Source: Limosilactobacillus fermentum (lineage in GTDB: Bacteria > Bacillota > Bacilli > Lactobacillales > Lactobacillaceae). From it: a DNA stretch of 64,000 nt. Shown one piece after another: positions 1 through 64,000 of this stretch. The position numbers were made by a program, and so were the translations under genes. The stretch's first letter is position 1, and the number at the start of each line of letters is the position of its first letter. The notes below the pieces were generated by a model. The model saw nothing but the letters and a program-made list of their open reading frames with translations. It was not told the DNA's origin and ran no database searches. The stretch covers positions 62,001 to 126,000 of the forward strand of contig NZ_CP040910.1 in NCBI RefSeq assembly GCF_013394085.1. Reading direction: 5' to 3'.

Positions 1-367
1 GTCTGAAACGACGGTGGAACTGGATGCCAGTGCCTTTTTGGCGGCGATTGAACGGGCGTCGTTGCTTTCCCACCAGAGTAGAAACAACGTCGTTAAGTTG
101 ACGGTCGACCCGCAAGCGGGCCTGGCCAAGGTATCTGGTAACTCGGCCGACATCGGGAACGTGGAAGAAAACATCGCGACGGACCGGATGGAAGGAAGCG
201 ACTTGGAAATTTCCTTTAACCCCGACTTTATGGGTGACGCCCTGAAGTCCTTTGGTCAGGCTAAGATTATCCTGTCCTTTACGACGGCGTTGCGGCCTTT
301 CACCCTGGTGCCAACGGAAGATTCCGATCAATTCGTCCAACTGATTACGCCAGTGCGGACTTACTAA
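1..367 (+). CDS. dnaN: DNA polymerase III beta sliding clamp, C-terminal part
   Basis: This is the C-terminal third of the ring-shaped clamp that tethers DNA polymerase III to DNA. The reading frame is open from base 2 and the gene begins before the window. The product ends in QLITPVRTY, the typical clamp C-terminus (the last residues form part of the partner-binding pocket in the family). The next gene downstream is the S4-domain yaaA and then recF, the standard Firmicutes order dnaA-dnaN-yaaA-recF-gyrB-gyrA, which supports the call. A terminator-like hairpin follows the stop. Only about 121 residues are visible, so nothing can be said about the start or promoter. Confidence 0.95.
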   Translation, partial: SETTVELDASAFLAAIERASLLSHQSRNNVVKLTVDPQAGLAKVSGNSADIGNVEENIATDRMEGSDLEISFNPDFMGDALKSFGQAKIILSFTTALRPFTLVPTEDSDQFVQLITPVRTY

Positions 368-388
368 ACTTAAATAACAAAGCTTGTG

Positions 389-419
389 AAACGGTCGGCG
401 AGTTTGCCGGCCGTTTTTG
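389..419 (+). terminator. rho-independent terminator after dnaN
   Basis: Inverted repeat AACGGTCGGC / GCCGGCCGTT followed by a run of T, 22 bases after the dnaN stop. Confidence 0.8.
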
Positions 420-453
420 TAATTAAAATTAAATATGGGCGTTTAAACGCGAT

Positions 454-483
454 TTGAGGGCAAAAGGTGATTTTTGCCCTCAA
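454..483. other. perfect 12-bp inverted repeat upstream of yaaA
   Basis: TTGAGGGCAAAA, a 6-base loop, then TTTTGCCCTCAA. No T-run follows on either strand, so it does not look like a simple terminator. It lies about 40 bp before the yaaA -35 box and could be a protein site or a cruciform-forming element. Confidence 0.6.
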
Positions 484-524
484 GGGGTCAAAAAAGCTCA
501 GAACGGCTCTGAAGGGGGGAAGAT

Positions 525-553
525 TTGTTTTTACCCCTCAAAAAAGCTATAAT
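525..553 (+). promoter_or_regulatory. promoter of yaaA-recF-gyrBA
   Basis: TTGTTT (525-530), a 17-bp spacer, then TATAAT (548-553). It lies 36 bases before the yaaA ATG and is the only good promoter seen before the recF-gyr run. Confidence 0.65.
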
Positions 554-588
554 TGTACTATCAAATAAAGTAGGTGACGTGTGAACAA

Positions 589-807
589 ATGGAAAAAGAA
601 GTCAAAATTGACGCACCCTTCATTACCCTAGGTCAGCTTCTAAAAGAAGAGGGCATCATCCCAACTGGGGGCGCTGCTAAGTGGTTCTTAAAGGAGCACG
701 AAGTCAAGGTAAATGGGGAGTTAGATGATCGCCGGGGGAAGAAACTTTACCCCGGCGATCACATTGATGTCGTCGGAATCGAGCAAGTTGTTATCGCGAC
801 CAACTAG
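589..807 (+). CDS. yaaA: S4-domain RNA-binding protein YaaA (RlbA type)
   Basis: A 72-residue protein with a single S4-like fold: the pattern LGQLLKEEGII...GGAAKWFLKEHEVKVNGELDDRRGKK matches the S4 alpha-L RNA-binding motif with its conserved basic and Gly residues. The family sits between dnaN and recF in most Firmicutes; its exact role is poorly defined and is thought to involve RNA or ribosome binding. I chose ATG 589, which has an AGGTGA ribosome site at 572-577. A GTG at 574 would extend the protein by five residues but has no ribosome site in front. recF starts 9 bases downstream, so the two are co-transcribed. Confidence 0.85.
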   Translation: MEKEVKIDAPFITLGQLLKEEGIIPTGGAAKWFLKEHEVKVNGELDDRRGKKLYPGDHIDVVGIEQVVIATN

Positions 808-816
808 GAGCAGCCG

Positions 817-3887
<3,071 letters not shown>

Positions 3888-3912
3888 GAACTGATATTGA
3901 GGAGGAATAAGC

Positions 3913-6423
3913 GTGCCAGAACAAGAGATGCCTGGACGGATAACCGACGTTAATCTGACCAGCCAAATGCGGAATTCATTCTTGGATTACGCCATGAGTG
4001 TCATCGTCTCCCGGGCCCTACCTGACGTTCGTGATGGTTTAAAGCCGGTTCAGCGCCGGATTTTATACGGGATGAACGAACTGGGGGTCACTCCGGATAA
4101 GCCCTACAAGAAGTCGGCCCGGATCGTGGGGGACGTCATGGGGAAATTTCACCCCCACGGGGACTCTTCGATTTACGAGGGGCTCGTTCGGATGGCCCAA
4201 GACTTCTCCTACCGTTACATGCTGGTCGACGGGCACGGTAACTTCGGCTCCGTCGATGGGGACGGGGCGGCCGCCATGCGGTACACCGAAGCTAAGATGA
4301 GCAAGATCGCCGTCGAAATGCTGCGCGACATCAACAAGGACACCGTTGATTTCCAAGACAACTACGACGGTACCGAAAAAGAACCGGCTGTCCTGCCGGC
4401 CCGCTTCCCGAACCTCTTGGTGAACGGGGCCTCGGGGATTGCCGTCGGGATGGCTACCAACATCCCAACCCATAACCTGGGCGAAGTAATCTCGGCAATT
4501 CACATGCTGATGAATAACCCGGACGTGACGGTTGCCGAGCTGATGAAGGCCTTACCAGGACCGGACTTCCCAACCGGGGGCGTGGTCATGGGTAAAGCGG
4601 GGATTCGCCAGGCCTACGAGAGCGGTCAGGGTTCGATTATCGTCCGGGCCAAGGTGGAAATTGAGGAGCAAAAGAACGGCAAGCAACGGATCGTCGTTCA
4701 CGAAATTCCGTACATGGTTAACAAGGCCAAGCTGATCGAGCGGATCGCCAACCTCGCCCGGGAAAAGGAAATCGATGGGATTACCGATGTCAACGACGAA
4801 ACCGACCGGGAAGGGATGCGGATCGTAATTGACGTTCGCCGCGACGCCAGTGCCGAGGTGATCTTAAACAACCTCTACAAGATGACCCTGATGCAAACGA
4901 CTTACAACTTCAACATGTTGGCGATCGTTAAGGGCGCCCCGAAGATCCTGTCATTAAAAGAGATCCTTCAGTACTACTTGGAACACCAAGAAGAAGTGGT
5001 TCGCCGGCGGACCGAATTCGACTTGAAAAAGGCCCAAAACCGGGCCCACATCGTCGCCGGGTTACGGATTGCCTTGGATCACATCGACGCGATCATCAAC
5101 ATCATCCGGAGCTCGGAAACTTCCGAACTGGCTAAGCAACGGCTGATGGATGACTACAGCCTGTCCGATCGCCAAGCCCAAGCCATTTTGGACCTGCGGC
5201 TGGTACGCCTGACCGGGTTGGAACGCGAAAAAATTGAAGACGAGTACCAAAAACTAGTGGCCGCCATTGCAGATTACAAGGACATCTTGGCCCACCAGGA
5301 ACGGATTAACCAGATCATTTACGATGAACTGATGGAAATCCAAAACAAGTTTGGTGACGAGCGCCGGACCGAATTACAAGTCGGCGACATTTCCAACATC
5401 GAAGACGAAGACCTGATCGAAGAAGAAGACATCATCGTCACACTCACCCACAATGGTTACGTCAAGCGCTTGCCGGTTGACGAATTTAAGGCCCAGAACC
5501 GTGGGGGCCGCGGGGTGAAGGGGATGGGCGTCCACAGTGACGACTTCATCGAGCACCTGGTCGCTAGTTCCACTCACGACCTCTTGCTCTTCTTCACCAA
5601 CACCGGGAAGGTCTTTGCCATGAAGGGCTACGAAATTCCAGAGTACGGTCGGGCCGCCCAGGGGATTCCGATCATTAACCTCCTGGACGTCGACGGCAAG
5701 GAAAAGGTGACCGCCGTGATCAACGTTGCCCAAAGAGAAGACGACTTACAAAAGGACCTCTTCTTTGTGACCCGGCAGGGAACGGTTAAGCGCACGCTGG
5801 TGACGGAATTTAAGAACATTCGCTCTAACGGGATCAAGGCCATTAACCTGCACGAGGGTGATGAACTGATCAACGTGGCGATTGTCGATGACGATCAAAA
5901 CATGATTCTAGGGACCCACCTGGGCCACGCCGCCACCTTTAAGGTGAGTGCCGTTCGGTCAATGGGACGATCCGCCGCCGGGGTCCGGGGGGCCCGCCTA
6001 CGGGACGGTGACTACCTGATTGGTGCCGCACCGTTAAACGAGGATGACCAGGTTCTGGTTATCTCGGAAAAGGGCTACGGCAAGAAGACGCCGGCCAGCG
6101 AGTACCCAATTAAGGGCCGGGGTGGCCTGGGGATCAAGACCGTCAACGTGACCGAAAAGAACGGGCCACTCGCCGGGTTAACCACCGTTCAGGGGGACGA
6201 AGACCTGATGGTGGTGACCGATAAGGGGGTCATCATCCGCTTTGGCGTTGAATCCGTCTCCCAAACCAGGCGCTCAGCAATTGGGGTCCACCTGATCAAG
6301 ATGGACGCCGACTCAGTGGTGGCCACGATGACCAAGGTCGAAAAAGAGACCGCAGAAACGGATCCAACCGAAGCAAGCGCTGAAGAAGCCGAAACGCCGG
6401 TTGAAGGTCCCAACGAAATTTAA
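3913..6423 (+). CDS. gyrA: DNA gyrase subunit A
   Basis: DNA cleavage and rejoining subunit of gyrase. The catalytic tyrosine lies in [10 protein letters not shown]. The quinolone-resistance-determining stretch reads [13 protein letters not shown], with the Ser and Glu found in susceptible strains. The GyrA box is seen as [10 protein letters not shown], which identifies gyrase rather than topoisomerase IV, followed by the beta-pinwheel repeats. It ends in an acidic tail rich in Glu, Thr and Ala. The GTG start at 3913 has GAGGAGGAA in front. A strong terminator follows the stop. Confidence 0.98.
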
Positions 6424-6440
6424 TTAAAAACTTTCGTGAT

Positions 6441-6493
6441 AAAGATCCGGAATTGCGTACTTAGAGATTAGGGAAGCAATTCCGGATCTTTTG
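6441..6493 (+). terminator. terminator after gyrA
   Basis: AAGATCCGGAATTGC pairs with GCAATTCCGGATCTT, then T residues. Very stable stem ending the recF-gyr transcription unit. Confidence 0.85.
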
Positions 6494-6509
6494 TTACCCT
6501 AGATTTAAC

Positions 6510-6538
6510 TTGTGATTGACCAAAATTTATGCTAATAT
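6510..6538 (+). promoter_or_regulatory. promoter of rpsF-ssb-rpsR
   Basis: TTGTGA (6510-6515), a 17-bp spacer, then TAATAT (6533-6538) with an extended TG two bases before the -10. It leaves a leader of about 85 bases before rpsF. Confidence 0.7.
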
Positions 6539-6544
6539 TCTATT

Positions 6545-6622
6545 CTGTGAGTATACGTAACGACGTCTACTCTCCTTGTTCCCTTCGAAGAGCGGAGGGG
6601 GCCAGAGTCCATAAGGAGGTGT
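6545..6622 (+). promoter_or_regulatory. rpsF leader, candidate S6:S18-binding RNA
   Basis: The leader folds with ACTCT (near 6570) against AGAGT (near 6604), enclosing CCCTTCGAAGAGCGGAGGG. Leaders of rpsF operons commonly carry an RNA bound by the S6:S18 pair for feedback control. The position and the CG-rich asymmetric hairpin fit that, but I could not match the conserved bulge with certainty. Confidence 0.4.
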
Positions 6623-6629
6623 AACATTC

Positions 6630-6923
6630 ATGGAAACGCGCAAATATGAAATTACTTACATCATTCGTCCTGATATCGAAGAATCTGCAAAGAGCGAGCT
6701 GGTAGCCCGCTTCGACAAGATCTTGGCGGACAATGGTGCAACCGTAGTTGACTCAGCTGACTGGGACACGCGTCGGTTCGCTTACCAAATCGGCAAGTAC
6801 ACTGAAGGTACTTACCACATCGTAAACGTGACTGCCGACAGCGATGCTTCATTAAACGAATTCGATCGTTTGGCTAAGTTCAGCGACGACATCCTGCGTC
6901 ACATGATCGTTAAGCGCGGCTAA
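6630..6923 (+). CDS. rpsF: 30S ribosomal protein S6
   Basis: Small-subunit protein that forms a heterodimer with S18 on the platform. It has 97 residues and begins [19 protein letters not shown], the family hallmark. It contains [20 protein letters not shown], with the conserved RRFAY and TEG motifs. A strong ribosome site AAGGAGGTG lies upstream. It heads the conserved trio rpsF-ssb-rpsR. Confidence 0.97.
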
Positions 6924-6963
6924 GCTTAACGGTTAACAGTAGAAGAGGGGAGTGCGATAGCCG

Positions 6964-7689
6964 ATGCTAAATCGTGTAGTATTAACTGGGCGACTAACAC
7001 GGGATCCGGAATTGACCTACACCCAAAGTGGAACCCCCGTTTTACGGTTCTCAATTGCCGTTGACCGGCAGTTTAAGAACCGGGAAACGGGCCGGCGGGA
7101 CGCTGACTTCATTAACTGCGTCATCTGGCGTACGTCAGCAGAAAACTTTGCCCGCTTTACCCACAAGGGCGCACTCGTCGGTCTTGATGGCCGACTGTCC
7201 ACCAGTAACTATGAAAACCAACAGGGACAACGGGTTTACCGGACGGAAGTAACGGTCGAAAACTTCGCCCTGTTGGAACCGCGGTCCGCTAATAACGGTA
7301 ATGGTGGTTACAACGGTGGGGGTTATAACAACGGCGGCAATGGTTTTAACAACCAGGACCAGTCCTTTGGCAATAACGCCTACGGTAACGGTGGCAATTT
7401 CGGGGCCGCTCCTCAAAATAATTTCGGGGGGTCACCGGCTCCCGCCAACCAGTCGTACAACGGAAACTTCAACCAACCCCAGGGAGGCGTCTTTAATCAA
7501 GGCCCAACCCAAATTGATGCCGATAGCCTGCCATTTAGCAAGGATAACGACACCACGCCCGCTGCTGGTGATAACGGCGCCGTCAACATTGACGACAACG
7601 CCGCCTTCAGCGCAAACCCGGGGTCCGGTTCGGCAAGTTCTGCAAGCGACGCTGACGGGATGCCTTCATCAGATGACCTACCCTTCTAA
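6964..7689 (+). CDS. ssb: single-stranded DNA-binding protein
   Basis: Essential SSB that coats single-stranded DNA at forks. The N-terminal OB fold (about residues 1-105) begins [17 protein letters not shown] and includes the FINCVIWR and [16 protein letters not shown] segments. A long linker of about 120 residues, rich in Gly, Asn and Gln, follows. The protein ends in the acidic tip SSDDLPF that recruits partners such as PriA and RecO. At 241 residues it is longer than typical SSB (about 160-180), the extra length being all linker. It lies between rpsF and rpsR. Confidence 0.96.
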
Positions 7690-7727
7690 AGAAAAGACAA
7701 CTACTAAACAATAAGGGAGGTAATTTC

Positions 7728-7964
7728 ATGGCTCAACAACGTCGTGGTGGCCGTCGTCGCCGTAAGGTTGACTTCATCGCCGCAAACCACATTGAATACA
7801 TCGATTACAAAGACACTGATTTACTGCGCCGGTTCATTTCCGAACGGGGTAAGATCTTACCACGCCGGGTGACCGGGACCAGTGCTAAGAACCAACGCCG
7901 CTTGACGATTGCCATCAAGCGCGCACGGATCATGGGCTTGCTGCCATTCGTTGCAGAAGACTAG
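7728..7964 (+). CDS. rpsR: 30S ribosomal protein S18
   Basis: Small-subunit protein, partner of S6. The 78-residue product has a basic N-terminus and the family core [19 protein letters not shown], then [20 protein letters not shown]. It ends the rpsF operon with a ribosome site GGGAGG and a clear terminator after the stop. Confidence 0.97.
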
Positions 7965-7975
7965 GATTCCCAATA

Positions 7976-8014
7976 AAAAACGTTATCGCATTGATTTGCG
8001 ATAGCGTTTTTTAT
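7976..8014 (+). terminator. terminator of the rpsF operon
   Basis: AAAAAACGTTATCGCA pairs with TGCGATAGCGTTTTTT. Palindromic with A and T runs on both sides. Confidence 0.85.
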
Positions 8015-8042
8015 TTGCCCCCGAATCCGTTGGGGGTATGAT
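8015..8042 (+). promoter_or_regulatory. promoter of gdpP-rplI-dnaB
   Basis: TTGCCC (8015-8020), a 16-bp spacer, then TATGAT (8037-8042), 46 bases before the gdpP ATG. Confidence 0.55.
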
Positions 8043-8088
8043 ATGATTAAAAAGATACCGTAAGTTACTTTTAAAGGGGGGCAGGGAA

Positions 8089-10122
8089 ATGTTTGAGCGT
8101 TGGTTTGGCCGGGAAAGCGTCCGGCGACTCTTGGGTAGTCGGGTCTTTCAACTAACCCTTGCCTACGTCATGTTGATGTCGTTGGTGACGGTCATCGTTG
8201 GCTTCGCCTTTAACTGGCGGGTGGGGCTAATCATTTTAGCCTTTATTCTGCTTTGCCTCTTGGTGGCCTTAGCCCTCTTGCAGCGGCTGGCTTCGAGCAC
8301 CGAAGCCTACGTTAACGACTTGGCTTACCAGGTCCGTCAGGGGCAAGAAGAGGCCCTCTTTGAAATGCCAATTGGGATGATCTTGCTCGATGAAAACGAG
8401 GTGGTGCGTTGGATTAATCCCTACATGGCCCGCTACTTTGATCAGCGCCTAGTGGTTGGCCAAGACCTGACCGCGGTTGATGAGCGGCTAGCTTCCTTGG
8501 TCAATAAGCACCGCCGCGACGAACACTCGGTGGTCGTCACCTGGCAAGCGCGCCAGTTTGAGTTCTTGGTCCAGGACCGCTTGCATGCCGTTTACTTAAT
8601 GGACGTGACCGAATACGAGCAGATCAACGACCGTTATCGGCAAGAACGGCTCTTCTTGGGGAACGTCTACCTCGATAATTACGTTGAATTAGTTCAGGGG
8701 ATGAGCGACTCGGAAGTTTCTAACTTGCGCAACTACGTGACCTCAGAGCTAACCGCTTGGGCCAAGTACCACCACCTTTTGGTTAAGGTAATTGACGATG
8801 ATAACTACCTACTGATTGGGCACGAGGGGGACTTAAACCGCCTGGAAGAAGATAAGTTCCGGGTCCTCGATAAGATTCGCCAAAACACGTCGCGCCAAAA
8901 CTCGCCGGTGACCCTATCAATTGGGATTGCCTACGGGCAAAGTGACCTGGTTAAACTAGCCGACACCGCCCAAAAGAACCTCGACCTCGCCCTCGGGCGT
9001 GGGGGGGACCAGGTGGTCGTCCGGGCCGAAAACGGGCAAGCCCGCTTCTACGGGGGGAAGACCAACCCGATGGAAAAGCGGACCCGGGTACGGGCGCGGA
9101 TGATTGCCCAGGCCCTACGCGAATTGATGAACCAGGCCGACCAGATCTTCGTTGTCGGCCACGCCAAGCCCGACATGGATTCTCTGGGGGCGTGCCTGGG
9201 GATTCGGCGGATTGCCGAAATGAACCAGCACCAGTGTTGGGTAGTCTTTGATAACCAACAGGTCCACTCAGACGTTGCCCGTCTGATGGGGGAAATTAAC
9301 GAATACCAGTCGATTAAAGACCACGTGATTTCACCAGCCGAGGCGCTAGAAAAGGCGAGCGCTAAGAGCCTGTTGGTGATGGTTGACCACTCCAAGGTGT
9401 CAATCTCGATGGCGCCGGAACTTTGTGCTAAACTATCAAACCGAATGGTGATTATTGACCACCACCGGCGGGGCGAAGAATTCCCGGAAAACCCGCTGTT
9501 GGTTTATAACGAGCCCTACGCCTCCTCGACGTGTGAGCTAATCACCGAAATGTTTGAGTACCAACCACGGGAAAGCCAGGGGCTCAACCGCTTGGAAGCC
9601 ACCGCCATGCTGACGGGGATCCGGGTCGACACCAAGTCCTTTAGCCAAAACGCCGGTACCCGGACTTACGATGCGGCCTCCTACCTGCGTTCGGCCGGGG
9701 CCGATGGGATGTTAATCCAACGGCTGATGAAGGAAAACCCGGCCAGCTTTTTAGCGCGCAACCACTTGATCGCGGCGGTGACCTTCATCAATGACAAAAT
9801 GGCACTGTGCGTGGGCGAAGACGACCGGGTGTACGATCCGGTCACGGCGGCCCAGGCGGCCGATATGCTCTTGCAAATGGATGGCATCGACGCCTCCTTT
9901 GTGATTACCAGACGCTCCAACGACGTCGTGGGCATTTCGGCCCGCTCGCTAGGGGACTTTAACGTCCAGGTAATCATGGAGCAGATGGGCGGTGGGGGTC
10001 ACTTAGCCAACGCCGCGACCCAGGTGACGGGCAAGACGGTCACTGAGGTCAAAGACCAACTAGAGCAGCTTTTAAATGGGGAACAGCTCCCCAACGGAAA
10101 AGAAGAAACGGAGGAAGACTAA
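8089..10122 (+). CDS. gdpP: membrane cyclic-di-AMP phosphodiesterase GdpP
   Basis: Hydrolyses the essential second messenger c-di-AMP, so it affects osmotic balance, cell wall and beta-lactam tolerance. Two N-terminal membrane segments lie at about residues 18-62 ([18 protein letters not shown] and [17 protein letters not shown]). They are followed by a PAS-like domain ([19 protein letters not shown]), a degenerate GGDEF domain, and the DHH/DHHA1 phosphodiesterase domain. Catalytic motifs are [27 protein letters not shown] and [12 protein letters not shown]. The length of 677 residues is usual. rplI starts on the last base of its stop codon (TAATG overlap). Confidence 0.95.
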
Positions 10123-10574
10123 TGAAAGTTATCTTTACTGAAGACGTCAAGGGACGCGGTAAGCGCGGGGAAATCAAAAACGTTCCTGATGGTTACGCCC
10201 AAAATTTCTTGATCCCCCGGGGGAAGGCCAAGGAAGCTAACAAGGCGGCCATGAGCGAATTAGCCGGCCAGGAACGCTCCAGGGAAAAGCACGAGGCCGA
10301 AGAATTAGCGGCGGCCAAGGAGTTAAAGAAGATCTTAGAAGACGATAAAACGGTCGTTGAGTTAACCGGGAAGGCCGGAACGGATGGCCGGATGTTTGGT
10401 TCGGTTTCGACCAAGCAAATTGCCACCGCCTTAGAAAAGCAGTACCAAATCAAGCTGGATAAGCGCAAGATGGAATTGGCGGCCCCAATTCGGGCCCTGG
10501 GCTACGTGAACGTCCCGGTTAAGCTACACCACGATGTTGAAGCGACCTTGCGGGTGCACATTGCTGAAAAGTAG
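10122..10574 (+). CDS. rplI: 50S ribosomal protein L9
   Basis: Large-subunit protein that bridges from the L1 stalk base and helps keep the reading frame. The N-terminal signature [20 protein letters not shown] and [17 protein letters not shown] are intact. A central helix rich in Glu and Lys is followed by a C-terminal domain ([19 protein letters not shown]). The protein has 150 residues. Its start overlaps the gdpP stop, and dnaB follows 44 bases later, the conserved gdpP-rplI-dnaB order. Confidence 0.97.
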
Positions 10575-10618
10575 TTCGTCCTGGCACCAGGTCAAAGTGA
10601 AAGGGCAAGGAATGGGAA

Positions 10619-12022
10619 ATGGATACTCGTCCAGAAATTAGTCGGACGCCCCCCCGCAACATTGAGGCTGAGCAAGCCGTTTTGGGGGCGATCCTGTTAA
10701 AGGATGACGCGATTGTCGAGGCGATGGAATACGTCAAAGAAGACGACTTCTACACCCGCCAGCACCAGCTCCTCTTTAAGACCATGGTTGCCTTAAATGA
10801 CAACGATAAGCCGATCGATGTTGTTTCCATGCAAGTGGAGCTCAACCGCCAAAACCAGCTCGAGGCGGTGGGCGGAATTCAGTACCTCGCCAAGCTCGCC
10901 GCGGCGGTTCCTACGGCGGCTGACGTCGGCTTTTACGCCAAGATCGTTCACGATAAAGCAACGGCGCGGCGTTTAATCGATACGGCCACCAAGATTGCTA
11001 GTGAGGGTTACGAGGATGCCGATGAGATCACCGACATGCTCGACCGGGCGGAGCAGTCGATTTTAAACGTGGCGGAGGACAATAACCAATCGGAGATGCA
11101 AAACATCGAAGAAGTGGTGCACGAAGCCGCCAACCACACTTACGAGCTCTCTAAGCAGCAAACCCGGGTGACCGGGCTGCGGACCGGCTACCCGCAACTA
11201 GACAACATGACGACCGGGTTACACGAAGACGAACTGATCATCTTGGCGGCCCGGCCGGCGATGGGGAAGACTGCCTTTGCCTTAAACATCGCCCAAAACG
11301 TGGCGGTCCGTGGGGATAACCAGCCAACCGTCGCCATCTTCAGCCTGGAAATGGGGGCGGAGTCGTTAGTCAACCGGATGCTGTGTGCCGAAGGGGGGAT
11401 TAACGCCAACCACCTGCGGACCGGGAACCTCGATACCGATGAGTGGGACGCACTTTGGGTGGCCATGGGGAGCCTGGCGGGGACCAACGTCTACATCGAC
11501 GACACCGCCGGGATCAAGGTCCCCGAAATCCGGGCTAAGTGCCGGCGCTTAAAGAAGCGGACTGGGAACCTGTCTTTGATCGTGATCGATTACTTGCAAC
11601 TGATCGAAGGGAGCAACTCGGAAAACCGGCAACAAGAAGTCTCCGAAATCTCCCGGCAGCTAAAGAAGCTCGCTAAGGAATTATCGGTGCCGGTAATCGC
11701 CCTCTCGCAGCTTTCGCGGGGGGTTGAACAGCGCCAAGATAAGCGCCCGGTTATGTCCGACATCCGGGAATCCGGGTCAATCGAACAGGACGCCGACATC
11801 GTAGCCTTCTTATACCGCGACGATTACTACACCCGCGAACAACAAGAGGACGGGGCGCCGCAAGCGGGAAGCGACCAGGAGGCCGAAAACTCGCTGTCGG
11901 AAGTCGAAGTCATCATTGAAAAGAACCGGAGTGGTCCGCGGGGAACCGTCAAACTACTCTTTAATAAGGCCTACAACAAGTTTGCCTCGGTCGATTTCAC
12001 GCCGGGGCAGGGGCCACAATAA
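10619..12022 (+). CDS. dnaB: replicative DNA helicase DnaB (DnaC in Bacillus)
   Basis: Hexameric 5'-3' helicase of the replication fork. The N-terminal domain begins with PPRNIEAEQAVLGAILL. The RecA-like motor shows Walker A AARPAMGKTAFALNIA, Walker B LIVIDYLQLI, and the arginine-finger region SQLSRGVEQRQDKRP with DIRESGSIEQDADI. The protein has 467 residues. The ATG at 10619 has AAGGAATGGGA in front. A terminator follows. Confidence 0.97.
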   Translation: MDTRPEISRTPPRNIEAEQAVLGAILLKDDAIVEAMEYVKEDDFYTRQHQLLFKTMVALNDNDKPIDVVSMQVELNRQNQLEAVGGIQYLAKLAAAVPTAADVGFYAKIVHDKATARRLIDTATKIASEGYEDADEITDMLDRAEQSILNVAEDNNQSEMQNIEEVVHEAANHTYELSKQQTRVTGLRTGYPQLDNMTTGLHEDELIILAARPAMGKTAFALNIAQNVAVRGDNQPTVAIFSLEMGAESLVNRMLCAEGGINANHLRTGNLDTDEWDALWVAMGSLAGTNVYIDDTAGIKVPEIRAKCRRLKKRTGNLSLIVIDYLQLIEGSNSENRQQEVSEISRQLKKLAKELSVPVIALSQLSRGVEQRQDKRPVMSDIRESGSIEQDADIVAFLYRDDYYTREQQEDGAPQAGSDQEAENSLSEVEVIIEKNRSGPRGTVKLLFNKAYNKFASVDFTPGQGPQ

Positions 12023-12027
12023 CTAAG

Positions 12028-12073
12028 TAAAAGTTACCGTAACGTCCTTTAGGGATGCTTACGGTACTTTTGT
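12028..12073 (+). terminator. terminator after dnaB
   Basis: AAAAGTTACCGTAA pairs with TTACGGTACTTTT. It lies just before the RBS of the MFS gene. Confidence 0.75.
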
Positions 12074-12105
12074 GTTGTCTAAAATTAAGGAAACTAGGTG
12101 AGGAA

Positions 12106-13281
12106 ATGCAAACAGAAATTAAGTTTCGTTGGCTGTTGCTCGGTAGCTTTTTGGTTAACGTTGGGAACAGCTTTATTTGGCCGCTGACGACGGTCTACAT
12201 CCACGATCAACTACACCAGTCACTGACGGTTTCTGGAATTGTGCTCCTCTTTTATTCCGGAACTAACGTGATCGGTTCCTACGTCGGTGGGCGGTTATTT
12301 GACAAGTACTCGCCCCAATGGCTAACCCTCGGGGGGATCGTGGCGGCGGTAATCTTCATGGGGGTGTTGGTCTTTAAAAACGACTGGCCGACCTACCCGA
12401 TCATGCTCGCCCTGATTGGGATCGTCAACGGGTGGTTGATGACGATGCACAACTCCTACGGTGCCCGGATGCACAGTCGGGATGGGCGCTTCGTTTTTAA
12501 CATGCTCTACTTTGCCAATAACTTGGGGATGGTCTTTGGGACCACGATTGTCGGCCCGCTTTACCAGTATGCCCATGATAACGTGGGGCCACTGTTCTTG
12601 GTGACCGTGGTCATTTACGCCGCCTTTTCCTTAGTGGTGATCAAGTTCTACCAAATTGCCGTCATCAAACGGCCCCAGCACGAAGAAAAACTGGTTAAGT
12701 TGCCCCGAGCCAATTCCCAGCTGATTTGGACAATGAGCGGCGCCCTGTTGGTGATCTGGATGATGTACTCGCAATGGTCATCCAACATGTCGGTTTACAT
12801 TACCGGTCACGGGGTTTCCATGACTAGCTACTCGCTGTTGTGGACGATCAACGGGCTCTTGATCGTGGTCTTGCAGATGGCGATTAACTGGTTAAACCGG
12901 CGGATGAACAACGATCACCTTTACTTGTACTTTGGCACCGCCATGTTAGGGCTGTCCTTTTTGATCCTGCCCTTTGCCAAGGGCTACGGGGCCTTCGTCT
13001 TCTCAATGGTCGTGCTAACCCTGGGGGAGGCAACGGCGATTCCAACGATCCCGGCCCTGGTCAACCAGCTGTGCCCAATGGAAGATAAGGGGCGCTACCA
13101 AGGGATCGTCAATTCTTTTGGTTCGGCCGGCAAGGCGCTGGGCCCCTTATTTGGTGGCCTGGTGATCGAACGGTTTAGCTATCAGCCCCTCTTTTACGTC
13201 TGTACGTTAGCAATCCTTGGTGCCGGCTTAGTTTCCTGGTTGATGATTGAAAAGAATCACCGCCAGGCTGAATACTACTAG
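12106..13281 (+). CDS. MFS family transporter, likely drug or metabolite efflux
   Basis: Major facilitator protein of 391 residues with about 12 predicted membrane helices. The first reads WLLLGSFLVNVGNSFIWPLT, and the motif A-like loop between helices 2 and 3 is GGRLFDKYSPQW. Such loops and the length fit the DHA1 (12-helix) efflux group. The substrate cannot be told from the sequence. I chose ATG 12106, which has AGGTGAGG upstream; a longer reading frame from 12055 would run through the dnaB terminator. The small CxxC protein gene follows after 11 bases, so the two may be co-transcribed. Confidence 0.8.
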   Translation: MQTEIKFRWLLLGSFLVNVGNSFIWPLTTVYIHDQLHQSLTVSGIVLLFYSGTNVIGSYVGGRLFDKYSPQWLTLGGIVAAVIFMGVLVFKNDWPTYPIMLALIGIVNGWLMTMHNSYGARMHSRDGRFVFNMLYFANNLGMVFGTTIVGPLYQYAHDNVGPLFLVTVVIYAAFSLVVIKFYQIAVIKRPQHEEKLVKLPRANSQLIWTMSGALLVIWMMYSQWSSNMSVYITGHGVSMTSYSLLWTINGLLIVVLQMAINWLNRRMNNDHLYLYFGTAMLGLSFLILPFAKGYGAFVFSMVVLTLGEATAIPTIPALVNQLCPMEDKGRYQGIVNSFGSAGKALGPLFGGLVIERFSYQPLFYVCTLAILGAGLVSWLMIEKNHRQAEYY

Positions 13282-13292
13282 GGGGTGAGCGT

Positions 13293-13625
13293 TTGTTTTA
13301 CCAAAATTACGATGAAGTTCATGGCGAGGACCGCTGGGGGATGGTCGGCAAGGTCGGCGACCCCTTTAGGGAGGATTGCCTACTAGCGGCACCCTGCTAC
13401 AAGTGTCACCGCCAGCCACTGGTGATCGCCGAGCGCAACTGGGAGGCCACCAACAACGACGACTCGCAACAGTACCAGATTCTAGTGGCCTGTACCCACT
13501 GCGGGGCGGTCGATGAGTTTACCGTCAACCAGGGAAGAGAAGGGGTGCTCAGTCAGCTCAAGCACAGCCACCAACGGGTGAGTGTTAACGACGTCAAAGC
13601 TGAATCGCAAGAGGGTGGGAAGTAA
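13293..13625 (+). CDS. small protein with a CxxC...CxxC zinc-ribbon-like core
   Basis: I do not recognise this 110-residue protein by name. It has two cysteine pairs, PCYKCHRQPL (about residue 35) and ACTHCGAVDEF (about residue 66), spaced like a zinc ribbon, and a charged C-terminus. There is no signal peptide or membrane segment. The start is TTG 13293, preceded by GGGGGTGA. It follows the MFS gene by 11 bases. The first long hairpin repeat begins just after its stop. The function is unknown; metal binding is inferred from the cysteines alone. Confidence 0.7.
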   Translation: MFYQNYDEVHGEDRWGMVGKVGDPFREDCLLAAPCYKCHRQPLVIAERNWEATNNDDSQQYQILVACTHCGAVDEFTVNQGREGVLSQLKHSHQRVSVNDVKAESQEGGK

Positions 13626-13648
13626 CCTTCGAAAAGATAACAAGGAGA

Positions 13649-13838
13649 GTGGGAAATAACCTTCTCGGCAGGTCGTATGACTAAGCTAGGACGAACGGTT
13701 AGTGCAGAATGCACTGTTCTTCGGCCTGCTTAGGCACTAGGCCTGCGGTTATTTACCACGTTTTATGTCTAACATTCGGGAATACAACAAGGGGCTGGGA
13801 GAAAACACAGTTTTCTCCCAGCCCCTTGTTTTTAGGTA
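13649..13838 (+). repeat. composite intergenic hairpin repeat, copy A (with terminator)
   Basis: Long hairpin: outer arms GTGGGAAATAACC (13649-13661) and GGTTATTTACCAC (13747-13759), then inner arms GGCAGGTCGTATGACTAAG and CTTAGGCACTAGGCCTGC. A linker GTCTAACATTCGGGAATACA leads to a terminator, GGGGCTGGGAGAAAAC / GTTTTCTCCCAGCCCC plus T-run (13791-13837). The same architecture recurs at 31337, 36646 and 47392. Confidence 0.8.
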
Positions 13839-13840
13839 TA

Positions 13841-13868
13841 AAAAAACCGCCACCCAAGCGGTGACGGA
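13841..13868 (-). terminator. terminator of tRNA-Lys copy 1
   Basis: On the minus strand, ACCGC-loop-GCGGT followed by six T, just downstream of the tRNA 3' end. Confidence 0.7.
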
Positions 13869-13874
13869 ATGAAA

Positions 13875-13947
13875 TGGGCAGTCAGGGGATCGAACCCTGG
13901 ACACCCGGATTAAGAGTCCGGTGCTCTGCCAGCTGAGCTAACTGCCC
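13875..13947 (-). tRNA. tRNA-Lys (anticodon CTT), copy 1
   Basis: Full cloverleaf on the minus strand, 73 nt. Acceptor arms are GGGCAGT/ACTGCCC, the D arm contains AGCTCAGCTGG, the anticodon loop CTCTTAA gives anticodon CTT, and the T arm is CAGGGTTCGATCCCCTG. The discriminator base is A; CCA is not encoded. It has its own promoter and terminator. Confidence 0.95.
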
Positions 13948-13967
13948 ATGTCTTAACAACATAAAAT

Positions 13968-13996
13968 ATAATACCAGTTGACCATCGTTTTGGCAA
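13968..13996 (-). promoter_or_regulatory. promoter of tRNA-Lys copy 1
   Basis: Minus strand TTGCCA, 17-bp spacer, TATTAT, ending about 20 bases before the tRNA. Confidence 0.7.
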
Positions 13997-14069
13997 GCCC
14001 CTTTTTAAAAAAGATCGGGGACCAGGGAAAGTGGGCCCCACCGCCAATTGAGGATGGCCATTTTTATAC

Positions 14070-14098
14070 AAAAAAACCGCCACCTAAGCGGTGACGGA
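14070..14098 (-). terminator. terminator of tRNA-Lys copy 2
   Basis: Same ACCGC...GCGGT plus T-run hairpin as copy 1, with one base changed in the loop. Confidence 0.7.
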
Positions 14099-14104
14099 AC
14101 GAAA

Positions 14105-14177
14105 TGGGCAGTCAGGGGATCGAACCCTGGACACCCGGATTAAGAGTCCGGTGCTCTGCCAGCTGAGCTAACTGCCC
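14105..14177 (-). tRNA. tRNA-Lys (anticodon CTT), copy 2
   Basis: Identical over all 73 nt to the gene at 13875-13947. The duplicated block also includes the terminator and a few flanking bases, so it looks like a tandem duplication of the unit, while the promoter spacers differ. Confidence 0.95.
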
Positions 14178-14203
14178 ATGTCATGTCTAACACAACGTTA
14201 TTA

Positions 14204-14232
14204 ACTATATCAGATGTGGTCTAATTTGGCAA
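14204..14232 (-). promoter_or_regulatory. promoter of tRNA-Lys copy 2
   Basis: Minus strand TTGCCA, 17-bp spacer, TATAGT. Confidence 0.7.
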
Positions 14233-14283
14233 GACCTTTTTGTGAAAAAAGTTGGAGGGCCGGGATCCACCCACCCGGTGTGG

Positions 14284-14289
14284 TATAAT
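14284..14289 (+). promoter_or_regulatory. -10 element of the walR operon
   Basis: TATAAT at 14284-14289 with TG just before it (TGTGGTATAAT). No clear -35 box is seen at the usual distance. It leaves a 5' leader of about 50 bases. Confidence 0.5.
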
Positions 14290-14344
14290 TAAGTTTACGA
14301 TCAATTAACGAAGAATGAAAAAAGATGGATGCGGAGGGACCGAC

Positions 14345-15052
14345 ATGGACAAGAAAGTTTTGGTTGTTGACGATGAAAAACCGATTTCGGATATCATTAA
14401 GTTTAACCTAGAAAAGGAGGGCTATGAAGTCGTCGTGGCTTACGACGGGGAAGAGGCCCTGCAAAAGGTCGAAAGCGAGTCACCGGATCTGATCGTCTTA
14501 GACCTGATGCTGCCCAAAATTGACGGCCTGGAAGTGGCTAAGCAGGTGCGGGCTAAGCGTTCGACGCCAATCATCATGGTAACGGCTAAGGATTCGGAAC
14601 TCGATAAGGTTTTGGGCCTTGAGTTGGGGGCCGACGATTACGTTACCAAGCCGTTTTCTAACCGTGAGCTAGTGGCCCGGGTTAAGGCTAACCTGCGCCG
14701 CCAAGACGCCACCGTTTCACCGGCGAACGACGACCGGACCGCCGATATCAAGGTGGGGGATTTGACCATCCACCCGGACGCCTACACGGTCACCAAGCGG
14801 GGCGAAAACATCAACCTGACCCACCGGGAGTTCGAGCTCTTGCACTACCTCGCCCAACACATTGGCCAGGTCATCAACCGGGAGCACCTCTTGCAAACGG
14901 TGTGGGGCTACGATTACTTTGGTGACGTCCGGACCGTTGACGTAACGGTGCGCCGGTTGCGTGAAAAAATCGAAGATAACCCGAGTCACCCCCAGTGGCT
15001 GATCACGCGGCGGGGGGTCGGTTACTACCTAGCCAACCCGAATCAGGATTAA
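14345..15052 (+). CDS. walR: response regulator WalR (YycF)
   Basis: Essential OmpR-family regulator of cell-wall metabolism, phosphorylated by WalK. The receiver domain shows the acidic pair DD (residues 9-10), phospho-acceptor Asp53 in VLDLMLP, Thr in MVTAKDSE and Lys in DDYVTKPF. The C-terminal winged helix includes [15 protein letters not shown] and the wing [18 protein letters not shown] chose ATG 14345, which has GCGGAGGGA in front and gives the standard 235 residues; an upstream in-frame ATG (14315) has no ribosome site. It heads the walRKHIJ-htrA run. Confidence 0.96.
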
Positions 15053-15063
15053 GGGCCTGAATC

Positions 15064-16923
15064 GTGAACAGCAAAATCAAATTCTACCAGTCGATCCACT
15101 TTAAAATCGCCCTTGTCTTTGCGCTGATGCTGATGCTGACGCTCGAAGTGGTGGGGGCGGTTTTTGTGCGTCAACTGGAACACCAAGAACTCGCCAACTT
15201 CAAGCAACAAATTGAGTTGCCGTCTTACATCGACAATTCCTTGGCCACCCAACTGACCAGCACCGATACCAAAACGGCCAACAAGGAAATTAAAACGATC
15301 CTCGCCCGGGTCAACAACACCAGTATCACCGAGATCCGGGTGGTCGATGCCAAGGGGATCATTCGCGGGACCAGTAGTTCGGGCAACCAGGGGATCGTCG
15401 GGCAAAAGACCACCGATACGGTAATTAAAAACACCCTGGTCAACAACCGCTCCCACACCGAAAACCTCTACGACAGCGCCAACCACAACCGCTACTACGT
15501 CAGTGTCGTGCCGCTGTTAGCCAGTGGCAACGCCAATAACGTGGTCGGGGTCGTTTACATGCGGGCCAACCTCGAGGGGGTCTATTCGACGATCAACTCG
15601 ATCTCCTTGATCTACCTGTCGGCGGCTTTGATCACGATTGTCCTGGGGCTGGGGTTAGCGGTCCTAATTTCCCGGGAAATTACCCGGCCGATTGAAGAAA
15701 TGCGCAAGCAGACCCTACGGATTGCCCGTGGGGACTTCTCCGGGCAGGTTAAGGTGATGGGCAACGACGAACTAGGCCAACTGGCCGGGGCAGTCAACAA
15801 CCTCTCGGTGCGGGTGGAGGAGTCCCAAGAGTCCTCGGATGCCGAACGGCGCCGGTTGGATTCAGTCCTCTCCCACATGTCTGACGGGGTGTTGGCTACC
15901 GACCGCCGGGGTAACCTGACGATCGTTAATAACACCGCCCTCCAGTTTTTAAACATCGCTGACGAAGAGCAGGTGCTCGGCAAGTCGATTTTGGACGTCT
16001 TAAAGATTCGGCGCCAATTCTCGATTCGCCACCTAGTCGACGAAGACCAAGACCAGGTTATCTTGGATGATTTAAACGAGGACCTGATTTTATCGGCCTA
16101 CTTCTCGCCGATTAAGCGGGAATCGGGCTTTGTCTCGGGTCTAGTTTGCGTCTTACATGACGTGACCTCCCAGCAAGAAGAGGAACGTGAACGTAAGGAG
16201 TTCGTTTCCAACGTTTCCCATGAATTACGGACGCCGCTGACCTCGGTCAAGTCCTATGTGGAAGCCCTCAGTGACGGGGCGATCAACGACCCGGAATTAG
16301 CCCCCCGCTTCTTAGGGGTGGTATCGGATGAAACCGAGCGGATGATCCGGATGATTAACGACCTCCTTAGCCTGTCGCGGATGGATGCGGGAACGGCTAA
16401 GTTAAACTTGGAGTACGTCAATATTAACGAGCTGTTTAACCACATTCTCAACCGTTTTGACATGATCATCAAAAACGAGGCCGCGGATCCGAGCCAAAAG
16501 AAGTACACGATTGTCCGTTACTTCACCAAAAAGGACCTGTGGGTTGAAATCGACACCGATAAGTTTACCCAGGTGGTCGATAACATCATGAACAACGCCG
16601 TTAAGTACTCACCGGACGGCGGGGTCATTACCGCCCGCCTGTTGGAGACCCACAACCACGTGATCCTGTCGATTTCTGACCAGGGGCTGGGGATTCCAAG
16701 AAAGGACCTCGGCCACATCTTTGACCGCTTCTTCCGGGTTGATAAGGACCGCTCCAGAAAGCAGGGCGGTACCGGGCTGGGCTTGGCGATTTCAAAGGAA
16801 GTCGTTAACCTGCTAGGCGGCCAAATCTGGGTTGATTCGGTTGAAGGCAAGGGGTCCACCTTCTACATTTCCTTGCCATACGTACCATACGAAGAGGAGG
16901 AATGGGATGATCAAGCAGATTAA
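15064..16923 (+). CDS. walK: sensor histidine kinase WalK (YycG)
   Basis: Membrane kinase that senses cell-wall status and phosphorylates WalR. Domains in order: first membrane helix (about 13-33), an extracytoplasmic Cache/PAS-like domain, second helix (about 178-200, SLIYLSAALITIVLGLGLA), HAMP, cytoplasmic PAS (LSHMSDGVLATDRRGNLTIV), HisKA with the phospho-accepting His in SNVSHELRTPLTSVKSY, and HATPase with DNIMNNAVKYSPDGG and GTGLGLAISKEVV. It has 619 residues and a GTG start 11 bases after walR. Its end overlaps the walH start by 17 bases. Confidence 0.96.
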   Translation: MNSKIKFYQSIHFKIALVFALMLMLTLEVVGAVFVRQLEHQELANFKQQIELPSYIDNSLATQLTSTDTKTANKEIKTILARVNNTSITEIRVVDAKGIIRGTSSSGNQGIVGQKTTDTVIKNTLVNNRSHTENLYDSANHNRYYVSVVPLLASGNANNVVGVVYMRANLEGVYSTINSISLIYLSAALITIVLGLGLAVLISREITRPIEEMRKQTLRIARGDFSGQVKVMGNDELGQLAGAVNNLSVRVEESQESSDAERRRLDSVLSHMSDGVLATDRRGNLTIVNNTALQFLNIADEEQVLGKSILDVLKIRRQFSIRHLVDEDQDQVILDDLNEDLILSAYFSPIKRESGFVSGLVCVLHDVTSQQEEERERKEFVSNVSHELRTPLTSVKSYVEALSDGAINDPELAPRFLGVVSDETERMIRMINDLLSLSRMDAGTAKLNLEYVNINELFNHILNRFDMIIKNEAADPSQKKYTIVRYFTKKDLWVEIDTDKFTQVVDNIMNNAVKYSPDGGVITARLLETHNHVILSISDQGLGIPRKDLGHIFDRFFRVDKDRSRKQGGTGLGLAISKEVVNLLGGQIWVDSVEGKGSTFYISLPYVPYEEEEWDDQAD

Positions 16924-18205
16924 AAAGAGCAGCCTGACGATTGCCCTGGTGATCGTGGTGGCCCTGTCGGCCGTTTTGTCGGCCAGCGTCTGGATCAATC
17001 CCTTCCACTACGAGCGGGGCAGCGGGGACAGCACGAGTACCTCGGCGCGCCAAGACACCGTTCAATCCCTGAGTGACATTTATAAGCCCACCGAGGTGAT
17101 CCGTACCTACCAGGACCGGTCGCAAAAGCTTCTCTATGACCAGGCTAAAAACCCGGTCATGGTGATTGAACAACAGGTCCGCAAGTGGAAGTTAAAGCAC
17201 CTTACCCGGGTCGTTAACAACGATTCGGCGGCCTACTTGCGGGACCTACGCACCGAAAACTCAATCATGATCTCCTACCCCGATGCCGTAGCCACCACGG
17301 TCTTTAACCAGACCTTTAATCAGAGTGTCGATACGGCCCGGCTCAAGCGGATCAACCACATCGTCATTACCCTGGATAAGACGCCGACCGTTTACTTGAT
17401 GGCCGACGAAAAGTACCAGGTCTACCGGCTGACGACGACCAGTCAATCACTTGCGGTGATCAAAAAGTCCCTGGTGGGGGGGAGCCAGTTAAACGTTGAC
17501 CACAAGATCGTCAACGGGATTCCTTTGACCACCTTCCCCCACCAGATCAGCATGCCCACCTACCGTTCAACGATTAACCACCAAAACCTGGACAGCATAG
17601 CCCAAACCCTGATGGCCTCGTCTAGCGTTTCGACGGTCAGTTCGCAAACGACCAGTAAGCTAATTACCTACACGGCTGGTAATTCGCGGCGGATGACTTA
17701 CAATAAGGGCACCGGCCAGGTTCAATACGACAACTACCTGGGAAAGGATAATTCCTACGGCACCCAGACTTTGTACACCCACCTGTTTGACCTGTTGGCC
17801 GACACTGCGGTCCCCCTGGAACAAGTTCAATACGACAACGTCTCCTTGGTCGGTCAAACGATTACCTACCGCTCCTTTGTCGAGGGTTTCCCGATCTTTA
17901 GTGACAATGACTACGGGACGGTCCGGATTAAGGCCAATAACGACGGGGTCGAACGCTACCACCTCTCGCCGTTAAGCCTGGGGACCCCACTTCCGGCGAG
18001 TGGCCAAAAGGTAACCTTGCCCTCGACGGTCACGGTTTTAAACGCCCTGTACCAAGCGGGAAAGGGCAAAGACATCAAGGGCTTACGGCTGGGCTACACC
18101 TGGGCGACCAACCAAAATAAGTCGCTCGTCACGCTTTCGCCAACCTATTACGTCTACTACCACGGTAACTGGGTCAAGTATCAAAGCCTGTTAAAGGGGG
18201 ATTAA
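16907..18205 (+). CDS. yycH: WalK regulatory membrane protein WalH (YycH)
   Basis: Single-pass protein that binds WalK at the membrane and tunes its activity together with WalI. An N-terminal helix (ALVIVVALSAVLSASVWINP, about residues 13-33) is followed by a large extracytoplasmic part. I chose ATG 16907 with GAGGAGGAATGG in front, which gives 432 residues and overlaps the walK 3' end. A longer frame from 16832 lies wholly inside walK. yycI starts one base after its stop. Confidence 0.9.
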   Translation: MIKQIKKSSLTIALVIVVALSAVLSASVWINPFHYERGSGDSTSTSARQDTVQSLSDIYKPTEVIRTYQDRSQKLLYDQAKNPVMVIEQQVRKWKLKHLTRVVNNDSAAYLRDLRTENSIMISYPDAVATTVFNQTFNQSVDTARLKRINHIVITLDKTPTVYLMADEKYQVYRLTTTSQSLAVIKKSLVGGSQLNVDHKIVNGIPLTTFPHQISMPTYRSTINHQNLDSIAQTLMASSSVSTVSSQTTSKLITYTAGNSRRMTYNKGTGQVQYDNYLGKDNSYGTQTLYTHLFDLLADTAVPLEQVQYDNVSLVGQTITYRSFVEGFPIFSDNDYGTVRIKANNDGVERYHLSPLSLGTPLPASGQKVTLPSTVTVLNALYQAGKGKDIKGLRLGYTWATNQNKSLVTLSPTYYVYYHGNWVKYQSLLKGD

Positions 18206-18206
18206 G

Positions 18207-19007
18207 ATGAACTTTCGCAGAATTCAGTGGATCTTTTTAATCGCCTTTATCATCTTGGACCTGGTACTCGTTTCAACCCTCTTATGGGGCAACGAGAACT
18301 TTTCCACCAGCGGCAAGCAACAGAGCCAGACCCAGCTGACCCTAAAGGAAATGAAGTCCAATTCGATTACCTACCCCAAGTTGAGCCCCAACTCCCAAAC
18401 GGGGTACTACTTAGCGGTGACCCCCGGGGACCTTTCAACGGAGCGGGGGCGGTTGAAAAACCAAACCACCCGGACCGATGGGAACCTGTTGACCGCTAAC
18501 TTTGTCGACGCCGTAGACCTATCTTCTTCCCAGTCAGTCCCCAAGCAACTAAAGAAGCTACTGAAGGATTCGCGCCTGTTCTTGCACGGGACTAGCTATC
18601 AATACAGCGCCGCTTTGTCGACTAGCCACAGCATCGTCTTTACCCAGGTAATTAAGGGTGAACCGGTGTTAAGCCACGAGGGGCAAATCCGGCTCCGGCT
18701 CAACGCCGCTAGGACTAAGGTGGTCGGTTACACCCAGGGCTACTTAAAAGAGGAGCGTGTTTTGCGGCCCCAGTCCGGGACGATCAGTCAGGTCCGGGCG
18801 GTCACCTGGTTGTACCGCCACAACGAAATTCCTAACAGTACGCAGATTGTCCGGGTGACCTACGGCTACAGCCCGCTGATGACTAGTAATGGTAAGCAGA
18901 TCTTCGTGCCGATTTACCAGGTTCAGTTGCGGGCCAAGAGCGCCACGACAACACAAAACTTGCGGATCAACGCCTTTAGTGGCACGATAATTCAGGAAAA
19001 CAATTAA
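18207..19007 (+). CDS. yycI: WalK regulatory membrane protein WalI (YycI)
   Basis: Partner of WalH. An N-terminal membrane helix (IFLIAFIILDLVLVSTLLW) is followed by a YycI-type extracytoplasmic domain. The 266-residue length is normal for the family. AAAGGGGGATTAAG forms the ribosome site at the end of yycH. The next gene, the metallo-hydrolase walJ, starts 14 bases later. Confidence 0.9.
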   Translation: MNFRRIQWIFLIAFIILDLVLVSTLLWGNENFSTSGKQQSQTQLTLKEMKSNSITYPKLSPNSQTGYYLAVTPGDLSTERGRLKNQTTRTDGNLLTANFVDAVDLSSSQSVPKQLKKLLKDSRLFLHGTSYQYSAALSTSHSIVFTQVIKGEPVLSHEGQIRLRLNAARTKVVGYTQGYLKEERVLRPQSGTISQVRAVTWLYRHNEIPNSTQIVRVTYGYSPLMTSNGKQIFVPIYQVQLRAKSATTTQNLRINAFSGTIIQENN

Positions 19008-19021
19008 GAAGGGAACGAAGA

Positions 19022-19837
19022 GTGGTGCAAGCAACAGTGGCAGATACAATTCATTACAGCATCTTAGCCTCCGGATCGGGGGGCAATGCGACCTACTTGG
19101 AAACGGCGGGTCACCGGATCTTGATTGACGCGGGCTTGTCCGGTAAGCAGCTGGAACAGCGGATGGAAGCGATCGGGCGGTCCTTAGACCAGGTCGAGGC
19201 GCTGTTTGTAACCCACGAACACAGCGACCACAGCCATGGGGTGGGGGTCTTGGCGCGCCGTTATGGAATGCCGGTATACGCCAACGCGGGTACCTGGGCG
19301 GCCGTGGAGGGCAAGATCGGTAAGATCGCTCCAGACCAAAAGCAACTCCTGGCGCCGGGCAAGTTCTTAGACCTGGGCGATCTGCAAGTCGAGGCCTTTG
19401 CCGTCTCCCACGACGCCGCGCAGCCCCAGTTTTACCAAATTCACCACGACGATCAATCCTTTGTGATCCTGACCGACACCGGTTACGTTTCCGACCGGGT
19501 CGTTCAGACGATCAAAAACGCCGATGGCTACTTGATAGAGTGCAACCACGACCCGGAAATGCTACGGATGGGGCCCTATTCATGGCCGCTTAAGCAACGG
19601 ATCCTAGGCGACACCGGCCACTTATCCAATGAAGAGGGGGCCGGGGCCCTAATGGAAGTGATCGGCGAGCGGACCAAGCGGGTCTTTTTGGGCCACCGCA
19701 GCCAGCACAACAACATGCGGTCCCTGGCGCACCTGACCGTGGCTAGCATCTTGGAAAACCACGATTTCGGTGTCGACCACGACTTTAAGTTGGCGGACGC
19801 GGAGCCCGATCAACCCAGCCCGCTCTTGAGTCTATAA
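19022..19837 (+). CDS. yycJ: MBL-fold metallo-hydrolase WalJ (YycJ)
   Basis: Metallo-beta-lactamase fold protein of the wal operon, linked in the family to DNA repair and to coordination of division and replication. It has 271 residues. Metal ligands are seen in THEHSDHSHGVGVL, the later TDTGYVSD Asp, and HLSNEEGA. The start is GTG 19022; the adjacent GTG 19025 is equally possible. It is the last gene of walRKHIJ before a 74-base gap to htrA. Confidence 0.9.
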   Translation: MVQATVADTIHYSILASGSGGNATYLETAGHRILIDAGLSGKQLEQRMEAIGRSLDQVEALFVTHEHSDHSHGVGVLARRYGMPVYANAGTWAAVEGKIGKIAPDQKQLLAPGKFLDLGDLQVEAFAVSHDAAQPQFYQIHHDDQSFVILTDTGYVSDRVVQTIKNADGYLIECNHDPEMLRMGPYSWPLKQRILGDTGHLSNEEGAGALMEVIGERTKRVFLGHRSQHNNMRSLAHLTVASILENHDFGVDHDFKLADAEPDQPSPLLSL

Positions 19838-19911
19838 AAAGTTAGTAGCTGATTAATAGAATATTCGTAAATGTTTGCTACCCTTAGGGGAAAAGGATCG
19901 GGGGAAAAACG

Positions 19912-21183
19912 ATGAAGAAGCACTTAGCACCACAGCAGCGCCGTTTTTGGGGGAAGGTCATCCTCGTCGGCGTCTTGGCCGGTCTCCTTGGTGGGGGGGC
20001 GGCCCTCGGGATTAACTCCGCCATCAGTACCTACCGCAACTACGCCACCACGAAGGTGCCCGCGGGCTCGTCCAAGAGCGGCGGCACCTCGGTTTCCAAG
20101 AATAAGGCCAGCCTGACCAACGAAACCACTAAGGCCTATAACGCCACTAAGAACGCGGTGGTCTCGGTTATCAATAAGCAGGCCACGTCTAGCAGTGACT
20201 CCTTGTACGGCAACGTCACCGACGGGTCAACTAGCTCCAGTTCTGGCAGCTTAGAAACGGCTAGCGAGGGCTCCGGGGTGATCTACAAGAAGAGCGGCAA
20301 CGTTGCCTACGTTGTTACTAACAACCACGTCGTCTCCGGCTCCAGTGAAATCCAAGTTATCTTGAGTAATGGCAAGACCGTCGACGCCCAAATCGTCGGG
20401 ACCGATGAAACGACCGACCTGGCCGTCTTGAAGATTAACGCCGCCAACGTAACGACGGTGGCCACCTTTGGCAACTCTAACGACATTGCGGCCGGCCAGG
20501 ACGTGATCGCAATTGGGTCACCGATGGGTTCCGAGTACGCCAACACGGTTACCAAGGGGATCATTTCCGCCACCAAGCGGACGGTCAAGGCCAGCGACAG
20601 CTCGGTGGCCACGACCGTTATCCAAACCGACGCCGCCATTAACTCCGGTAACTCGGGGGGGCCACTGGTCAACATGGCCGGCCAGGTGATCGGGATCAAC
20701 TCGATGAAGCTAGCCTCCAGCACCGATGGGACCTCGGTGGAGGGGATGGGCTTTTCCATCCCGAGTAACGAAGTGGTCCGGGTCATCAACCAGTTAATCA
20801 AAAACGGCAAGATCACCCGGCCAATGCTAGGGGTGTCACTCTTGGACCTGTCCGACGTTTCTAGTAGTCAACAGCAGTCGGTCTTAAACCTGCCAACCAG
20901 CGTAACCAAGGGGGTGGTGGTGATGAAGGTGGAAAGTGGCTACCCCGCCGCCAACACCGGCTTACAACAATACGATGTGATTACCGCCATTAACGGCAAG
21001 AAGGTTACCGATGCCGGTGACTTAAAGACGGTGCTCTACAAGTACAAGGTCGGCGACACGGTCACTTTGACCTACTACCGTGACGGAAGCAAGAAAACGG
21101 CCAAGGTAGAATTAAACAAGGAGGCTAGCTCGTCGACCACGACCAGCAGTTCTTCTAGTGATGACGCAACCAGCGCCGAGTAA
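19912..21183 (+). CDS. htrA: HtrA/DegP-type membrane serine protease
   Basis: Surface quality-control protease. An N-terminal membrane anchor (VILVGVLAGLLGGGAALGIN) is followed by a Ser-rich linker, a trypsin-like domain with His in VVTNNHVVSG, Asp in ETTDLAVLKI and Ser in INSGNSGGPLVNM, then one PDZ domain (GVVVMKVESGYPAANTGLQQ) and a Ser/Thr-rich tail. The 423 residues fit. GATCGGGGG serves as the ribosome site. Its place after walJ is conserved in lactobacilli and streptococci. A terminator follows, then the DnaA-box cluster. Confidence 0.96.
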   Translation: MKKHLAPQQRRFWGKVILVGVLAGLLGGGAALGINSAISTYRNYATTKVPAGSSKSGGTSVSKNKASLTNETTKAYNATKNAVVSVINKQATSSSDSLYGNVTDGSTSSSSGSLETASEGSGVIYKKSGNVAYVVTNNHVVSGSSEIQVILSNGKTVDAQIVGTDETTDLAVLKINAANVTTVATFGNSNDIAAGQDVIAIGSPMGSEYANTVTKGIISATKRTVKASDSSVATTVIQTDAAINSGNSGGPLVNMAGQVIGINSMKLASSTDGTSVEGMGFSIPSNEVVRVINQLIKNGKITRPMLGVSLLDLSDVSSSQQQSVLNLPTSVTKGVVVMKVESGYPAANTGLQQYDVITAINGKKVTDAGDLKTVLYKYKVGDTVTLTYYRDGSKKTAKVELNKEASSSTTTSSSSSDDATSAE

Positions 21184-21191
21184 CTGAGTAG

Positions 21192-21234
21192 GGGGACCCT
21201 AGCGTTCGTGAATTACGGGCGTTGGGGTCCTTTC
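21192..21234 (+). terminator. terminator after htrA
   Basis: GGGACCCTAGCG pairs imperfectly with CGTTGGGGTCC, followed by TTTCC. Moderately convincing. Confidence 0.55.
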
Positions 21235-21311
21235 CGTTGCTAAGTGTTCGTGAACGAAGCGAAACCGAAGGGAAGTAGCGAAACGAGAAAAAATTAGCCC
21301 GGTCCAAAAAG

Positions 21312-21572
21312 TTTTCCACAAGAGAGCAAAGCCCCGGGGCAGTAAGGAAACGATCATTTCACAAACTTATCCACAGGATGGTGGATAACCGGTGGAAAAG
21401 TGGACGAGTGAGGAAACCTAACGCCGTAAATGCAAGCGGGGCAAGGGGTTGGTGGATGACGGAACGAACAATCGTTTCTGTGGACAATGTGGAAAAGTCG
21501 TGCAAATGACCACTTATTCACAGGGGGGTACCGCAACTTATCCCCAAGAAACGGTGGATAAGTTGGGGATAA
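21312..21572. promoter_or_regulatory. DnaA-box cluster between htrA and rlmH
   Basis: One perfect DnaA box TTATCCACA at 21367-21375. Eight more 9-mers have one mismatch: 21312-21320, 21380-21388 (minus), 21479-21487 (minus), 21488-21496 (minus), 21514-21522, 21538-21546, 21553-21561 (minus) and 21564-21572 (minus). There is no gene in the 507 bases between htrA and rlmH. Mixed orientations and close spacing resemble an origin or a DnaA-titrating locus. Confidence 0.7.
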
Positions 21573-21690
21573 CTTGTTGAAAAGCTGGGGAAAACTGAAC
21601 TTTAACGGTGGATATAGTCGCTGAACATGAAAGAGCGGCTTTTCCCCCGCTAATTTGAGCGGGTGGGGAAAAGTCCGGAGAGGAGAAAAA

Positions 21691-22170
21691 ATGAACATTA
21701 AGATTATCGGGGTCGGCAAGGTCAAGGAAAAGTACTTTAAGGCCGGGATCGCCGAGTACGCCAAGCGGATGGAGCGCTACGCCAAGTTTGAAATTGTCGA
21801 GGTACCAGACGAAAAGGCCCCCGAGACCCTCAGTCAGGCCGAAATGGACGCCGTGATGGCAAAGGAGGGTGAGCGGATCCTGGCGAAGATCAAGGACCGG
21901 GAATACGTTTATGCCCTGGCGATTAAGGGCAAGGAACGTTCCTCAGAGGAGTTCGCTAAGGAAATCAACCAGCTGGCCACTTATGGCCACTCCGATATAA
22001 CCTTTGTGATCGGCGGTTCCTTGGGGCTTAGTCCGGCCGTTTTAAAACGGGCCAACACCCAGATTTCCTTTGGGCGTTTTACTTTGCCCCATAAGTTGAT
22101 GCGCTTGGTCTTAGCCGAGCAAATCTACCGGGCCTTCACGATCATTAATGGCCTGCCCTACCATAAGTAG
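21691..22170 (+). CDS. rlmH: 23S rRNA (pseudouridine-1915-N3)-methyltransferase RlmH
   Basis: SPOUT-class enzyme that methylates pseudouridine 1915 in helix 69 of 23S rRNA. ATG 21691 has GGAGAGGAG in front and gives 159 residues, the exact family length. It starts [26 protein letters not shown]-binding trefoil motifs are seen in [14 protein letters not shown] and in [18 protein letters not shown]. Its position after htrA is conserved near the origin of many Firmicutes. Confidence 0.96.
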
Positions 22171-22280
22171 GGGCGCCGAGCGGTTAATGAAAAAGTTCCT
22201 AAACTACGTGGCGGAAGGAAAAGGATAAGTAATTTTGAAAAACTTAGCGCCTGATTAATCCGCCAACCGGTTGAGTAGTA

Positions 22281-22322
22281 TATAATTAAGTTAGTTGGGA
22301 CGCCCCCACCGGCGTCCCTTTT
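22281..22322 (+). other. -10 box directly followed by a terminator hairpin
   Basis: TATAAT (22281-22286) is followed at once by GGGACGCC (22297-22304) / GGCGTCCC (22311-22318) and TTTT. Any transcript would be only about 30 nt; alternatively the hairpin simply insulates rlmH from the next gene. Confidence 0.45.
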
Positions 22323-22350
22323 GCGTCCTCTAATTAGAAAATGGTATCAT
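22321..22350 (+). promoter_or_regulatory. promoter of the Rrf2-lacI pair
   Basis: TTGCGT (22321-22326), 18-bp spacer, TATCAT (22345-22350), with TG before the -10. Confidence 0.55.
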
Positions 22351-22378
22351 TGTAACAATTATTCTACGGAAAGGATGG

Positions 22379-22810
22379 ATGATGATGAAGTACTCGCACC
22401 GCGTTAGTGATGGGGTTCACGTCCTTAGTTACGTTTACTTACACCAAGACACCAAAATCTCGTCAGCCCGGCTCGCCAGCAGTATTGATTCCAACCCTAG
22501 TTTGGTGCGACGGTTGATGTCGCGCCTGACCAAGGCCGGCCTGCTCGTCACCCATCCTGGGACGGCTTCACCAGCCCTGGCTAAGGAGCCGGAAGAAATT
22601 ACCCTGCTTGACGTTTACCGGGCGGTGGAAGACCAGTATCACCTCCTGCACATCGATGAACAAACCAACCCGGATTGTCCGATTGGTAAAAACATCCAGG
22701 GGGTCTTAACCCAGGAGTTTGCCAAGGTCCAAGCGGCGGCCGAGGCGGCGATGCAAGAGATTACCCTGGCGGAAATCACCGCTAACTTGCAAGAGCGAAT
22801 TGAGGGATAG
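22379..22810 (+). CDS. Rrf2-family transcriptional regulator (YwnA type)
   Basis: A 143-residue winged-helix regulator. The N-terminal half carries the HTH (SARLASSIDSNPSLVRRLMSRLTKAGLL). The usual three Fe-S cysteines of IscR/NsrR are missing; only one Cys is present, in NPDCPIGKNIQ, which is typical of the YwnA subgroup. Three ATGs in a row begin the frame (22379, 22382, 22385), with GGAAAGG upstream. The LacI-type gene follows after 5 bases, so the two regulators are co-transcribed. The target is unknown. Confidence 0.85.
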   Translation: MMMKYSHRVSDGVHVLSYVYLHQDTKISSARLASSIDSNPSLVRRLMSRLTKAGLLVTHPGTASPALAKEPEEITLLDVYRAVEDQYHLLHIDEQTNPDCPIGKNIQGVLTQEFAKVQAAAEAAMQEITLAEITANLQERIEG

Positions 22811-22815
22811 TAGCG

Positions 22816-23751
22816 ATGGCGACGATCAAAGATATTGCGAAGTTAGCGGGAGTGTCGATTTCGACGGCTTCACGCGCCCTAAACGACAACCCCCGCATTA
22901 GCGAAGCGACCCGAACCAAGGTCAAGCAGATCGCGGCGGAACTGGGCTACTCCCCCAACTACAACGCCCAAACGTTGACCCGGGGAGAGGCCAACATGGT
23001 CGGGTTGGTCTTTCCGGTGACCGACCAAAGCGCCCTGGCTAACCCCTTTCACATCGATTTGATGCGCGGGGCCGGGGTGGCTTTAGAGCAGCGCCACTAC
23101 ACGATGATGGTGGCGATTACCGAAACCGAAGAACGGCTGTTAGAAACGGTCAAGTCGATGGTCACCCAATCCAAAGTGCACAACTTCTTGTTACTGTACA
23201 CCAAGGAAAAGGACCCGGTCACCGACTACCTCCGGGACGCCGGAATGAACTTTGTCGTCATCGGTCACCCAGAAAAGCAGGGTGATCGCTTCGTCGACAA
23301 CGACAACATTCAGGCCGGTTTTTTAGCGACCCAAAAGCTGCTGGACGACCACCACTGTCAGCACGTGGCTTTCGTTACCTCGCCGCACCACTGGACCTTT
23401 GAAGTCGACCGCCGGTTAGGGTGCCGCCAGTGCCTCAACGAACGCGGCCTGGGTGGAACCGAGTGGGTGGTTGAAGAAGACAACGCCCCACAATTTTTTG
23501 CCCAACACCCGGAAATTGACGGGCTGGTCTGTGCCGACGACATCTTGTTCCTGCAGATCTACCGCCAACTAGAAGCCTTGGGGCGCCAAGACCAATTAGC
23601 GATCATTTGCTTTAACAATAGCCGGTTGCTGGGCCGGCTCTTACCCGCGATTGACCGGGTAGATCTGCGCCCTCGTCAGTTGGGGATCGCCGCCGTGGAG
23701 CTACTCTTCAACCGCCAAGCCGACCACCAATTTATTTCCTTTGCCCTGTAG
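22816..23751 (+). CDS. LacI/GalR-family regulator, probable maltose operon repressor (MalR)
   Basis: DNA-binding domain: MATIKDIAKLAGVSISTASRALN, then the hinge, then a periplasmic-binding-protein-like effector domain (MVGLVFPVTDQSALANPFHIDLMRG). It is 311 residues, somewhat shorter than the usual 330-340; the end HQFISFAL stops where relatives continue with a further strand. That could be natural or a small truncation. The nearest sugar operon, for maltose use, starts 380 bases downstream and has a LacI-type operator, so control of that operon is a reasonable inference. Confidence 0.85.
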   Translation: MATIKDIAKLAGVSISTASRALNDNPRISEATRTKVKQIAAELGYSPNYNAQTLTRGEANMVGLVFPVTDQSALANPFHIDLMRGAGVALEQRHYTMMVAITETEERLLETVKSMVTQSKVHNFLLLYTKEKDPVTDYLRDAGMNFVVIGHPEKQGDRFVDNDNIQAGFLATQKLLDDHHCQHVAFVTSPHHWTFEVDRRLGCRQCLNERGLGGTEWVVEEDNAPQFFAQHPEIDGLVCADDILFLQIYRQLEALGRQDQLAIICFNNSRLLGRLLPAIDRVDLRPRQLGIAAVELLFNRQADHQFISFAL

Positions 23752-23780
23752 TAGGGGACAATCAGCCTACTTAAATGAAT

Positions 23781-23826
23781 CCCGGACTAAGGCAATCGTG
23801 ATTGATTGCTCTAGTCCGGGCTTTTT
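23781..23826 (+). terminator. terminator after lacI-type gene
   Basis: CCCGGACTA (23781-23789) pairs with TAGTCCGGG (23812-23820), followed by CTTTTTG. Confidence 0.85.
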
Positions 23827-23855
23827 GTGATCTAGGCATTTCTTAAATTTCCGCG

Positions 23856-23991
23856 GTGGGTCGCACTTCCAATAACGTGCTCCCCAACCACGGGCCTAGT
23901 GGCTAAGTACGGCCGGAGAACGATGCGTACCGCATCAACCCCCATCCTAGCTTAGCCCAACGGCCCGTCGAGGAGGTTGGGTCGCACTTCC
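23856..23991 (-). repeat. intergenic hairpin repeat, copy B, plus a 15-bp fragment
   Basis: Reverse-oriented copy: ACGTGCTCCCCAACC near 23877 and GGTTGGGTCGCACTTCC at 23975-23991, with inner arms GGGCCTAGTGGCTAAG and CTTAGCCCAACGGCCC. A stray GTGGGTCGCACTTCC at 23856-23870 is the end of another, otherwise missing, copy. Confidence 0.75.
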
Positions 23992-24010
23992 ATTTTTTTT
24001 GTGCAAATTT

Positions 24011-24028
24011 TGTGCAAACGGTTGCACA
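24011..24028. promoter_or_regulatory. LacI-type operator of the maltose operon
   Basis: TGTGCAAACGGTTGCACA, a near-perfect palindrome (arms TGTGCAA/TTGCACA) of the CG-centred LacI type. It overlaps the -35 box of the maltose promoter. A half-site TGTGCAAA lies just upstream at 24000-24007. Confidence 0.8.
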
Positions 24029-24050
24029 AAAGAAAATAGTCTGCTATATT
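24022..24050 (+). promoter_or_regulatory. promoter of the maltose operon
   Basis: TTGCAC (24022-24027), 17-bp spacer ending in TGC, TATATT (24045-24050). The operator covers the -35 box, which implies repression by blocking polymerase. Confidence 0.8.
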
Positions 24051-24130
24051 TACTCCTGACGAAAAGATAAATCGCTTTCTTTGGGGAGGGATCCACCCAA
24101 AGGAGGAGACAAGCAGATTGGAGTGGAGAA

Positions 24131-25474
24131 ATGAGTTCGCAAAAGACAACAACTGGTTTGCCAACCCTGCCCAAGAGCATGATCTGGATGATCAACTTCG
24201 GTTTTTTGGGCGTGCAAACCGCCTTTACCCTGCAAAGTTCCCAAATGAGCCGGATCTTTCAAACGATTGGGGCTGACCCGAATAACCTGGGCTGGTTCTT
24301 CATCTTGCCACCACTGGCGGGGTTGATCGTCCAGCCGATCATCGGGACCTATTCGGACCGGACCTGGGCGCCTAAACTGGGGGGCCGGCGCCTGCCTTAC
24401 CTCTTATTGGGGACGATTGTCGCCGTGATCGTGATGATCCTCTTGCCTAACTCGGGGAGTTTTGGTTTTGGTTACGGCTCGCTAGCCGCCCTGTGGTTCG
24501 GGGCGATCACGGTGGCCTTTTTGGACCTGTCCTCAAACGTGGCCATGCAACCGTTCAAGATGATGGTCGGTGACATGGTTAACGACGACCAAAAGTCCTA
24601 CGCTTACGGGATTCAGAGTTTCTTATCCAACACCGGGGCCGTCTTAGCCGCCATCTTCCCCTTCCTCTTCACCCTCTTAGGGGTCGCCAACACGGCTAAG
24701 AAGGGGGTCGTTCCCCAATCCGTCGTGGTGGCCTTTTATGTCGGCGCCGCTCTGTTAGTCATCACTAGTTTATTTACGGTGCTCAAGGTTAAGGAATACG
24801 ACCCGGCCACTTACGCCCTGTACCACGGGATTGAAGAGGCCGATAACCAAAAGGGTGAAAGCTGGTTAACACTGTTAAAGCACGCCCCAAAGGCCTTTTG
24901 GACCGTGACCTTAGTACAATTCTTCTGCTGGTTTGCCTTCCAATACCTGTGGACCTACTCGGCGGGGGCAATCGCCCAAAACGTTTGGCACACCACCAAC
25001 GCTACTTCCGCCGCCTACCAAGCGGCCGGGAACTGGTACGGGGTTTTAGCCGCCGTCCAATCAATCGCCGCCGTGGTTTGGTCCTACGTCTTAGCCAAGG
25101 TGCCGAACCAATACCACAAGCTCGGTTACGGGGGCAGCCTCTTGCTCGGGGCCGCCGGGTTCGCCTCAATTTTCTTCGTTCACAACCAGTACGTCTTGAT
25201 CCTTTCTTACGCCTTGGTCGGAATTGCCTGGGCCGGGATGAACACCTACCCGTTGACGATCGTGACCAACGCCCTGACCGGGAAGCACATGGGGACTTAC
25301 CTGGGGCTGTTCAACGGCTCGATCTGCCTGCCGCAGATTGTGGCCTCCTTGGCCTCCTTTGCCCTCTTCCCAATGTTGGGCGGCTCTCAAGTTAACATGT
25401 TCCTCTTAGCCGGGATTGTGATGTTGCTTGGGGCGTTGTCCGTCACCACGATCAAAGAAACCTATGTCAAGTAA
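24131..25474 (+). CDS. malT: MFS maltose/maltodextrin transporter (MalT type)
   Basis: Proton-linked sugar carrier of 447 residues with about 12 membrane helices. The N-terminus reads IWMINFGFLGVQTAFTLQSS, and the loop GTYSDRTWAPKLGGRRLPYL is characteristic of the SLC45-like/MalT sugar symporters. Maltose as substrate is inferred from the next two genes, maltose phosphorylase and beta-phosphoglucomutase. ATG 24131 has GGAGTGGAG in front. The 3' end contains an exact 21-bp tandem duplication that includes the stop codon. Confidence 0.88.
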   Translation: MSSQKTTTGLPTLPKSMIWMINFGFLGVQTAFTLQSSQMSRIFQTIGADPNNLGWFFILPPLAGLIVQPIIGTYSDRTWAPKLGGRRLPYLLLGTIVAVIVMILLPNSGSFGFGYGSLAALWFGAITVAFLDLSSNVAMQPFKMMVGDMVNDDQKSYAYGIQSFLSNTGAVLAAIFPFLFTLLGVANTAKKGVVPQSVVVAFYVGAALLVITSLFTVLKVKEYDPATYALYHGIEEADNQKGESWLTLLKHAPKAFWTVTLVQFFCWFAFQYLWTYSAGAIAQNVWHTTNATSAAYQAAGNWYGVLAAVQSIAAVVWSYVLAKVPNQYHKLGYGGSLLLGAAGFASIFFVHNQYVLILSYALVGIAWAGMNTYPLTIVTNALTGKHMGTYLGLFNGSICLPQIVASLASFALFPMLGGSQVNMFLLAGIVMLLGALSVTTIKETYVK

Positions 25475-25495
25475 AAAGAAACCTATGTCAAGTAA
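25454..25495 (+). repeat. 21-bp tandem duplication across the malT stop
   Basis: AAAGAAACCTATGTCAAGTA plus A occurs twice, at 25454-25474 and 25475-25495, with no mismatch. The first copy holds the stop codon; the second is untranslated and leads into the ribosome site of the next gene. Confidence 0.95.
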
Positions 25496-25507
25496 GGAGA
25501 AGCAACC

Positions 25508-27754
25508 ATGAAACGAACATTTGAAGTTAGCCCTTGGCACGTTACGACGACCAAGTGGGCACCAGAAGACAAGTTACTGCAAGAATCGATAACCGCCCTG
25601 GCCAACGAAAACCTGGGGATGCGGGGCTTTTTTGAAGAAGGCTATTCCGATGCGACCTTGCAAGGCGTTTACCTAGGTGGGGTCTGGTTTCCGGACAAGA
25701 CCCGGGTCGGCTGGTGGAAAAACGGCTACCCCAAGTACTTTGGCAAGATGATCAACGCCGTCAACTTCATGAAGCTGACGATTGCAGTTAACGGCGAACA
25801 AGTCGACTTTGCCAAGCAAACCCCAACCGACTTTAACTTGGACCTCGACATGCGGCGGGGCACCCTAACCCGGACGGTGACGGCCACGGTTGGCGGCGCC
25901 CCGGTCACCCTAAAGTTTGAACGCTTTGTCTCGGCGGTCCAAAAGGAATTGGTGGGCCAACGGTTGACGGTGCAAAGCCCTGCTGAAATCGACCTGGCGA
26001 TCAGCGCTCAAATCGACGCCGACGTTTACAACCAAGACGCCAACTACGACGAACAGTTCTGGCAAGTCCTAGACCGAAAAGCAAGCGGTAAGGGCGCCCT
26101 GCTGGTTTCCCAAACCAAGGCAAACGACTTTGGCACCCCGCAGTTTACGGTTGCCATGCAAACCAGCGTCAAGACCGACCTTCCCCACGTTGGCGACGCC
26201 GTGGAAGCCAAGCAGGTTGCTAACCACTTCGCCGGCCACGTGGCCGCTGGGCAAAGCGTCACCCTGGAAAAGCGGACGATCGTGACCACCTCACGAGACT
26301 ATGCCGACCAAGCGGAACTGGTGGCGGCGGCCCAGGACTTAGTTTCCCAAGTCGACCAGGTTAGCTACGACGACCTGGTGGCCGCCCACGTCAGTCAATG
26401 GGCCCAGCGCTGGGCCAAGTCCGACGTGGTGATCGAAGGCGATGACGAGGCCCAACAGGGGATCCGCTTCAACCTCTTCCAGCTTTTCTCAACCTACTAC
26501 GGCAACGACAGCCGTTTAAACATCTCGCCAAAGGGCTTCACCGGCGAAAAGTACGGCGGGGCCACTTACTGGGACACCGAGGCGTACTGCCTGCCGGTAT
26601 ACCTTGGGGTGGCCGACCCGCAAGTCGCCAAGAACCTCTTGTACTACCGTTACCACCAGCTACCGGGCGCTTACGTTAACGCCAAGGAGCAGGGGTTAAA
26701 GGGGGCCCTGTTCCCGATGGTGACCTTCAACGGGATCGAGTGCCACAACGAGTGGGAGATCACCTTTGAAGAACTTCACCGTAACGGCGATATTGCCTAC
26801 GCCATTTATAACTACACCCGCTACACCGGCGATACCTCCTACGTCTTGCACGAAGGGGCCAAGGTCCTGGTTGAAACGGCACGCTTTTGGGCCGACCGGG
26901 TCCACTACTCCCAGCGCAAGAACAAGTACCTACTCCACGGGGTGACCGGGCCCAACGAGTACGACAACAACGTTAACAACGACTGGTACACCAACCTCTT
27001 GTGCCAGTGGAGCCTCCAATACACCCTGGAAATCTTGGACCAAGTCGATGAGGACGTCTTAAAGGACCTGGCGGTGACCGAAGACGAACGGCGGCTCTTT
27101 AAGGCGATCGCCGACAACATGTACCTGCCAGAGGACGCCGACAAGGGGATCTTCCCGGAAAACGACGCCTTCTTGGACAAGGATTTGGTGCCGGTTGCCC
27201 AAATCCCTAGCGACCAGCTGCCGCTCAACCAACACTGGTCTTGGGATAAGATCCTGCGCTCACCTTACGTCAAGCAAGGGGACGTCATCCAGGGGATCTG
27301 GGACTTTATCGACGACTTTACGCCGGAACAAAAGCGGAAAAACTTCGACTTTTACGAGCAGTTCACGGTGCACGAATCGAGCCTGTCGCCGTCGGTTTAC
27401 TCGATCGTGGCCGCCGACCTGGGCGACGAGGATAAGGCCGTTGAGCTCTACCAACGCTCGGCGCGGCTGGACCTGGATAATTACAACAACGACACCGACG
27501 ACGGTTTACACATCACCTCGATGACCGGAGCCTGGTTGGACATTGTCCAGGGCTTTGCCGGGATGCGGATTAGAGACGGGCGCTTGCATTACGCCCCGTT
27601 CTTACCGAAGAACTGGACGGCCTACCAATTCAACCAGGTCTTCCGTGGCCGCACGATTCAGGTACGGGTGGACGCTGACGGCACCCACTTGCAACTGCTG
27701 AGCGGGGAACCGTTAAAAGTCGAATTGGGTGACCAATTAACCGAATTAAAGTAG
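25508..27754 (+). CDS. mapA: maltose phosphorylase (GH65)
   Basis: Cytoplasmic enzyme that splits maltose with phosphate into glucose and beta-glucose 1-phosphate. The 748 residues match the family. An N-terminal beta-sandwich is followed by the (alpha/alpha)6 barrel with the catalytic acid Glu in GVTGPNEYDNNVNNDWYTN, and the phosphate site near the C-terminal STSLSP-like region, here HESSLSPSVYS. A typical beta-sheet domain (FRGRTIQVRVDADGTHLQLL) ends it. AAGGAG lies before ATG 25508. pgmB downstream converts its beta-G1P product. Confidence 0.95.
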   Translation: MKRTFEVSPWHVTTTKWAPEDKLLQESITALANENLGMRGFFEEGYSDATLQGVYLGGVWFPDKTRVGWWKNGYPKYFGKMINAVNFMKLTIAVNGEQVDFAKQTPTDFNLDLDMRRGTLTRTVTATVGGAPVTLKFERFVSAVQKELVGQRLTVQSPAEIDLAISAQIDADVYNQDANYDEQFWQVLDRKASGKGALLVSQTKANDFGTPQFTVAMQTSVKTDLPHVGDAVEAKQVANHFAGHVAAGQSVTLEKRTIVTTSRDYADQAELVAAAQDLVSQVDQVSYDDLVAAHVSQWAQRWAKSDVVIEGDDEAQQGIRFNLFQLFSTYYGNDSRLNISPKGFTGEKYGGATYWDTEAYCLPVYLGVADPQVAKNLLYYRYHQLPGAYVNAKEQGLKGALFPMVTFNGIECHNEWEITFEELHRNGDIAYAIYNYTRYTGDTSYVLHEGAKVLVETARFWADRVHYSQRKNKYLLHGVTGPNEYDNNVNNDWYTNLLCQWSLQYTLEILDQVDEDVLKDLAVTEDERRLFKAIADNMYLPEDADKGIFPENDAFLDKDLVPVAQIPSDQLPLNQHWSWDKILRSPYVKQGDVIQGIWDFIDDFTPEQKRKNFDFYEQFTVHESSLSPSVYSIVAADLGDEDKAVELYQRSARLDLDNYNNDTDDGLHITSMTGAWLDIVQGFAGMRIRDGRLHYAPFLPKNWTAYQFNQVFRGRTIQVRVDADGTHLQLLSGEPLKVELGDQLTELK

Positions 27755-27900
27755 CGGCGCCCCTCCTTTTTTCCCAGGAATTTACCGGGGGGAAGGCCAA
27801 TAAACCGGACTTTAAGGCCTCCGAAGTGGCTATTTCCCAGGAAATCACTTGACCGGCGCCCGTACAATGAAAGTAACCACGAACAAAGGAGATTTTCGCC

Positions 27901-28569
27901 ATGAACTTTGCAGATATTGCCGGCTTTGCCTTTGACTTAGACGGGGTGATCGCCGACACCGCCCGCTTTCACACCCAGGCCTGGCACGAACTGGCCGACC
28001 AGGTCCAGACGCCCTGGACGCCGGAACTGGAGGCGAGCCTCAAGGGAGTTGGCCGGATGGATTCCTTGGAGCTGATCCTAAAGGCAGGCGGCCACCAGGG
28101 TGAGTACAGTCAGGAAGAAAAGGTCGCCCTGGCCACCAGCAAGAACGACCGCTACCAAGAGCTAGTCAAGACCCTGACGCCGTCAGACGCCCTGCCGGGG
28201 ATGCCGGCCTTCTTAGCCGAACTCCAGGCCGCCGGCTACCGGCTGGTCTTAGCTTCGGCTTCCAAGAACGCGCCGACGGTCCTCAAGTACCTGCAGTTAG
28301 AAGACGTCTTTGAAGGGGTGGTCGACCCCGCTAGCGTCGCCCACGGCAAGCCGGCGCCCGATATCTATTTGGCCGCCGCCGAGATGTTAGACCTTGCCCC
28401 CGCCCAGGTTGCCGGCGTGGAAGACGCCCAGGCCGGGGTTGCCGCCATTAACGCGGCCGGCGAGCTGTCGATCGGAATTGGACCGGCCAGCGACCTCAAG
28501 GAAGCGGCGGCCCGCTTTGATCGTACCGACCAGGTTAGCTTGGCTAAGCTGAAGGAACGGTTGAGTTAA
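27901..28569 (+). CDS. pgmB: beta-phosphoglucomutase
   Basis: HAD-superfamily mutase that turns beta-glucose 1-phosphate into glucose 6-phosphate. Catalytic motif I is FDLDGVIADT with the two Asp; motif II is in LASASKNAPTVL, the Lys is in HGKPAPDIYL, and motif III is VEDAQAGVAAI. It has 222 residues. AAAGGAG lies before ATG 27901. The 146 bases between mapA and pgmB contain no gene, only two copies of TTTCCCAGGAA. Confidence 0.93.
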   Translation: MNFADIAGFAFDLDGVIADTARFHTQAWHELADQVQTPWTPELEASLKGVGRMDSLELILKAGGHQGEYSQEEKVALATSKNDRYQELVKTLTPSDALPGMPAFLAELQAAGYRLVLASASKNAPTVLKYLQLEDVFEGVVDPASVAHGKPAPDIYLAAAEMLDLAPAQVAGVEDAQAGVAAINAAGELSIGIGPASDLKEAAARFDRTDQVSLAKLKERLS

Positions 28570-28585
28570 AAGCCTGATCTTACGT

Positions 28586-28633
28586 AAAAAGCCAACCACT
28601 TTGCATGATCAATTGCGAAGTGGTTGGCTTTTA
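28586..28633 (+). terminator. terminator of the maltose operon
   Basis: AAAAGCCAACCACTTTGCA pairs with TGCGAAGTGGTTGGCTTTT; T-run on the plus strand and A-run on the other side, so it can act both ways. Confidence 0.85.
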
Positions 28634-28651
28634 TTCGTCTGCTAGCCCCAT

Positions 28652-29144
28652 TTAGTTGCGGCGCAGTAGCTTGTTAGTTAAGTATTTGAGGGGTGTCTCC
28701 GAGCGGTAAGTGAAGATGTTGTTGACGTAGGTGCGTTGAGCGAAGAGGTACATCAAGACGGCGCTCAGGAGGGAAATGGCCACCGCTTACGTTGAGGCGT
28801 CGCAGCCACCCGGGAAGTTCCTGGGTGACTTTGGTAGTCGGGTAATTGTGCAGGTTAGCGAAGTAGGTCACCTGATCTTTAATGGTCATGTCCATGTACA
28901 ATCCCCGTTCCTCGGGCAAAAAGCCCAATCGGTTAAGGAGAGACTCGCTGATGGGCTAACCGTCAAAGGTGATGGTACCCGTATCCGGCGTCAGAAAATT
29001 TAGCAGCATCTTGAAGGTGGTGGATTTACCAGCCCCGTTTTGGCCCACTAAGCCAAGGGCTTCCCCGCGGTTAACGTGAAAACTAAGGTCGTTGACGGCG
29101 GTCAAATCACCAAAGGACTTGGAGACCTGGGTTACTGTTAGCAT
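28652..29144 (-). pseudogene. decayed ABC-2 type exporter (NatA/NatB-like), internal deletion
   Basis: Starts MLTVTQVSKSFGDLTAVNDL with an intact Walker A GQNGAGKSTTF, then meets a stop after TGTITFDG near 28956. The reading resumes in another frame as GFLPEERGLYMDMTIKDQV, typical of NatA ATPases. Near 28790 the ATPase sequence jumps straight into the C-terminal tail of a membrane permease (AISLLSAVLMYLFAQRTYV to KLLRRN). So an ATPase gene and the following permease gene were fused by a deletion that removed the signature and Walker B motifs and most of the permease. An AGGAGG ribosome site upstream of the ATG survives. Not expected to be functional. Confidence 0.85.
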
Positions 29145-29244
29145 GTTACCCCCTCCTAATAGACAATAGTTATTAAATTATAACAAAAAACTCTTTATTA
29201 GCGAGATATGACGGAGATTTGTCTAATTTGCTAATCCGTGGGTA

Positions 29245-29287
29245 TAAAAAAGAGGCTCGGGGAAAGATGTTTTCTCTGGGTCTCTAC
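29245..29287 (-). terminator. terminator of the choloylglycine hydrolase-like gene
   Basis: On the minus strand, AGAGACCCAGAGAAAA pairs with TTTCCCCGAGCCTCT and is followed by six T. Confidence 0.75.
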
Positions 29288-29297
29288 ATTCGATTAG

Positions 29298-30275
29298 TTA
29301 GTTCAATTTCACCGGCGCCCAAACGTCGGCGGTGTCAAAGACGAGCGGGGTGGCTCGCTTTAACAAGTCGTCAGTCAGCTTTACCGAGGTCACCTGGGCC
29401 TGGTGGTAGGACTGGAAGTAGTAGGTGCGGTCCTCAGCAACGGTGGCCGCCCGGTACACCGAGAAGGTTGGCCGGTGGGCCTTACTCTTGGGGACGGTGA
29501 CCGAATCGAGCAGGTGCCAGGTGGTGGCCAGCGCCTCGTCTTTTGATGCCGGTTGGTCGGCCAGTTCTTTCATGTAGGCGGCCCGGACGTAGCGCCCCTT
29601 GGGGGTGTAGGCACCGGGTGGCGTCTTCTTGCCCGAGAGCTTACCGGTGGTGACGTGAAAGGTGTTCGGCGCCAGGGTACCGTTCAAAAAGTCCGGGGTG
29701 AAGTCTAGGTAGTCCTGCAGGCGTTCCAGCTGGTGGTCGAACTTGGGCATGTTGGTCATGATCCCGAGCGGGTTATCGATCAGCTTGAGCGGGTGCTCGC
29801 TGGGTTCAATGACCACGCAACGCCCGGTGGGGTCGGACAAGACAAAGTGTTGCTCGGAGTAGCCAAAGGGCACGTCGGCGTTGACGTCGCTCATTAGTTC
29901 GATTTGATCCAGGTGCGCCGCGACGTCAGCCACCGATTTAAAGTGGCCTAGCAAGTAAAAGATTAGCTCAAAGGCGGCCAATTGGACCTTGTCGGGGTGA
30001 CGCTCGTCAACCAGGCGGGCGCCGTTTTTAAAGGTCAGCTTTTGGGCCATCAAGCCAAACTCGTTGACCCCGTCGGAAACGTCGGTTCGCCGCTCGGTGA
30101 TCGAGCCACCACCAATGATGGCGTAGGGATTTTCGTGGACCCGGTGGTCAAAGACCGAGGCCCACTGGTAGTGACGGGGGGTGAAGATGGGCGACACTAA
30201 GAGGTCGTCCCAGTCCATTGTCCGCCCCAAGACGTGGTAGCCGTCCTGGGTAATGACGTTGATGCTCGTGCACAT
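29298..30275 (-). CDS. choloylglycine hydrolase family protein (bile salt hydrolase / penicillin acylase type)
   Basis: Ntn hydrolase of 325 residues. I chose the start that places Cys at position 2 (MCTSINVITQDGYHVLGRTMDW), because the family removes Met to expose the catalytic Cys. A longer frame would add seven residues. The ribosome site AAGGTGAG precedes this ATG. The conserved Arg (GRTMDW), Asp (MDWDD) and the Asn and Arg further on fit linear-amide cleavage. Substrate (conjugated bile salts, penicillin V, or acyl-homoserine lactones) cannot be read from the sequence. It has its own promoter inside the end of the upstream hydrolase gene. Confidence 0.85.
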   Translation of the reverse strand: MCTSINVITQDGYHVLGRTMDWDDLLVSPIFTPRHYQWASVFDHRVHENPYAIIGGGSITERRTDVSDGVNEFGLMAQKLTFKNGARLVDERHPDKVQLAAFELIFYLLGHFKSVADVAAHLDQIELMSDVNADVPFGYSEQHFVLSDPTGRCVVIEPSEHPLKLIDNPLGIMTNMPKFDHQLERLQDYLDFTPDFLNGTLAPNTFHVTTGKLSGKKTPPGAYTPKGRYVRAAYMKELADQPASKDEALATTWHLLDSVTVPKSKAHRPTFSVYRAATVAEDRTYYFQSYHQAQVTSVKLTDDLLKRATPLVFDTADVWAPVKLN

Positions 30276-30308
30276 ACTAATCTCACCTTCCTGCAAGCGT
30301 TTACTAAT

Positions 30309-30337
30309 ATTATAAGGGTGGCGCCAGATTTAGTAAA
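30309..30337 (-). promoter_or_regulatory. promoter of the choloylglycine hydrolase-like gene
   Basis: Minus strand TTTACT, 17-bp spacer, TATAAT (30309-30314). The -35 box overlaps the last codons of the upstream gene. Confidence 0.7.
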
Positions 30338-31265
30338 AATACTTGTTCAAGAAGGCCTGGATGTGGGCGCGGTAGGCCGTTGGGTCAAGCCAAAAGCTCT
30401 CGGCGTGGCTAGCGTGGTCGACGATCCAGAGTTCCTTGGGGGCGTCGGTGGCCTGGTAATTTTCCAGCGCCATGCTGGCCGGGACGTAGGTGTCCTTTTC
30501 GCCGTGGATAAAGAAGATCGGCCGGTGGTTTTTCTTGAGTTGCTCGGTCGAGGAGATGTCACCTAGGTAGTAGCCGAGACGGTGGCGGTTGATCGTCGAC
30601 ACCAGCGGGTAGATCGGGTACTCGGGTAGGTGGAACTGACGCTTGAGCAGGTAGGTCAGCTCTTCGTGAATCGAGGCGTAGCCGCAGTCGGCAATGATCG
30701 CTTTGACCTGGGGCGGCAAGTCTTCACCGCTCAGCATCTCGACCGTCGCCCCGCCCATTGAGACCCCGAATAAGAGGAGCTTAGTTTGGGCGCCGAGCCG
30801 TTTAATGAGCCGGTTTAGCCAGGTCAGGTAATCGAGCCGGTCGAGCCAGCCAAAGGAGATGTACTTGCCAGCGGATTGACCGTGGCCGCGGTCGTCGGGT
30901 AATAAGACGTTAAAGCCCAGCTCGTGAAACATCTTAGTATAATTCGCCATCGTTTCGCCGTTGCCCTTGTAACCGTGGGAAATGATGACTGCCTTGGTAC
31001 TGTCGTCAGCCGGGATGAAGTAGGCCGACATCTGGTCGTCGCCGTCATCGGTCGACCAGGTCCAGTGCTCTTTTTCAACCTTTTTGAACCAGTCAACGTA
31101 GCGCCAGTACTGGGCGGCGTACTTTTGCTTGTCCGCCGAGGTTTCCGGTACGTAATCGACCCGTTTGAAGGCGAAGTTAAAGAGGTACTCGGCCGTCAGG
31201 TAGGAAAGGCCGAGCGTCCCGGCGGCCACGCTAGCTAAGAGCCGTCGTTTCTTTGCTTGTTGCAT
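30330..31265 (-). CDS. alpha/beta hydrolase, membrane-anchored
   Basis: A 311-residue esterase-like protein. An N-terminal basic stretch and hydrophobic helix (LLASVAAGTLGLSYLTAEYL) form a signal anchor, so it probably faces outward. The alpha/beta fold shows the oxyanion part SHGYKGNGE, the nucleophile Ser in LLFGVSMGGATVEM, Asp in FIHGEKDTYVP and His in VDHASHAESF. This is the family seen as YqkD/BAAT-like hydrolases in Firmicutes. The substrate is unknown. RBS AAGGGG lies before the ATG, next to a palindrome CCTTATT...AATAAGG (31277-31294). Confidence 0.85.
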   Translation of the reverse strand: MQQAKKRRLLASVAAGTLGLSYLTAEYLFNFAFKRVDYVPETSADKQKYAAQYWRYVDWFKKVEKEHWTWSTDDGDDQMSAYFIPADDSTKAVIISHGYKGNGETMANYTKMFHELGFNVLLPDDRGHGQSAGKYISFGWLDRLDYLTWLNRLIKRLGAQTKLLLFGVSMGGATVEMLSGEDLPPQVKAIIADCGYASIHEELTYLLKRQFHLPEYPIYPLVSTINRHRLGYYLGDISSTEQLKKNHRPIFFIHGEKDTYVPASMALENYQATDAPKELWIVDHASHAESFWLDPTAYRAHIQAFLNKYFY

Positions 31266-31336
31266 TGATACTATCCCCTTATTTATTAATAAGGTTATTT
31301 AACGCCCTGAGGTGGGGAAAGGCAAGCAAAACAGAG

Positions 31337-31512
31337 TGGTAAATAACCCACTCGGCAGGCCGTATGACTAAGCTAGGGCGAACGGTTGGTACGGAACGCA
31401 CCGTTCTTCGCCCGTACTTAGACACTAGGCCTGCGGTTATTTACCAGGTTTTCTGTCTAAAATTCGTGACTACATTAAAAGGCCGGGAAACACGGAGTTA
31501 TTTCCCGGCCTT
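31337..31512 (+). repeat. composite intergenic hairpin repeat, copy C (with terminator)
   Basis: Outer arms TGGTAAATAACC (31337-31348) / GGTTATTTACCA (31435-31446), perfectly paired. Inner arms contain GGCAGGCCGTATGACTAAG and CTTAGACACTAGGCCTGC. Linker GTCTAAAATTCGTGACTACA, then terminator AAGGCCGGGAAA / TTTCCCGGCCTT (31481-31508). It lies between two minus-strand genes and can end the D-2-hydroxyacid dehydrogenase transcript. Confidence 0.8.
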
Positions 31513-31526
31513 ATTTTAGATATAAT

Positions 31527-31569
31527 ATGGCGCCCAACGGCCTGCTTTGATGGTTGGGCCGCACTTCCT
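31527..31569 (-). repeat. partial hairpin repeat, copy D
   Basis: Only one end of a reverse copy: CGCCCAACGGCCTGC...GGTTGGGCCGCACTTCC, ending at the stop codon of the next gene. Confidence 0.65.
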
Positions 31570-32560
31570 AGTTCGCTACTTCATGTTCCGATGGTTGCCC
31601 ATTTAGGATCGTAATGACGTCATCTAAGGAGATGTCAACCATGTTTTGGACGGCGATGTTAGTGAAAAAGGCGATGTGCGGGGTCAAAATCACGTTGTCC
31701 ATGGCGTGGAGCTCCTCAACTAGTGGCTCACCCTTCAGGCCGTCCTGTCGGTGGTCGGCGTTAAAGATTGGCCCTTCACCCTCCACGGTGTCCAGGGCGG
31801 CAAAGGCGAGCGGACCGTCCTTTAAGGCGTTAATTAGGTCGGCGGTGTTGACGACCGGTCCCCGGCTGGCGTTGACTAGGCTAGCGCCCGGCTTCATTTG
31901 GTCAAACTCGGCCTTGGTTAAGAGACCCTCAGAAGTTGGGTTCAAATCCACGTGGAGGGAAACGACGTCACTTTGCCGGAGGAGTTCCTCTTTAGAAACA
32001 TATTCGACAATCCCTTCCATTTCCTCGCGGGGCTTGAGGTCGTAACCGAGCACGCGGGCGTTTAGGGCGTGTAAGAGGGTGGCGAGGGTCCCCCCAATTC
32101 GGCCGACCCCGATGATGCCGACTGTTACCGAGTGGATTTCCTTGGCTTGCAGTCCCGGCCAACGGTAGTCGTTTTCGGCGACCCGGCGGTCAACCTCGGG
32201 GGTCTTACGTAAGAGGCGGAAGATCTGCATCAGGGCGTGTTCAGCCACCGAGCGGGGGGAGTAGGCGGGCACGTTGGTCACCTTCAGGCCATTTTGCTTG
32301 GCAGCCGCGAGGTCCACCATGTCGTAGCCGGCCGTTCGGGTGGCGATTTGCTTGAGCCCGTTGGCCTTGAGGGTCGGGTAGACTTCCTTGCCCAGTGGGT
32401 TGCGCTGTTGGATGACCACCCCGTCTACGTCTGCGGTTAGCTCTAGTACCTCTTCGATGGGCTGGGGGCTAGTAACGATCTCAACTTGGTTTCTAGTGGC
32501 GTAGTCTTGGATGGCGGCTTGTTCGTCGTCACGAACGCTGGTCATTAAAATCTTAGTCAT
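31568..32560 (-). CDS. D-2-hydroxyacid dehydrogenase (D-lactate dehydrogenase-like)
   Basis: NAD-dependent reductase of 2-oxo acids to D-2-hydroxy acids. It has 330 residues. The Rossmann loop is VGIIGVGRIGG, preceded by the substrate-binding region RTAGYDMVD. Catalytic Arg is in VNASRGPVV, Glu in DTVEGEGPIF and His in NVILTPHIAFFTN. D-lactate or a branched/aromatic D-hydroxyacid are both possible. It starts 15 bases after the aminotransferase stop, so the two form an operon: the aminotransferase would make 2-oxo acids that this enzyme can reduce. Confidence 0.88.
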   Translation of the reverse strand: MTKILMTSVRDDEQAAIQDYATRNQVEIVTSPQPIEEVLELTADVDGVVIQQRNPLGKEVYPTLKANGLKQIATRTAGYDMVDLAAAKQNGLKVTNVPAYSPRSVAEHALMQIFRLLRKTPEVDRRVAENDYRWPGLQAKEIHSVTVGIIGVGRIGGTLATLLHALNARVLGYDLKPREEMEGIVEYVSKEELLRQSDVVSLHVDLNPTSEGLLTKAEFDQMKPGASLVNASRGPVVNTADLINALKDGPLAFAALDTVEGEGPIFNADHRQDGLKGEPLVEELHAMDNVILTPHIAFFTNIAVQNMVDISLDDVITILNGQPSEHEVAN

Positions 32561-32575
32561 CTTGGTCTCTCCCTT

Positions 32576-33760
32576 TTAGTGGCTGGCGACAAAGTCTTGG
32601 ATACGGCTGGCGGCGAGCTTCAGGTTGTCCATGCTGGTGGCATATGAGAGGCGCAGGTAGCCTTCACCACCGGGGCCAAAGAAGGAACCGGGGATGACGG
32701 CGACCGCCCCTTCCTTAGCGAGGGCGGTGGCAAAGGCCTCGTCGTCTTGGCCAAACTTAGTTGGTAGCTTAGCGAAGAGGTAAAAGGCGCCGTTGGGGCT
32801 GGCAACCTTAAAACCGGCTTGGCTTAAAGCTTGGAGCATGAAGTCACGCCGTTCTTGGTAGGCTTGTTTCATGGTTAAAGTAGCCTGGCGCCCCTCTTCA
32901 GAACCGAAGGCCGGCACGGCGGCGGCCATGGCCGGGTTGGACGGGGAGGTTACTAGCATTGAGTGCACCATCGAAACGACCTTCATTAGCTCCGCCGGCC
33001 CGGCCACGAAGCCGATTCGGTAACCAGTCATGGCGTGGGACTTGGAGGCCCCGTTTAAGACCAGGGTTTGGCCCGGTAGGTAGGTGGCAATGGAGGCGTG
33101 GTGACCGCTGTAAATCAATTCGGAGTAGATTTCATCGGCGATCACGAAGAGGTCGGTCGGTTCGATAACCGCCGCTAGGTCCTGGAGTTGTGTGGCGTCG
33201 TAAGTGACCCCGGTTGGATTGGACGGGTAGTTTAAGAGCAGGGCTTTGACCGGCCCCTCTTTTACGAGCGTCTCCTCTAACAGGGCCGGGGTGAGGACGA
33301 AGTCGGTGGCGCTGGTGTCAACCAGGACCGGGGTGGCACCGAGCATTTGGACCACCGTCTCGTAAAGCGGGAAGGTTGGGGTCGGAATGATGACCTTGTC
33401 ACCGGGGTTTAAAAGCGCCTCGAAGCTGGCGAAGATCGCCTCGGTCGCCCCGACCGTGACCGCAATTTCGGTGGCGGGGTCGTAAGTTAGGTCGTAGCGA
33501 TCGGAAAGGAAGTGGGCGATTGCCTCGCGCAACACCGCCGTTCCCACGCTGGGTGTGTAGTGGGAGTCGTTACCTTCAATTGCCTGAATGGCGGCGTTTT
33601 TGAGGGCGGTCGGAACGTTGAAGTCCGGCTCCCCCAAGGTCAGTTTGACAATTCCTTTGATTGACGAGACTTCCGCGTCAAAGGTCCGGATGTTGGAAGG
33701 GGCGATGCTGGTTAAATCATGATTAAAGCGACCACGGAGGGCTGGGTTCATCTTCGGCAT
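32576..33760 (-). CDS. class I/II pyridoxal-phosphate aminotransferase
   Basis: A 394-residue fold-type I aminotransferase of the AraT/PatA group. The PLP Lys is in LVLNGASKSHAMTGYRIGF. The Asn of NYPSNPTGVTYD and Asp/Tyr of VIADEIYSELIY are conserved. I chose the ATG at 33760, with AAAGGAAG upstream; a longer frame (to 33883) reads through the leader terminator and is not real. Amino donor range cannot be read from sequence; aromatic amino acids or acetyl-diaminopimelate are candidates. It is the first gene of the operon behind the structured leader. Confidence 0.88.
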   Translation of the reverse strand: MPKMNPALRGRFNHDLTSIAPSNIRTFDAEVSSIKGIVKLTLGEPDFNVPTALKNAAIQAIEGNDSHYTPSVGTAVLREAIAHFLSDRYDLTYDPATEIAVTVGATEAIFASFEALLNPGDKVIIPTPTFPLYETVVQMLGATPVLVDTSATDFVLTPALLEETLVKEGPVKALLLNYPSNPTGVTYDATQLQDLAAVIEPTDLFVIADEIYSELIYSGHHASIATYLPGQTLVLNGASKSHAMTGYRIGFVAGPAELMKVVSMVHSMLVTSPSNPAMAAAVPAFGSEEGRQATLTMKQAYQERRDFMLQALSQAGFKVASPNGAFYLFAKLPTKFGQDDEAFATALAKEGAVAVIPGSFFGPGGEGYLRLSYATSMDNLKLAASRIQDFVASH

Positions 33761-33792
33761 GGGTAAGACTTCCTTTCTGAAGACGGGGAAAC

Positions 33793-33823
33793 AAAAAGCG
33801 CCCGGGAAAACTCCCGGGCGCTT
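33793..33823 (-). terminator. intrinsic terminator in the aminotransferase leader
   Basis: Minus-strand hairpin with 12-bp arms AAGCGCCCGGGA / TCCCGGGCGCTT followed by TTTTTG. It lies between the structured RNA and the start codon, so it acts as an attenuator, not an end of gene. Confidence 0.9.
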
Positions 33824-33988
33824 TGTTCCCATTTGACGGGTCACCGCGCGTGGTTTCCGGGAGTGCTTCCTAGAAACCACCACAACGAAAGCTGGTTCCT
33901 AGGCCGAAGCGAAAAAGAACCAAGCCAGATAAGCGTTTCGTTGTGTCGTGGCTGAGCGCATTGGTGAACCCCCTTGTTAAAATAAGTT
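33824..33988 (-). promoter_or_regulatory. unassigned structured leader RNA (riboswitch-like)
   Basis: RNA read from the minus strand folds as a three-way junction. P1 is GGGTTCACC with GGTGACCC, extended by GCGC/GCGC. P2 is CACAACGAAA with TTTCGTTGTG, topped by GCTTGGTTC/GAACCAGC. P3 is GTGGTTTC with GAAACCAC. ACTCCCGG in the P3 loop (33857-33864) is the exact complement of CCGGGAGT in the terminator's 5' arm (33810-33817), so an antiterminator is possible. I could not match it to T-box, L-box, S-box, THF, TPP, FMN or ydaO consensus sequences. Confidence 0.7.
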
Positions 33989-33994
33989 ACCCAT

Positions 33995-34022
33995 ATTCTA
34001 ATCTTTCTCTAATTAAAGTCAA
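33995..34022 (-). promoter_or_regulatory. promoter of the aminotransferase operon
   Basis: Minus strand TTGACT (34017-34022), 16-bp spacer, TAGAAT (33995-34000). It places the transcript start just before the structured leader. Confidence 0.75.
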
Positions 34023-34042
34023 GAAAAACTTTTGGGAAAAAT

Positions 34043-34083
34043 GTGTGTTTCACACTTGTATTATATCGCAAAAGTGGTATACT
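34043..34083 (+). promoter_or_regulatory. promoter and palindrome of the small regulator gene
   Basis: TTGTAT (34056-34061), 16-bp spacer, TATACT (34078-34083). Just upstream GTGTG-TTT-CACAC (34043-34055) is a short palindrome touching the -35 box, a possible autoregulation site. Confidence 0.6.
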
Positions 34084-34108
34084 AAGAATCGTAAAGGAAG
34101 TGAGGACC

Positions 34109-34339
34109 ATGCGGATCGATATCAAGGCTTACCTCGATAATAACCACCTGACCATTTACCGGGTGGCTAAAGATTCCGGATACGGCTACACCACTTTACA
34201 CAAGTCGTTTAACAAGCAGCAAACCAAAGCTACTTCGCTCAACTTGCGCGACCTGGACGCGATTGCCCAGGCCCAGCATAAGCAGATGTGGCAGGTCCTC
34301 CGGGAATTGGAGGAGCAGTATTTATTCGATGATGATTAG
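34109..34339 (+). CDS. small putative DNA-binding (XRE-like) protein
   Basis: A 76-residue protein that I do not recognise by name. MRIDIKAYLDNNHLTIYRVA followed by KDSGYGYTTLHKSFNKQ looks like a helix-turn-helix of the phage/XRE type (a YRVAKxSGxxxxTLxK pattern), then an acidic C-terminus. ATG 34109 has AAGTGAGGACC upstream. It has its own promoter. It lies between the aminotransferase leader and clpL, with 94 bases to clpL, so it may read through into clpL or regulate it. This is inference from position only. Confidence 0.7.
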   Translation: MRIDIKAYLDNNHLTIYRVAKDSGYGYTTLHKSFNKQQTKATSLNLRDLDAIAQAQHKQMWQVLRELEEQYLFDDD

Positions 34340-34342
34340 AAT

Positions 34343-34399
34343 ACGTGTAGTCTCAGGGTCGGTGTTTAACGGTGTTTAACATGGGCCCTTTTCTACACG
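34343..34399 (+). other. hairpin with tandem CGGTGTTTAA repeats before clpL
   Basis: CGTGTAG (34343-34349) can pair with CTACACG (34393-34399) and encloses two tandem copies of CGGTGTTTAA (near 34360-34379). No CtsR-type GGTCAAA heptads and no CIRCE element are seen before clpL. It could be a terminator of the small gene, though the T-run is short, or a regulator site. Confidence 0.5.
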
Positions 34400-34433
34400 C
34401 TCACTTTAAATGACAATCAAGGGGGATTGCATT

Positions 34434-36527
34434 ATGGCACGAATTCCAGTAGATCCATTTAACAACGACATGGACGACTTATTTAACCAACTCATGGGGG
34501 GAATGAACGGGTTCAACAGCGACAACCGCCGTTACCTGATTAACGGGCGCGAAGTAACGCCTGAAGAGTACGCCGCCTTTCGCCAGACCGGGAAGCTCCC
34601 GGGTGTAACTGACCCAACCCAAGCAAAAACTAAGCAACCACAACCAGACAGCATGCTAGCTAAGCTCGGCCGCAACTTGACGCAAGAAGCCAAGGAAGGC
34701 AAGCTCGACCCGGTGATCGGCCGTAACAAGGAGATTCAAGAAACCGCCGAGATTCTGTCACGGCGGACCAAGAACAACCCAGTGTTAGTCGGTGACGCCG
34801 GGGTCGGCAAGACGGCGGTGGTGGAGGGCCTAGCCCAAGCCATCGTGGCCGGCGACGTTCCCGCTGCCATCAAGAACAAGCAGATTATTTCGATTGACAT
34901 TTCCAGCTTGGAGGCCGGGACCCAATACCGGGGCTCCTTTGAAGAGAACATGCAAAAGCTGATCGACGAGGTCAAAAAGGACGGCAACGTGATCCTCTTC
35001 TTCGATGAAATTCACCAAATCATCGGGGCCGGAAACGCCGGCGACGCCTCGGGTTCCAAGGGGATGGCCGATATCTTAAAGCCGGCCCTTTCCCGCGGTG
35101 AAGTGACCTTAATCGGGGCCACCACCCAAGACGAGTACCGTAACACGATTTTAAAGGACGCCGCTTTATCTCGGCGGTTCAACCAAGTAACGGTTAACGC
35201 CCCGAGCAAGGAAGACACTTTCAAGATCCTGCAAGGTTTGCGTAAGCTGTACGAAAAGCACCACAACGTTTCCTTGCCCGACGACGTCTTAAAGGCCGCC
35301 ATCGATTACTCGGTTCAATACATTCCGCAACGCTCCTTACCTGACAAGGCGATCGACTTGATTGACGTCACGGCCGCTCACCTGGCCTCCAAGCACCCGG
35401 TCAAGGACGCCAAGACGATTGAAGAGGAGATCAAAAAGGCCGAGGCCAAGCAACAAGAAGCGGTTGAAAAAGAGGATTACCAAGCCGCCCAAGAGGCCAA
35501 GGACCAGGTGGCCAAGTTGCAAGACCAACTCAAGGACCACTCCGAATCCGAACGGGTCGTGGCAACGCCGAGTGACGTGGCCGCCGCCGTTGAACGGATG
35601 ACCGGGATCCCGGTGTCCAAGATGGGTGCTTCCGATATCGAACGCTTAAAGGGCTTAGCCACCCGTTTGGAAGGCAAGGTTATCGGCCAACAAGAGGCCG
35701 TCGAAGCCGTGAGCCGGGCGATCCGGCGTAACCGGGCCGGCTTTGATGAAGGTAACCGGCCAATTGGGAGCTTCCTTTTCGTCGGCCCAACCGGGGTCGG
35801 TAAGACCGAATTGGCTAAGCAACTAGCCCTCGATATGTTTGGTTCCACCAACGACATCATCCGGCTCGACATGTCCGAATATACCGACCGGACGGCGGTT
35901 TCCAAGTTGATCGGGACCACCGCTGGCTACGTGGGTTACGACGATAACTCCAACACCCTGACCGAAAAGGTACGGCGTCACCCGTACTCGATCGTCTTGC
36001 TCGACGAAATCGAAAAGGCCAACCCGCAAGTCATCACCTTGCTCTTGCAAGTCTTAGATGATGGGCGCCTAACCGATGGGCAAGGGAACACGGTGGACTT
36101 CAAGAACACCATCATCATCGCCACCTCTAACGCCGGCTTCAGTAGCGACGCCGTGGCGGGCGAGGACGCTAAGTTGATGGACAAGTTGCAACCGTACTTC
36201 CGGCCAGAATTCCTGAACCGGTTTAACGCAATCGTGGAATTCCACGCCCTGACCAAGGACGACTTAAAGCAAATCGTCGACCTGATGTTAGCCGGGGTTA
36301 ACGAAACCTTGGCCAAGAAGGGGATGGACGTCACGGTGACCGATGAAGTGAAGAACTACCTGATTGACAAGGGCTATGACAAGACGATGGGGGCCCGGCC
36401 ACTGCGGCGGGTGGTGGAACAAGAGATCCGTGACAAGGTGACGGATTACTACCTCGACCACCTGGACGAAAAGCACCTCGTGGCCACCTTAAAGGACGGC
36501 CAAGTCGTGATTGAACAAGCAAAGTAA
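34434..36527 (+). CDS. clpL: ATP-dependent chaperone ClpL (Hsp100)
   Basis: Disaggregase of low-GC Gram-positives linked to heat and acid tolerance. It has 697 residues. The N-terminus is short and Asn/Gln-rich, without the double Clp-N repeat, which separates it from ClpC and ClpB. D1 has Walker [14 protein letters not shown] and Walker [12 protein letters not shown] short coiled-coil middle domain follows ([20 protein letters not shown]). D2 has Walker [15 protein letters not shown] and Walker [14 protein letters not shown] 34434 has GGGGGATTG in front. No ClpP partner is encoded nearby; ClpL acts without ClpP in the family. Confidence 0.95.
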
Positions 36528-36747
36528 GTGCGGATCAACCTTCTCGACAGGCCGTTGGGCTAAGCTAGGACGGGGGTTGATACGGCACGCATCGTTCTCC
36601 GACCGTACTTAGCCACTAGGCCTGTGGTTGGGAGCACGTTAAAAGTAAGTGCGGACCAACCATTTGGCAGGCCGTGGGCTAAGGCTAGGCCTAACATTTG
36701 AATAGCTGTAAAAAGAGACTGGAAAAAGTTTTCCAGCCTCTTTTTTT
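36527..36747 (+). repeat. intergenic hairpin repeats, copy E and truncated copy E2 with terminator
   Basis: Copy E (36527-36644) begins at the clpL stop: AAGTGCGGATCAACC and GGTTGGGAGCACGTTA, inner arms ACAGGCCGTTGGGCTAAG and CTTAGCCACTAGGCCTGT. Copy E2 (36646-36697) has lost its apical part (GGGCTAAGGCTAGGCCT), then the linker GCCTAACATTTGAATAGC and a terminator GAGACTGGAAAA / TTTTCCAGCCTC plus seven T (36716-36746). Confidence 0.8.
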
Positions 36748-36827
36748 GGTCAGTGAAGTGAATTTCTTGGTTCTCCGGGTCCACTACGTTAAAATAAAGA
36801 TATTCATAACGTTTGGGGGTGTTGGTG

Positions 36828-38288
36828 ATGGGTTTAACGTGGGACCTGATTAGGTGGGCGCTTTTGGTGATCGTGATCATCAACGAAGTGGCGGCCCTGG
36901 TGACCGTTTTCCGGGAAAAACGGGACATCGCCGCTACTTGGGCCTGGCTAATGGTGCTAATGATTCCGGTGATCGGCTTTATCATTTACGCCTTTTTGGG
37001 CCGGAAATTACCCCAAAAACGCCTGGAACGGATTAGTTCGCCAACCGCCCAACACCTATACGACGCCTTTGAAGAACAGCGGACCGCCTTTGTGGAGATG
37101 CCCCGCCCCGAGGACAGCCTGGTGCAAACCTACCGGCGAACGATCATGCTCTTTCAAAGCATTGATGAGTCCTTTTTGAGCGAGGACAACCAGGTGGAAA
37201 TCTTCACCACCGGGATTACCTTTTTTAACCGGTTACTAACCGATATTGAGCAAGCCAAACAAAGCATCCACATTGAGTTTTACACCATCTACAACGACCA
37301 AATTGGCAACCGCCTACGGACCCTCTTGGAACAAAAGGCGGCCGCGGGTGTAGAGGTGCGGGTGCTGTACGATTCTTGGGGCTCAATGGGGGTGAAGAAG
37401 AGCTTTTACGATAACCTACGTAAAAACGGCGGCTTTGCCAGTCCCTTTTTGATGACCCACTCTAATTTCTTAGACTTTCGGTTAAACTACCGCGACCACC
37501 GTAAGATCGTCGTTATTGATGGCCAGATTGGTTACGTGGGGGGCTTTAACGTCGGTGATCAGTACCTAGGCCGGCTAAAGAAATTCGGCCCGTGGCGCGA
37601 CACCCACCTAAGGATTCAAGGGGGCGGGGTTTACAGCCTCCAGCAGTGCTTCTTGCGTGACTGGAACGCCTCGGTCAAGCCGGCCGAGCGCTTGACCCAC
37701 TTTAAGGACTACTTTCCTTCGGCCGCCCTCAACAAGGGAAAAACGGCGATGCAGATTGTCTCGTCGGGGCCGGATGCCCCCCTGCAGGCCATCAAGCTCG
37801 GCTACTTGCGCCTAATCAACGCCGCCCAGGACCATATTTGGATCCAGACGCCCTACCTGATTCCCGATGATTCGGTGATCGACGCCCTACGGATTGCCGC
37901 CCACTCCGGGGTGGACGTCCGGATCATGATCCCTTCGATGCCCGACCACGCCTTTGTTTACCGGGCCACCCAGTATTACGCCCGCGCCCTAGCCAACGAA
38001 GGGGTGACGATTTATTCTTACCAGGTGGGCTTCTTGCACGCCAAGACAATGACGATCGACGGCAAGATGGCGGCGGTGGGGTCGGCCAACCTCGACTTCC
38101 GGTCCTTTCAGCTCAACTTTGAGATCAACGCCTTCTTGTACGACCGGCAGTTAGTTGATGAGCTAGAACAAATCTTCATTAACGACGTCCGTGACAGCCG
38201 GGTGATTACCCCGGAGATGTTTGATGCCCAACCACTGGGCCTACGTTTTAAGCAGACCTTCTCGCGGTTGTTGTCGCCGATTTTATAG
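36828..38288 (+). CDS. cls: cardiolipin synthase
   Basis: Phospholipase D-type membrane enzyme that makes cardiolipin from two phosphatidylglycerols. Two N-terminal helices (WALLVIVIINEVAALVTVF, WAWLMVLMIPVIGFIIYAFL) precede two HKD motifs: NYRDHRKIVVIDGQIGYVGG and FLHAKTMTIDGKMAAVGSAN. It has 486 residues. ATG 36828 with GGGGGTGTTGG upstream was chosen over a TTG at 36813. A hairpin repeat and a strong terminator follow. Confidence 0.94.
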   Translation: MGLTWDLIRWALLVIVIINEVAALVTVFREKRDIAATWAWLMVLMIPVIGFIIYAFLGRKLPQKRLERISSPTAQHLYDAFEEQRTAFVEMPRPEDSLVQTYRRTIMLFQSIDESFLSEDNQVEIFTTGITFFNRLLTDIEQAKQSIHIEFYTIYNDQIGNRLRTLLEQKAAAGVEVRVLYDSWGSMGVKKSFYDNLRKNGGFASPFLMTHSNFLDFRLNYRDHRKIVVIDGQIGYVGGFNVGDQYLGRLKKFGPWRDTHLRIQGGGVYSLQQCFLRDWNASVKPAERLTHFKDYFPSAALNKGKTAMQIVSSGPDAPLQAIKLGYLRLINAAQDHIWIQTPYLIPDDSVIDALRIAAHSGVDVRIMIPSMPDHAFVYRATQYYARALANEGVTIYSYQVGFLHAKTMTIDGKMAAVGSANLDFRSFQLNFEINAFLYDRQLVDELEQIFINDVRDSRVITPEMFDAQPLGLRFKQTFSRLLSPIL

Positions 38289-38289
38289 G

Positions 38290-38393
38290 GAAGTGTGCCT
38301 CAACCATTAAAGCAGGCCGTGGGCTAAGGAAAGACCACAGGTTAGCGCGCCAGCGGTGTTCTGTGGTCAGACTTAGCCACTAGGTTGGATAAC
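38290..38393 (+). repeat. intergenic hairpin repeat, copy F
   Basis: AAGTGTGCCTCAACC at the start, inner arms GCAGGCCGTGGGCTAAG / CTTAGCCACTAGG, and an apical stem GACCACAG / CTGTGGTC. It starts just after the cls stop. Confidence 0.75.
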
Positions 38394-38395
38394 TA

Positions 38396-38432
38396 AAAAT
38401 GCCTCCCTGTTTCGGGGAGGCATTTTTTAGGT
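38396..38432 (+). terminator. terminator after cls
   Basis: AAAATGCCTCCC-loop-GGGAGGCATTTT, with A and T runs on both sides. Confidence 0.85.
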
Positions 38433-38769
38433 AACCACGCGGTTTAGCACCTATGAGGAGCAAACTCATAATAGAAAGATTGAGAGATTTGAAAATTGAC
38501 GCACTAAACCACCGAGATGGATTTACTTAGCACTTAATAAGTTCACTAAGTAACAATTTCATTTAACCATGGTCTGTCTAAAAAACAAGGAAAAAACTTG
38601 GTAAGTGAGCAACTTAAACGATATTAAGATGAAAAGATAGTACGAGGTGAATGTGATTGAATATAAATTCACAATCGGTCGTCCGCACAACAATGCGAAC
38701 ATTCATTCCCCTTTTTGGCACCCTAGCGTGGTATAATTAGGCAACGATCTGAATGGGGGAATGATAAAA
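38433..38769. other. AT-richer intergenic stretch with nested inverted repeats
   Basis: No gene is seen. Base use is clearly AT-richer than the neighbours. GGTTTAG (38441-38447) / CTAAACC (38504-38510) encloses ATGAG/CTCAT (38453-38469). TTACTTAG (38523-38530) / CTAAGTAA (38546-38553) forms a second hairpin. TATAAT with a TG extension at 38732-38737 is the likely rexB promoter; no good -35 is seen. Confidence 0.5.
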
Positions 38770-41700
38770 ATGGCGACCTTACAATTTGTTTTGGGGAGTG
38801 CGTCCTTTGACCACCAGCAAGTGATGCTCGATCGCTTGGCGGCTCAGTACCAGCAAGCACCCAATGATACCTACCTTTACTTAGTGCCCAACCACGTTAA
38901 GTTCACCACCGAAGTAGCCGTTTTAAAGGGGCTTAAAAAGCGGTTGAAGCAAACCGGTAATTACGCCCAGGCTAACGTGGCGGTCCTGTCCTTTTCGCGC
39001 TTGGGGTGGTTTTTGTGTAAGGACGACCCCGATTACCAAAAGCCCCGCCTTTCCAACGTGGGGATGGCGATGGTGGTCGCCAAGATCATTCGGGAACTCA
39101 AGGCAGAATCCCCCGACCTCTTGAAGATGTTTCGGGGCGAAAGCGAACGCCAGGGCTTTGCCACGGCGGTGACCAAGCAGCTGGTGGAACTACAAAACGC
39201 CAATATTCAACCGGCCGACCTGGCGCCCGATCAGGAAACCGGGATTATTAAGCGGGCCCTGGCTAGTCAGGCGGGGGGTGGCCGGGCCAGTCAATCGACG
39301 GTCTTTACCGACAAGATGACCGTCCTGTACGAAATTTACCGGCGCTTTGAGGCGGCGGTCACGACCCACGTCACGGCGCCGGACCGGTCAGCGATGCTCT
39401 TAAACCACCTCGAAGCCGCCGACCTATCAACGACCCACGTTTACCTTGATCGCTTTGCCGGTGAATTTAGCGCCCAGGAACAGTTGATTGTCGACGCCCT
39501 GATTCAACGGGCTGCCGACACCACGGTTTCTTTGATCCTCGACCGGGATTACCGGGGACGGGAGTTGCCGAGTCAAAACAACCTCTATTACCGCTCGGCC
39601 AAGCAGTACCAGGACTTATTGAACCTCGCCACTCAGCAGGTGGGCGTGGATGTGTTAGACCCGATTGTTTTGAATCAGCCGAACCAACGACGGGTTAGCG
39701 ACGCCTTGGTGGGGGTCGAAGAGTGGATGGAAGCAGACGCACGCTTCGCTCTGCCAGACAGGTTGCCGGCCCCGACCGACCAAGTAGGCTTTTTCACCGC
39801 CCCAACCCGGGTGGCCGAACTCAACCGGGTCGCCACCAAAATTCGCCAGCTCGTTGCCACCGGTCAGTACCGCTACCGGGACTTTTTAGTGGTTACGAGG
39901 CACCTGGACGGCTACCAAACGATGCTAGAACCGATCTTTAGCCGCCACCAAATTCCGGTCTTCAACGATAACCAACGCCCAATGGCGACCTCGCCGCTAG
40001 CGACCTTCACCGCCGCCTTGTTCAAGGTCTTAAAGGACTACTACCAAGAAGCCGACGTGATGGAGTTGTTAAAGACCGGCCTCTTGGTTCCCGAGACGCC
40101 GGAAGAGCTCCAACAGGAGGGGCGTGCGAAGCGAAACCCCAACACCTTCATGACCGCCGTCTACCGGACCGAAAACTACTGCCTGAAGTTCGGCAAGGGG
40201 GGGCGGTCGTGGTTTGACGAGCGGCCGTGGCGACTGGAAGGAGAACAACCAGAAAGCGATGCGCTCAAGCGCCAAAACGCCCAGATTAACTGGGTCAAAA
40301 ATTACATCAAAGACGAATTGGCCCCGGCCCTGGCCGACCTACAAACGGCCACTACCGGGCGGGAGTTAGCCACCAAGTTCTACCAGTTCCTCTTGGATCA
40401 AGGGGTCCGTCACCAACTTTATTCCTGGGCCCACCAAGCCCAAGAAAGCGGGCAGTTAACCCAGCTGCGCGACGTTCAGCAAATTTGGCAGACCTTTGGC
40501 ACCCTCTTGGACGAGTACGTAACCATCCTTGGCGACCAGGTGGCCCCGACCGAGCAGCCGGGACAGTTGGTGGCCGAGTTTGCCGACCTCATGAACACCG
40601 GTTTTAACGCCGGGCGCTACGCCCAAATCCCGTCGACTTTGGATCAAGTGTTGGTTTCGGAAAGCGGGATGATCCAGGACAACCAGCGCAAGGTCCTCTT
40701 CATCATGGGGGCGACCGATGACGTGATGCCGGAAGTCAAGGCCAGCGAGGGGCTCTTATCCGACCCCGACCGGGAACTTTTGAAGCGGGGCTTAAACGAC
40801 GACCAGTTCCTGCCCATCAGCGGGACCGACCAGATCAACAACGAGCCCTTCTTAAACTACCTGAGCATGCTGTCGGTAACCGAGCGCCTCTACATGAGCG
40901 CCCCCCTGATGAGCAGCGACGACAGTGAGTTAACCCTCTCCCCGTACCTGAAGGGCTTGGCCCGTCACTTCAACCAGTGGGATGACCAAAACAACGCCCC
41001 GACCACCGACTTGCCAGACCGGCCGAACCCGCGGGCAAGCGAAGACGACGTGTGGTCCTTTGTGGCGGCGCCGGCCGTGACGATGGGGAACCTGATTGAA
41101 GTGGAGCGCCTGAGTAAGGACACCGGCCGTAAGCTGACTAGTGCCTGGCGGGACGTGGCCAGGGCCCTAACCCGCCACGACGAGGGTTTGACGGGGCGGT
41201 TAAACGACATCCGGGATGGCCAGTACGCCAAAAACGAGGCGGTGCCACTGCAACCGGAACTGGCGGCCCGCTTGTACACCACTAACCGCCAGGGCCAAGT
41301 CACCAACCAGTTGACGGCTTCGATTAGCCAGCTGGAGAAGTTCTACCAAAACCCGTACGACTACTTCTTGCGTTACGGTTTGCACCTGAAGAAGCGCGAC
41401 GAATTAGAGGTCTCCAGCGACAAGTCCGGGACCTTAAACCACGACGCCCTGGCCTTCTTTGTCCAAAGCGTGATCGACGAACCGGACCTGCAGCTGGCCG
41501 ACTTGGTTAAAGAAGAGCACCAAGGGCGCCAAGCCGAGTTGATTGACCAAGCCTTTGAGCAGGCCATGAACCAACAAGAGGAGTTGCGGGAATTGGCGGC
41601 CAATAACAGCCGGGTCAACTTGCAACTACAGGTGGCCAAGCAGTTGATTACCACCATGGCCAAGACCCTGTGCCTGCAAGCAACCCAGACCGACGCCCAA

Positions 41701-42507
41701 CCAGTGGCGGTTGAAAAGGCCTTTGGGCAGGCGGATTGGACCGGGGAAAGCCAAGCCGCCGAGTTACCAGCGTTAACCTTTGACCTGACCGGGGCGGGGC
41801 TCGGTGAGGGCGCCAAGGTCAGCCTGCGGGGGCGGATTGACCGCTTAGACGAGTTGAAACTGGGCGAGCAAACCTACCAGCTGGTGGTTGATTACAAGTC
41901 CTACAACAAGGCGTTTGACTTGGTCGACGCCTACGCCGGCCAGGCCCTGCAAATGCTGGCCTACCTCAACGCGTTACAGGCGGCCAACCCGGGCGAGCAA
42001 CTACTGGGGAGCCTGTACCTGCGTTTGTACGTCCCGACCGTTGACGCCGGCAAGGAGGGGACCGCCGAGGAGCTAAAAGAGCACCTCTACCAGGGGATCA
42101 CGATTAACGATGACGCCGTCTTGGCCGCCCTCGATCACGGGCTTGGTGAAAAGGGTGCCACCCTGTTAAGCATCAAAAAGAAGAGTAAAAAAGACACCAG
42201 CCGCTTTAAGGTTAGTGCCGACGATCAATTCAGCGCTAAGGCGGGCTCCAACCTGGTCTCACCAACCGATTTGAAGCGCCTGATGGACCACAACGCCGAA
42301 CTGATTAAGGAAGCCGCCGTTCAGATCCTGCAGGGCCAAAACGAGATTAGGCCGTACCGGCGCCAAGTCGGCACCACCGCGGAGACCGGCCTGGCCTTTA
42401 GCGACTTCTTAGACGTTTCCCGCTTCGATCAGGCCCTGGATGACTACAAGGAAATCGAGCTGACCGACGCCGACGTGGAAGCAAAGTTTGAACAAGAGGA
42501 GGAATAG
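38770..42507 (+). CDS. rexB: ATP-dependent helicase/nuclease subunit B (RexB/AddB)
   Basis: One subunit of the RexAB (AddAB-type) double-strand-break resection enzyme. It has 1245 residues. The C-terminal RecB-like nuclease carries LVVDYKSYNKAFDL. The N-terminus (LQFVLGSASFDHQQVML) lacks the Walker A motif of Bacillus AddB. I do not see the four-Cys iron-sulphur set either, as expected for the RexB subgroup of lactobacilli and streptococci. ATG 38770 gives good spacing to GGGGGA; ATG 38761 would be too close. rexA follows after 6 bases. Confidence 0.94.
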   Translation: MATLQFVLGSASFDHQQVMLDRLAAQYQQAPNDTYLYLVPNHVKFTTEVAVLKGLKKRLKQTGNYAQANVAVLSFSRLGWFLCKDDPDYQKPRLSNVGMAMVVAKIIRELKAESPDLLKMFRGESERQGFATAVTKQLVELQNANIQPADLAPDQETGIIKRALASQAGGGRASQSTVFTDKMTVLYEIYRRFEAAVTTHVTAPDRSAMLLNHLEAADLSTTHVYLDRFAGEFSAQEQLIVDALIQRAADTTVSLILDRDYRGRELPSQNNLYYRSAKQYQDLLNLATQQVGVDVLDPIVLNQPNQRRVSDALVGVEEWMEADARFALPDRLPAPTDQVGFFTAPTRVAELNRVATKIRQLVATGQYRYRDFLVVTRHLDGYQTMLEPIFSRHQIPVFNDNQRPMATSPLATFTAALFKVLKDYYQEADVMELLKTGLLVPETPEELQQEGRAKRNPNTFMTAVYRTENYCLKFGKGGRSWFDERPWRLEGEQPESDALKRQNAQINWVKNYIKDELAPALADLQTATTGRELATKFYQFLLDQGVRHQLYSWAHQAQESGQLTQLRDVQQIWQTFGTLLDEYVTILGDQVAPTEQPGQLVAEFADLMNTGFNAGRYAQIPSTLDQVLVSESGMIQDNQRKVLFIMGATDDVMPEVKASEGLLSDPDRELLKRGLNDDQFLPISGTDQINNEPFLNYLSMLSVTERLYMSAPLMSSDDSELTLSPYLKGLARHFNQWDDQNNAPTTDLPDRPNPRASEDDVWSFVAAPAVTMGNLIEVERLSKDTGRKLTSAWRDVARALTRHDEGLTGRLNDIRDGQYAKNEAVPLQPELAARLYTTNRQGQVTNQLTASISQLEKFYQNPYDYFLRYGLHLKKRDELEVSSDKSGTLNHDALAFFVQSVIDEPDLQLADLVKEEHQGRQAELIDQAFEQAMNQQEELRELAANNSRVNLQLQVAKQLITTMAKTLCLQATQTDAQPVAVEKAFGQADWTGESQAAELPALTFDLTGAGLGEGAKVSLRGRIDRLDELKLGEQTYQLVVDYKSYNKAFDLVDAYAGQALQMLAYLNALQAANPGEQLLGSLYLRLYVPTVDAGKEGTAEELKEHLYQGITINDDAVLAALDHGLGEKGATLLSIKKKSKKDTSRFKVSADDQFSAKAGSNLVSPTDLKRLMDHNAELIKEAAVQILQGQNEIRPYRRQVGTTAETGLAFSDFLDVSRFDQALDDYKEIELTDADVEAKFEQEEE

Positions 42508-42513
42508 GGGAAG

Positions 42514-45500
42514 ATGGTTTTCACACCAAGTAAGGAACAGGAGCCGGCGATCAACGACCGGCAAAAAGACATTTTGGTTTCCGCCTCGGCGGGGAGTGGG
42601 AAGACCGCCGTTTTGGTTGAGCGGGTGATCCAGCTGATGGAAACCGGACTGAGTAAGGACGCTAAGCCTAGCGAGCGGCCCAACATCGATGACATCCTGA
42701 TGGTGACCTTTACCACCGACGCCGCTAAGAACATGCGCGACCGGATCCGCCGGCGCCTGGTCGGGGCGACCGACGAACACATGAAGGCCCAGGTGGCCCG
42801 CTTGGCCCTGGCCAACATCAGCACGATCCACTCCTTTTGCGAGCAGTTGATTAAGCGCTACTACTACGTCATCGACCTCGACCCCCAGTTTCGGTTAATT
42901 GACGACGCCGAACAGCAGCTCCTAAAGGAACAGGCCTGGCAAGTGACCCTCGATGACTGGGTGGCCAATCCGGACCAAGTGGGGGCGCTGCACCAGTTAA
43001 TCGATAACTTTGGGGCGGGGAACCTCGAGTCCGTTGTTCAGGCGCTGGACACCGAGGCCGACGCCCAGCCGCACCCGAGCGACTGGCTGGCCGGCTTAAG
43101 TGGCCTTTACCAGTTCGAAGAAGGGGCGGACCCGCGGCAAAGTGCCTTCTTTAAGCGCCTCTTGGAACCCCTCGTGGGCCCGCAACTAAAGGAACTGCGG
43201 GACCAGTGGGCGGCCCTTGGCGAAGTGGGGCCGGCCCGTTTTGCCGAGCAGATTGAAGAAGATTTAGCTAAATTAGCCACGACCGTTGATGACCAGGGCC
43301 ATTTGTTAGGCAGCTGGGACAGCCTGGCCCAGACCCTCAACAAGAAGAATTTTGCACCTAAGTTGCGCAAACGTAAGGATGACGACGATCCCGAACTCTT
43401 AGACGAACTGGGGGTTCAGCGGGGTGGCCTGCGGGATCAGCTGGGCGACCTCCACGATACCTACTTCTTCCAGTCCGCCGCGGACCTGGTTAAGTATGGT
43501 CAAAAGGCTGGCGCCCTAATTGAGATCTTAACCCGGGTGGCCACCGACTTCCGGTGCCACTACCAGATCATCAAGCAGGACCGCCGCCTGCTCGATTTCT
43601 CCGACTTAGAGCACTACGCCTACGCCATCTTGACCGGCGAAAACATCAACCCAAAGGTGACCTGGAGTGACGAAGAAGCGTGGGCCAAGCGCCAAGCCGC
43701 CGCCCAAGTCCAAGCCGAGTTGCAGCGCCACTACAAGGAAATCATGATCGACGAGTACCAAGACACCAACCGCCTGCAAGACGACCTGTTACGCCTCTTG
43801 CACAAGAGTGGGCAAAACCACCGCTTTATGGTTGGGGACATGAAGCAGTCGATCTACCGCTTCCGCCAGGCCGACCCCACCCTGTTTAAGGACTACTACG
43901 ATCAGTTCAGCGCGGATGGGCAAAGCAGCGAGGCCCTGGACTTGAGCGACAATTACCGCTCCCGCCACGAGGTTACCGACCTGGTCAACCTCATTTTCGA
44001 ACAGCTGATGGACCAGCAACTGGGTGAGATGGTCTACGATGATAAGGCCAGCTTGAAGCCCAAGGCCGATTGGGGGGCCGACCGGGACCAGGCTAGCCCG
44101 GCGACCCCGGAACTCCTGCTCTTTGATGGGGGCGTCAAGAAAACGACCGCTAACCCCACCGGCGAGGACGCCATCGTGGTCCGTCAGCCGGAAGACAAGG
44201 TCGCTAGCGAAGTCTGGCTGATTGGCCAACGGATCCGCGAGCTCCTGGCCAAGGAAACGATCTTGGACCCGGAAACCAAGCGGGTCCGCCCGATCACGCC
44301 GGGCGACATCGCCATTTTGTCGCGGGCCAAGCGGATTCACTCGGTGATCGCCGAACAGTTTGCCAAGCTTAACTTACCGGTGATGGTGCACGGGGTGGAA
44401 AACTACTTTAAGGCCACCGAGATCCGGGTCGTGATGTCCTTGCTAAAGGTAATCGATAACCCCTACCAAGACGTTCCGTTGGCGGCCGTGCTCCGTTCGC
44501 CGCTGATTCAAGTCGCTCCCGAGGTGGCGGCTAAGTTCGGCCTGAGCCAGGGCGAAAACCGGATTGGCTTTACGGAACCGGAGTTAGCCTACTTGAAGGT
44601 CAACAGCACCTCCAAGGACTTCTTTGGCGTCGTGCAGCAAAACTACTACGCTTGGCGCGATCAAGAGGTCGAAGCGGTTGAAAACCACGACGCCCTGACT
44701 GAAGAGGAGCTCGCCGAACGGGTCGCAGGCGACCCGGCCGGCTTAGCGACTAAGGAAGAACTGGGCGTCAACTGTGGGTTAATCTACCTGAAGTTAGCCC
44801 GCTTCTTTGAGTTGCGGGACCACTTACGCCGGGTCGCCCAGCGACGCCCCCTGGTGGACTTGATCTGGACGATTTACCAAGCAACCGGCTACCTGGATTA
44901 CGTGGGCGGAATGAGCGGCGGCCCCCAGCGCCAAGCTAACCTCCACGCCCTGTACGAACGGGCGAGTGGCTACGAGGAGAGTGGCTTCAAGGGACTTTAC
45001 CAGTTCATCCACTTCATCGAGCAGATGCAAAAGAAAAACGACGACTTGGGCGAGGCGACCACGGCCCTGGCCGGTGACGCGATTAACGTCATGACGATCC
45101 ACAAGTCCAAGGGGCTCCAGTTCCCGATCGTCTTCTTAGTGGAAACGACCCACCAGTTCCAAGCCGACCGGGATCCGGTAACGATTGAGCCCCAGGCCGG
45201 GCTTGGCTTCACCTACGTGGATAGCACGGCCAACGAGACGATGCGCGTCAAGCACCCGCTGGTCCAACAGGCGGCCTTAAAGGAGAAAAAGAAGCGCCAG
45301 GACCGGGCCGAAGAAATGCGCCTCCTCTACGTGGCCCTGACCCGGGCCGAGCAGCGCCTCTTCATCACCGGGTACGTGAAGGACGCTGACCTGACCAAGA
45401 AGATGGATAAGTGGAACCGGGCCTTTGATAGCGCCAGCCCGCTGTTGACCACCACCACACGCTTGAAGGGGCAATCGATGCTTGATTGGATCATGATGAC

Positions 45501-46527
45501 CCTGGTGCGGACGGCGAACTTCCCAACGCTAAGGGAGGGGGTTGAAGCCGCCGCCGCCCCGCTGCGGGGCCTTACCAAGGCGGCCTACCAAATTAAGCTG
45601 CAAAACGCTGACCAGGTTCAGGCGGCCCTCAACACCCCGCTGGACCTGCACCCGAATGCGACGGCGGAGCAAGCCACCCCGGCGGCCGCCACTAGCCGCC
45701 AGTTTAAGGCCGACTTAGAACGGGTGTTAAACTTTACCTACCCGGATCAAGTGGCGACTCAAACGACCGCCTTTCAAGCCGTTTCGACGGTGCGGGAGGC
45801 CTTTGCCCGCCAGGACCCTACCAACCTGGAGATGGGTCGGCTAGAAATTGACCGCGACCAGATCAAAGAATCCGGGGCCTACCTAGCACCGGAAGAGCGG
45901 GCCTTCGAAAATCCCGCCTTCATCACCGGGGCGAGCGATCAGGAGCCAACCGGGACGGCGATCGGGACCGCTACCCACTTGATCTTCCAGAAATTACCGT
46001 TAACGGAACCGCTTGACGAAGGGGCGGTCCGTGCTTTAATTAAGTCCCTAACGGAGAGTGGTTTAATCGATAATCCCCAAGTTGCGGCGGGCATTGACGT
46101 GGCCGGCGTGGTATCCTTTTACCAAACGGGGCTCGGTCAGGTCATTACCGCCCACCCTGAGCAGGTTCACCGGGAAGTACCGTTCTCGATGTTACTGAGC
46201 GCCCACGATCTCTTCAGCGGGATTGGGGCCACCGATGACAGTGAGGTATTGATCCACGGGATCATCGACGGCTACGTCCAACACGACGACCAGATCGACC
46301 TGTTCGATTACAAGACCGACCGGATCAGTCAGGCCCACCCGGAAGAAGACCTCCAGGAACTGGCGGACAAGTACTCGGGCCAACTGGTGCTGTACGCCGA
46401 TGCCCTGACCAAGATGACGGGGGTTCCCCTAGAAAAGATCCACCGCCACCTTTACTTCACCCGGGCCAAGCGGGTGGTAACCCTGAGCGCCCCGCCGTCG
46501 TCGCACGAACCAAAGGAGGAAGCATAA
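42514..46527 (+). CDS. rexA: ATP-dependent helicase/nuclease subunit A (RexA/AddA)
   Basis: UvrD/Rep-type helicase plus nuclease subunit that partners RexB. It has 1337 residues. Motif I reads SASAGSGKTAVLVERV, motif II IMIDEYQDTNRLQ, motif III GDMKQSIYRFRQADP, and motifs V/VI NVMTIHKSKGLQFPIV and LLYVALTRAEQRLF. The C-terminal nuclease has LIHGIIDGYVQ and DLFDYKTDRI. The start lies 6 bases after rexB; its stop overlaps the aldo/keto reductase start (TAATG). Confidence 0.96.
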   Translation: MVFTPSKEQEPAINDRQKDILVSASAGSGKTAVLVERVIQLMETGLSKDAKPSERPNIDDILMVTFTTDAAKNMRDRIRRRLVGATDEHMKAQVARLALANISTIHSFCEQLIKRYYYVIDLDPQFRLIDDAEQQLLKEQAWQVTLDDWVANPDQVGALHQLIDNFGAGNLESVVQALDTEADAQPHPSDWLAGLSGLYQFEEGADPRQSAFFKRLLEPLVGPQLKELRDQWAALGEVGPARFAEQIEEDLAKLATTVDDQGHLLGSWDSLAQTLNKKNFAPKLRKRKDDDDPELLDELGVQRGGLRDQLGDLHDTYFFQSAADLVKYGQKAGALIEILTRVATDFRCHYQIIKQDRRLLDFSDLEHYAYAILTGENINPKVTWSDEEAWAKRQAAAQVQAELQRHYKEIMIDEYQDTNRLQDDLLRLLHKSGQNHRFMVGDMKQSIYRFRQADPTLFKDYYDQFSADGQSSEALDLSDNYRSRHEVTDLVNLIFEQLMDQQLGEMVYDDKASLKPKADWGADRDQASPATPELLLFDGGVKKTTANPTGEDAIVVRQPEDKVASEVWLIGQRIRELLAKETILDPETKRVRPITPGDIAILSRAKRIHSVIAEQFAKLNLPVMVHGVENYFKATEIRVVMSLLKVIDNPYQDVPLAAVLRSPLIQVAPEVAAKFGLSQGENRIGFTEPELAYLKVNSTSKDFFGVVQQNYYAWRDQEVEAVENHDALTEEELAERVAGDPAGLATKEELGVNCGLIYLKLARFFELRDHLRRVAQRRPLVDLIWTIYQATGYLDYVGGMSGGPQRQANLHALYERASGYEESGFKGLYQFIHFIEQMQKKNDDLGEATTALAGDAINVMTIHKSKGLQFPIVFLVETTHQFQADRDPVTIEPQAGLGFTYVDSTANETMRVKHPLVQQAALKEKKKRQDRAEEMRLLYVALTRAEQRLFITGYVKDADLTKKMDKWNRAFDSASPLLTTTTRLKGQSMLDWIMMTLVRTANFPTLREGVEAAAAPLRGLTKAAYQIKLQNADQVQAALNTPLDLHPNATAEQATPAAATSRQFKADLERVLNFTYPDQVATQTTAFQAVSTVREAFARQDPTNLEMGRLEIDRDQIKESGAYLAPEERAFENPAFITGASDQEPTGTAIGTATHLIFQKLPLTEPLDEGAVRALIKSLTESGLIDNPQVAAGIDVAGVVSFYQTGLGQVITAHPEQVHREVPFSMLLSAHDLFSGIGATDDSEVLIHGIIDGYVQHDDQIDLFDYKTDRISQAHPEEDLQELADKYSGQLVLYADALTKMTGVPLEKIHRHLYFTRAKRVVTLSAPPSSHEPKEEA

Positions 46528-47390
46528 TGGAATTAAAGGACTTAACGAGTGCCTACACCCTTGCCAACGGAATCGCCATTCCGGCGGTTGGTTACGGAAC
46601 CTTCCGGACCCCGGCCACCGTGGCCCGGCAAGCGGTCAAAACCGCGATTGAAGTCGGCTACCGCCATATCGACACGGCCGCCGTTTACGAAAATGAAGAG
46701 GCGGTCGGCCAAGGGATTAATGATTCCGGGATTGACCGCGACAGCATCTTTTTGACCTCCAAGCTTTGGAATACCGAGCGGGGCTACGATAAGACGATCG
46801 CCGCCTTTGAAGCCTCCCTCAAGCGCTTGCAAACGACCTACTTGGACCTGTATTTGATCCACTGGCCGGCCAACCAAAAGCAGTTTGGTGACCAGGCCGC
46901 AGCGCTTAACGCCGAGACCTGGCGGGCACTAGAAGACCTCTACAAGCAGCGCAAGGTTAAGGCGATCGGGCTGTCTAACTTCATGCCCCACCACGTTGCC
47001 GAGCTGTTAAAGACCGCCAAGATCCGCCCGCAGGTTGACCAAATTGAGGTTCACCCCGGCTGGACCCACCAAGAAGAGATCAAGAAGCTCCAAGCGATGG
47101 GAATCTTGGTTGAGGCCTGGGCCCCGCTGGGTGGTCAGGGGGCCACGGTAATGGAGAATGAAACGATCAAGCAAATTGCTACGGCGCACGGTAAGACCCC
47201 GGCCCAAGTGGTTTTGCGTTGGGAGATACAACAAGAAGTCCTGCCGCTACCAAAGTCGGTTCACGAACACCGGATGAGGGAAAACGCGGACGTCTTTGAC
47301 TTCACCCTGTCACCGGCGGAGATGGGCCAAATTGCCGCTTTACCGAACATGGGCGGCCAGTGCGCCGACCCGGATGAGGTTGACTATTAA
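46527..47390 (+). CDS. aldo/keto reductase
   Basis: NADPH-dependent oxidoreductase of the AKR5 type, 287 residues. Catalytic tetrad residues are visible: Asp and Tyr in YRHIDTAAVYENEEAVG, Lys in LTSKLWNTERG, and His in LYLIHWP. Cofactor-binding residues lie in LPKSVHEHRMRENADVFDF. The start overlaps the rexA stop, so it is co-transcribed with rexBA although no functional link is evident. The substrate (for example 2,5-diketo-gluconate or methylglyoxal) cannot be assigned. A repeat with terminator follows immediately. Confidence 0.9.
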   Translation: MELKDLTSAYTLANGIAIPAVGYGTFRTPATVARQAVKTAIEVGYRHIDTAAVYENEEAVGQGINDSGIDRDSIFLTSKLWNTERGYDKTIAAFEASLKRLQTTYLDLYLIHWPANQKQFGDQAAALNAETWRALEDLYKQRKVKAIGLSNFMPHHVAELLKTAKIRPQVDQIEVHPGWTHQEEIKKLQAMGILVEAWAPLGGQGATVMENETIKQIATAHGKTPAQVVLRWEIQQEVLPLPKSVHEHRMRENADVFDFTLSPAEMGQIAALPNMGGQCADPDEVDY

Positions 47391-47391
47391 G

Positions 47392-47541
47392 GAGTGCGCT
47401 CCAGCCTATCAAGCAGGCCGTGGGCTAAGGATAGGTTACAGGTTAGTGCACCAGCGGTTATTGACCACGTTGGCTGCCTAACATTCAGAAAGATAATAAG
47501 CGCCCGGGAGAAAATCGTGTTTTCTCCTAGGCGCTTTTTTA
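47392..47541 (+). repeat. composite intergenic hairpin repeat, copy G (with terminator)
   Basis: GAGTGCGCTCCAGCC, GCAGGCCGTGGGCTAAG, then a partly deleted 3' arm, linker GCCTAACATTCAGAAAGATA and terminator GCGCCCGGGAGAAAA / TTTTCTCCTAGGCGC plus T-run (47501-47541). Confidence 0.75.
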
Positions 47542-47627
47542 TGCTCCCGCAATCGATGCCCCCCGCTACGGCCGCCTTTTTTGGGGGGTGGTACAATGGG
47601 GGACAGTAAGTAGAAAAGGAAGAAAAG

Positions 47628-49253
47628 ATGCAAGCCCTGAAATTAAACCTAATGTCCGTTCGACGCGTTGGCCTGGCTGGGTTTGGCTTGGTCGCCTCAT
47701 TAGACCTGGTGGCAACTTGGCTACTCACCCCGCTGTTACGCCTCGTGACGACTTTCTTATTGGCACAAGCGACGATCCCCTTTGTGTCCGTTGACAACGT
47801 CGTCACCCTCTTGACCACCCACCCGTTAATCGTCTGCGCCCTTCTAGTCGAGGTGTGTGTGGTCCTGGCCTTACTGGGTCTCCAAGTCCTGGTGGCCTTT
47901 AGCGGGCTCAGGCTCTTAGTGGCCGGGCGCTTTTCCTTCGCCGGCTGGCTAGCGACCTGCCGCCAGCAGGTGGTGAACTTAGGCTGGCGGGGTGCCTTGG
48001 CCTGGGTGCCGCTGTTGATCGTGGCGATGCCGATTGCGACCCTGTTGTTTCGGACCCCGTTGCTGGTCAACATCAAGGCCGACGCCTTTATCCTCGATTA
48101 CCTAACCAGGCGGCCAAGCTTAATGATTGGCGGCGTGTTGGTTTACGCAGCCTGCTTGTTCATCGTGGTGCGCTGGCTGTCCTGGGGACGGGTGAAGAGG
48201 GCGCTAGGCTTGGCCCTTTGGTGGGGGGCGTGGTCCTGGCTCGTCAACGGGTTGGTGGTGTTGGTTAACCACGGCAACGCCCCGACTTGGTTGGCCCTTA
48301 GCGGACTCTTAATTGCCCAGGTGGCGGCGGAGTTGGCCCTTAGCGCAACCGCCCTGGGCTTGGTAGCCACTCCCCAAAAGGCTTCCGGTTACCACCAGTG
48401 GCGCCCCTGGTGGCTCTTAATCTTAGTGGTGTTTGTCTTCGCCGCGATGCCGAGCGACTGGACTTACTTAACAACTAAGTTAGCGGCGCCATTGACGGTC
48501 GCTCACCGCGGTGTTGACGGGCAAAACGGCGTGCCCAATTCAATTGCGGTGTTAAAAAAGACCCACCGGGCGGCCCACCCAGACTTTGTCGAAATGGACG
48601 TCCACGAAACGGCCGACCACCAGTTTGTCGTCGTCCACGACGAAAACTTGAAGCAACTGACCGGGGTCGACAAGGCGCCCCACCAGCTAACCCTTAAGCA
48701 ACTGACGAAGTTGGTGGCCAAACAGGATGGCTACCGGGCCAAGCTAGTGAGTTTTGATGACTACCTGGCGGCTGCCGAGCAAAACCACCAACGCCTGATC
48801 GTTGAACTTAAGGCGACCCCGCACGATTCCAAGGGCCTCTTGGCGCGTTTTAACCAGCGGTACGGCGCCCGTTTGATCAAGGATGGGGACATGGTTCACT
48901 CGCTCGATTACGCTTACGTAGCTAAGTTGCACCGGCTCAACCCCAAGCTAACGGTGCTCTACTGCATGGCTTACAACTTTACCAACCCGGCTAGGGAAGC
49001 GGACGGGGTGACGGCGGAGTATTCGACCTTAAACCACCGCTTCATTGACGCCGCCCACCAAGGGAACCAACTGGTAATGGCGTGGACGGTCAATAATGCC
49101 GGGGCGATGAAGCAGGCCCTTTTCGACCACGCCGACGGGGTGATCACCGACCGGGTCAGCACCCTGAATAAGGTGATCAAAGAGGTGCGGACAAACGATA
49201 CGCTGGAAAGCAGGTTGGTTAACTACTTCAACCCGCTGCCTAACTTAGAGTGA
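47628..49253 (+). CDS. membrane-anchored glycerophosphodiester phosphodiesterase
   Basis: A 541-residue protein. The N-terminal half holds about six to eight membrane helices (GPDPase membrane domain). The C-terminal half is a GDPD barrel with LTVAHRGVDGQNGVPNS, the metal site in DFVEMDVHETADHQFVVVHD and Glu in LIVELKATP. It would release glycerol 3-phosphate from glycerophosphodiesters or lipoteichoic acid at the outer face; this is inferred from the family. The ATG has AAAGGAAGAAA upstream. A -10 like TACAAT lies near 47592. Confidence 0.9.
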   Translation: MQALKLNLMSVRRVGLAGFGLVASLDLVATWLLTPLLRLVTTFLLAQATIPFVSVDNVVTLLTTHPLIVCALLVEVCVVLALLGLQVLVAFSGLRLLVAGRFSFAGWLATCRQQVVNLGWRGALAWVPLLIVAMPIATLLFRTPLLVNIKADAFILDYLTRRPSLMIGGVLVYAACLFIVVRWLSWGRVKRALGLALWWGAWSWLVNGLVVLVNHGNAPTWLALSGLLIAQVAAELALSATALGLVATPQKASGYHQWRPWWLLILVVFVFAAMPSDWTYLTTKLAAPLTVAHRGVDGQNGVPNSIAVLKKTHRAAHPDFVEMDVHETADHQFVVVHDENLKQLTGVDKAPHQLTLKQLTKLVAKQDGYRAKLVSFDDYLAAAEQNHQRLIVELKATPHDSKGLLARFNQRYGARLIKDGDMVHSLDYAYVAKLHRLNPKLTVLYCMAYNFTNPAREADGVTAEYSTLNHRFIDAAHQGNQLVMAWTVNNAGAMKQALFDHADGVITDRVSTLNKVIKEVRTNDTLESRLVNYFNPLPNLE

Positions 49254-49284
49254 AGGGGTAACGGATCGTAGCTCGCGTTAACTA

Positions 49285-49330
49285 AACAGCCCCTGACCGA
49301 TGGGTTGCCATTGGTCAGGGGCTGTTTGAT
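49285..49330 (+). terminator. terminator after the GDPD gene
   Basis: CAGCCCCTGACC-loop-GGTCAGGGGCTG then TTTG. Confidence 0.85.
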
Positions 49331-49344
49331 TACCAAAGGACTGG

Positions 49345-49530
49345 ACAGGATAAATGTTTAGATTTGCGCAATAAAAAGTGAGTGCGGACCAACCATTGGT
49401 AGGCCGTGGGCTAAGGATAGGGCGAACGGTTGGTGCGCCAGCACCGTTCTTCGGCCAGGCTTAGCCACTAGGCCTGCGGTTGGGGAGCACGTTATCCTGC
49501 GCAAATTTGCAGATTTGTCCTGTCTTGCAA
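49345..49530. repeat. hairpin repeat copy H inside a larger palindrome
   Basis: The repeat core (49379-49496) has AGTGCGGACCAACC and GGTTGGGGAGCACGTTA, inner arms TAGGCCGTGGGCTAAG / CTTAGCCACTAGGCCT and apical CGAACGGT/ACCGTTCT. It is flanked by a second, larger inverted repeat: GGACAGGATAAATG...ATTTGCGCA on the left and TGCGCAAAT...ATTTGTCCTGTC on the right. Confidence 0.8.
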
Positions 49531-49546
49531 AATGGTGGTTAACTGG

Positions 49547-49903
49547 TTAGCGCCAGGTTTGTTCGTAAACGTCTTCTTTAAAGCCGCAGGTCAGTTGCGA
49601 GCCCTCGACCATCAACGGCCGTTTGATTAACTTACCGTCCGAAGACAGCAGGGTGGCGGCCTCGTCGATCGTCATGGTTGGTAGCTTATCCTTGAGCTTT
49701 TGTTCCCGGTAGTGCTGGCCACTGGTGTTAAAGAAGTAGCGCAGGCCCAGGTCTTGGTGCTCGGTTAACCACTTAACGAAGAGTTCCTTGGCCGGTGGTT
49801 CTGCGACCAGATCTTGTTGGTCATAGGCGACCTGGTGGTCATCGAGCCACTTTTGGGCCTTCTTGCAAGTCGAACAACGGGAGTAGCAGTAAAAAGTTGG
49901 CAT
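49547..49903 (-). CDS. ArsC/Spx-family thioredoxin-fold protein
   Basis: A 118-residue protein that starts MPTFYCYSRCSTCKKAQKWL, with the CxxC redox motif of the ArsC/Spx/MgsR superfamily. It lacks an obvious RPxxx-type Spx RNA-polymerase contact that I could confirm; RPLMVEGSQ near residue 95 is the family's conserved cis-Pro segment. It is more likely an arsenate-reductase-like oxidoreductase (YffB/YusI type) than a global regulator, but both remain possible. AAGGAGAACG forms the ribosome site. Confidence 0.85.
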   Translation of the reverse strand: MPTFYCYSRCSTCKKAQKWLDDHQVAYDQQDLVAEPPAKELFVKWLTEHQDLGLRYFFNTSGQHYREQKLKDKLPTMTIDEAATLLSSDGKLIKRPLMVEGSQLTCGFKEDVYEQTWR

Positions 49904-49940
49904 AGGGGCGTTCTCCTTTTTTAAAACTATTGTACACCGC

Positions 49941-51056
49941 TTAAACCTTGCGGTAACGTTTTAAGCCCATCACGTTTAAGACCACGAAGAAGACGATGAA
50001 GAGGATTAAGACGCCAAGGTCACCGGCGATCGTTTCAACCCCTTGCCCCTTCATGATCACGTCGTTCATGGCGTTGCCGGCGTAGGTTAATGGCAGGATT
50101 TTTGAGATGACCTGAATCCAGTTTGGCAAGGCGTCCAGTGGCACGATGCCGGAGAAAAAGACCTGGGGCATGACCACGATCGGCACGAACTGCATCATTT
50201 GAAATTCCGAGCTGGCAAAGGTGGAGATAAAGATTCCCATTGCTAGTGCCGCCAGGGCCAACAAGATGTTGATTAAAAAGACCAGGGCCAAGTCACCGAC
50301 GATTTGGACCTTTATGAGCCAGACCGTGGTGATGACAATTAAGAGGGTTTGCACGATCGCGACTACCCCGTAAGAAACCATGTAGCCGGTGACGATTTCG
50401 CCGCGCCGGACCGGGGTGGCCAGGAGTCGGTCAAGGGTGCCGGAGCTGCGTTCGCGCAGGAGGCCGATCCCGGAGATCAAGAAGACAAAGAAGAAGACGA
50501 AAAAGCCCATGAAGATTGGTAAGATCTTGGTGAAGTAACCGGTCGAAGAATCACCGTAGCGGTAGGTCGACTTGATGTGGGTCGTGGCGCTCGCGGTCCC
50601 CTGGTTGAATTGATCCTGCGCCGTCGTTGGCAACATCGCCACCAGTCGCTGTATGGTGGCCGCCAGTTGGTGGGCATTGCTCTTTTGCAGGGCGACTTGG
50701 AAGGCTTGCTTGGTCAAAGCGGTCTTGGCCGAGTCGATGTTGGCAAAGGTTAGGTGGTAGTGATTGGCGCTGGTTTTGACCACGGTGGCGTCGATGCGGT
50801 AGTCCTTGAGGGCTCGGTCGGCCTGGTCAGCGCTGGCGTAAGTCTTGACCGAGACGTGCTTGACGACGTCGATTTGCTTGACTAACGACGAGGAAAGGTT
50901 GGCCGTCCCGATCGTTACGTGGGTATCAGTGGTGGCTGAAAACATAATCGATAGGAGCCACATGGTTAAAATGGGGGCGATAAAGAGCAGGGCCAGGGTA
51001 CGTTTGTCGCGGATCAATTCGGTTAAGATCCGTTTGGTGATGGCTAAGCTACGCAT
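49941..51056 (-). CDS. ABC-2 type exporter permease
   Basis: A 371-residue membrane protein. The first helix (LALLFIAPILTMWLLSIMF) is followed by a large extracytoplasmic domain and five more helices near the C-terminus, the layout of the YhgE/DrrB-like ABC-2 permeases. The conserved RERSSGTLDRLLATPVRRGEI segment is the coupling helix region. Its start overlaps the ATPase gene end by 8 bases, so the two form one exporter. A drug, lipid or peptide substrate is possible. Confidence 0.9.
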   Translation of the reverse strand: MRSLAITKRILTELIRDKRTLALLFIAPILTMWLLSIMFSATTDTHVTIGTANLSSSLVKQIDVVKHVSVKTYASADQADRALKDYRIDATVVKTSANHYHLTFANIDSAKTALTKQAFQVALQKSNAHQLAATIQRLVAMLPTTAQDQFNQGTASATTHIKSTYRYGDSSTGYFTKILPIFMGFFVFFFVFLISGIGLLRERSSGTLDRLLATPVRRGEIVTGYMVSYGVVAIVQTLLIVITTVWLIKVQIVGDLALVFLINILLALAALAMGIFISTFASSEFQMMQFVPIVVMPQVFFSGIVPLDALPNWIQVISKILPLTYAGNAMNDVIMKGQGVETIAGDLGVLILFIVFFVVLNVMGLKRYRKV

Positions 51057-51780
51057 GTGCGTTCACCTCCCGTTCGGCCTTTAAGAAGGCCTCTTCAATT
51101 GAGCCAACGCCGTAGGATTGCTTGAGGGCGGCCGGGGCGTCGTTGGCGATGATCCGACCATCCATCAAGAGGGCCACCGAATCGGTCATCTCGGCTTCGC
51201 TCATCACGTGGGTGGTTACCAGCACCCCGCAGCCATCCTTTTTCATCCGGTCCAGTTCCCGCCAGATTTCGAGGCGCAGGGCCGGGTCGATCCCGACAGT
51301 CGGTTCGTCTAAAATTAAGAGCTGGGGTTGGCCGAGCAGGGCGATGGCCAATGACAGGCGCCGTTTCATCCCGCCGGAAAAGCCGCTGACCCGCTTGGTT
51401 AAGTCGTTGCTTAGGTCGACCACCTTGGCGACGCGCTGGCATTCCGCCGTTAATTGATGACGTTCAACGCCCTTCAGTTGGGCAAAAAAGGCCAGGTTTT
51501 CTTTGGCGGTTAGGGTCTCGTATAAGGCGTCACTTTGGGCCATGTAGCCAATTTGGCCGAGGATCTGACGGTTAGGCATTTGTTGGCCCAGGACCAGAGA
51601 CGTGCCGCTGTCGGCTTTTTCCATTCCTAAGGTGGTCTTAATCAAAGTGGTCTTGCCGGCCCCCGATGGCCCGATCAGGCCGATGATTTTTTCCGAGGTA
51701 ATGGTGAGGTCGACGCCGTTTAAAACGGTCTGGGCGCCGAACTGTTTATTTAAAGCCGTAATGGTGATTAGTTCGTTCAT
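51049..51780 (-). CDS. ABC transporter ATP-binding protein
   Basis: A 243-residue ATPase. Walker A is GPSGAGKTTLIKTT, the Q-loop is in GYMAQSDALYE, the signature is VSGFSGGMKRRLSLA, Walker B is LLILDEPTVGIDP, and the switch His is in LVTTHVMSEAE. I chose the ATG at 51780, with GGGGGGACC upstream; a longer frame to 51840 has no ribosome site. It pairs with the overlapping permease. A TetR-type gene diverges from it across a palindromic operator. Confidence 0.93.
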   Translation of the reverse strand: MNELITITALNKQFGAQTVLNGVDLTITSEKIIGLIGPSGAGKTTLIKTTLGMEKADSGTSLVLGQQMPNRQILGQIGYMAQSDALYETLTAKENLAFFAQLKGVERHQLTAECQRVAKVVDLSNDLTKRVSGFSGGMKRRLSLAIALLGQPQLLILDEPTVGIDPALRLEIWRELDRMKKDGCGVLVTTHVMSEAEMTDSVALLMDGRIIANDAPAALKQSYGVGSIEEAFLKAEREVNAHA

Positions 51781-51866
51781 TAAAGGTCCCCCCTTGCGTT
51801 TGATTAACTTTATTATGGCTTGCCAAGGCGGGGGCAACAAGTCACAATAATCTTAACGTTGTAACT

Positions 51867-51888
51867 AAAAGTGACACCTGTCGCTTTT
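51867..51888. promoter_or_regulatory. TetR-type operator between ABC exporter and tetR
   Basis: AAAAGTGACA-CC-TGTCGCTTTT: 10-bp arms with one mismatch, midway between the two divergent genes. Probably bound by the adjacent TetR protein and controls both directions. Confidence 0.7.
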
Positions 51889-51918
51889 GCTGACACTTAA
51901 CGAAAAGTGGGGATCAAG

Positions 51919-52473
51919 ATGGTAACCCAAGCTGCCAAACGGATGCAAAAAACGATTGAAGAAGCGTACTTAGACCTGTTGGAAAAGGAGAGTTTTCGGG
52001 CGGTGACGGTTACGCAAATCGCCCAGGCGGCACTGATTAACCGCCAGACCTTTTACCACCACTACCAAGATAAGTACGATTTGACCGACCGGATGACCGC
52101 GGCGGTTTTTATAAGGGTGCGTGAACTGATTGACGTTCGCTTGGCCCAGCTCAAGCGCGGGGAGTCAGTCGATGACTTCTTTAGCTTTTTAAATCCATCA
52201 GCCACCCAGCGCTTCTTGACCCCGGCCCTGCGCCGGCGGGTGACGGCTTTGTACACGATCCAATACGATCAATTAAGCCTGTCGCAGCGAATTCACGACT
52301 ACGTGGCGGCGAACCTGCAAGACCTGCTGGCCCCCGGGGCCCCCGAGCTAGTCAGTGACCTGTTGGCGACGCTGCTTACTCAGGTCTTGCGGACCGTTTT
52401 TGAACGGGGGGAATTCCCAACCCCCGCCGAAATCCGGGCGCTCAAGGCTGCCTTTGCCCGTTTGCTCAACTAA
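51919..52473 (+). CDS. TetR-family transcriptional regulator
   Basis: A 184-residue regulator. The N-terminal HTH is FRAVTVTQIAQAALINRQTF followed by YHHYQDKYDL, the TetR/AcrR signature. The C-terminal ligand domain is all-helical. I chose ATG 51919 with GTGGGGA upstream over a GTG at 51907. It diverges from the ABC exporter and is the likely local repressor of that exporter and of itself; this rests on the arrangement and the shared palindrome. Confidence 0.88.
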   Translation: MVTQAAKRMQKTIEEAYLDLLEKESFRAVTVTQIAQAALINRQTFYHHYQDKYDLTDRMTAAVFIRVRELIDVRLAQLKRGESVDDFFSFLNPSATQRFLTPALRRRVTALYTIQYDQLSLSQRIHDYVAANLQDLLAPGAPELVSDLLATLLTQVLRTVFERGEFPTPAEIRALKAAFARLLN

Positions 52474-52481
52474 AAAGGGTG

Positions 52482-52541
52482 GTCAACATTCAAAAATACA
52501 GCAAGAGGCCGGAAGAAAACGTGGTTTTCTCCCGGCCTCTC
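52482..52541. terminator. repeat-family linker and terminator between tetR and guaC
   Basis: GTCAACATTCAAAAATACAG is the same linker seen in the composite repeats, here without the long hairpin. It is followed by AGAGGCCGGAAGAAAAC / GTTTTCTCCCGGCCTCT. The genes converge, and the hairpin can end both. Confidence 0.7.
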
Positions 52542-52553
52542 GTGGGTTAAGGG

Positions 52554-53528
52554 CTAGTAGTCCCCGTTTAAAATTGAGTTTTTAACGATAACGTAGTCGA
52601 CCTTGGTGATCGATTCCAGGTCGCGCCCACCGGCGTAAGAAATCGCTGACTGGAGGTCTTCTTCCATCTCCACCAGGGTGTCTTCGATGGCACCCCGGAA
52701 CGGCACCAGCATTTGCTTACCTTCGACGTTGCGGTAGGCGCCCTTTTGGACTTCGGAGGCCGAGCCCCAGTATTGCTTGTAGCGCTTGCCGTCAATCGTG
52801 ATCAGGTTGCCCGGGGATTCTTGGTGGCCGGCCAACAGCGAGCCAATCATCACCATTGAGGCCCCGAAGCGAACGGACTTGGCGATGTCGCCGTTGTGGC
52901 GGATTCCCCCGTCGGCGATTAATGGCTTGCGGGCGGCCTTGGAACACAGGCGCAGGGCGGCGAGTTGCCAGCCCCCGGTCCCGAAACCGGTCTTGAGCTT
53001 GGTGATGCAAGCCTTACCGGGGCCCACTCCGACCTTGGTGGCGTCGGCGCCGGCGTTTTCCAGGTCGCGAACGGCCTCCGGGGTGGCCACGTTACCGGCG
53101 GTTAAGAAGGTGGTCGGCAGTTGTTGCTTGATGTGTTTAATCATGGCGATCACGAAATCAGAATGTCCATGGGCAACGTCGATCGTGATGTACTCCGGCA
53201 CCAATTGTTCGTCTTTTAGTTGATTGATAAAGTCATACTCGCTGTCCTTGATCCCGACGGAAATCGAGGCAAACAGCCCCCGGTCGTGCATTCGCTTAAC
53301 GAAGCCGGCCCGGTCCGCGGGGTTGAAACGGTGCATGACGTAGTAGTAGTCATTTTGGGCTAACCAGACCGCCAATTCTTCGTTGATTACCGAGGCCATG
53401 TTAGCCGGTACAACGGGAATCTTAAAGGTTTTGGGACCAAATTTAACCTGCGGGTCAGCTTCCTTTCTGCTCTTGATCACACACTTGTTAGGGATCAGTT
53501 GAATGTCATCATAATCAAAAGTTTCCAT
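52554..53528 (-). CDS. guaC: GMP reductase
   Basis: Converts GMP to IMP with NADPH, returning guanine nucleotides to the IMP branch point. IMPDH/GMPR barrel of 324 residues; no CBS insert, which separates it from IMP dehydrogenase. The active-site loop has the catalytic Cys in [15 protein letters not shown], followed by [19 protein letters not shown]. The start [16 protein letters not shown] was chosen at 53528 with AGAGAGG upstream. It diverges from purA, which uses the same IMP pool, across a PurR box. Confidence 0.95.
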
Positions 53529-53601
53529 CGGGATACCTCTCTTAAAAAGTGATTTGAAACCGTTAGTAACTATAGGCGAAAATAAGGGCGCCGTCAAGGA
53601 T

Positions 53602-53614
53602 AAAACCGAACAAT
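53602..53614 (+). promoter_or_regulatory. PurR box between guaC and purA
   Basis: AAAACCGAACAAT fits the Gram-positive PurBox consensus AWWWCCGAACWWT at every position. A second, inverted box expected about 16 bases on is only weakly suggested by AAGGTTCAGAAC near 53634. Confidence 0.65.
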
Positions 53615-53676
53615 TTTACCTAATGTCAGGAAAAAGGTTCAGAACAACCCTTGCAAATCACGAACTGATCCGGTAG

Positions 53677-55014
<1,338 letters not shown>

Positions 55015-55029
55015 AGTAAACTAACTGAC

Positions 55030-55074
55030 AAAAGAGCGCTGGCTGTCTACTTAGACGGTGGGCGTTTTTTTGTT
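55030..55074 (+). terminator. terminator after purA
   Basis: Imperfect hairpin around GTCTACTTAGAC with outer GCGCT/GGCGT, followed by seven T. Confidence 0.65.
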
Positions 55075-55171
55075 GGCTGCATAAATTGGCAGACGGCTAG
55101 ACCGTTTGCGATTTTTTATTATCTGACGATAAAATTATTGTTGATCCACCAGCGGTGTTTATAAAATTAGT

Positions 55172-55207
55172 TTGTGAAATTTATGGCAGTGACGATAAAT
55201 TTCACAA
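55172..55207. promoter_or_regulatory. 13-bp inverted repeat with Rex-like half-sites
   Basis: TTGTGAAATTTAT (55172-55184) and ATAAATTTCACAA (55195-55207) are exact inverse copies with a 10-bp spacer. TTGTGAA is the half-site of the NADH-sensing repressor Rex, but a Rex site normally has only a 4-bp gap. The surrounding bases 55075-55340 are AT-rich and hold no gene. Confidence 0.65.
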
Positions 55208-55267
55208 GTTAAGTTAAGCGGTACATAGTGTGTTAAATGTTACTTAATGAACAGGATCTAAAAATAC

Positions 55268-55295
55268 TTGTGAAATTTGAAAAAGCGGTTACAAT
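55268..55295 (+). promoter_or_regulatory. promoter of the aldehyde dehydrogenase gene
   Basis: TTGTGA (55268-55273), 16-bp spacer, TACAAT (55290-55295). The -35 box is part of a third copy of TTGTGAAATTT. Confidence 0.6.
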
Positions 55296-55340
55296 GTGAA
55301 GTGCAGATAACAACCAACTAATTATTAAGGAGGCCTACTC

Positions 55341-56723
55341 ATGGCATATCAAACTGTTAATCCTTATACCAATGAAGTTGAACACACTTACGCAGATACC
55401 ACTCCAGAAGAAGTGGAGAAGGCGTTAAGCCTGGCGCACGGTCTGTACTTAAAGTGGCACGACGGCTCTGGTCTGGAAGAACGGAAAGCTGTGATTACAA
55501 AGCTGGGGACGCTCCTTCGCGAACGCCGCACGGAAATGGCTGAACTGATGACCCGTGACATGGGGAAGTTAATCGGTGAAGCCGAAGGTGAAGTTGACCT
55601 TTGTGCAAGCTTTTGTGACTACTACGTAGAACACGCCAACGAATTCCTGGCACCAAAGCCAATCTACACCACTTCCGGGAACGCCTTTATCTTAAAGCAA
55701 TCCCTCGGGGTACTGATGGCGGTTGAACCATGGAACTTCCCGTTCTACCAAATCGCCCGGGTCTTTATCCCGAACTTCATCGTCGGGAACCCGATGCTGT
55801 TAAAGGACGCTGCTAACTGCCCAACCTCGGCCCAAGCCTTTGCTGACTTGGTACTGGAAGCCGGCGCCCCAGAAGGTTCTTTGACCAACCTCTTTGTTAG
55901 CTACGACCAAGTTTCCGAAATCATCGCTGACCCACGGGTTGCCGGGGCCTGCCTGACTGGTTCCGAACGTGGTGGTCGTTCCGTGGCCACGGAAGCCGCT
56001 AAGTCCCTGAAGAAGAGCACCCTGGAACTGGGTGGGAACGACGCCTTCGTTGTTTTGGAAGACGCCGACATGGACAAGCTGGCCAAAATCCTGCCGCAAA
56101 CCCGTCTGTACAACGCTGGGCAAGTATGTACTTCCTCCAAGCGTTACATCGTTCCGGAAAAGCTGGTTCCGCAATTTGTGAACATCTTAAAGGACGGCTT
56201 CTCCAAGGTTAAGATGGGCGACCCGTTGGACCGCTCCACGACTTTGGCTCCGCTTTCCTCGAAGAAGGCCAAGGAAAAGCTGACCCAACAAGTTCAACTG
56301 GCCATCGACAACGGGGCTAAGCTCGAATACGGCTTTGAACCAGTGGAAGACCAAGAGGGTCAATTCTTCATGCCAACCATCCTGACCGGGGTAACGGTGG
56401 AAAACCCAATCTTTGACCAAGAAATGTTCGGCCCAGTCGCCGTTATCTACCCGTACAAGACCGAAGAAGAAGCCATTGAAATTGCTAACAACTCTAGCTA
56501 CGGCCTTGGGAACACCGTCTTTGGTACCAACATTGCCCACGCCCGTGAAGTGGCTTCCAAGATCGAAGCCGGCATGAGCTGGATCAACGCTGGTTGGGCC
56601 TCCCTGCCTGAACTCCCATTTGGTGGGGTTAAGCACTCCGGTTACGGTCGTGAATTAAGTGAAATTGGTTTCAATGAATTCGTTAACCAACACCTGATTT
56701 ACGAAGTAGAACCAACCGCTTAG
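55341..56723 (+). CDS. NAD(P)-dependent aldehyde dehydrogenase, succinate-semialdehyde dehydrogenase-like
   Basis: Oxidises an aldehyde to an acid. It has 460 residues with the catalytic Glu in STLELGGNDAFVVLEDAD and Cys in NAGQVCTSSKRYIV. The fold's MAVEPWNFPFYQIARV segment binds cofactor. Codon use is that of a highly expressed gene: the third position favours C or A and it has a strong AAGGAGG site. Relatives are annotated as succinate-semialdehyde dehydrogenases, but in a lactobacillus the real substrate may be another aldehyde. The upstream TTGTGAAATTT repeats suggest redox-linked control. Confidence 0.88.
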   Translation: MAYQTVNPYTNEVEHTYADTTPEEVEKALSLAHGLYLKWHDGSGLEERKAVITKLGTLLRERRTEMAELMTRDMGKLIGEAEGEVDLCASFCDYYVEHANEFLAPKPIYTTSGNAFILKQSLGVLMAVEPWNFPFYQIARVFIPNFIVGNPMLLKDAANCPTSAQAFADLVLEAGAPEGSLTNLFVSYDQVSEIIADPRVAGACLTGSERGGRSVATEAAKSLKKSTLELGGNDAFVVLEDADMDKLAKILPQTRLYNAGQVCTSSKRYIVPEKLVPQFVNILKDGFSKVKMGDPLDRSTTLAPLSSKKAKEKLTQQVQLAIDNGAKLEYGFEPVEDQEGQFFMPTILTGVTVENPIFDQEMFGPVAVIYPYKTEEEAIEIANNSSYGLGNTVFGTNIAHAREVASKIEAGMSWINAGWASLPELPFGGVKHSGYGRELSEIGFNEFVNQHLIYEVEPTA

Positions 56724-56755
56724 TCTTTACCTCCCTCTCCTCTTAAATTTATCGG

Positions 56756-56799
56756 TGAAAATCCCCGTCAATTCCCCAGGGACGGGGATTTTTTGTTGC
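56756..56799 (+). terminator. terminator after the aldehyde dehydrogenase gene
   Basis: AAAATCCCCGTC-loop-GACGGGGATTTTTTG. Confidence 0.9.
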
Positions 56800-56857
56800 C
56801 AATTTTCCAATTTAAAGTTGGGGGAGTCAGAAAAAGGTTGAGAAGGGCGGCCGAGTG

Positions 56858-56886
56858 TTGACATGGTGCCCCGCCCCGGTTAAGAT
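56858..56886 (+). promoter_or_regulatory. pyr operon promoter
   Basis: TTGACA (56858-56863), exactly 17 bp, TAAGAT (56881-56886). Confidence 0.75.
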
Positions 56887-56904
56887 AGAAATAATAAGCA
56901 ATGC

Positions 56905-57546
<642 letters not shown>

Positions 57547-57555
57547 AATCACCAT

Positions 57556-57650
57556 TTAAGTAACTCCAGCGAGGGTGCAAGGGTGAAGTGGGCCGTTAGT
57601 GCGGTGCCTTTTTCATGGCTTCTCCCTTCCTGGGGGAAGCCTTTTTGTTT
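57556..57650 (+). promoter_or_regulatory. PyrR-dependent attenuator 2 (between pyrR and pyrF)
   Basis: AACTCCAGCGAGGGT (57562-57576) fits the PyrR binding loop. A terminator follows: GGCTTCTCC (57617-57625) / GGGGGAAGCC (57632-57641) plus TTTTTG. Confidence 0.75.
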
Positions 57651-57664
57651 AGGAGGAAAAAGAA

Positions 57665-58396
57665 ATGCAACGTTTTGAACCCATGGTCGCCGTCGACGTT
57701 GAGACCAAGCAAGAGGCCCTGCGCCTGTTTGACAAGTTATCTAGCGACACCGATCACCAACCAATCGTTAAAATCGGGATGGAACTGTACTACGCCTTTG
57801 GTCCCGGGATCGTCCGCGAAGCCAAGGGCCGGGGCTTGACCGTCTTTTTAGACCTGAAGCTTTACGACATCCCTAACACCGTGGAACGGACGATGCGGGT
57901 GCTCGGGGCCCTGGGCGCTAACTTTGTAACCACCCACGCCGCCGGGGGGACCGAAATGATGAAGGCTGCCAAGCGCGGGCTCTTGGCCGGGGCAGCGGCG
58001 GCGGGACGGCGCCAGCCTAAGCTGTTAGCCGTCACTAAGTTGACCTCGATTGACGAACAGATCCTCCACGACGAACAAAAGGTGGCCGGCACCCTGATTG
58101 AGGCGGTGCAAAACGCCGCCCACCTGACGGAGGCGGCCGGTTTGGACGGGGTGATTTGCTCGGCCCAAGAAGTCGAAGCGATCCGCCAGGTAACCGGGCC
58201 GGACTTCTTATGCGTTACGCCGGGGATCCGGTTGAACCTGGATAACAAGGACGACCAAAAGCGGGTGGTCACCCCCGCCCAGGCCCGGGAACTGGGGAGT
58301 AACGCGATTGTGGTCGGCCGGCCGATCACCTTAGCTAAGGACCCGATGAAGGCCTACAATGAAATTCGCCAAGACTTTATGGGGGAACAAGACTAA
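57665..58396 (+). CDS. pyrF: orotidine 5'-phosphate decarboxylase
   Basis: Last step to UMP. TIM barrel of 243 residues with the catalytic DxKxxD array in VFLDLKLYDIPNTVERTM. The phosphate-binding end motifs are CVTPGIRL and IVVGRPITLAKDP. AGGAGGAAAA gives a strong ribosome site. Its stop overlaps the pyrE start (TAATGG). Confidence 0.96.
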   Translation: MQRFEPMVAVDVETKQEALRLFDKLSSDTDHQPIVKIGMELYYAFGPGIVREAKGRGLTVFLDLKLYDIPNTVERTMRVLGALGANFVTTHAAGGTEMMKAAKRGLLAGAAAAGRRQPKLLAVTKLTSIDEQILHDEQKVAGTLIEAVQNAAHLTEAAGLDGVICSAQEVEAIRQVTGPDFLCVTPGIRLNLDNKDDQKRVVTPAQARELGSNAIVVGRPITLAKDPMKAYNEIRQDFMGEQD

Positions 58397-59022
58397 TGGA
58401 GTTTGAACAAACCGTTGCAAACGACTTGCTGAGAATTAGGGCCGTCACCCTGCGCCCCGACCACCCTTTCACCTGGGCCAGTGGTATCAAGGCGCCAATT
58501 TACACCGATAACCGGCTGACGATTTCCTACCCGGACGTGCGCCAACACATTTACCAAGGGATGAGTGACCTGATTCGCCGTTTTTACGGTGAGGCGACGG
58601 TGATCGCTGGGACCGCCACGGCTGGGATCCCCCACGCCGCTTGGGTGGCCGAAGAATTGGGCTTGCCGATGATTTACGTCCGCTCCAAGCCCAAGGACCA
58701 CGGTCAGGGCCGACAAATCGAAGGGGTCCTGGTACCGGACGCCAAGGTCGTGGTAATCGACGACCTGCTGAGCACCGGGGGTTCGGTACTCAACGCCGTT
58801 AAAGCGGTCCAAAAAGAGGGTGCTGAAGTCCTTGGCGTGGTGGCGGACTTCTCCTACCAGTTACCGGCTTTAGACGAGAACTTTGCGGCCGCCAACCTGA
58901 CCTACCACACGGTCACCAACTACACGACCCTGATCGAAGTCGCCGAACGCAATCACATGGTGACTTACGCCCAAAAGGATTCCCTGCACGCCTGGCGCAA
59001 GGACCCGGCTAACTGGGGTTAA
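58396..59022 (+). CDS. pyrE: orotate phosphoribosyltransferase
   Basis: Adds ribose phosphate from PRPP to orotate, making OMP for PyrF. The 208-residue protein has the PRPP motif VVVIDDLLSTGGSVLNAV, the flexible loop RSKPKDHGQGRQIEG and an N-terminal orotate region (FTWASGIKAPIYTDNR). The start overlaps pyrF. It ends the cluster. Genes for the earlier steps (carAB, pyrB, pyrC, pyrD) are not in this window. Confidence 0.96.
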   Translation: MEFEQTVANDLLRIRAVTLRPDHPFTWASGIKAPIYTDNRLTISYPDVRQHIYQGMSDLIRRFYGEATVIAGTATAGIPHAAWVAEELGLPMIYVRSKPKDHGQGRQIEGVLVPDAKVVVIDDLLSTGGSVLNAVKAVQKEGAEVLGVVADFSYQLPALDENFAAANLTYHTVTNYTTLIEVAERNHMVTYAQKDSLHAWRKDPANWG

Positions 59023-59443
59023 TAACTAAGGTGCATTAACTACCGCTTAAAATAAGCTTTATCCAATGCCTTTGACGGCTCGCCGGTGGCGCTAGCCCTT
59101 TCTAAGGTAGTGGGTCCTAACTTGAGTCACTTGTCCTGGGGCTTATTATTCGTGATCCCGGTGGTAATTGTGCTCTTGGCGCTCTTGGGAATTCACCCGC
59201 TGGTCTCAATTACCCTGCTGGGACAAGTTCTATTGACTAGCCAAGTAACGATCCCAACCTTGGCGATTGCGTTAGCCTTAAACGTGGGTGGGGCACTGTC
59301 CTACCTGGTCTCACCATTCGAAGGGGCGATTGTTTTAATTAGCGACCTGGCTGACGTCCCGCCGACAACGGTGGCAATTAAGTATAATGGTTGGTTTGGC
59401 CTGTGGTTCTTGTTGCTCAGTACCGTGGTGATCTATTTCTTTA

Positions 59444-60497
59444 GGCAGATTGCAAGAAATAACTTGAACGAATTTAGTGACGTAGATTAAGCAAGAAGAT
59501 CTCGATTGGTGTGTGCCAGTTAAGACATTTAAGTGGTCGGGAATTCAGATACCAATTGATTTGAACCAGCTGGCGATCGCTCAGCTCTTCAATGGCTTGT
59601 CCCTTGGGAATAAACCGTCGCAAAACTCGGTTACGGTTCTCATTACTACCACGTTCATGTGGTGAATAAGCATGGGCAAAATAAACCTGAGTACCTGTTA
59701 GCTGTTCAATTGTCTGATAGTTAGCGAACTCTTTACCATGATCCACGGTAAGCGTCTTGAGCTTGTCTTGAAGTTGACTAGCTAGTTCAAGTACGGCTTG
59801 AGTCATGGACTGACTGTCGCGACCATGGAGCCGTTTAACAATTGTCAGGCGACTCTTACGTTCCACAAAAGTAGCCACAGCCTGACCTTTACGTTTGCCA
59901 GAAAGTACGGTATCAGCTTCAAAGTGGCCGAATTCCTGGCGAGTTTCGACTTTATGAGGCCGCTCCTCAATGGAGCGGCCGTGATTGAACGTACCACGCT
60001 TTTCTTTAGCACGATGACGACGAATTCCATGATCAGGCAAATCGGGCAACTGTATATCAAGCCAGCCTTGATCAATCCAGTTATAGACCGTCTTGTAGGT
60101 AATCCCCACCACATGGGCAACTTGTTCAGGGGACCACTTCTGGACTTGAATCTTTTCCTCGACCAAGTGTTTAAGGTTTTTAGTGAGCGAAGACTTCCGC
60201 CCCCGTTGACTAACCTTTCGTTCAAAGTCAGTCTGCGCTAGCCCAGCCTGGTACTCACTATTTAGCCGGTGAAGTTCGTTAAAGATGGTGGTCTTACTAA
60301 AGCCTAAGTAGTTAGCGATGTATCGCAAGGAACGTCCTTCATTATGAAGCGTTTCAATGACAACACGGTTCTGGAATGATAAAATAGTGGTGCTCATCAA
60401 GGTCCTTCTTTCTAATGGATTGTGTGGTAACACCATTAAAGACCTTGATGGGTTTTTCTGTCCACTTAAATGTTCAACTTAAATTTTACAATCTGCC
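59444..60497. mobile_element. IS30-family insertion sequence
   Basis: About 1054 bp. Imperfect terminal inverted repeats: GGCAGATTGCAAGAAATAAC at the left end and, inverted, GGCAGATTGTAAAATTTAAG at the right end, with matching TTGAAC further in. Flanked by TTTA on both sides (59440-59443 and 60498-60501), a likely target duplication. It contains one intact transposase gene on the minus strand, so it may still be active. Confidence 0.85.
59474..60397 (-). CDS. IS30-family transposase
   Basis: DDE transposase of 307 residues. Two N-terminal helix-turn-helix parts (LRYIANYLGFSKTTIFNEL and WSPEQVAHVVGITYKTVYNW) precede the catalytic domain: first Asp in FGHFEADTVLSGKRKGQAV, second Asp in LTVDHGKEFANY, and Glu in SPHERGSNENRNRVLRRFIP. 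The ATG at 60397 with AAGGACC upstream was chosen; a longer frame begins outside the usual start. Its stop lies inside the left inverted repeat, as is common in this family. Confidence 0.94.
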   Translation of the reverse strand: MSTTILSFQNRVVIETLHNEGRSLRYIANYLGFSKTTIFNELHRLNSEYQAGLAQTDFERKVSQRGRKSSLTKNLKHLVEEKIQVQKWSPEQVAHVVGITYKTVYNWIDQGWLDIQLPDLPDHGIRRHRAKEKRGTFNHGRSIEERPHKVETRQEFGHFEADTVLSGKRKGQAVATFVERKSRLTIVKRLHGRDSQSMTQAVLELASQLQDKLKTLTVDHGKEFANYQTIEQLTGTQVYFAHAYSPHERGSNENRNRVLRRFIPKGQAIEELSDRQLVQINWYLNSRPLKCLNWHTPIEIFLLNLRH

Positions 60498-60514
60498 TTT
60501 ACCAATTAAAGGAA

Positions 60515-60557
60515 AATAAAAAGGCTTCGCACCCGAAAATGCGAAGCCTTTATTTAT
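60515..60557 (+). terminator. terminator of the interrupted permease gene
   Basis: AAAGGCTTCGCA / TGCGAAGCCTTT with A and T runs, 10 bases after the original stop codon. Confidence 0.85.
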
Positions 60558-60570
60558 TCTTGGATGTTAG

Positions 60571-60860
60571 GTAACGTGCTAACCCACGGCCCGTTTCGGA
60601 GGTTGGGTCGCACTTCCCCCATAACGTGCTCCCCAACCACAGACCTAGTGGCTAAGTCTGGTCACAGAACACCACCTAGGCGGCAACCCCCGCCCTAGCT
60701 TAGTCCAACGGCCCATTTGGAGGTTGGTCCGCACTTTTCCCATAACGTGCTCCCCAACCGCAGACCTAGTGGCTAAGTCTGGTCACAGAACACCGCTGAC
60801 GCGCTAACCTGTGCCCTATCCTTAGCCCACGGCCTGCTTAATAGGCTGGGTCGCACTTCC
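60571..60860 (-). repeat. tandem hairpin repeats, copies I (partial), J and K
   Basis: Three reverse-oriented units in a row: I (60571-60617), J (60621-60737) and K (60741-60860). J and K are near-identical over TAACGTGCTCCCCAACC and GACCTAGTGGCTAAGTCTGG, and differ in the apical and 3' arms. K ends on the stop codon of the next minus-strand gene. Confidence 0.8.
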
Positions 60861-61252
60861 TATTCTTTAAGGTATTTATTCCGAATTAACAGCTCCCGCG
60901 ACGCTTGATCAGCGGGGCGCCACCCTTTATCAAAGAGCCGTTGGAAGTACAGCCGGTTGTAGATCAGGGTGAAAATTAACGAGGACCAGGGGAAGCCCAG
61001 CAACCAGGGGAGGTTAAAGACCAGGCCGACGAGGGCAATGTTGGCAGCCGTGACCAGGATCAAGGCAAAGTTATAGTAATCCCCCCGAAACAGGGCCGGG
61101 AGCGGGCCAAACCAAAAGGTGGTCCAGGAGATGCCAACCTTAGCGATCCGGATGTCGCCGGTATCGTTGGTGACCTTGGCGTAGTTAGGTGGGGTCGGGA
61201 GATTTTTTAAAAAGTCTTGATTATTATTTTGGTTGCCAAATGGGTTTTGCAT
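60860..61252 (-). CDS. small membrane protein (DUF2628-like)
   Basis: A 130-residue protein with a polar N-terminus (MQNPFGNQNNNQDFLKNLP) and two membrane segments (FALILVTAANIALVGLVF and LPWLLGFPWSSLIFTLIY). The segment SWTTFWFGPLPALFRGDYY resembles the DUF2628/HrgC-type integral membrane proteins, whose role is unknown. I chose the ATG at 61252, with AAGGAGGGCGCC upstream; the longer frame runs into the divergent gene. It is divergent from the glycosyltransferase pair. Confidence 0.75.
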   Translation of the reverse strand: MQNPFGNQNNNQDFLKNLPTPPNYAKVTNDTGDIRIAKVGISWTTFWFGPLPALFRGDYYNFALILVTAANIALVGLVFNLPWLLGFPWSSLIFTLIYNRLYFQRLFDKGWRPADQASRELLIRNKYLKE

Positions 61253-61394
61253 GGCGCCCTCCTTGTTATTCTTAGACCTTAATCTTATCATAAACCCGCC
61301 GCGGGCCCCAACAATCTTCCCTCCACTGCAAGGGGGTGGGATCCATGTTAGAATGAAGCCAACTGCCGTTTTGCGATTAGGAAGGACGACGAAA

Positions 61395-62933
61395 ATGCTA
61401 TTTTTCTTTAATGATAATATCCAAGAAAACAAATCCGGGATTGAGCATGCCCAAATCAAGCGGCTAAATCTCTTTAAAAAATTTAACCAGCCGGCCAAGA
61501 TTGTGATTCGCCAGTACTCCAACGAATTGCATCACGTTACCAATGCGGCCGGAATTGACGATGCCGACCTGGTCAACCTCTTCGACTACTTTCAAGAGGC
61601 CCGCCTGGTCAAGGCGAAGAAGGTGACCTTACAAGACCTAACCTTTGACCCCCGCTGGAAGCGCCGCGCCGACGGGGTTAGTTACAACTACTATGATGGC
61701 GACCGGCGGGTGATTTACGTGCGCCGCCACCAGCGTGACAAGCACGTGATGAACGTTCAATACTTTGACCGCTTCGGCAAGTTGGTTAAGGTCAGTTGGT
61801 ACGACAACCGGGGCTTTTTGTCGGTGGACCAGCTCTATGACTGGAGCAACCAGATCACGGTCCAAAACTACTTCACCCCGACCCACCGGCTGGCGATGAC
61901 GGCCACCACCACCTTAGATAAGCGGCAAAAGGAAACGACCGTCTACCACCTTTACGATTACCAAGGCCAAGACCTTCAGTTTGCAAACTTTGACGAGCTG
62001 ACCCGCTTCTTTTACGACCAGATCGCAAACGACCGGGAGCTGACCGGACCGGGTCCAGTCGGCTGCATCGTCGACCGCTCCTACGAACTGGGCTGGGCGG
62101 TTTTGAACATGAAAACCCGCATCTTCCGGGTCCTCCAGTTACATAACGACCACGTTAACAACCCGGCCGACATGCTTCACTCGCCGTTAAACTACAACTA
62201 CGATTGGGGCTTGCGCCACTTAAGTGAGTGGGACGGGGTGATCGCCCTGACGCCGTCGCAACAAGTTGACGTCACTGACCGCTTCGGTAAGGTCGCCAAG
62301 AAGGTTTACCGGGTGCCGGGGGCGATTGTGCCCGATGAACGCCTGGCCGCCAAGCACATTCCGATGAAAAAGCGCCACCGCCATGAGGTGATCGTGATCG
62401 CCCGCCTGTCGCCGGAAAAGCAACAGGACCACCTTTTAGAGGTCTGGCCACAGATTCTAAAGGCGGTGCCCGACGCCCAGTTAAACCTGTGGGGTTATTC
62501 CAACGACAACTTCGACCAAAAGCTCAAGCAGATGGTTAAAGACGAGCACTTGGAAAAGTCGGTTCACTTCCGCGGTTACACGACCGACGTGGGTAAGGTT
62601 AACGACGAGGCCCAACTAATGGTGCTGCCGTCCAGCGCCGAGGGCTTGCCGCTGTCCTTAGTTGAGGGCCAATCGCACGGGCTGCCAATCGTGGCTAACG
62701 ACATTAAATACGGGCCGCGCGACATCATCGTTGACGGCCAGGACGGGATCTTAACCCAAAACGGCGATAAAGCGGGGCTGGCCGCGGCGATCATCGACCT
62801 CTTAGAAGATGATGACAAGCGCCAACGGTTCAGCGACCAGGCCTACCAGGACAGCGAGCGCTATTCGGAGGCCAACGTGATGAAGTTGTGGCAAGAAATC
62901 ATTGACGACATGAACGAGGGGGCGGCAAAATAA
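61395..62933 (+). CDS. GT4 glycosyltransferase, GtfA/TagE-like
   Basis: A 512-residue enzyme with an N-terminal DUF1975-type domain and a C-terminal GT-B domain. The nucleotide-sugar site is VIARLSPEKQQDHLLEVWPQ, and the E-x7-E motif is SSAEGLPLSLVEGQSHGLPI. Relatives are GtfA of the accessory Sec locus, which glycosylates Ser-rich adhesins, and TagE, which glucosylates teichoic acid. ATG 61395 has AGGAAGGACGACG upstream; the longer frame overlaps the divergent gene. Its stop overlaps the next gene's start, so the two work as a pair. Confidence 0.85.
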   Translation: MLFFFNDNIQENKSGIEHAQIKRLNLFKKFNQPAKIVIRQYSNELHHVTNAAGIDDADLVNLFDYFQEARLVKAKKVTLQDLTFDPRWKRRADGVSYNYYDGDRRVIYVRRHQRDKHVMNVQYFDRFGKLVKVSWYDNRGFLSVDQLYDWSNQITVQNYFTPTHRLAMTATTTLDKRQKETTVYHLYDYQGQDLQFANFDELTRFFYDQIANDRELTGPGPVGCIVDRSYELGWAVLNMKTRIFRVLQLHNDHVNNPADMLHSPLNYNYDWGLRHLSEWDGVIALTPSQQVDVTDRFGKVAKKVYRVPGAIVPDERLAAKHIPMKKRHRHEVIVIARLSPEKQQDHLLEVWPQILKAVPDAQLNLWGYSNDNFDQKLKQMVKDEHLEKSVHFRGYTTDVGKVNDEAQLMVLPSSAEGLPLSLVEGQSHGLPIVANDIKYGPRDIIVDGQDGILTQNGDKAGLAAAIIDLLEDDDKRQRFSDQAYQDSERYSEANVMKLWQEIIDDMNEGAAK

Positions 62934-64000
62934 TGAATTTCTTCGTTAACCAATACCTGGTAACTAAAAACTCGAGCATTGAACACGCCGAACTAAAGCG
63001 GCTGGCCCTCTTCAACGGTCACGAGCCCGGGTCGGCTAAGCTCTTGACCCAGGACTTTGCACCGACTTTGGATCAGACCTTAGAGCGGTTTGGTTTACAG
63101 CGCGACGCCGTTATTAACATGTTCGACTTTTTTGCGGGCACCACCGACTACGTGGGGGCGCCCTTAAAAGTCGACGGCCTGGCCTATGACGGCGACTTGC
63201 AGATGGGGACCGGGAACAACTTTCGCGAGTTAAAGCGCGGGGGCCGGCTGGTCAGCGAGGTTCACTTCATTGGCGGGACGGTCGCCCAGGTGGGTAACGT
63301 CGATTACTTCGACGACGCCGGCAACCTGACCCTGCGCCAAATCTACGACCTGCGCGGTTTCTTGGCGGTTAACCAGTACTACGGCCGGGCGGGCGAACTT
63401 TTTTACGAACGCTATCAGCGCCCGGACGGCACCGTTTACCTGGAGCGCTACTACGTCCAGTCAACCGAAAACACACCGATCAACTCGCTCAACGTCTTAA
63501 AGGACTACCAGGGGCGCGACCGCTTCTTCTATGACCAAGAGGGACTCTTCACCTTCTTCTTGGACGAGGTTAACCGGGCCTTTGGCGAAAACAACCGCTT
63601 CTTTGCCGACCGGCCGGCCGTGGCGATCAACCCAATTTTGAACATGACCAGCAAGGTCAAGCGTTACTTGTGGCTGGCGATGCGGGCGGTGGACGACGGC
63701 CAAGACCTAGCAACCGGTAGCCTAGACACGATGGTCGACGCCGCCTTGCAACACGGCCGCAAGTGGACCGGGGTGGTGGTTGCCACCGCAGCCCAAGCCG
63801 CCGACCTGAAGCCGCGCCTGCCGAAGGGACTCAAGTGCTACGTGGTTAATAACTCCCCGGTTAAAGTCGACCGAACGCCGATCTTGATTCAGGACCGGCC
63901 GGCCCAACGCGTGATTGCCGTCGGGCGGCTGGGCGCCGACAAGCAAACCGACCAGCTAATCGACCTCTTCGCCCGGGTTCACACCGTCCGGCCTAAGGCG
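62933..64000 (+). CDS. second glycosyltransferase-like protein, GtfB-like (cut by window end)
   Basis: The reading frame is open from ATG 62933 (overlapping the previous stop, TAATGA) to the end of the window, about 356 codons. The start MNFFVNQYLVTKNSSIEHAE and ELKRLALFNGHE parallel the first protein's SGIEHAQIKRLNLF, so the two arose by duplication. The visible part has the DUF1975-like N-terminus and the beginning of a GT-B C-domain (VIAVGRLGADKQTDQLIDLF). In known pairs GtfB is a non-catalytic partner of GtfA. The E-x7-E region is beyond the window, so activity cannot be judged. Confidence 0.8.
   Translation, partial: MNFFVNQYLVTKNSSIEHAELKRLALFNGHEPGSAKLLTQDFAPTLDQTLERFGLQRDAVINMFDFFAGTTDYVGAPLKVDGLAYDGDLQMGTGNNFRELKRGGRLVSEVHFIGGTVAQVGNVDYFDDAGNLTLRQIYDLRGFLAVNQYYGRAGELFYERYQRPDGTVYLERYYVQSTENTPINSLNVLKDYQGRDRFFYDQEGLFTFFLDEVNRAFGENNRFFADRPAVAINPILNMTSKVKRYLWLAMRAVDDGQDLATGSLDTMVDAALQHGRKWTGVVVATAAQAADLKPRLPKGLKCYVVNNSPVKVDRTPILIQDRPAQRVIAVGRLGADKQTDQLIDLFARVHTVRPKA

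Follow-up and report, generated by a model that had tools for sequence, protein, structure and literature searches.

REP sequences shield the 3′ ends of mRNAs, and integron attC sites carry boxes of the forms GTTRRRY and RYYYAAC. According to the excerpted text of two reports on REPs, these elements have a GTAG or GTGG tetranucleotide where the hairpin begins and a palindrome of 20–40 bp (PMC2817692, PMC8266576). The repeat unit of Limosilactobacillus fermentum analysed here resembles REP/BIME elements with their RAYT (TnpA-REP), as the same extracts present them, in its high copy number, extragenic position, strand-specific irregular hairpin, arrays and compensatory changes. It differs in that it measures 116 nt instead of 20–40, in that its fold is rich in G·U pairs, and in that no Y1 gene is flanked, at up to 3 kb on either side, by units from among the best 150 copies listed; it also lacks the GTAG head, the occasional GTGG at that place belonging also to the outer stem. 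The pneumococcal BOX, RUP and SPRITE elements are likewise small interspersed repeats of the Lactobacillales which fold if transcribed, are in excess between convergent genes and have tandem modules (PMC3049150, in extract). However, in the L. fermentum unit the whole hairpin repeats, with no A-(B)n-C module order as in BOX, and in a comparison by description only with all three, the unit sits close past stop codons and has two-sided changes at 40 of 43 pairs in 48 copies from nine genera. The Bacillus cereus repeats bcr1–bcr18, also set beside the unit by description only, are similar in being group-restricted and intergenic, some being mobile, some having a conserved RNA structure and part of them being transcribed in UTRs, with mobility described with a TTTAT motif in the excerpts of the two sources (PMC6542083, PMC3446304). 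Lactobacillus johnsonii Lac-1, which is 231 nt long and genic in the extract of its report and compared by that description only, is unlike the unit (PMC2267715).

The Lacto-rpoB, Lacto-usp and L17 downstream element families of Rfam are also structured RNA candidates of the Lactobacillales, according to the extract of their report (PMC2864571), but the units remain below Rfam gathering scores. A search with Rfam 15 at these scores in the 64-kb window (the whole stretch of L. fermentum DNA analysed) and in 12 foreign loci returned only tRNA and T-box matches and none to the unit, and at E-values of up to 10 in one stretch of the window nothing came near its family's threshold. The preliminary description of the window had assigned the repeat to no named family, which agrees with these searches, and a known family with a described transposase was not found, there being no Rfam match and no Y1 transposase gene seen to accompany the unit. 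In the literature extracts retrieved, no description of such a repeat in these bacteria was recognised. The unit is interpreted here as a new family of dispersed, non-coding, mobile structured repeats of approximately 116 nt in which selection on the fold acts in moving copies, a reading given a probability of roughly 60%.

All 12 places listed in the preliminary description were recovered, eight near full length and four partial, with R1, a covariance model of the unit, run on the window without filters; the remaining weaker matches were antisense to these 12 copies or had E-values of 0.4 or above. Two inner-arm motifs have five and seven occurrences in the window at up to three mismatches, where shuffles predict 0.08 and 0.07, and the paired changes reported for the outer and apical arms can be read in the sequences of the copies. 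Full units with type 1 outer arms are found on the plus strand at 13648..13764 (GTGGGAAATAACC/GGTTATTTACCAC, R1 100.6 bits, sequence read) and 31335..31452 (R1 106.6 bits), each with a conserved tail and an intrinsic terminator on its 3′ side, at 13765..13829 (+; tail TGTCTAACATTCGGGAATACAACAAG) and 31453..31515 (+; the same tail motif, inverted repeat 31479–31512); this tail and similar terminators occur 3′ of many copies. A 5′ stub follows on the minus strand at 31522..31565 (R1 14.5 bits, E 0.076), weak by itself, whose sequence corresponds to the initial ~40 nt of a unit. Full type 2 units lie at 23872..23988 (−; GTGCG..CCAACC/GGTTGGGGAGCAC, R1 123.5 bits) and 49381..49495 (+; R1 122.1 bits), the latter within a second, larger inverted repeat at 49344..49524 (+) with arms of 37 nt, a frame also present elsewhere in the genome, so the context of the units is not uniform.

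The full unit at 36527..36642 (+; R1 118.1 bits) overlaps the stop codon (distance −1) of a Clp-like AAA ORF, 34410–36527 (Pfam AAA_2 and ClpB_D2-small), and is followed in tandem by the 5′ portion of another unit at 36648..36712 (+; R1 22.2 bits). Three nucleotides past the stop of a PLD-family ORF (36813–38288) there is a unit without its 3′ outer arm at 38292..38400 (+; R1 70.3 bits), with a native intrinsic terminator, an inverted repeat kept in both L. fermentum and L. gorillae, at 38395..38427 (+). The unit at 47393..47473 (+; R1 27.2 bits), 2 nt past the stop of an aldo/keto reductase ORF (Pfam), has an internal deletion by which a 5′ end of type 2 is fused to a 3′ end of type 1. A tandem array on the minus strand comprises a first full unit at 60742..60857 (R1 125.7 bits), 2 nt past the stop of ORF 60860–61522, a second full unit at 60621..60735 (R1 96.7 bits) and a terminal partial unit at 60571..60614 (R1 19.8 bits, E 0.0022). 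The statement that copies lie mostly right after stop codons was slightly strong for the window: it holds for four of eight arrays, those at 36527, 38292, 47393 and 60742, which begin no more than 12 nt from a stop on their own strand, while the array at 13648 is 22 nt away.

The unit folds as one long irregular hairpin, with a 13-bp outer stem, often carrying an internal loop, followed inwards by a bulge of 4–8 nt on the 5′ side only, a 7-bp stem, a loop, a 5–7-bp stem, a further loop and a long apical stem, in which a U·G wobble is mostly conserved (29/30 in the structure-free alignment, 37/47 in the nine-genera alignment). Two-sided changes were found at 34 of the 43 pairs in the alignment made without structure, a number reached in 0 of 500 shuffles, and 91.6% of its cells are paired, against 74.8% when shuffled and 36–42% with the structure slid; the 13 pairs of the outer arms have 89.6% of cells paired. 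The 30-copy alignment, A4, is made up of 10 chosen L. fermentum copies and 20 foreign ones, these being the part of 28 that was left once near duplicates and poorly aligned copies were dropped. The 48-copy alignment from nine genera was fitted to the model and hence leans towards it; it holds those matches in 40 chosen loci that have E ≤4e-8, and this cut, picked to exclude antisense matches, also removed four weaker sense matches. None of 500 shuffles reached any of five covariation measures, and although shuffling loses the relatedness of the copies, the slid-structure control keeps it and agrees. Among the closest copies inside the L. fermentum genome there are 100 two-sided changes, where 14.8 would be expected if the arms were independent, as well as 89 changes in one arm only, with a mispair as the result.

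Covariation extends to all four helices, and the letters of the internal loops are conserved. The fold has been kept while the letters of its stems were replaced, among the L. fermentum copies as well as across nine genera, and the paired changes, being well above the shuffle and slid controls in the covariance tests, uphold the proposal that there is selection for RNA or DNA structure. It might be argued that units which adjoin terminators and form arrays are a by-product of tandem repetition or of the terminators, folding by chance, but this is practically out of the question and is refuted by the covariation tests.

With regard to the strand, G·U pairs outnumber A·C pairs by 182 to 10 in the 48 copies from nine genera, by 90 to 3 in the 20 foreign copies and by 548 to 95 in 130 L. 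fermentum copies (112–120 nt, spanning the model), and the sense fold is stronger than the antisense fold in 115 of 127 copies. The sense strand is thus the folding strand and, given the far greater number of G·U than of A·C pairs, most likely folds as RNA.

In the 491 kb of L. fermentum genome stretches examined there are 178 whole or partial copies, 152 of which span at least 100 model positions, and a whole-genome search gave at least 150 copies, every one of the 150 scored candidates being a match. The models have 116–117 positions and the units have a GC content of 48–64%. Most aligned units begin with AGTG, some with GCTG or others, and variable bases come next; at the right end, most L. 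fermentum copies have CACGTTAT. In tandem arrays the whole unit repeats with a period of 118–132 bp, and tandem neighbours, at 82% identity against 77.5% for random pairs, are hardly closer to each other, which is not what a simple duplication model predicts. The nearest neighbour in another array has a median identity of 90.5%, with 95% or more in only 10 of 139 cases, indicating that the copies are not young, so selection may also act at the level of the copy.

Carriers are patchy among the Lactobacillales searched and, with the exception of one genome, all belong to the Lactobacillaceae. No match was obtained in the sister species L. gorillae or in seven other Limosilactobacillus genomes, with 149–150 candidates scored in each, and one copy used as query gave no match in phage records. 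Comparison with relatives did show unit-free sites, seven sites of the window being without a unit in L. gorillae, among them the orthologous site of 23872..23988 and the counterpart of the site past the AAA ORF (36527). One difference is exact and lies between stop codon and terminator: at 38292, L. gorillae runs from the stop codon straight into the shared terminator. As the compared sites carry no unit in L. gorillae, either the L. fermentum line acquired the units or the sister species lost them, and loss could account for their absence there. Within L. fermentum, plasmid records gave no high-identity counterpart of the window region or of two other stretches, but a comparison with one stretch from strain DR9, whose record is 99% identical, showed one extra whole unit in DR9 at each of two sites.

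Relative to genes, 66 of 127 arrays start −2 to 12 nt from a stop codon, compared with 0–7 of 127 at ten displaced positions, and on the antisense side only two of 127 are that near. The same is seen with foreign copies, for which 35 of 70 loci are near a stop against 0 of 70 in the comparison, the 70 including near duplicates and three copies 3′ of the same gene, asnB. Of the 127 arrays, 87 have a terminator-like hairpin no more than 170 nt away in the 3′ direction and 34 have one in the 5′ direction. Orientation could be classed for the 120 arrays with both neighbours called: 88 have a sense gene upstream, its stop being within 40 nt in 71 of these, while 27 are antisense to both called neighbours, although three of the 27 do have a sense ORF of at least 90 codons that ends within 40 nt. 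Convergent gene pairs are favoured (80, versus 40 co-directional), and between co-directional genes sense and antisense arrays are near equal (29 versus 27). With regard to a possible replication-strand effect, host genes are less often on the leading strand than other genes (25/54 versus 168/237), a difference due in part to the convergent and antisense positions of the arrays; when convergent pairs alone are counted, 37 are lagging and 22 leading (p 0.07; range over six settings 0.07–0.15).

Such placement raises the tentative, somewhat unlikely alternative that the unit is a regulatory or stabilising 3′-UTR RNA selected through its host genes, shielding the mRNA 3′ end or contacting the terminating ribosome, with dispersal incidental. 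The tight sense placement past stops, the 88 arrays with an upstream sense gene and the preference for G·U over A·C are all in its favour, and in B. cereus co-transcribed bcr3 repeats accompany a longer mRNA half-life, as stated in the extract of that study (PMC3446304). However, the arrays antisense to both neighbours and the even co-directional counts speak against it, as does the failure to find a copy in L. gorillae and seven other species of the genus. The purely mRNA-based reading, strong from stop-codon placement, is weakened by these 27 antisense arrays, whose copies fold as well as the others; equal folding there is what selection for moving, rather than for the host mRNA, would be expected to produce.

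It is also decidedly unlikely that the unit is an ordinary MITE, in which the outer arms act as terminal inverted repeats for the DDE transposase of an insertion sequence and gene ends are merely tolerated. Terminal inverted repeats, a MITE trait, are present as the 13-pair outer arms, which could serve as imperfect repeats of this kind, the larger inverted-repeat frame encloses six full-size units between its two arms, and the convergent excess recalls that of BOX, RUP and SPRITE in the available extract (PMC3049150). Yet a MITE needs conserved ends only, whereas here all four helices show covariation and the internal loops keep their letters, and the outer arms vary freely between types, unlike ends bound by a transposase. 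No target-site duplication could be read, the sole clean unit-free site belonging to the copy missing its 3′ arm (38292), and the GC content of the units contrasts with MITEs, described as AT-rich in the same extract (PMC3049150).

In favour of a REP/BIME-like element that a Y1 (HUH) transposase moves in the form of single-stranded DNA, the genome offers 15 Y1 transposase matches in addition to the strand-specific irregular hairpin, tandem arrays, extragenic position and high copy number. Eight of the 15 loci were scanned with the covariance model R2, and one had a single unit, within 1.5 kb. An association with Y1 transposase was thus not seen for the 15 genes against the best 150 copies or in the eight loci scanned; together with the missing GTAG head, the greater length, and a G·U excess and conserved U·G wobble that look more like RNA, this makes such an element quite improbable. 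Reverse transcriptase (PF00078) gave no match in the L. fermentum genome, the control being positive in three of 14 genomes; a past or foreign enzyme is possible.

Related bacteria retain this fold in a largely different sequence, which points to a mobile element in which the shape of the RNA is important. Under the favoured reading of a mobile structured repeat family, a mobilising machinery, probably supplied in trans, would recognise the sense strand in its folded form, most likely as RNA, and the fold would thereby be selected in the copies that move. Terminator-flanked gene ends would be preferred or tolerated landing sites, and copies in 3′ UTRs, transcribed with the gene, may shield the mRNA 3′ end in a secondary role. 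A more specific and rather unlikely version is a counterpart of SINEs, that is, a non-coding, RNA-defined mobile element of the Lactobacillaceae placed between stops and terminators, with a transcript recognised in trans and the fold as its unit of inheritance.

Bacterial interspersed repeats are usually recognised by their sequence, whereas here recognition is by a fold, which persists across nine genera despite changes in most of its stem letters and whose strand preference points to RNA. In a food-associated species it occupies well over a hundred positions, approximately half of which lie immediately past genes, with none found in the sister species, and this contrast makes its gain, spread and effects on transcripts directly testable. 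If the fold is what a mobilising enzyme reads, it would offer a route to that enzyme.

The repeat unit forms one hairpin per copy. Its outermost helix is a 13-pair outer stem, above which only the 5′ arm carries a bulge. A stem of 7 pairs comes next, then an internal loop, a stem of 5-7 pairs, another internal loop and, at the tip, a long apical stem. An internal loop within the outer stem is frequent in the type-2 copies of L. fermentum (types being assigned by outer-arm sequence), and the copies of this genome are 78.5% Watson-Crick paired in the outer stem. All 12 places named in the preliminary description were recovered in an unfiltered run over the window of a covariance model (R1) derived from 33 copies, and the inner-arm motifs it reported as shared have window counts far above shuffle expectation.

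The paired stem changes that had been proposed are borne out. In alignment A4, for which MAFFT took no account of structure (20 copies from other genomes and 10 from L. fermentum), read against a 43-pair structure named by the analyst, two-sided changes occur in some sequence at 34 of the 43 pairs. In the same alignment 91.6% of cells are paired, as against 36-42% for slid structures, and none of 500 shuffles reaches any of five covariation measures. RNAalifold, applied to the first 33 L. fermentum copies, gave only 26 pairs, nine with two-sided changes. A second alignment (A6; 48 copies from nine genera) has two-sided changes at 40 of 43 pairs, this being model-fitted and so leaning towards structure. 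At a single apical pair, U.G is seen in 29 of 30 copies of A4 and in 37 of 47 of A6. Between nearest-neighbour copies of L. fermentum (n = 87 pairs), 100 two-sided changes were counted where 14.8 would be expected for independent arms, a count that could be partly inflated by subfamily exchange; the pair is retained in 72 of them. Of the one-sided changes in this set, 72 keep the pair through a wobble; a further 89 have one mispair, and in 12 none is paired.

The fold is strand-specific. G.U cells outnumber A.C cells by 182 to 10 in A6, by 90 to 3 in 20 foreign copies and by 548 to 95 in 130 less well aligned L. fermentum copies; as G.U cells would read as A.C mismatches on the opposite strand, sense-strand pairing is the one kept.

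The unit is widely dispersed in the genome, in which the window occupies bases 62001-126000 of a contig of 1,887,974 bases. A one-copy BLAST query found 66 places, while at least 150 copies were identified by model (150 of 150 scored candidates matched, of 1067 candidates), and the real total may be above 150. In the window and the stretches around the matched places together (491,172 bases), nhmmer detected 178 copies, of which 152 cover 100 model positions or more. They are grouped in 127 arrays, namely 90 single, 26 double, 10 triple and one of six units, with a repeat period of 118-132 bp. Some arrays are recent duplications, since identity reaches 97% or more in 6 of 28 neighbour pairs; most are built of dissimilar units, neighbours having a mean identity of 82% against 77.5% for random pairs. 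Behind the last complete unit, 34 of 99 arrays have a partial unit (stub) and 57 of 99 have the conserved tail TGTSTAAY, which often runs into a terminator.

A second, larger inverted repeat is present at 49344-49524 (GACAGGACAAAT..TTTGCGCAA and its complement), and outside the window at genome positions 189296, 587683, 748758, 1404655, 1518441, 1704151, 1855318 and others. The genome has 26 half-frames of this element, and six full-size hairpin units lie between its two arms. By eye, a unit or remnant lies within or next to 9 of 12 inspected frame loci. The element may be an independent MITE that has taken up units.

Model searches were confined to the Lactobacillales. R1 matched 28 of 115 relatives, with L. 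fermentum itself counted and 27 lying within its genus (32 candidates scored per genome). Two further models, for which only 9 candidates were scored per genome, gave matches in 46 of 396 Lactobacillaceae genomes, spread over 13 of 40 genera (R2), and in 34 of 395 Lactobacillales genomes (R3), 33 of the latter in the same family and one elsewhere. This sole outside carrier (G605, locus L296) has six R3 matches. With 149-150 candidates scored, eight Limosilactobacillus genomes gave no match; three other genomes (G024, G030 and G041) gave 40, 12 and 6, antisense ones included. L. fermentum has the highest unit count among the genomes examined; its sister species L. gorillae is one of the eight without a match.

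The unit lies 2 nt past the asnB stop in three genomes of other genera and likewise, next to an IS256 transposase, on a plasmid of Lactiplantibacillus plantarum (loci L191, L192, L193 (1501-1616) and L210 (6001-6116) in all). asnB is named in all eight listed matches from other genera, and 35 plasmid records have a unit match. We read the asnB case as a unit carried along with the gene on plasmids.

The unit is absent from the aligned L. gorillae stretch at seven window sites (23872, 31335, 36527, 38292, 47393, 49381 and 60571-60857). Those at 31335 and 60571 are not simple insertions, as L. fermentum also holds a further gene-sized stretch there. At the 38292 site, the stop codon in L. gorillae directly abuts a terminator common to both species, and the L. 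fermentum unit sits exactly between the two. At the other compared sites the intergenic sequence is too diverged for the junction to be read. Both differences examined between this genome and L. fermentum DR9 consist of one extra whole unit in DR9, and at one of them a 33-nt 5′ stub is retained here. The DR9 record concerned (CP033372.1, 759,694 bases) is labelled a plasmid; it carries housekeeping genes, is 99% identical to the main contig over the 20 kb compared, and is probably chromosomal sequence.

Arrays begin -2 to 12 nt from a same-strand stop (ORF of at least 90 codons) in 66 of 127 cases, against 2 of 127 on the antisense side and 0-7 of 127 at ten displaced control positions. Three of five arrays begin 8, 2 and 5 nt past the stops of annotated DR9 genes. 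Among 70 foreign copies, 35 have a sense stop at a distance of -4 to 14 nt, and none has an antisense stop at that distance. A sense gene lies upstream of 88 of 120 arrays (neighbours of at least 150 aa). Against a simple 3′-UTR rule, 27 of these 120 arrays are antisense to both neighbours, three of the 27 having a sense ORF (90 codons or longer) that ends within 40 nt, and between co-directional genes 29 arrays are sense and 27 antisense. The double-antisense copies have folds as stable as those of the other copies (means -61.2 and -59.5 kcal/mol, p 0.43). Inspection of flanks by eye places many of these 27 arrays beyond the downstream gene's terminator and pointing at it. Terminator-like hairpins occur no more than 170 nt away on the 3′ side of 87 of 127 arrays, compared with 34 of 127 on the 5′ side. 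In our reading, the commonest constant feature is a terminator ahead of the unit, and stop proximity arises where the gap between a gene's own stop and terminator is the site. The origin-proximal half holds 81 of 127 arrays (p 0.002), with oriC presumed to lie at about 60 kb on account of the recF-gyrB-gyrA-like ORFs at the window start.

Rfam gave no family for the unit in the window or in 12 foreign loci, nor in one window stretch at E-values up to 10. A literature search, with most subscription papers outside its coverage, returned no recognised description of such a repeat, which may be in print elsewhere. The unit behaves like REP/BIME elements and like the pneumococcal small repeats, the latter as judged by description, but lacks defining features of both where these are testable. 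No reverse transcriptase (PF00078) was detected in the genome, and none of its Y1 transposase genes is framed by units among the best 150 copies listed. The data establish the dispersal of the unit, its strand-specific fold and its absence from sites in the sister species; its mode of action is inferred. The fold is kept in copies whose sense strand would not be transcribed from any neighbouring gene, and the easiest account is therefore that it would be selected at the moment a copy moves. The many copies lying behind stops could plausibly influence mRNA ends.
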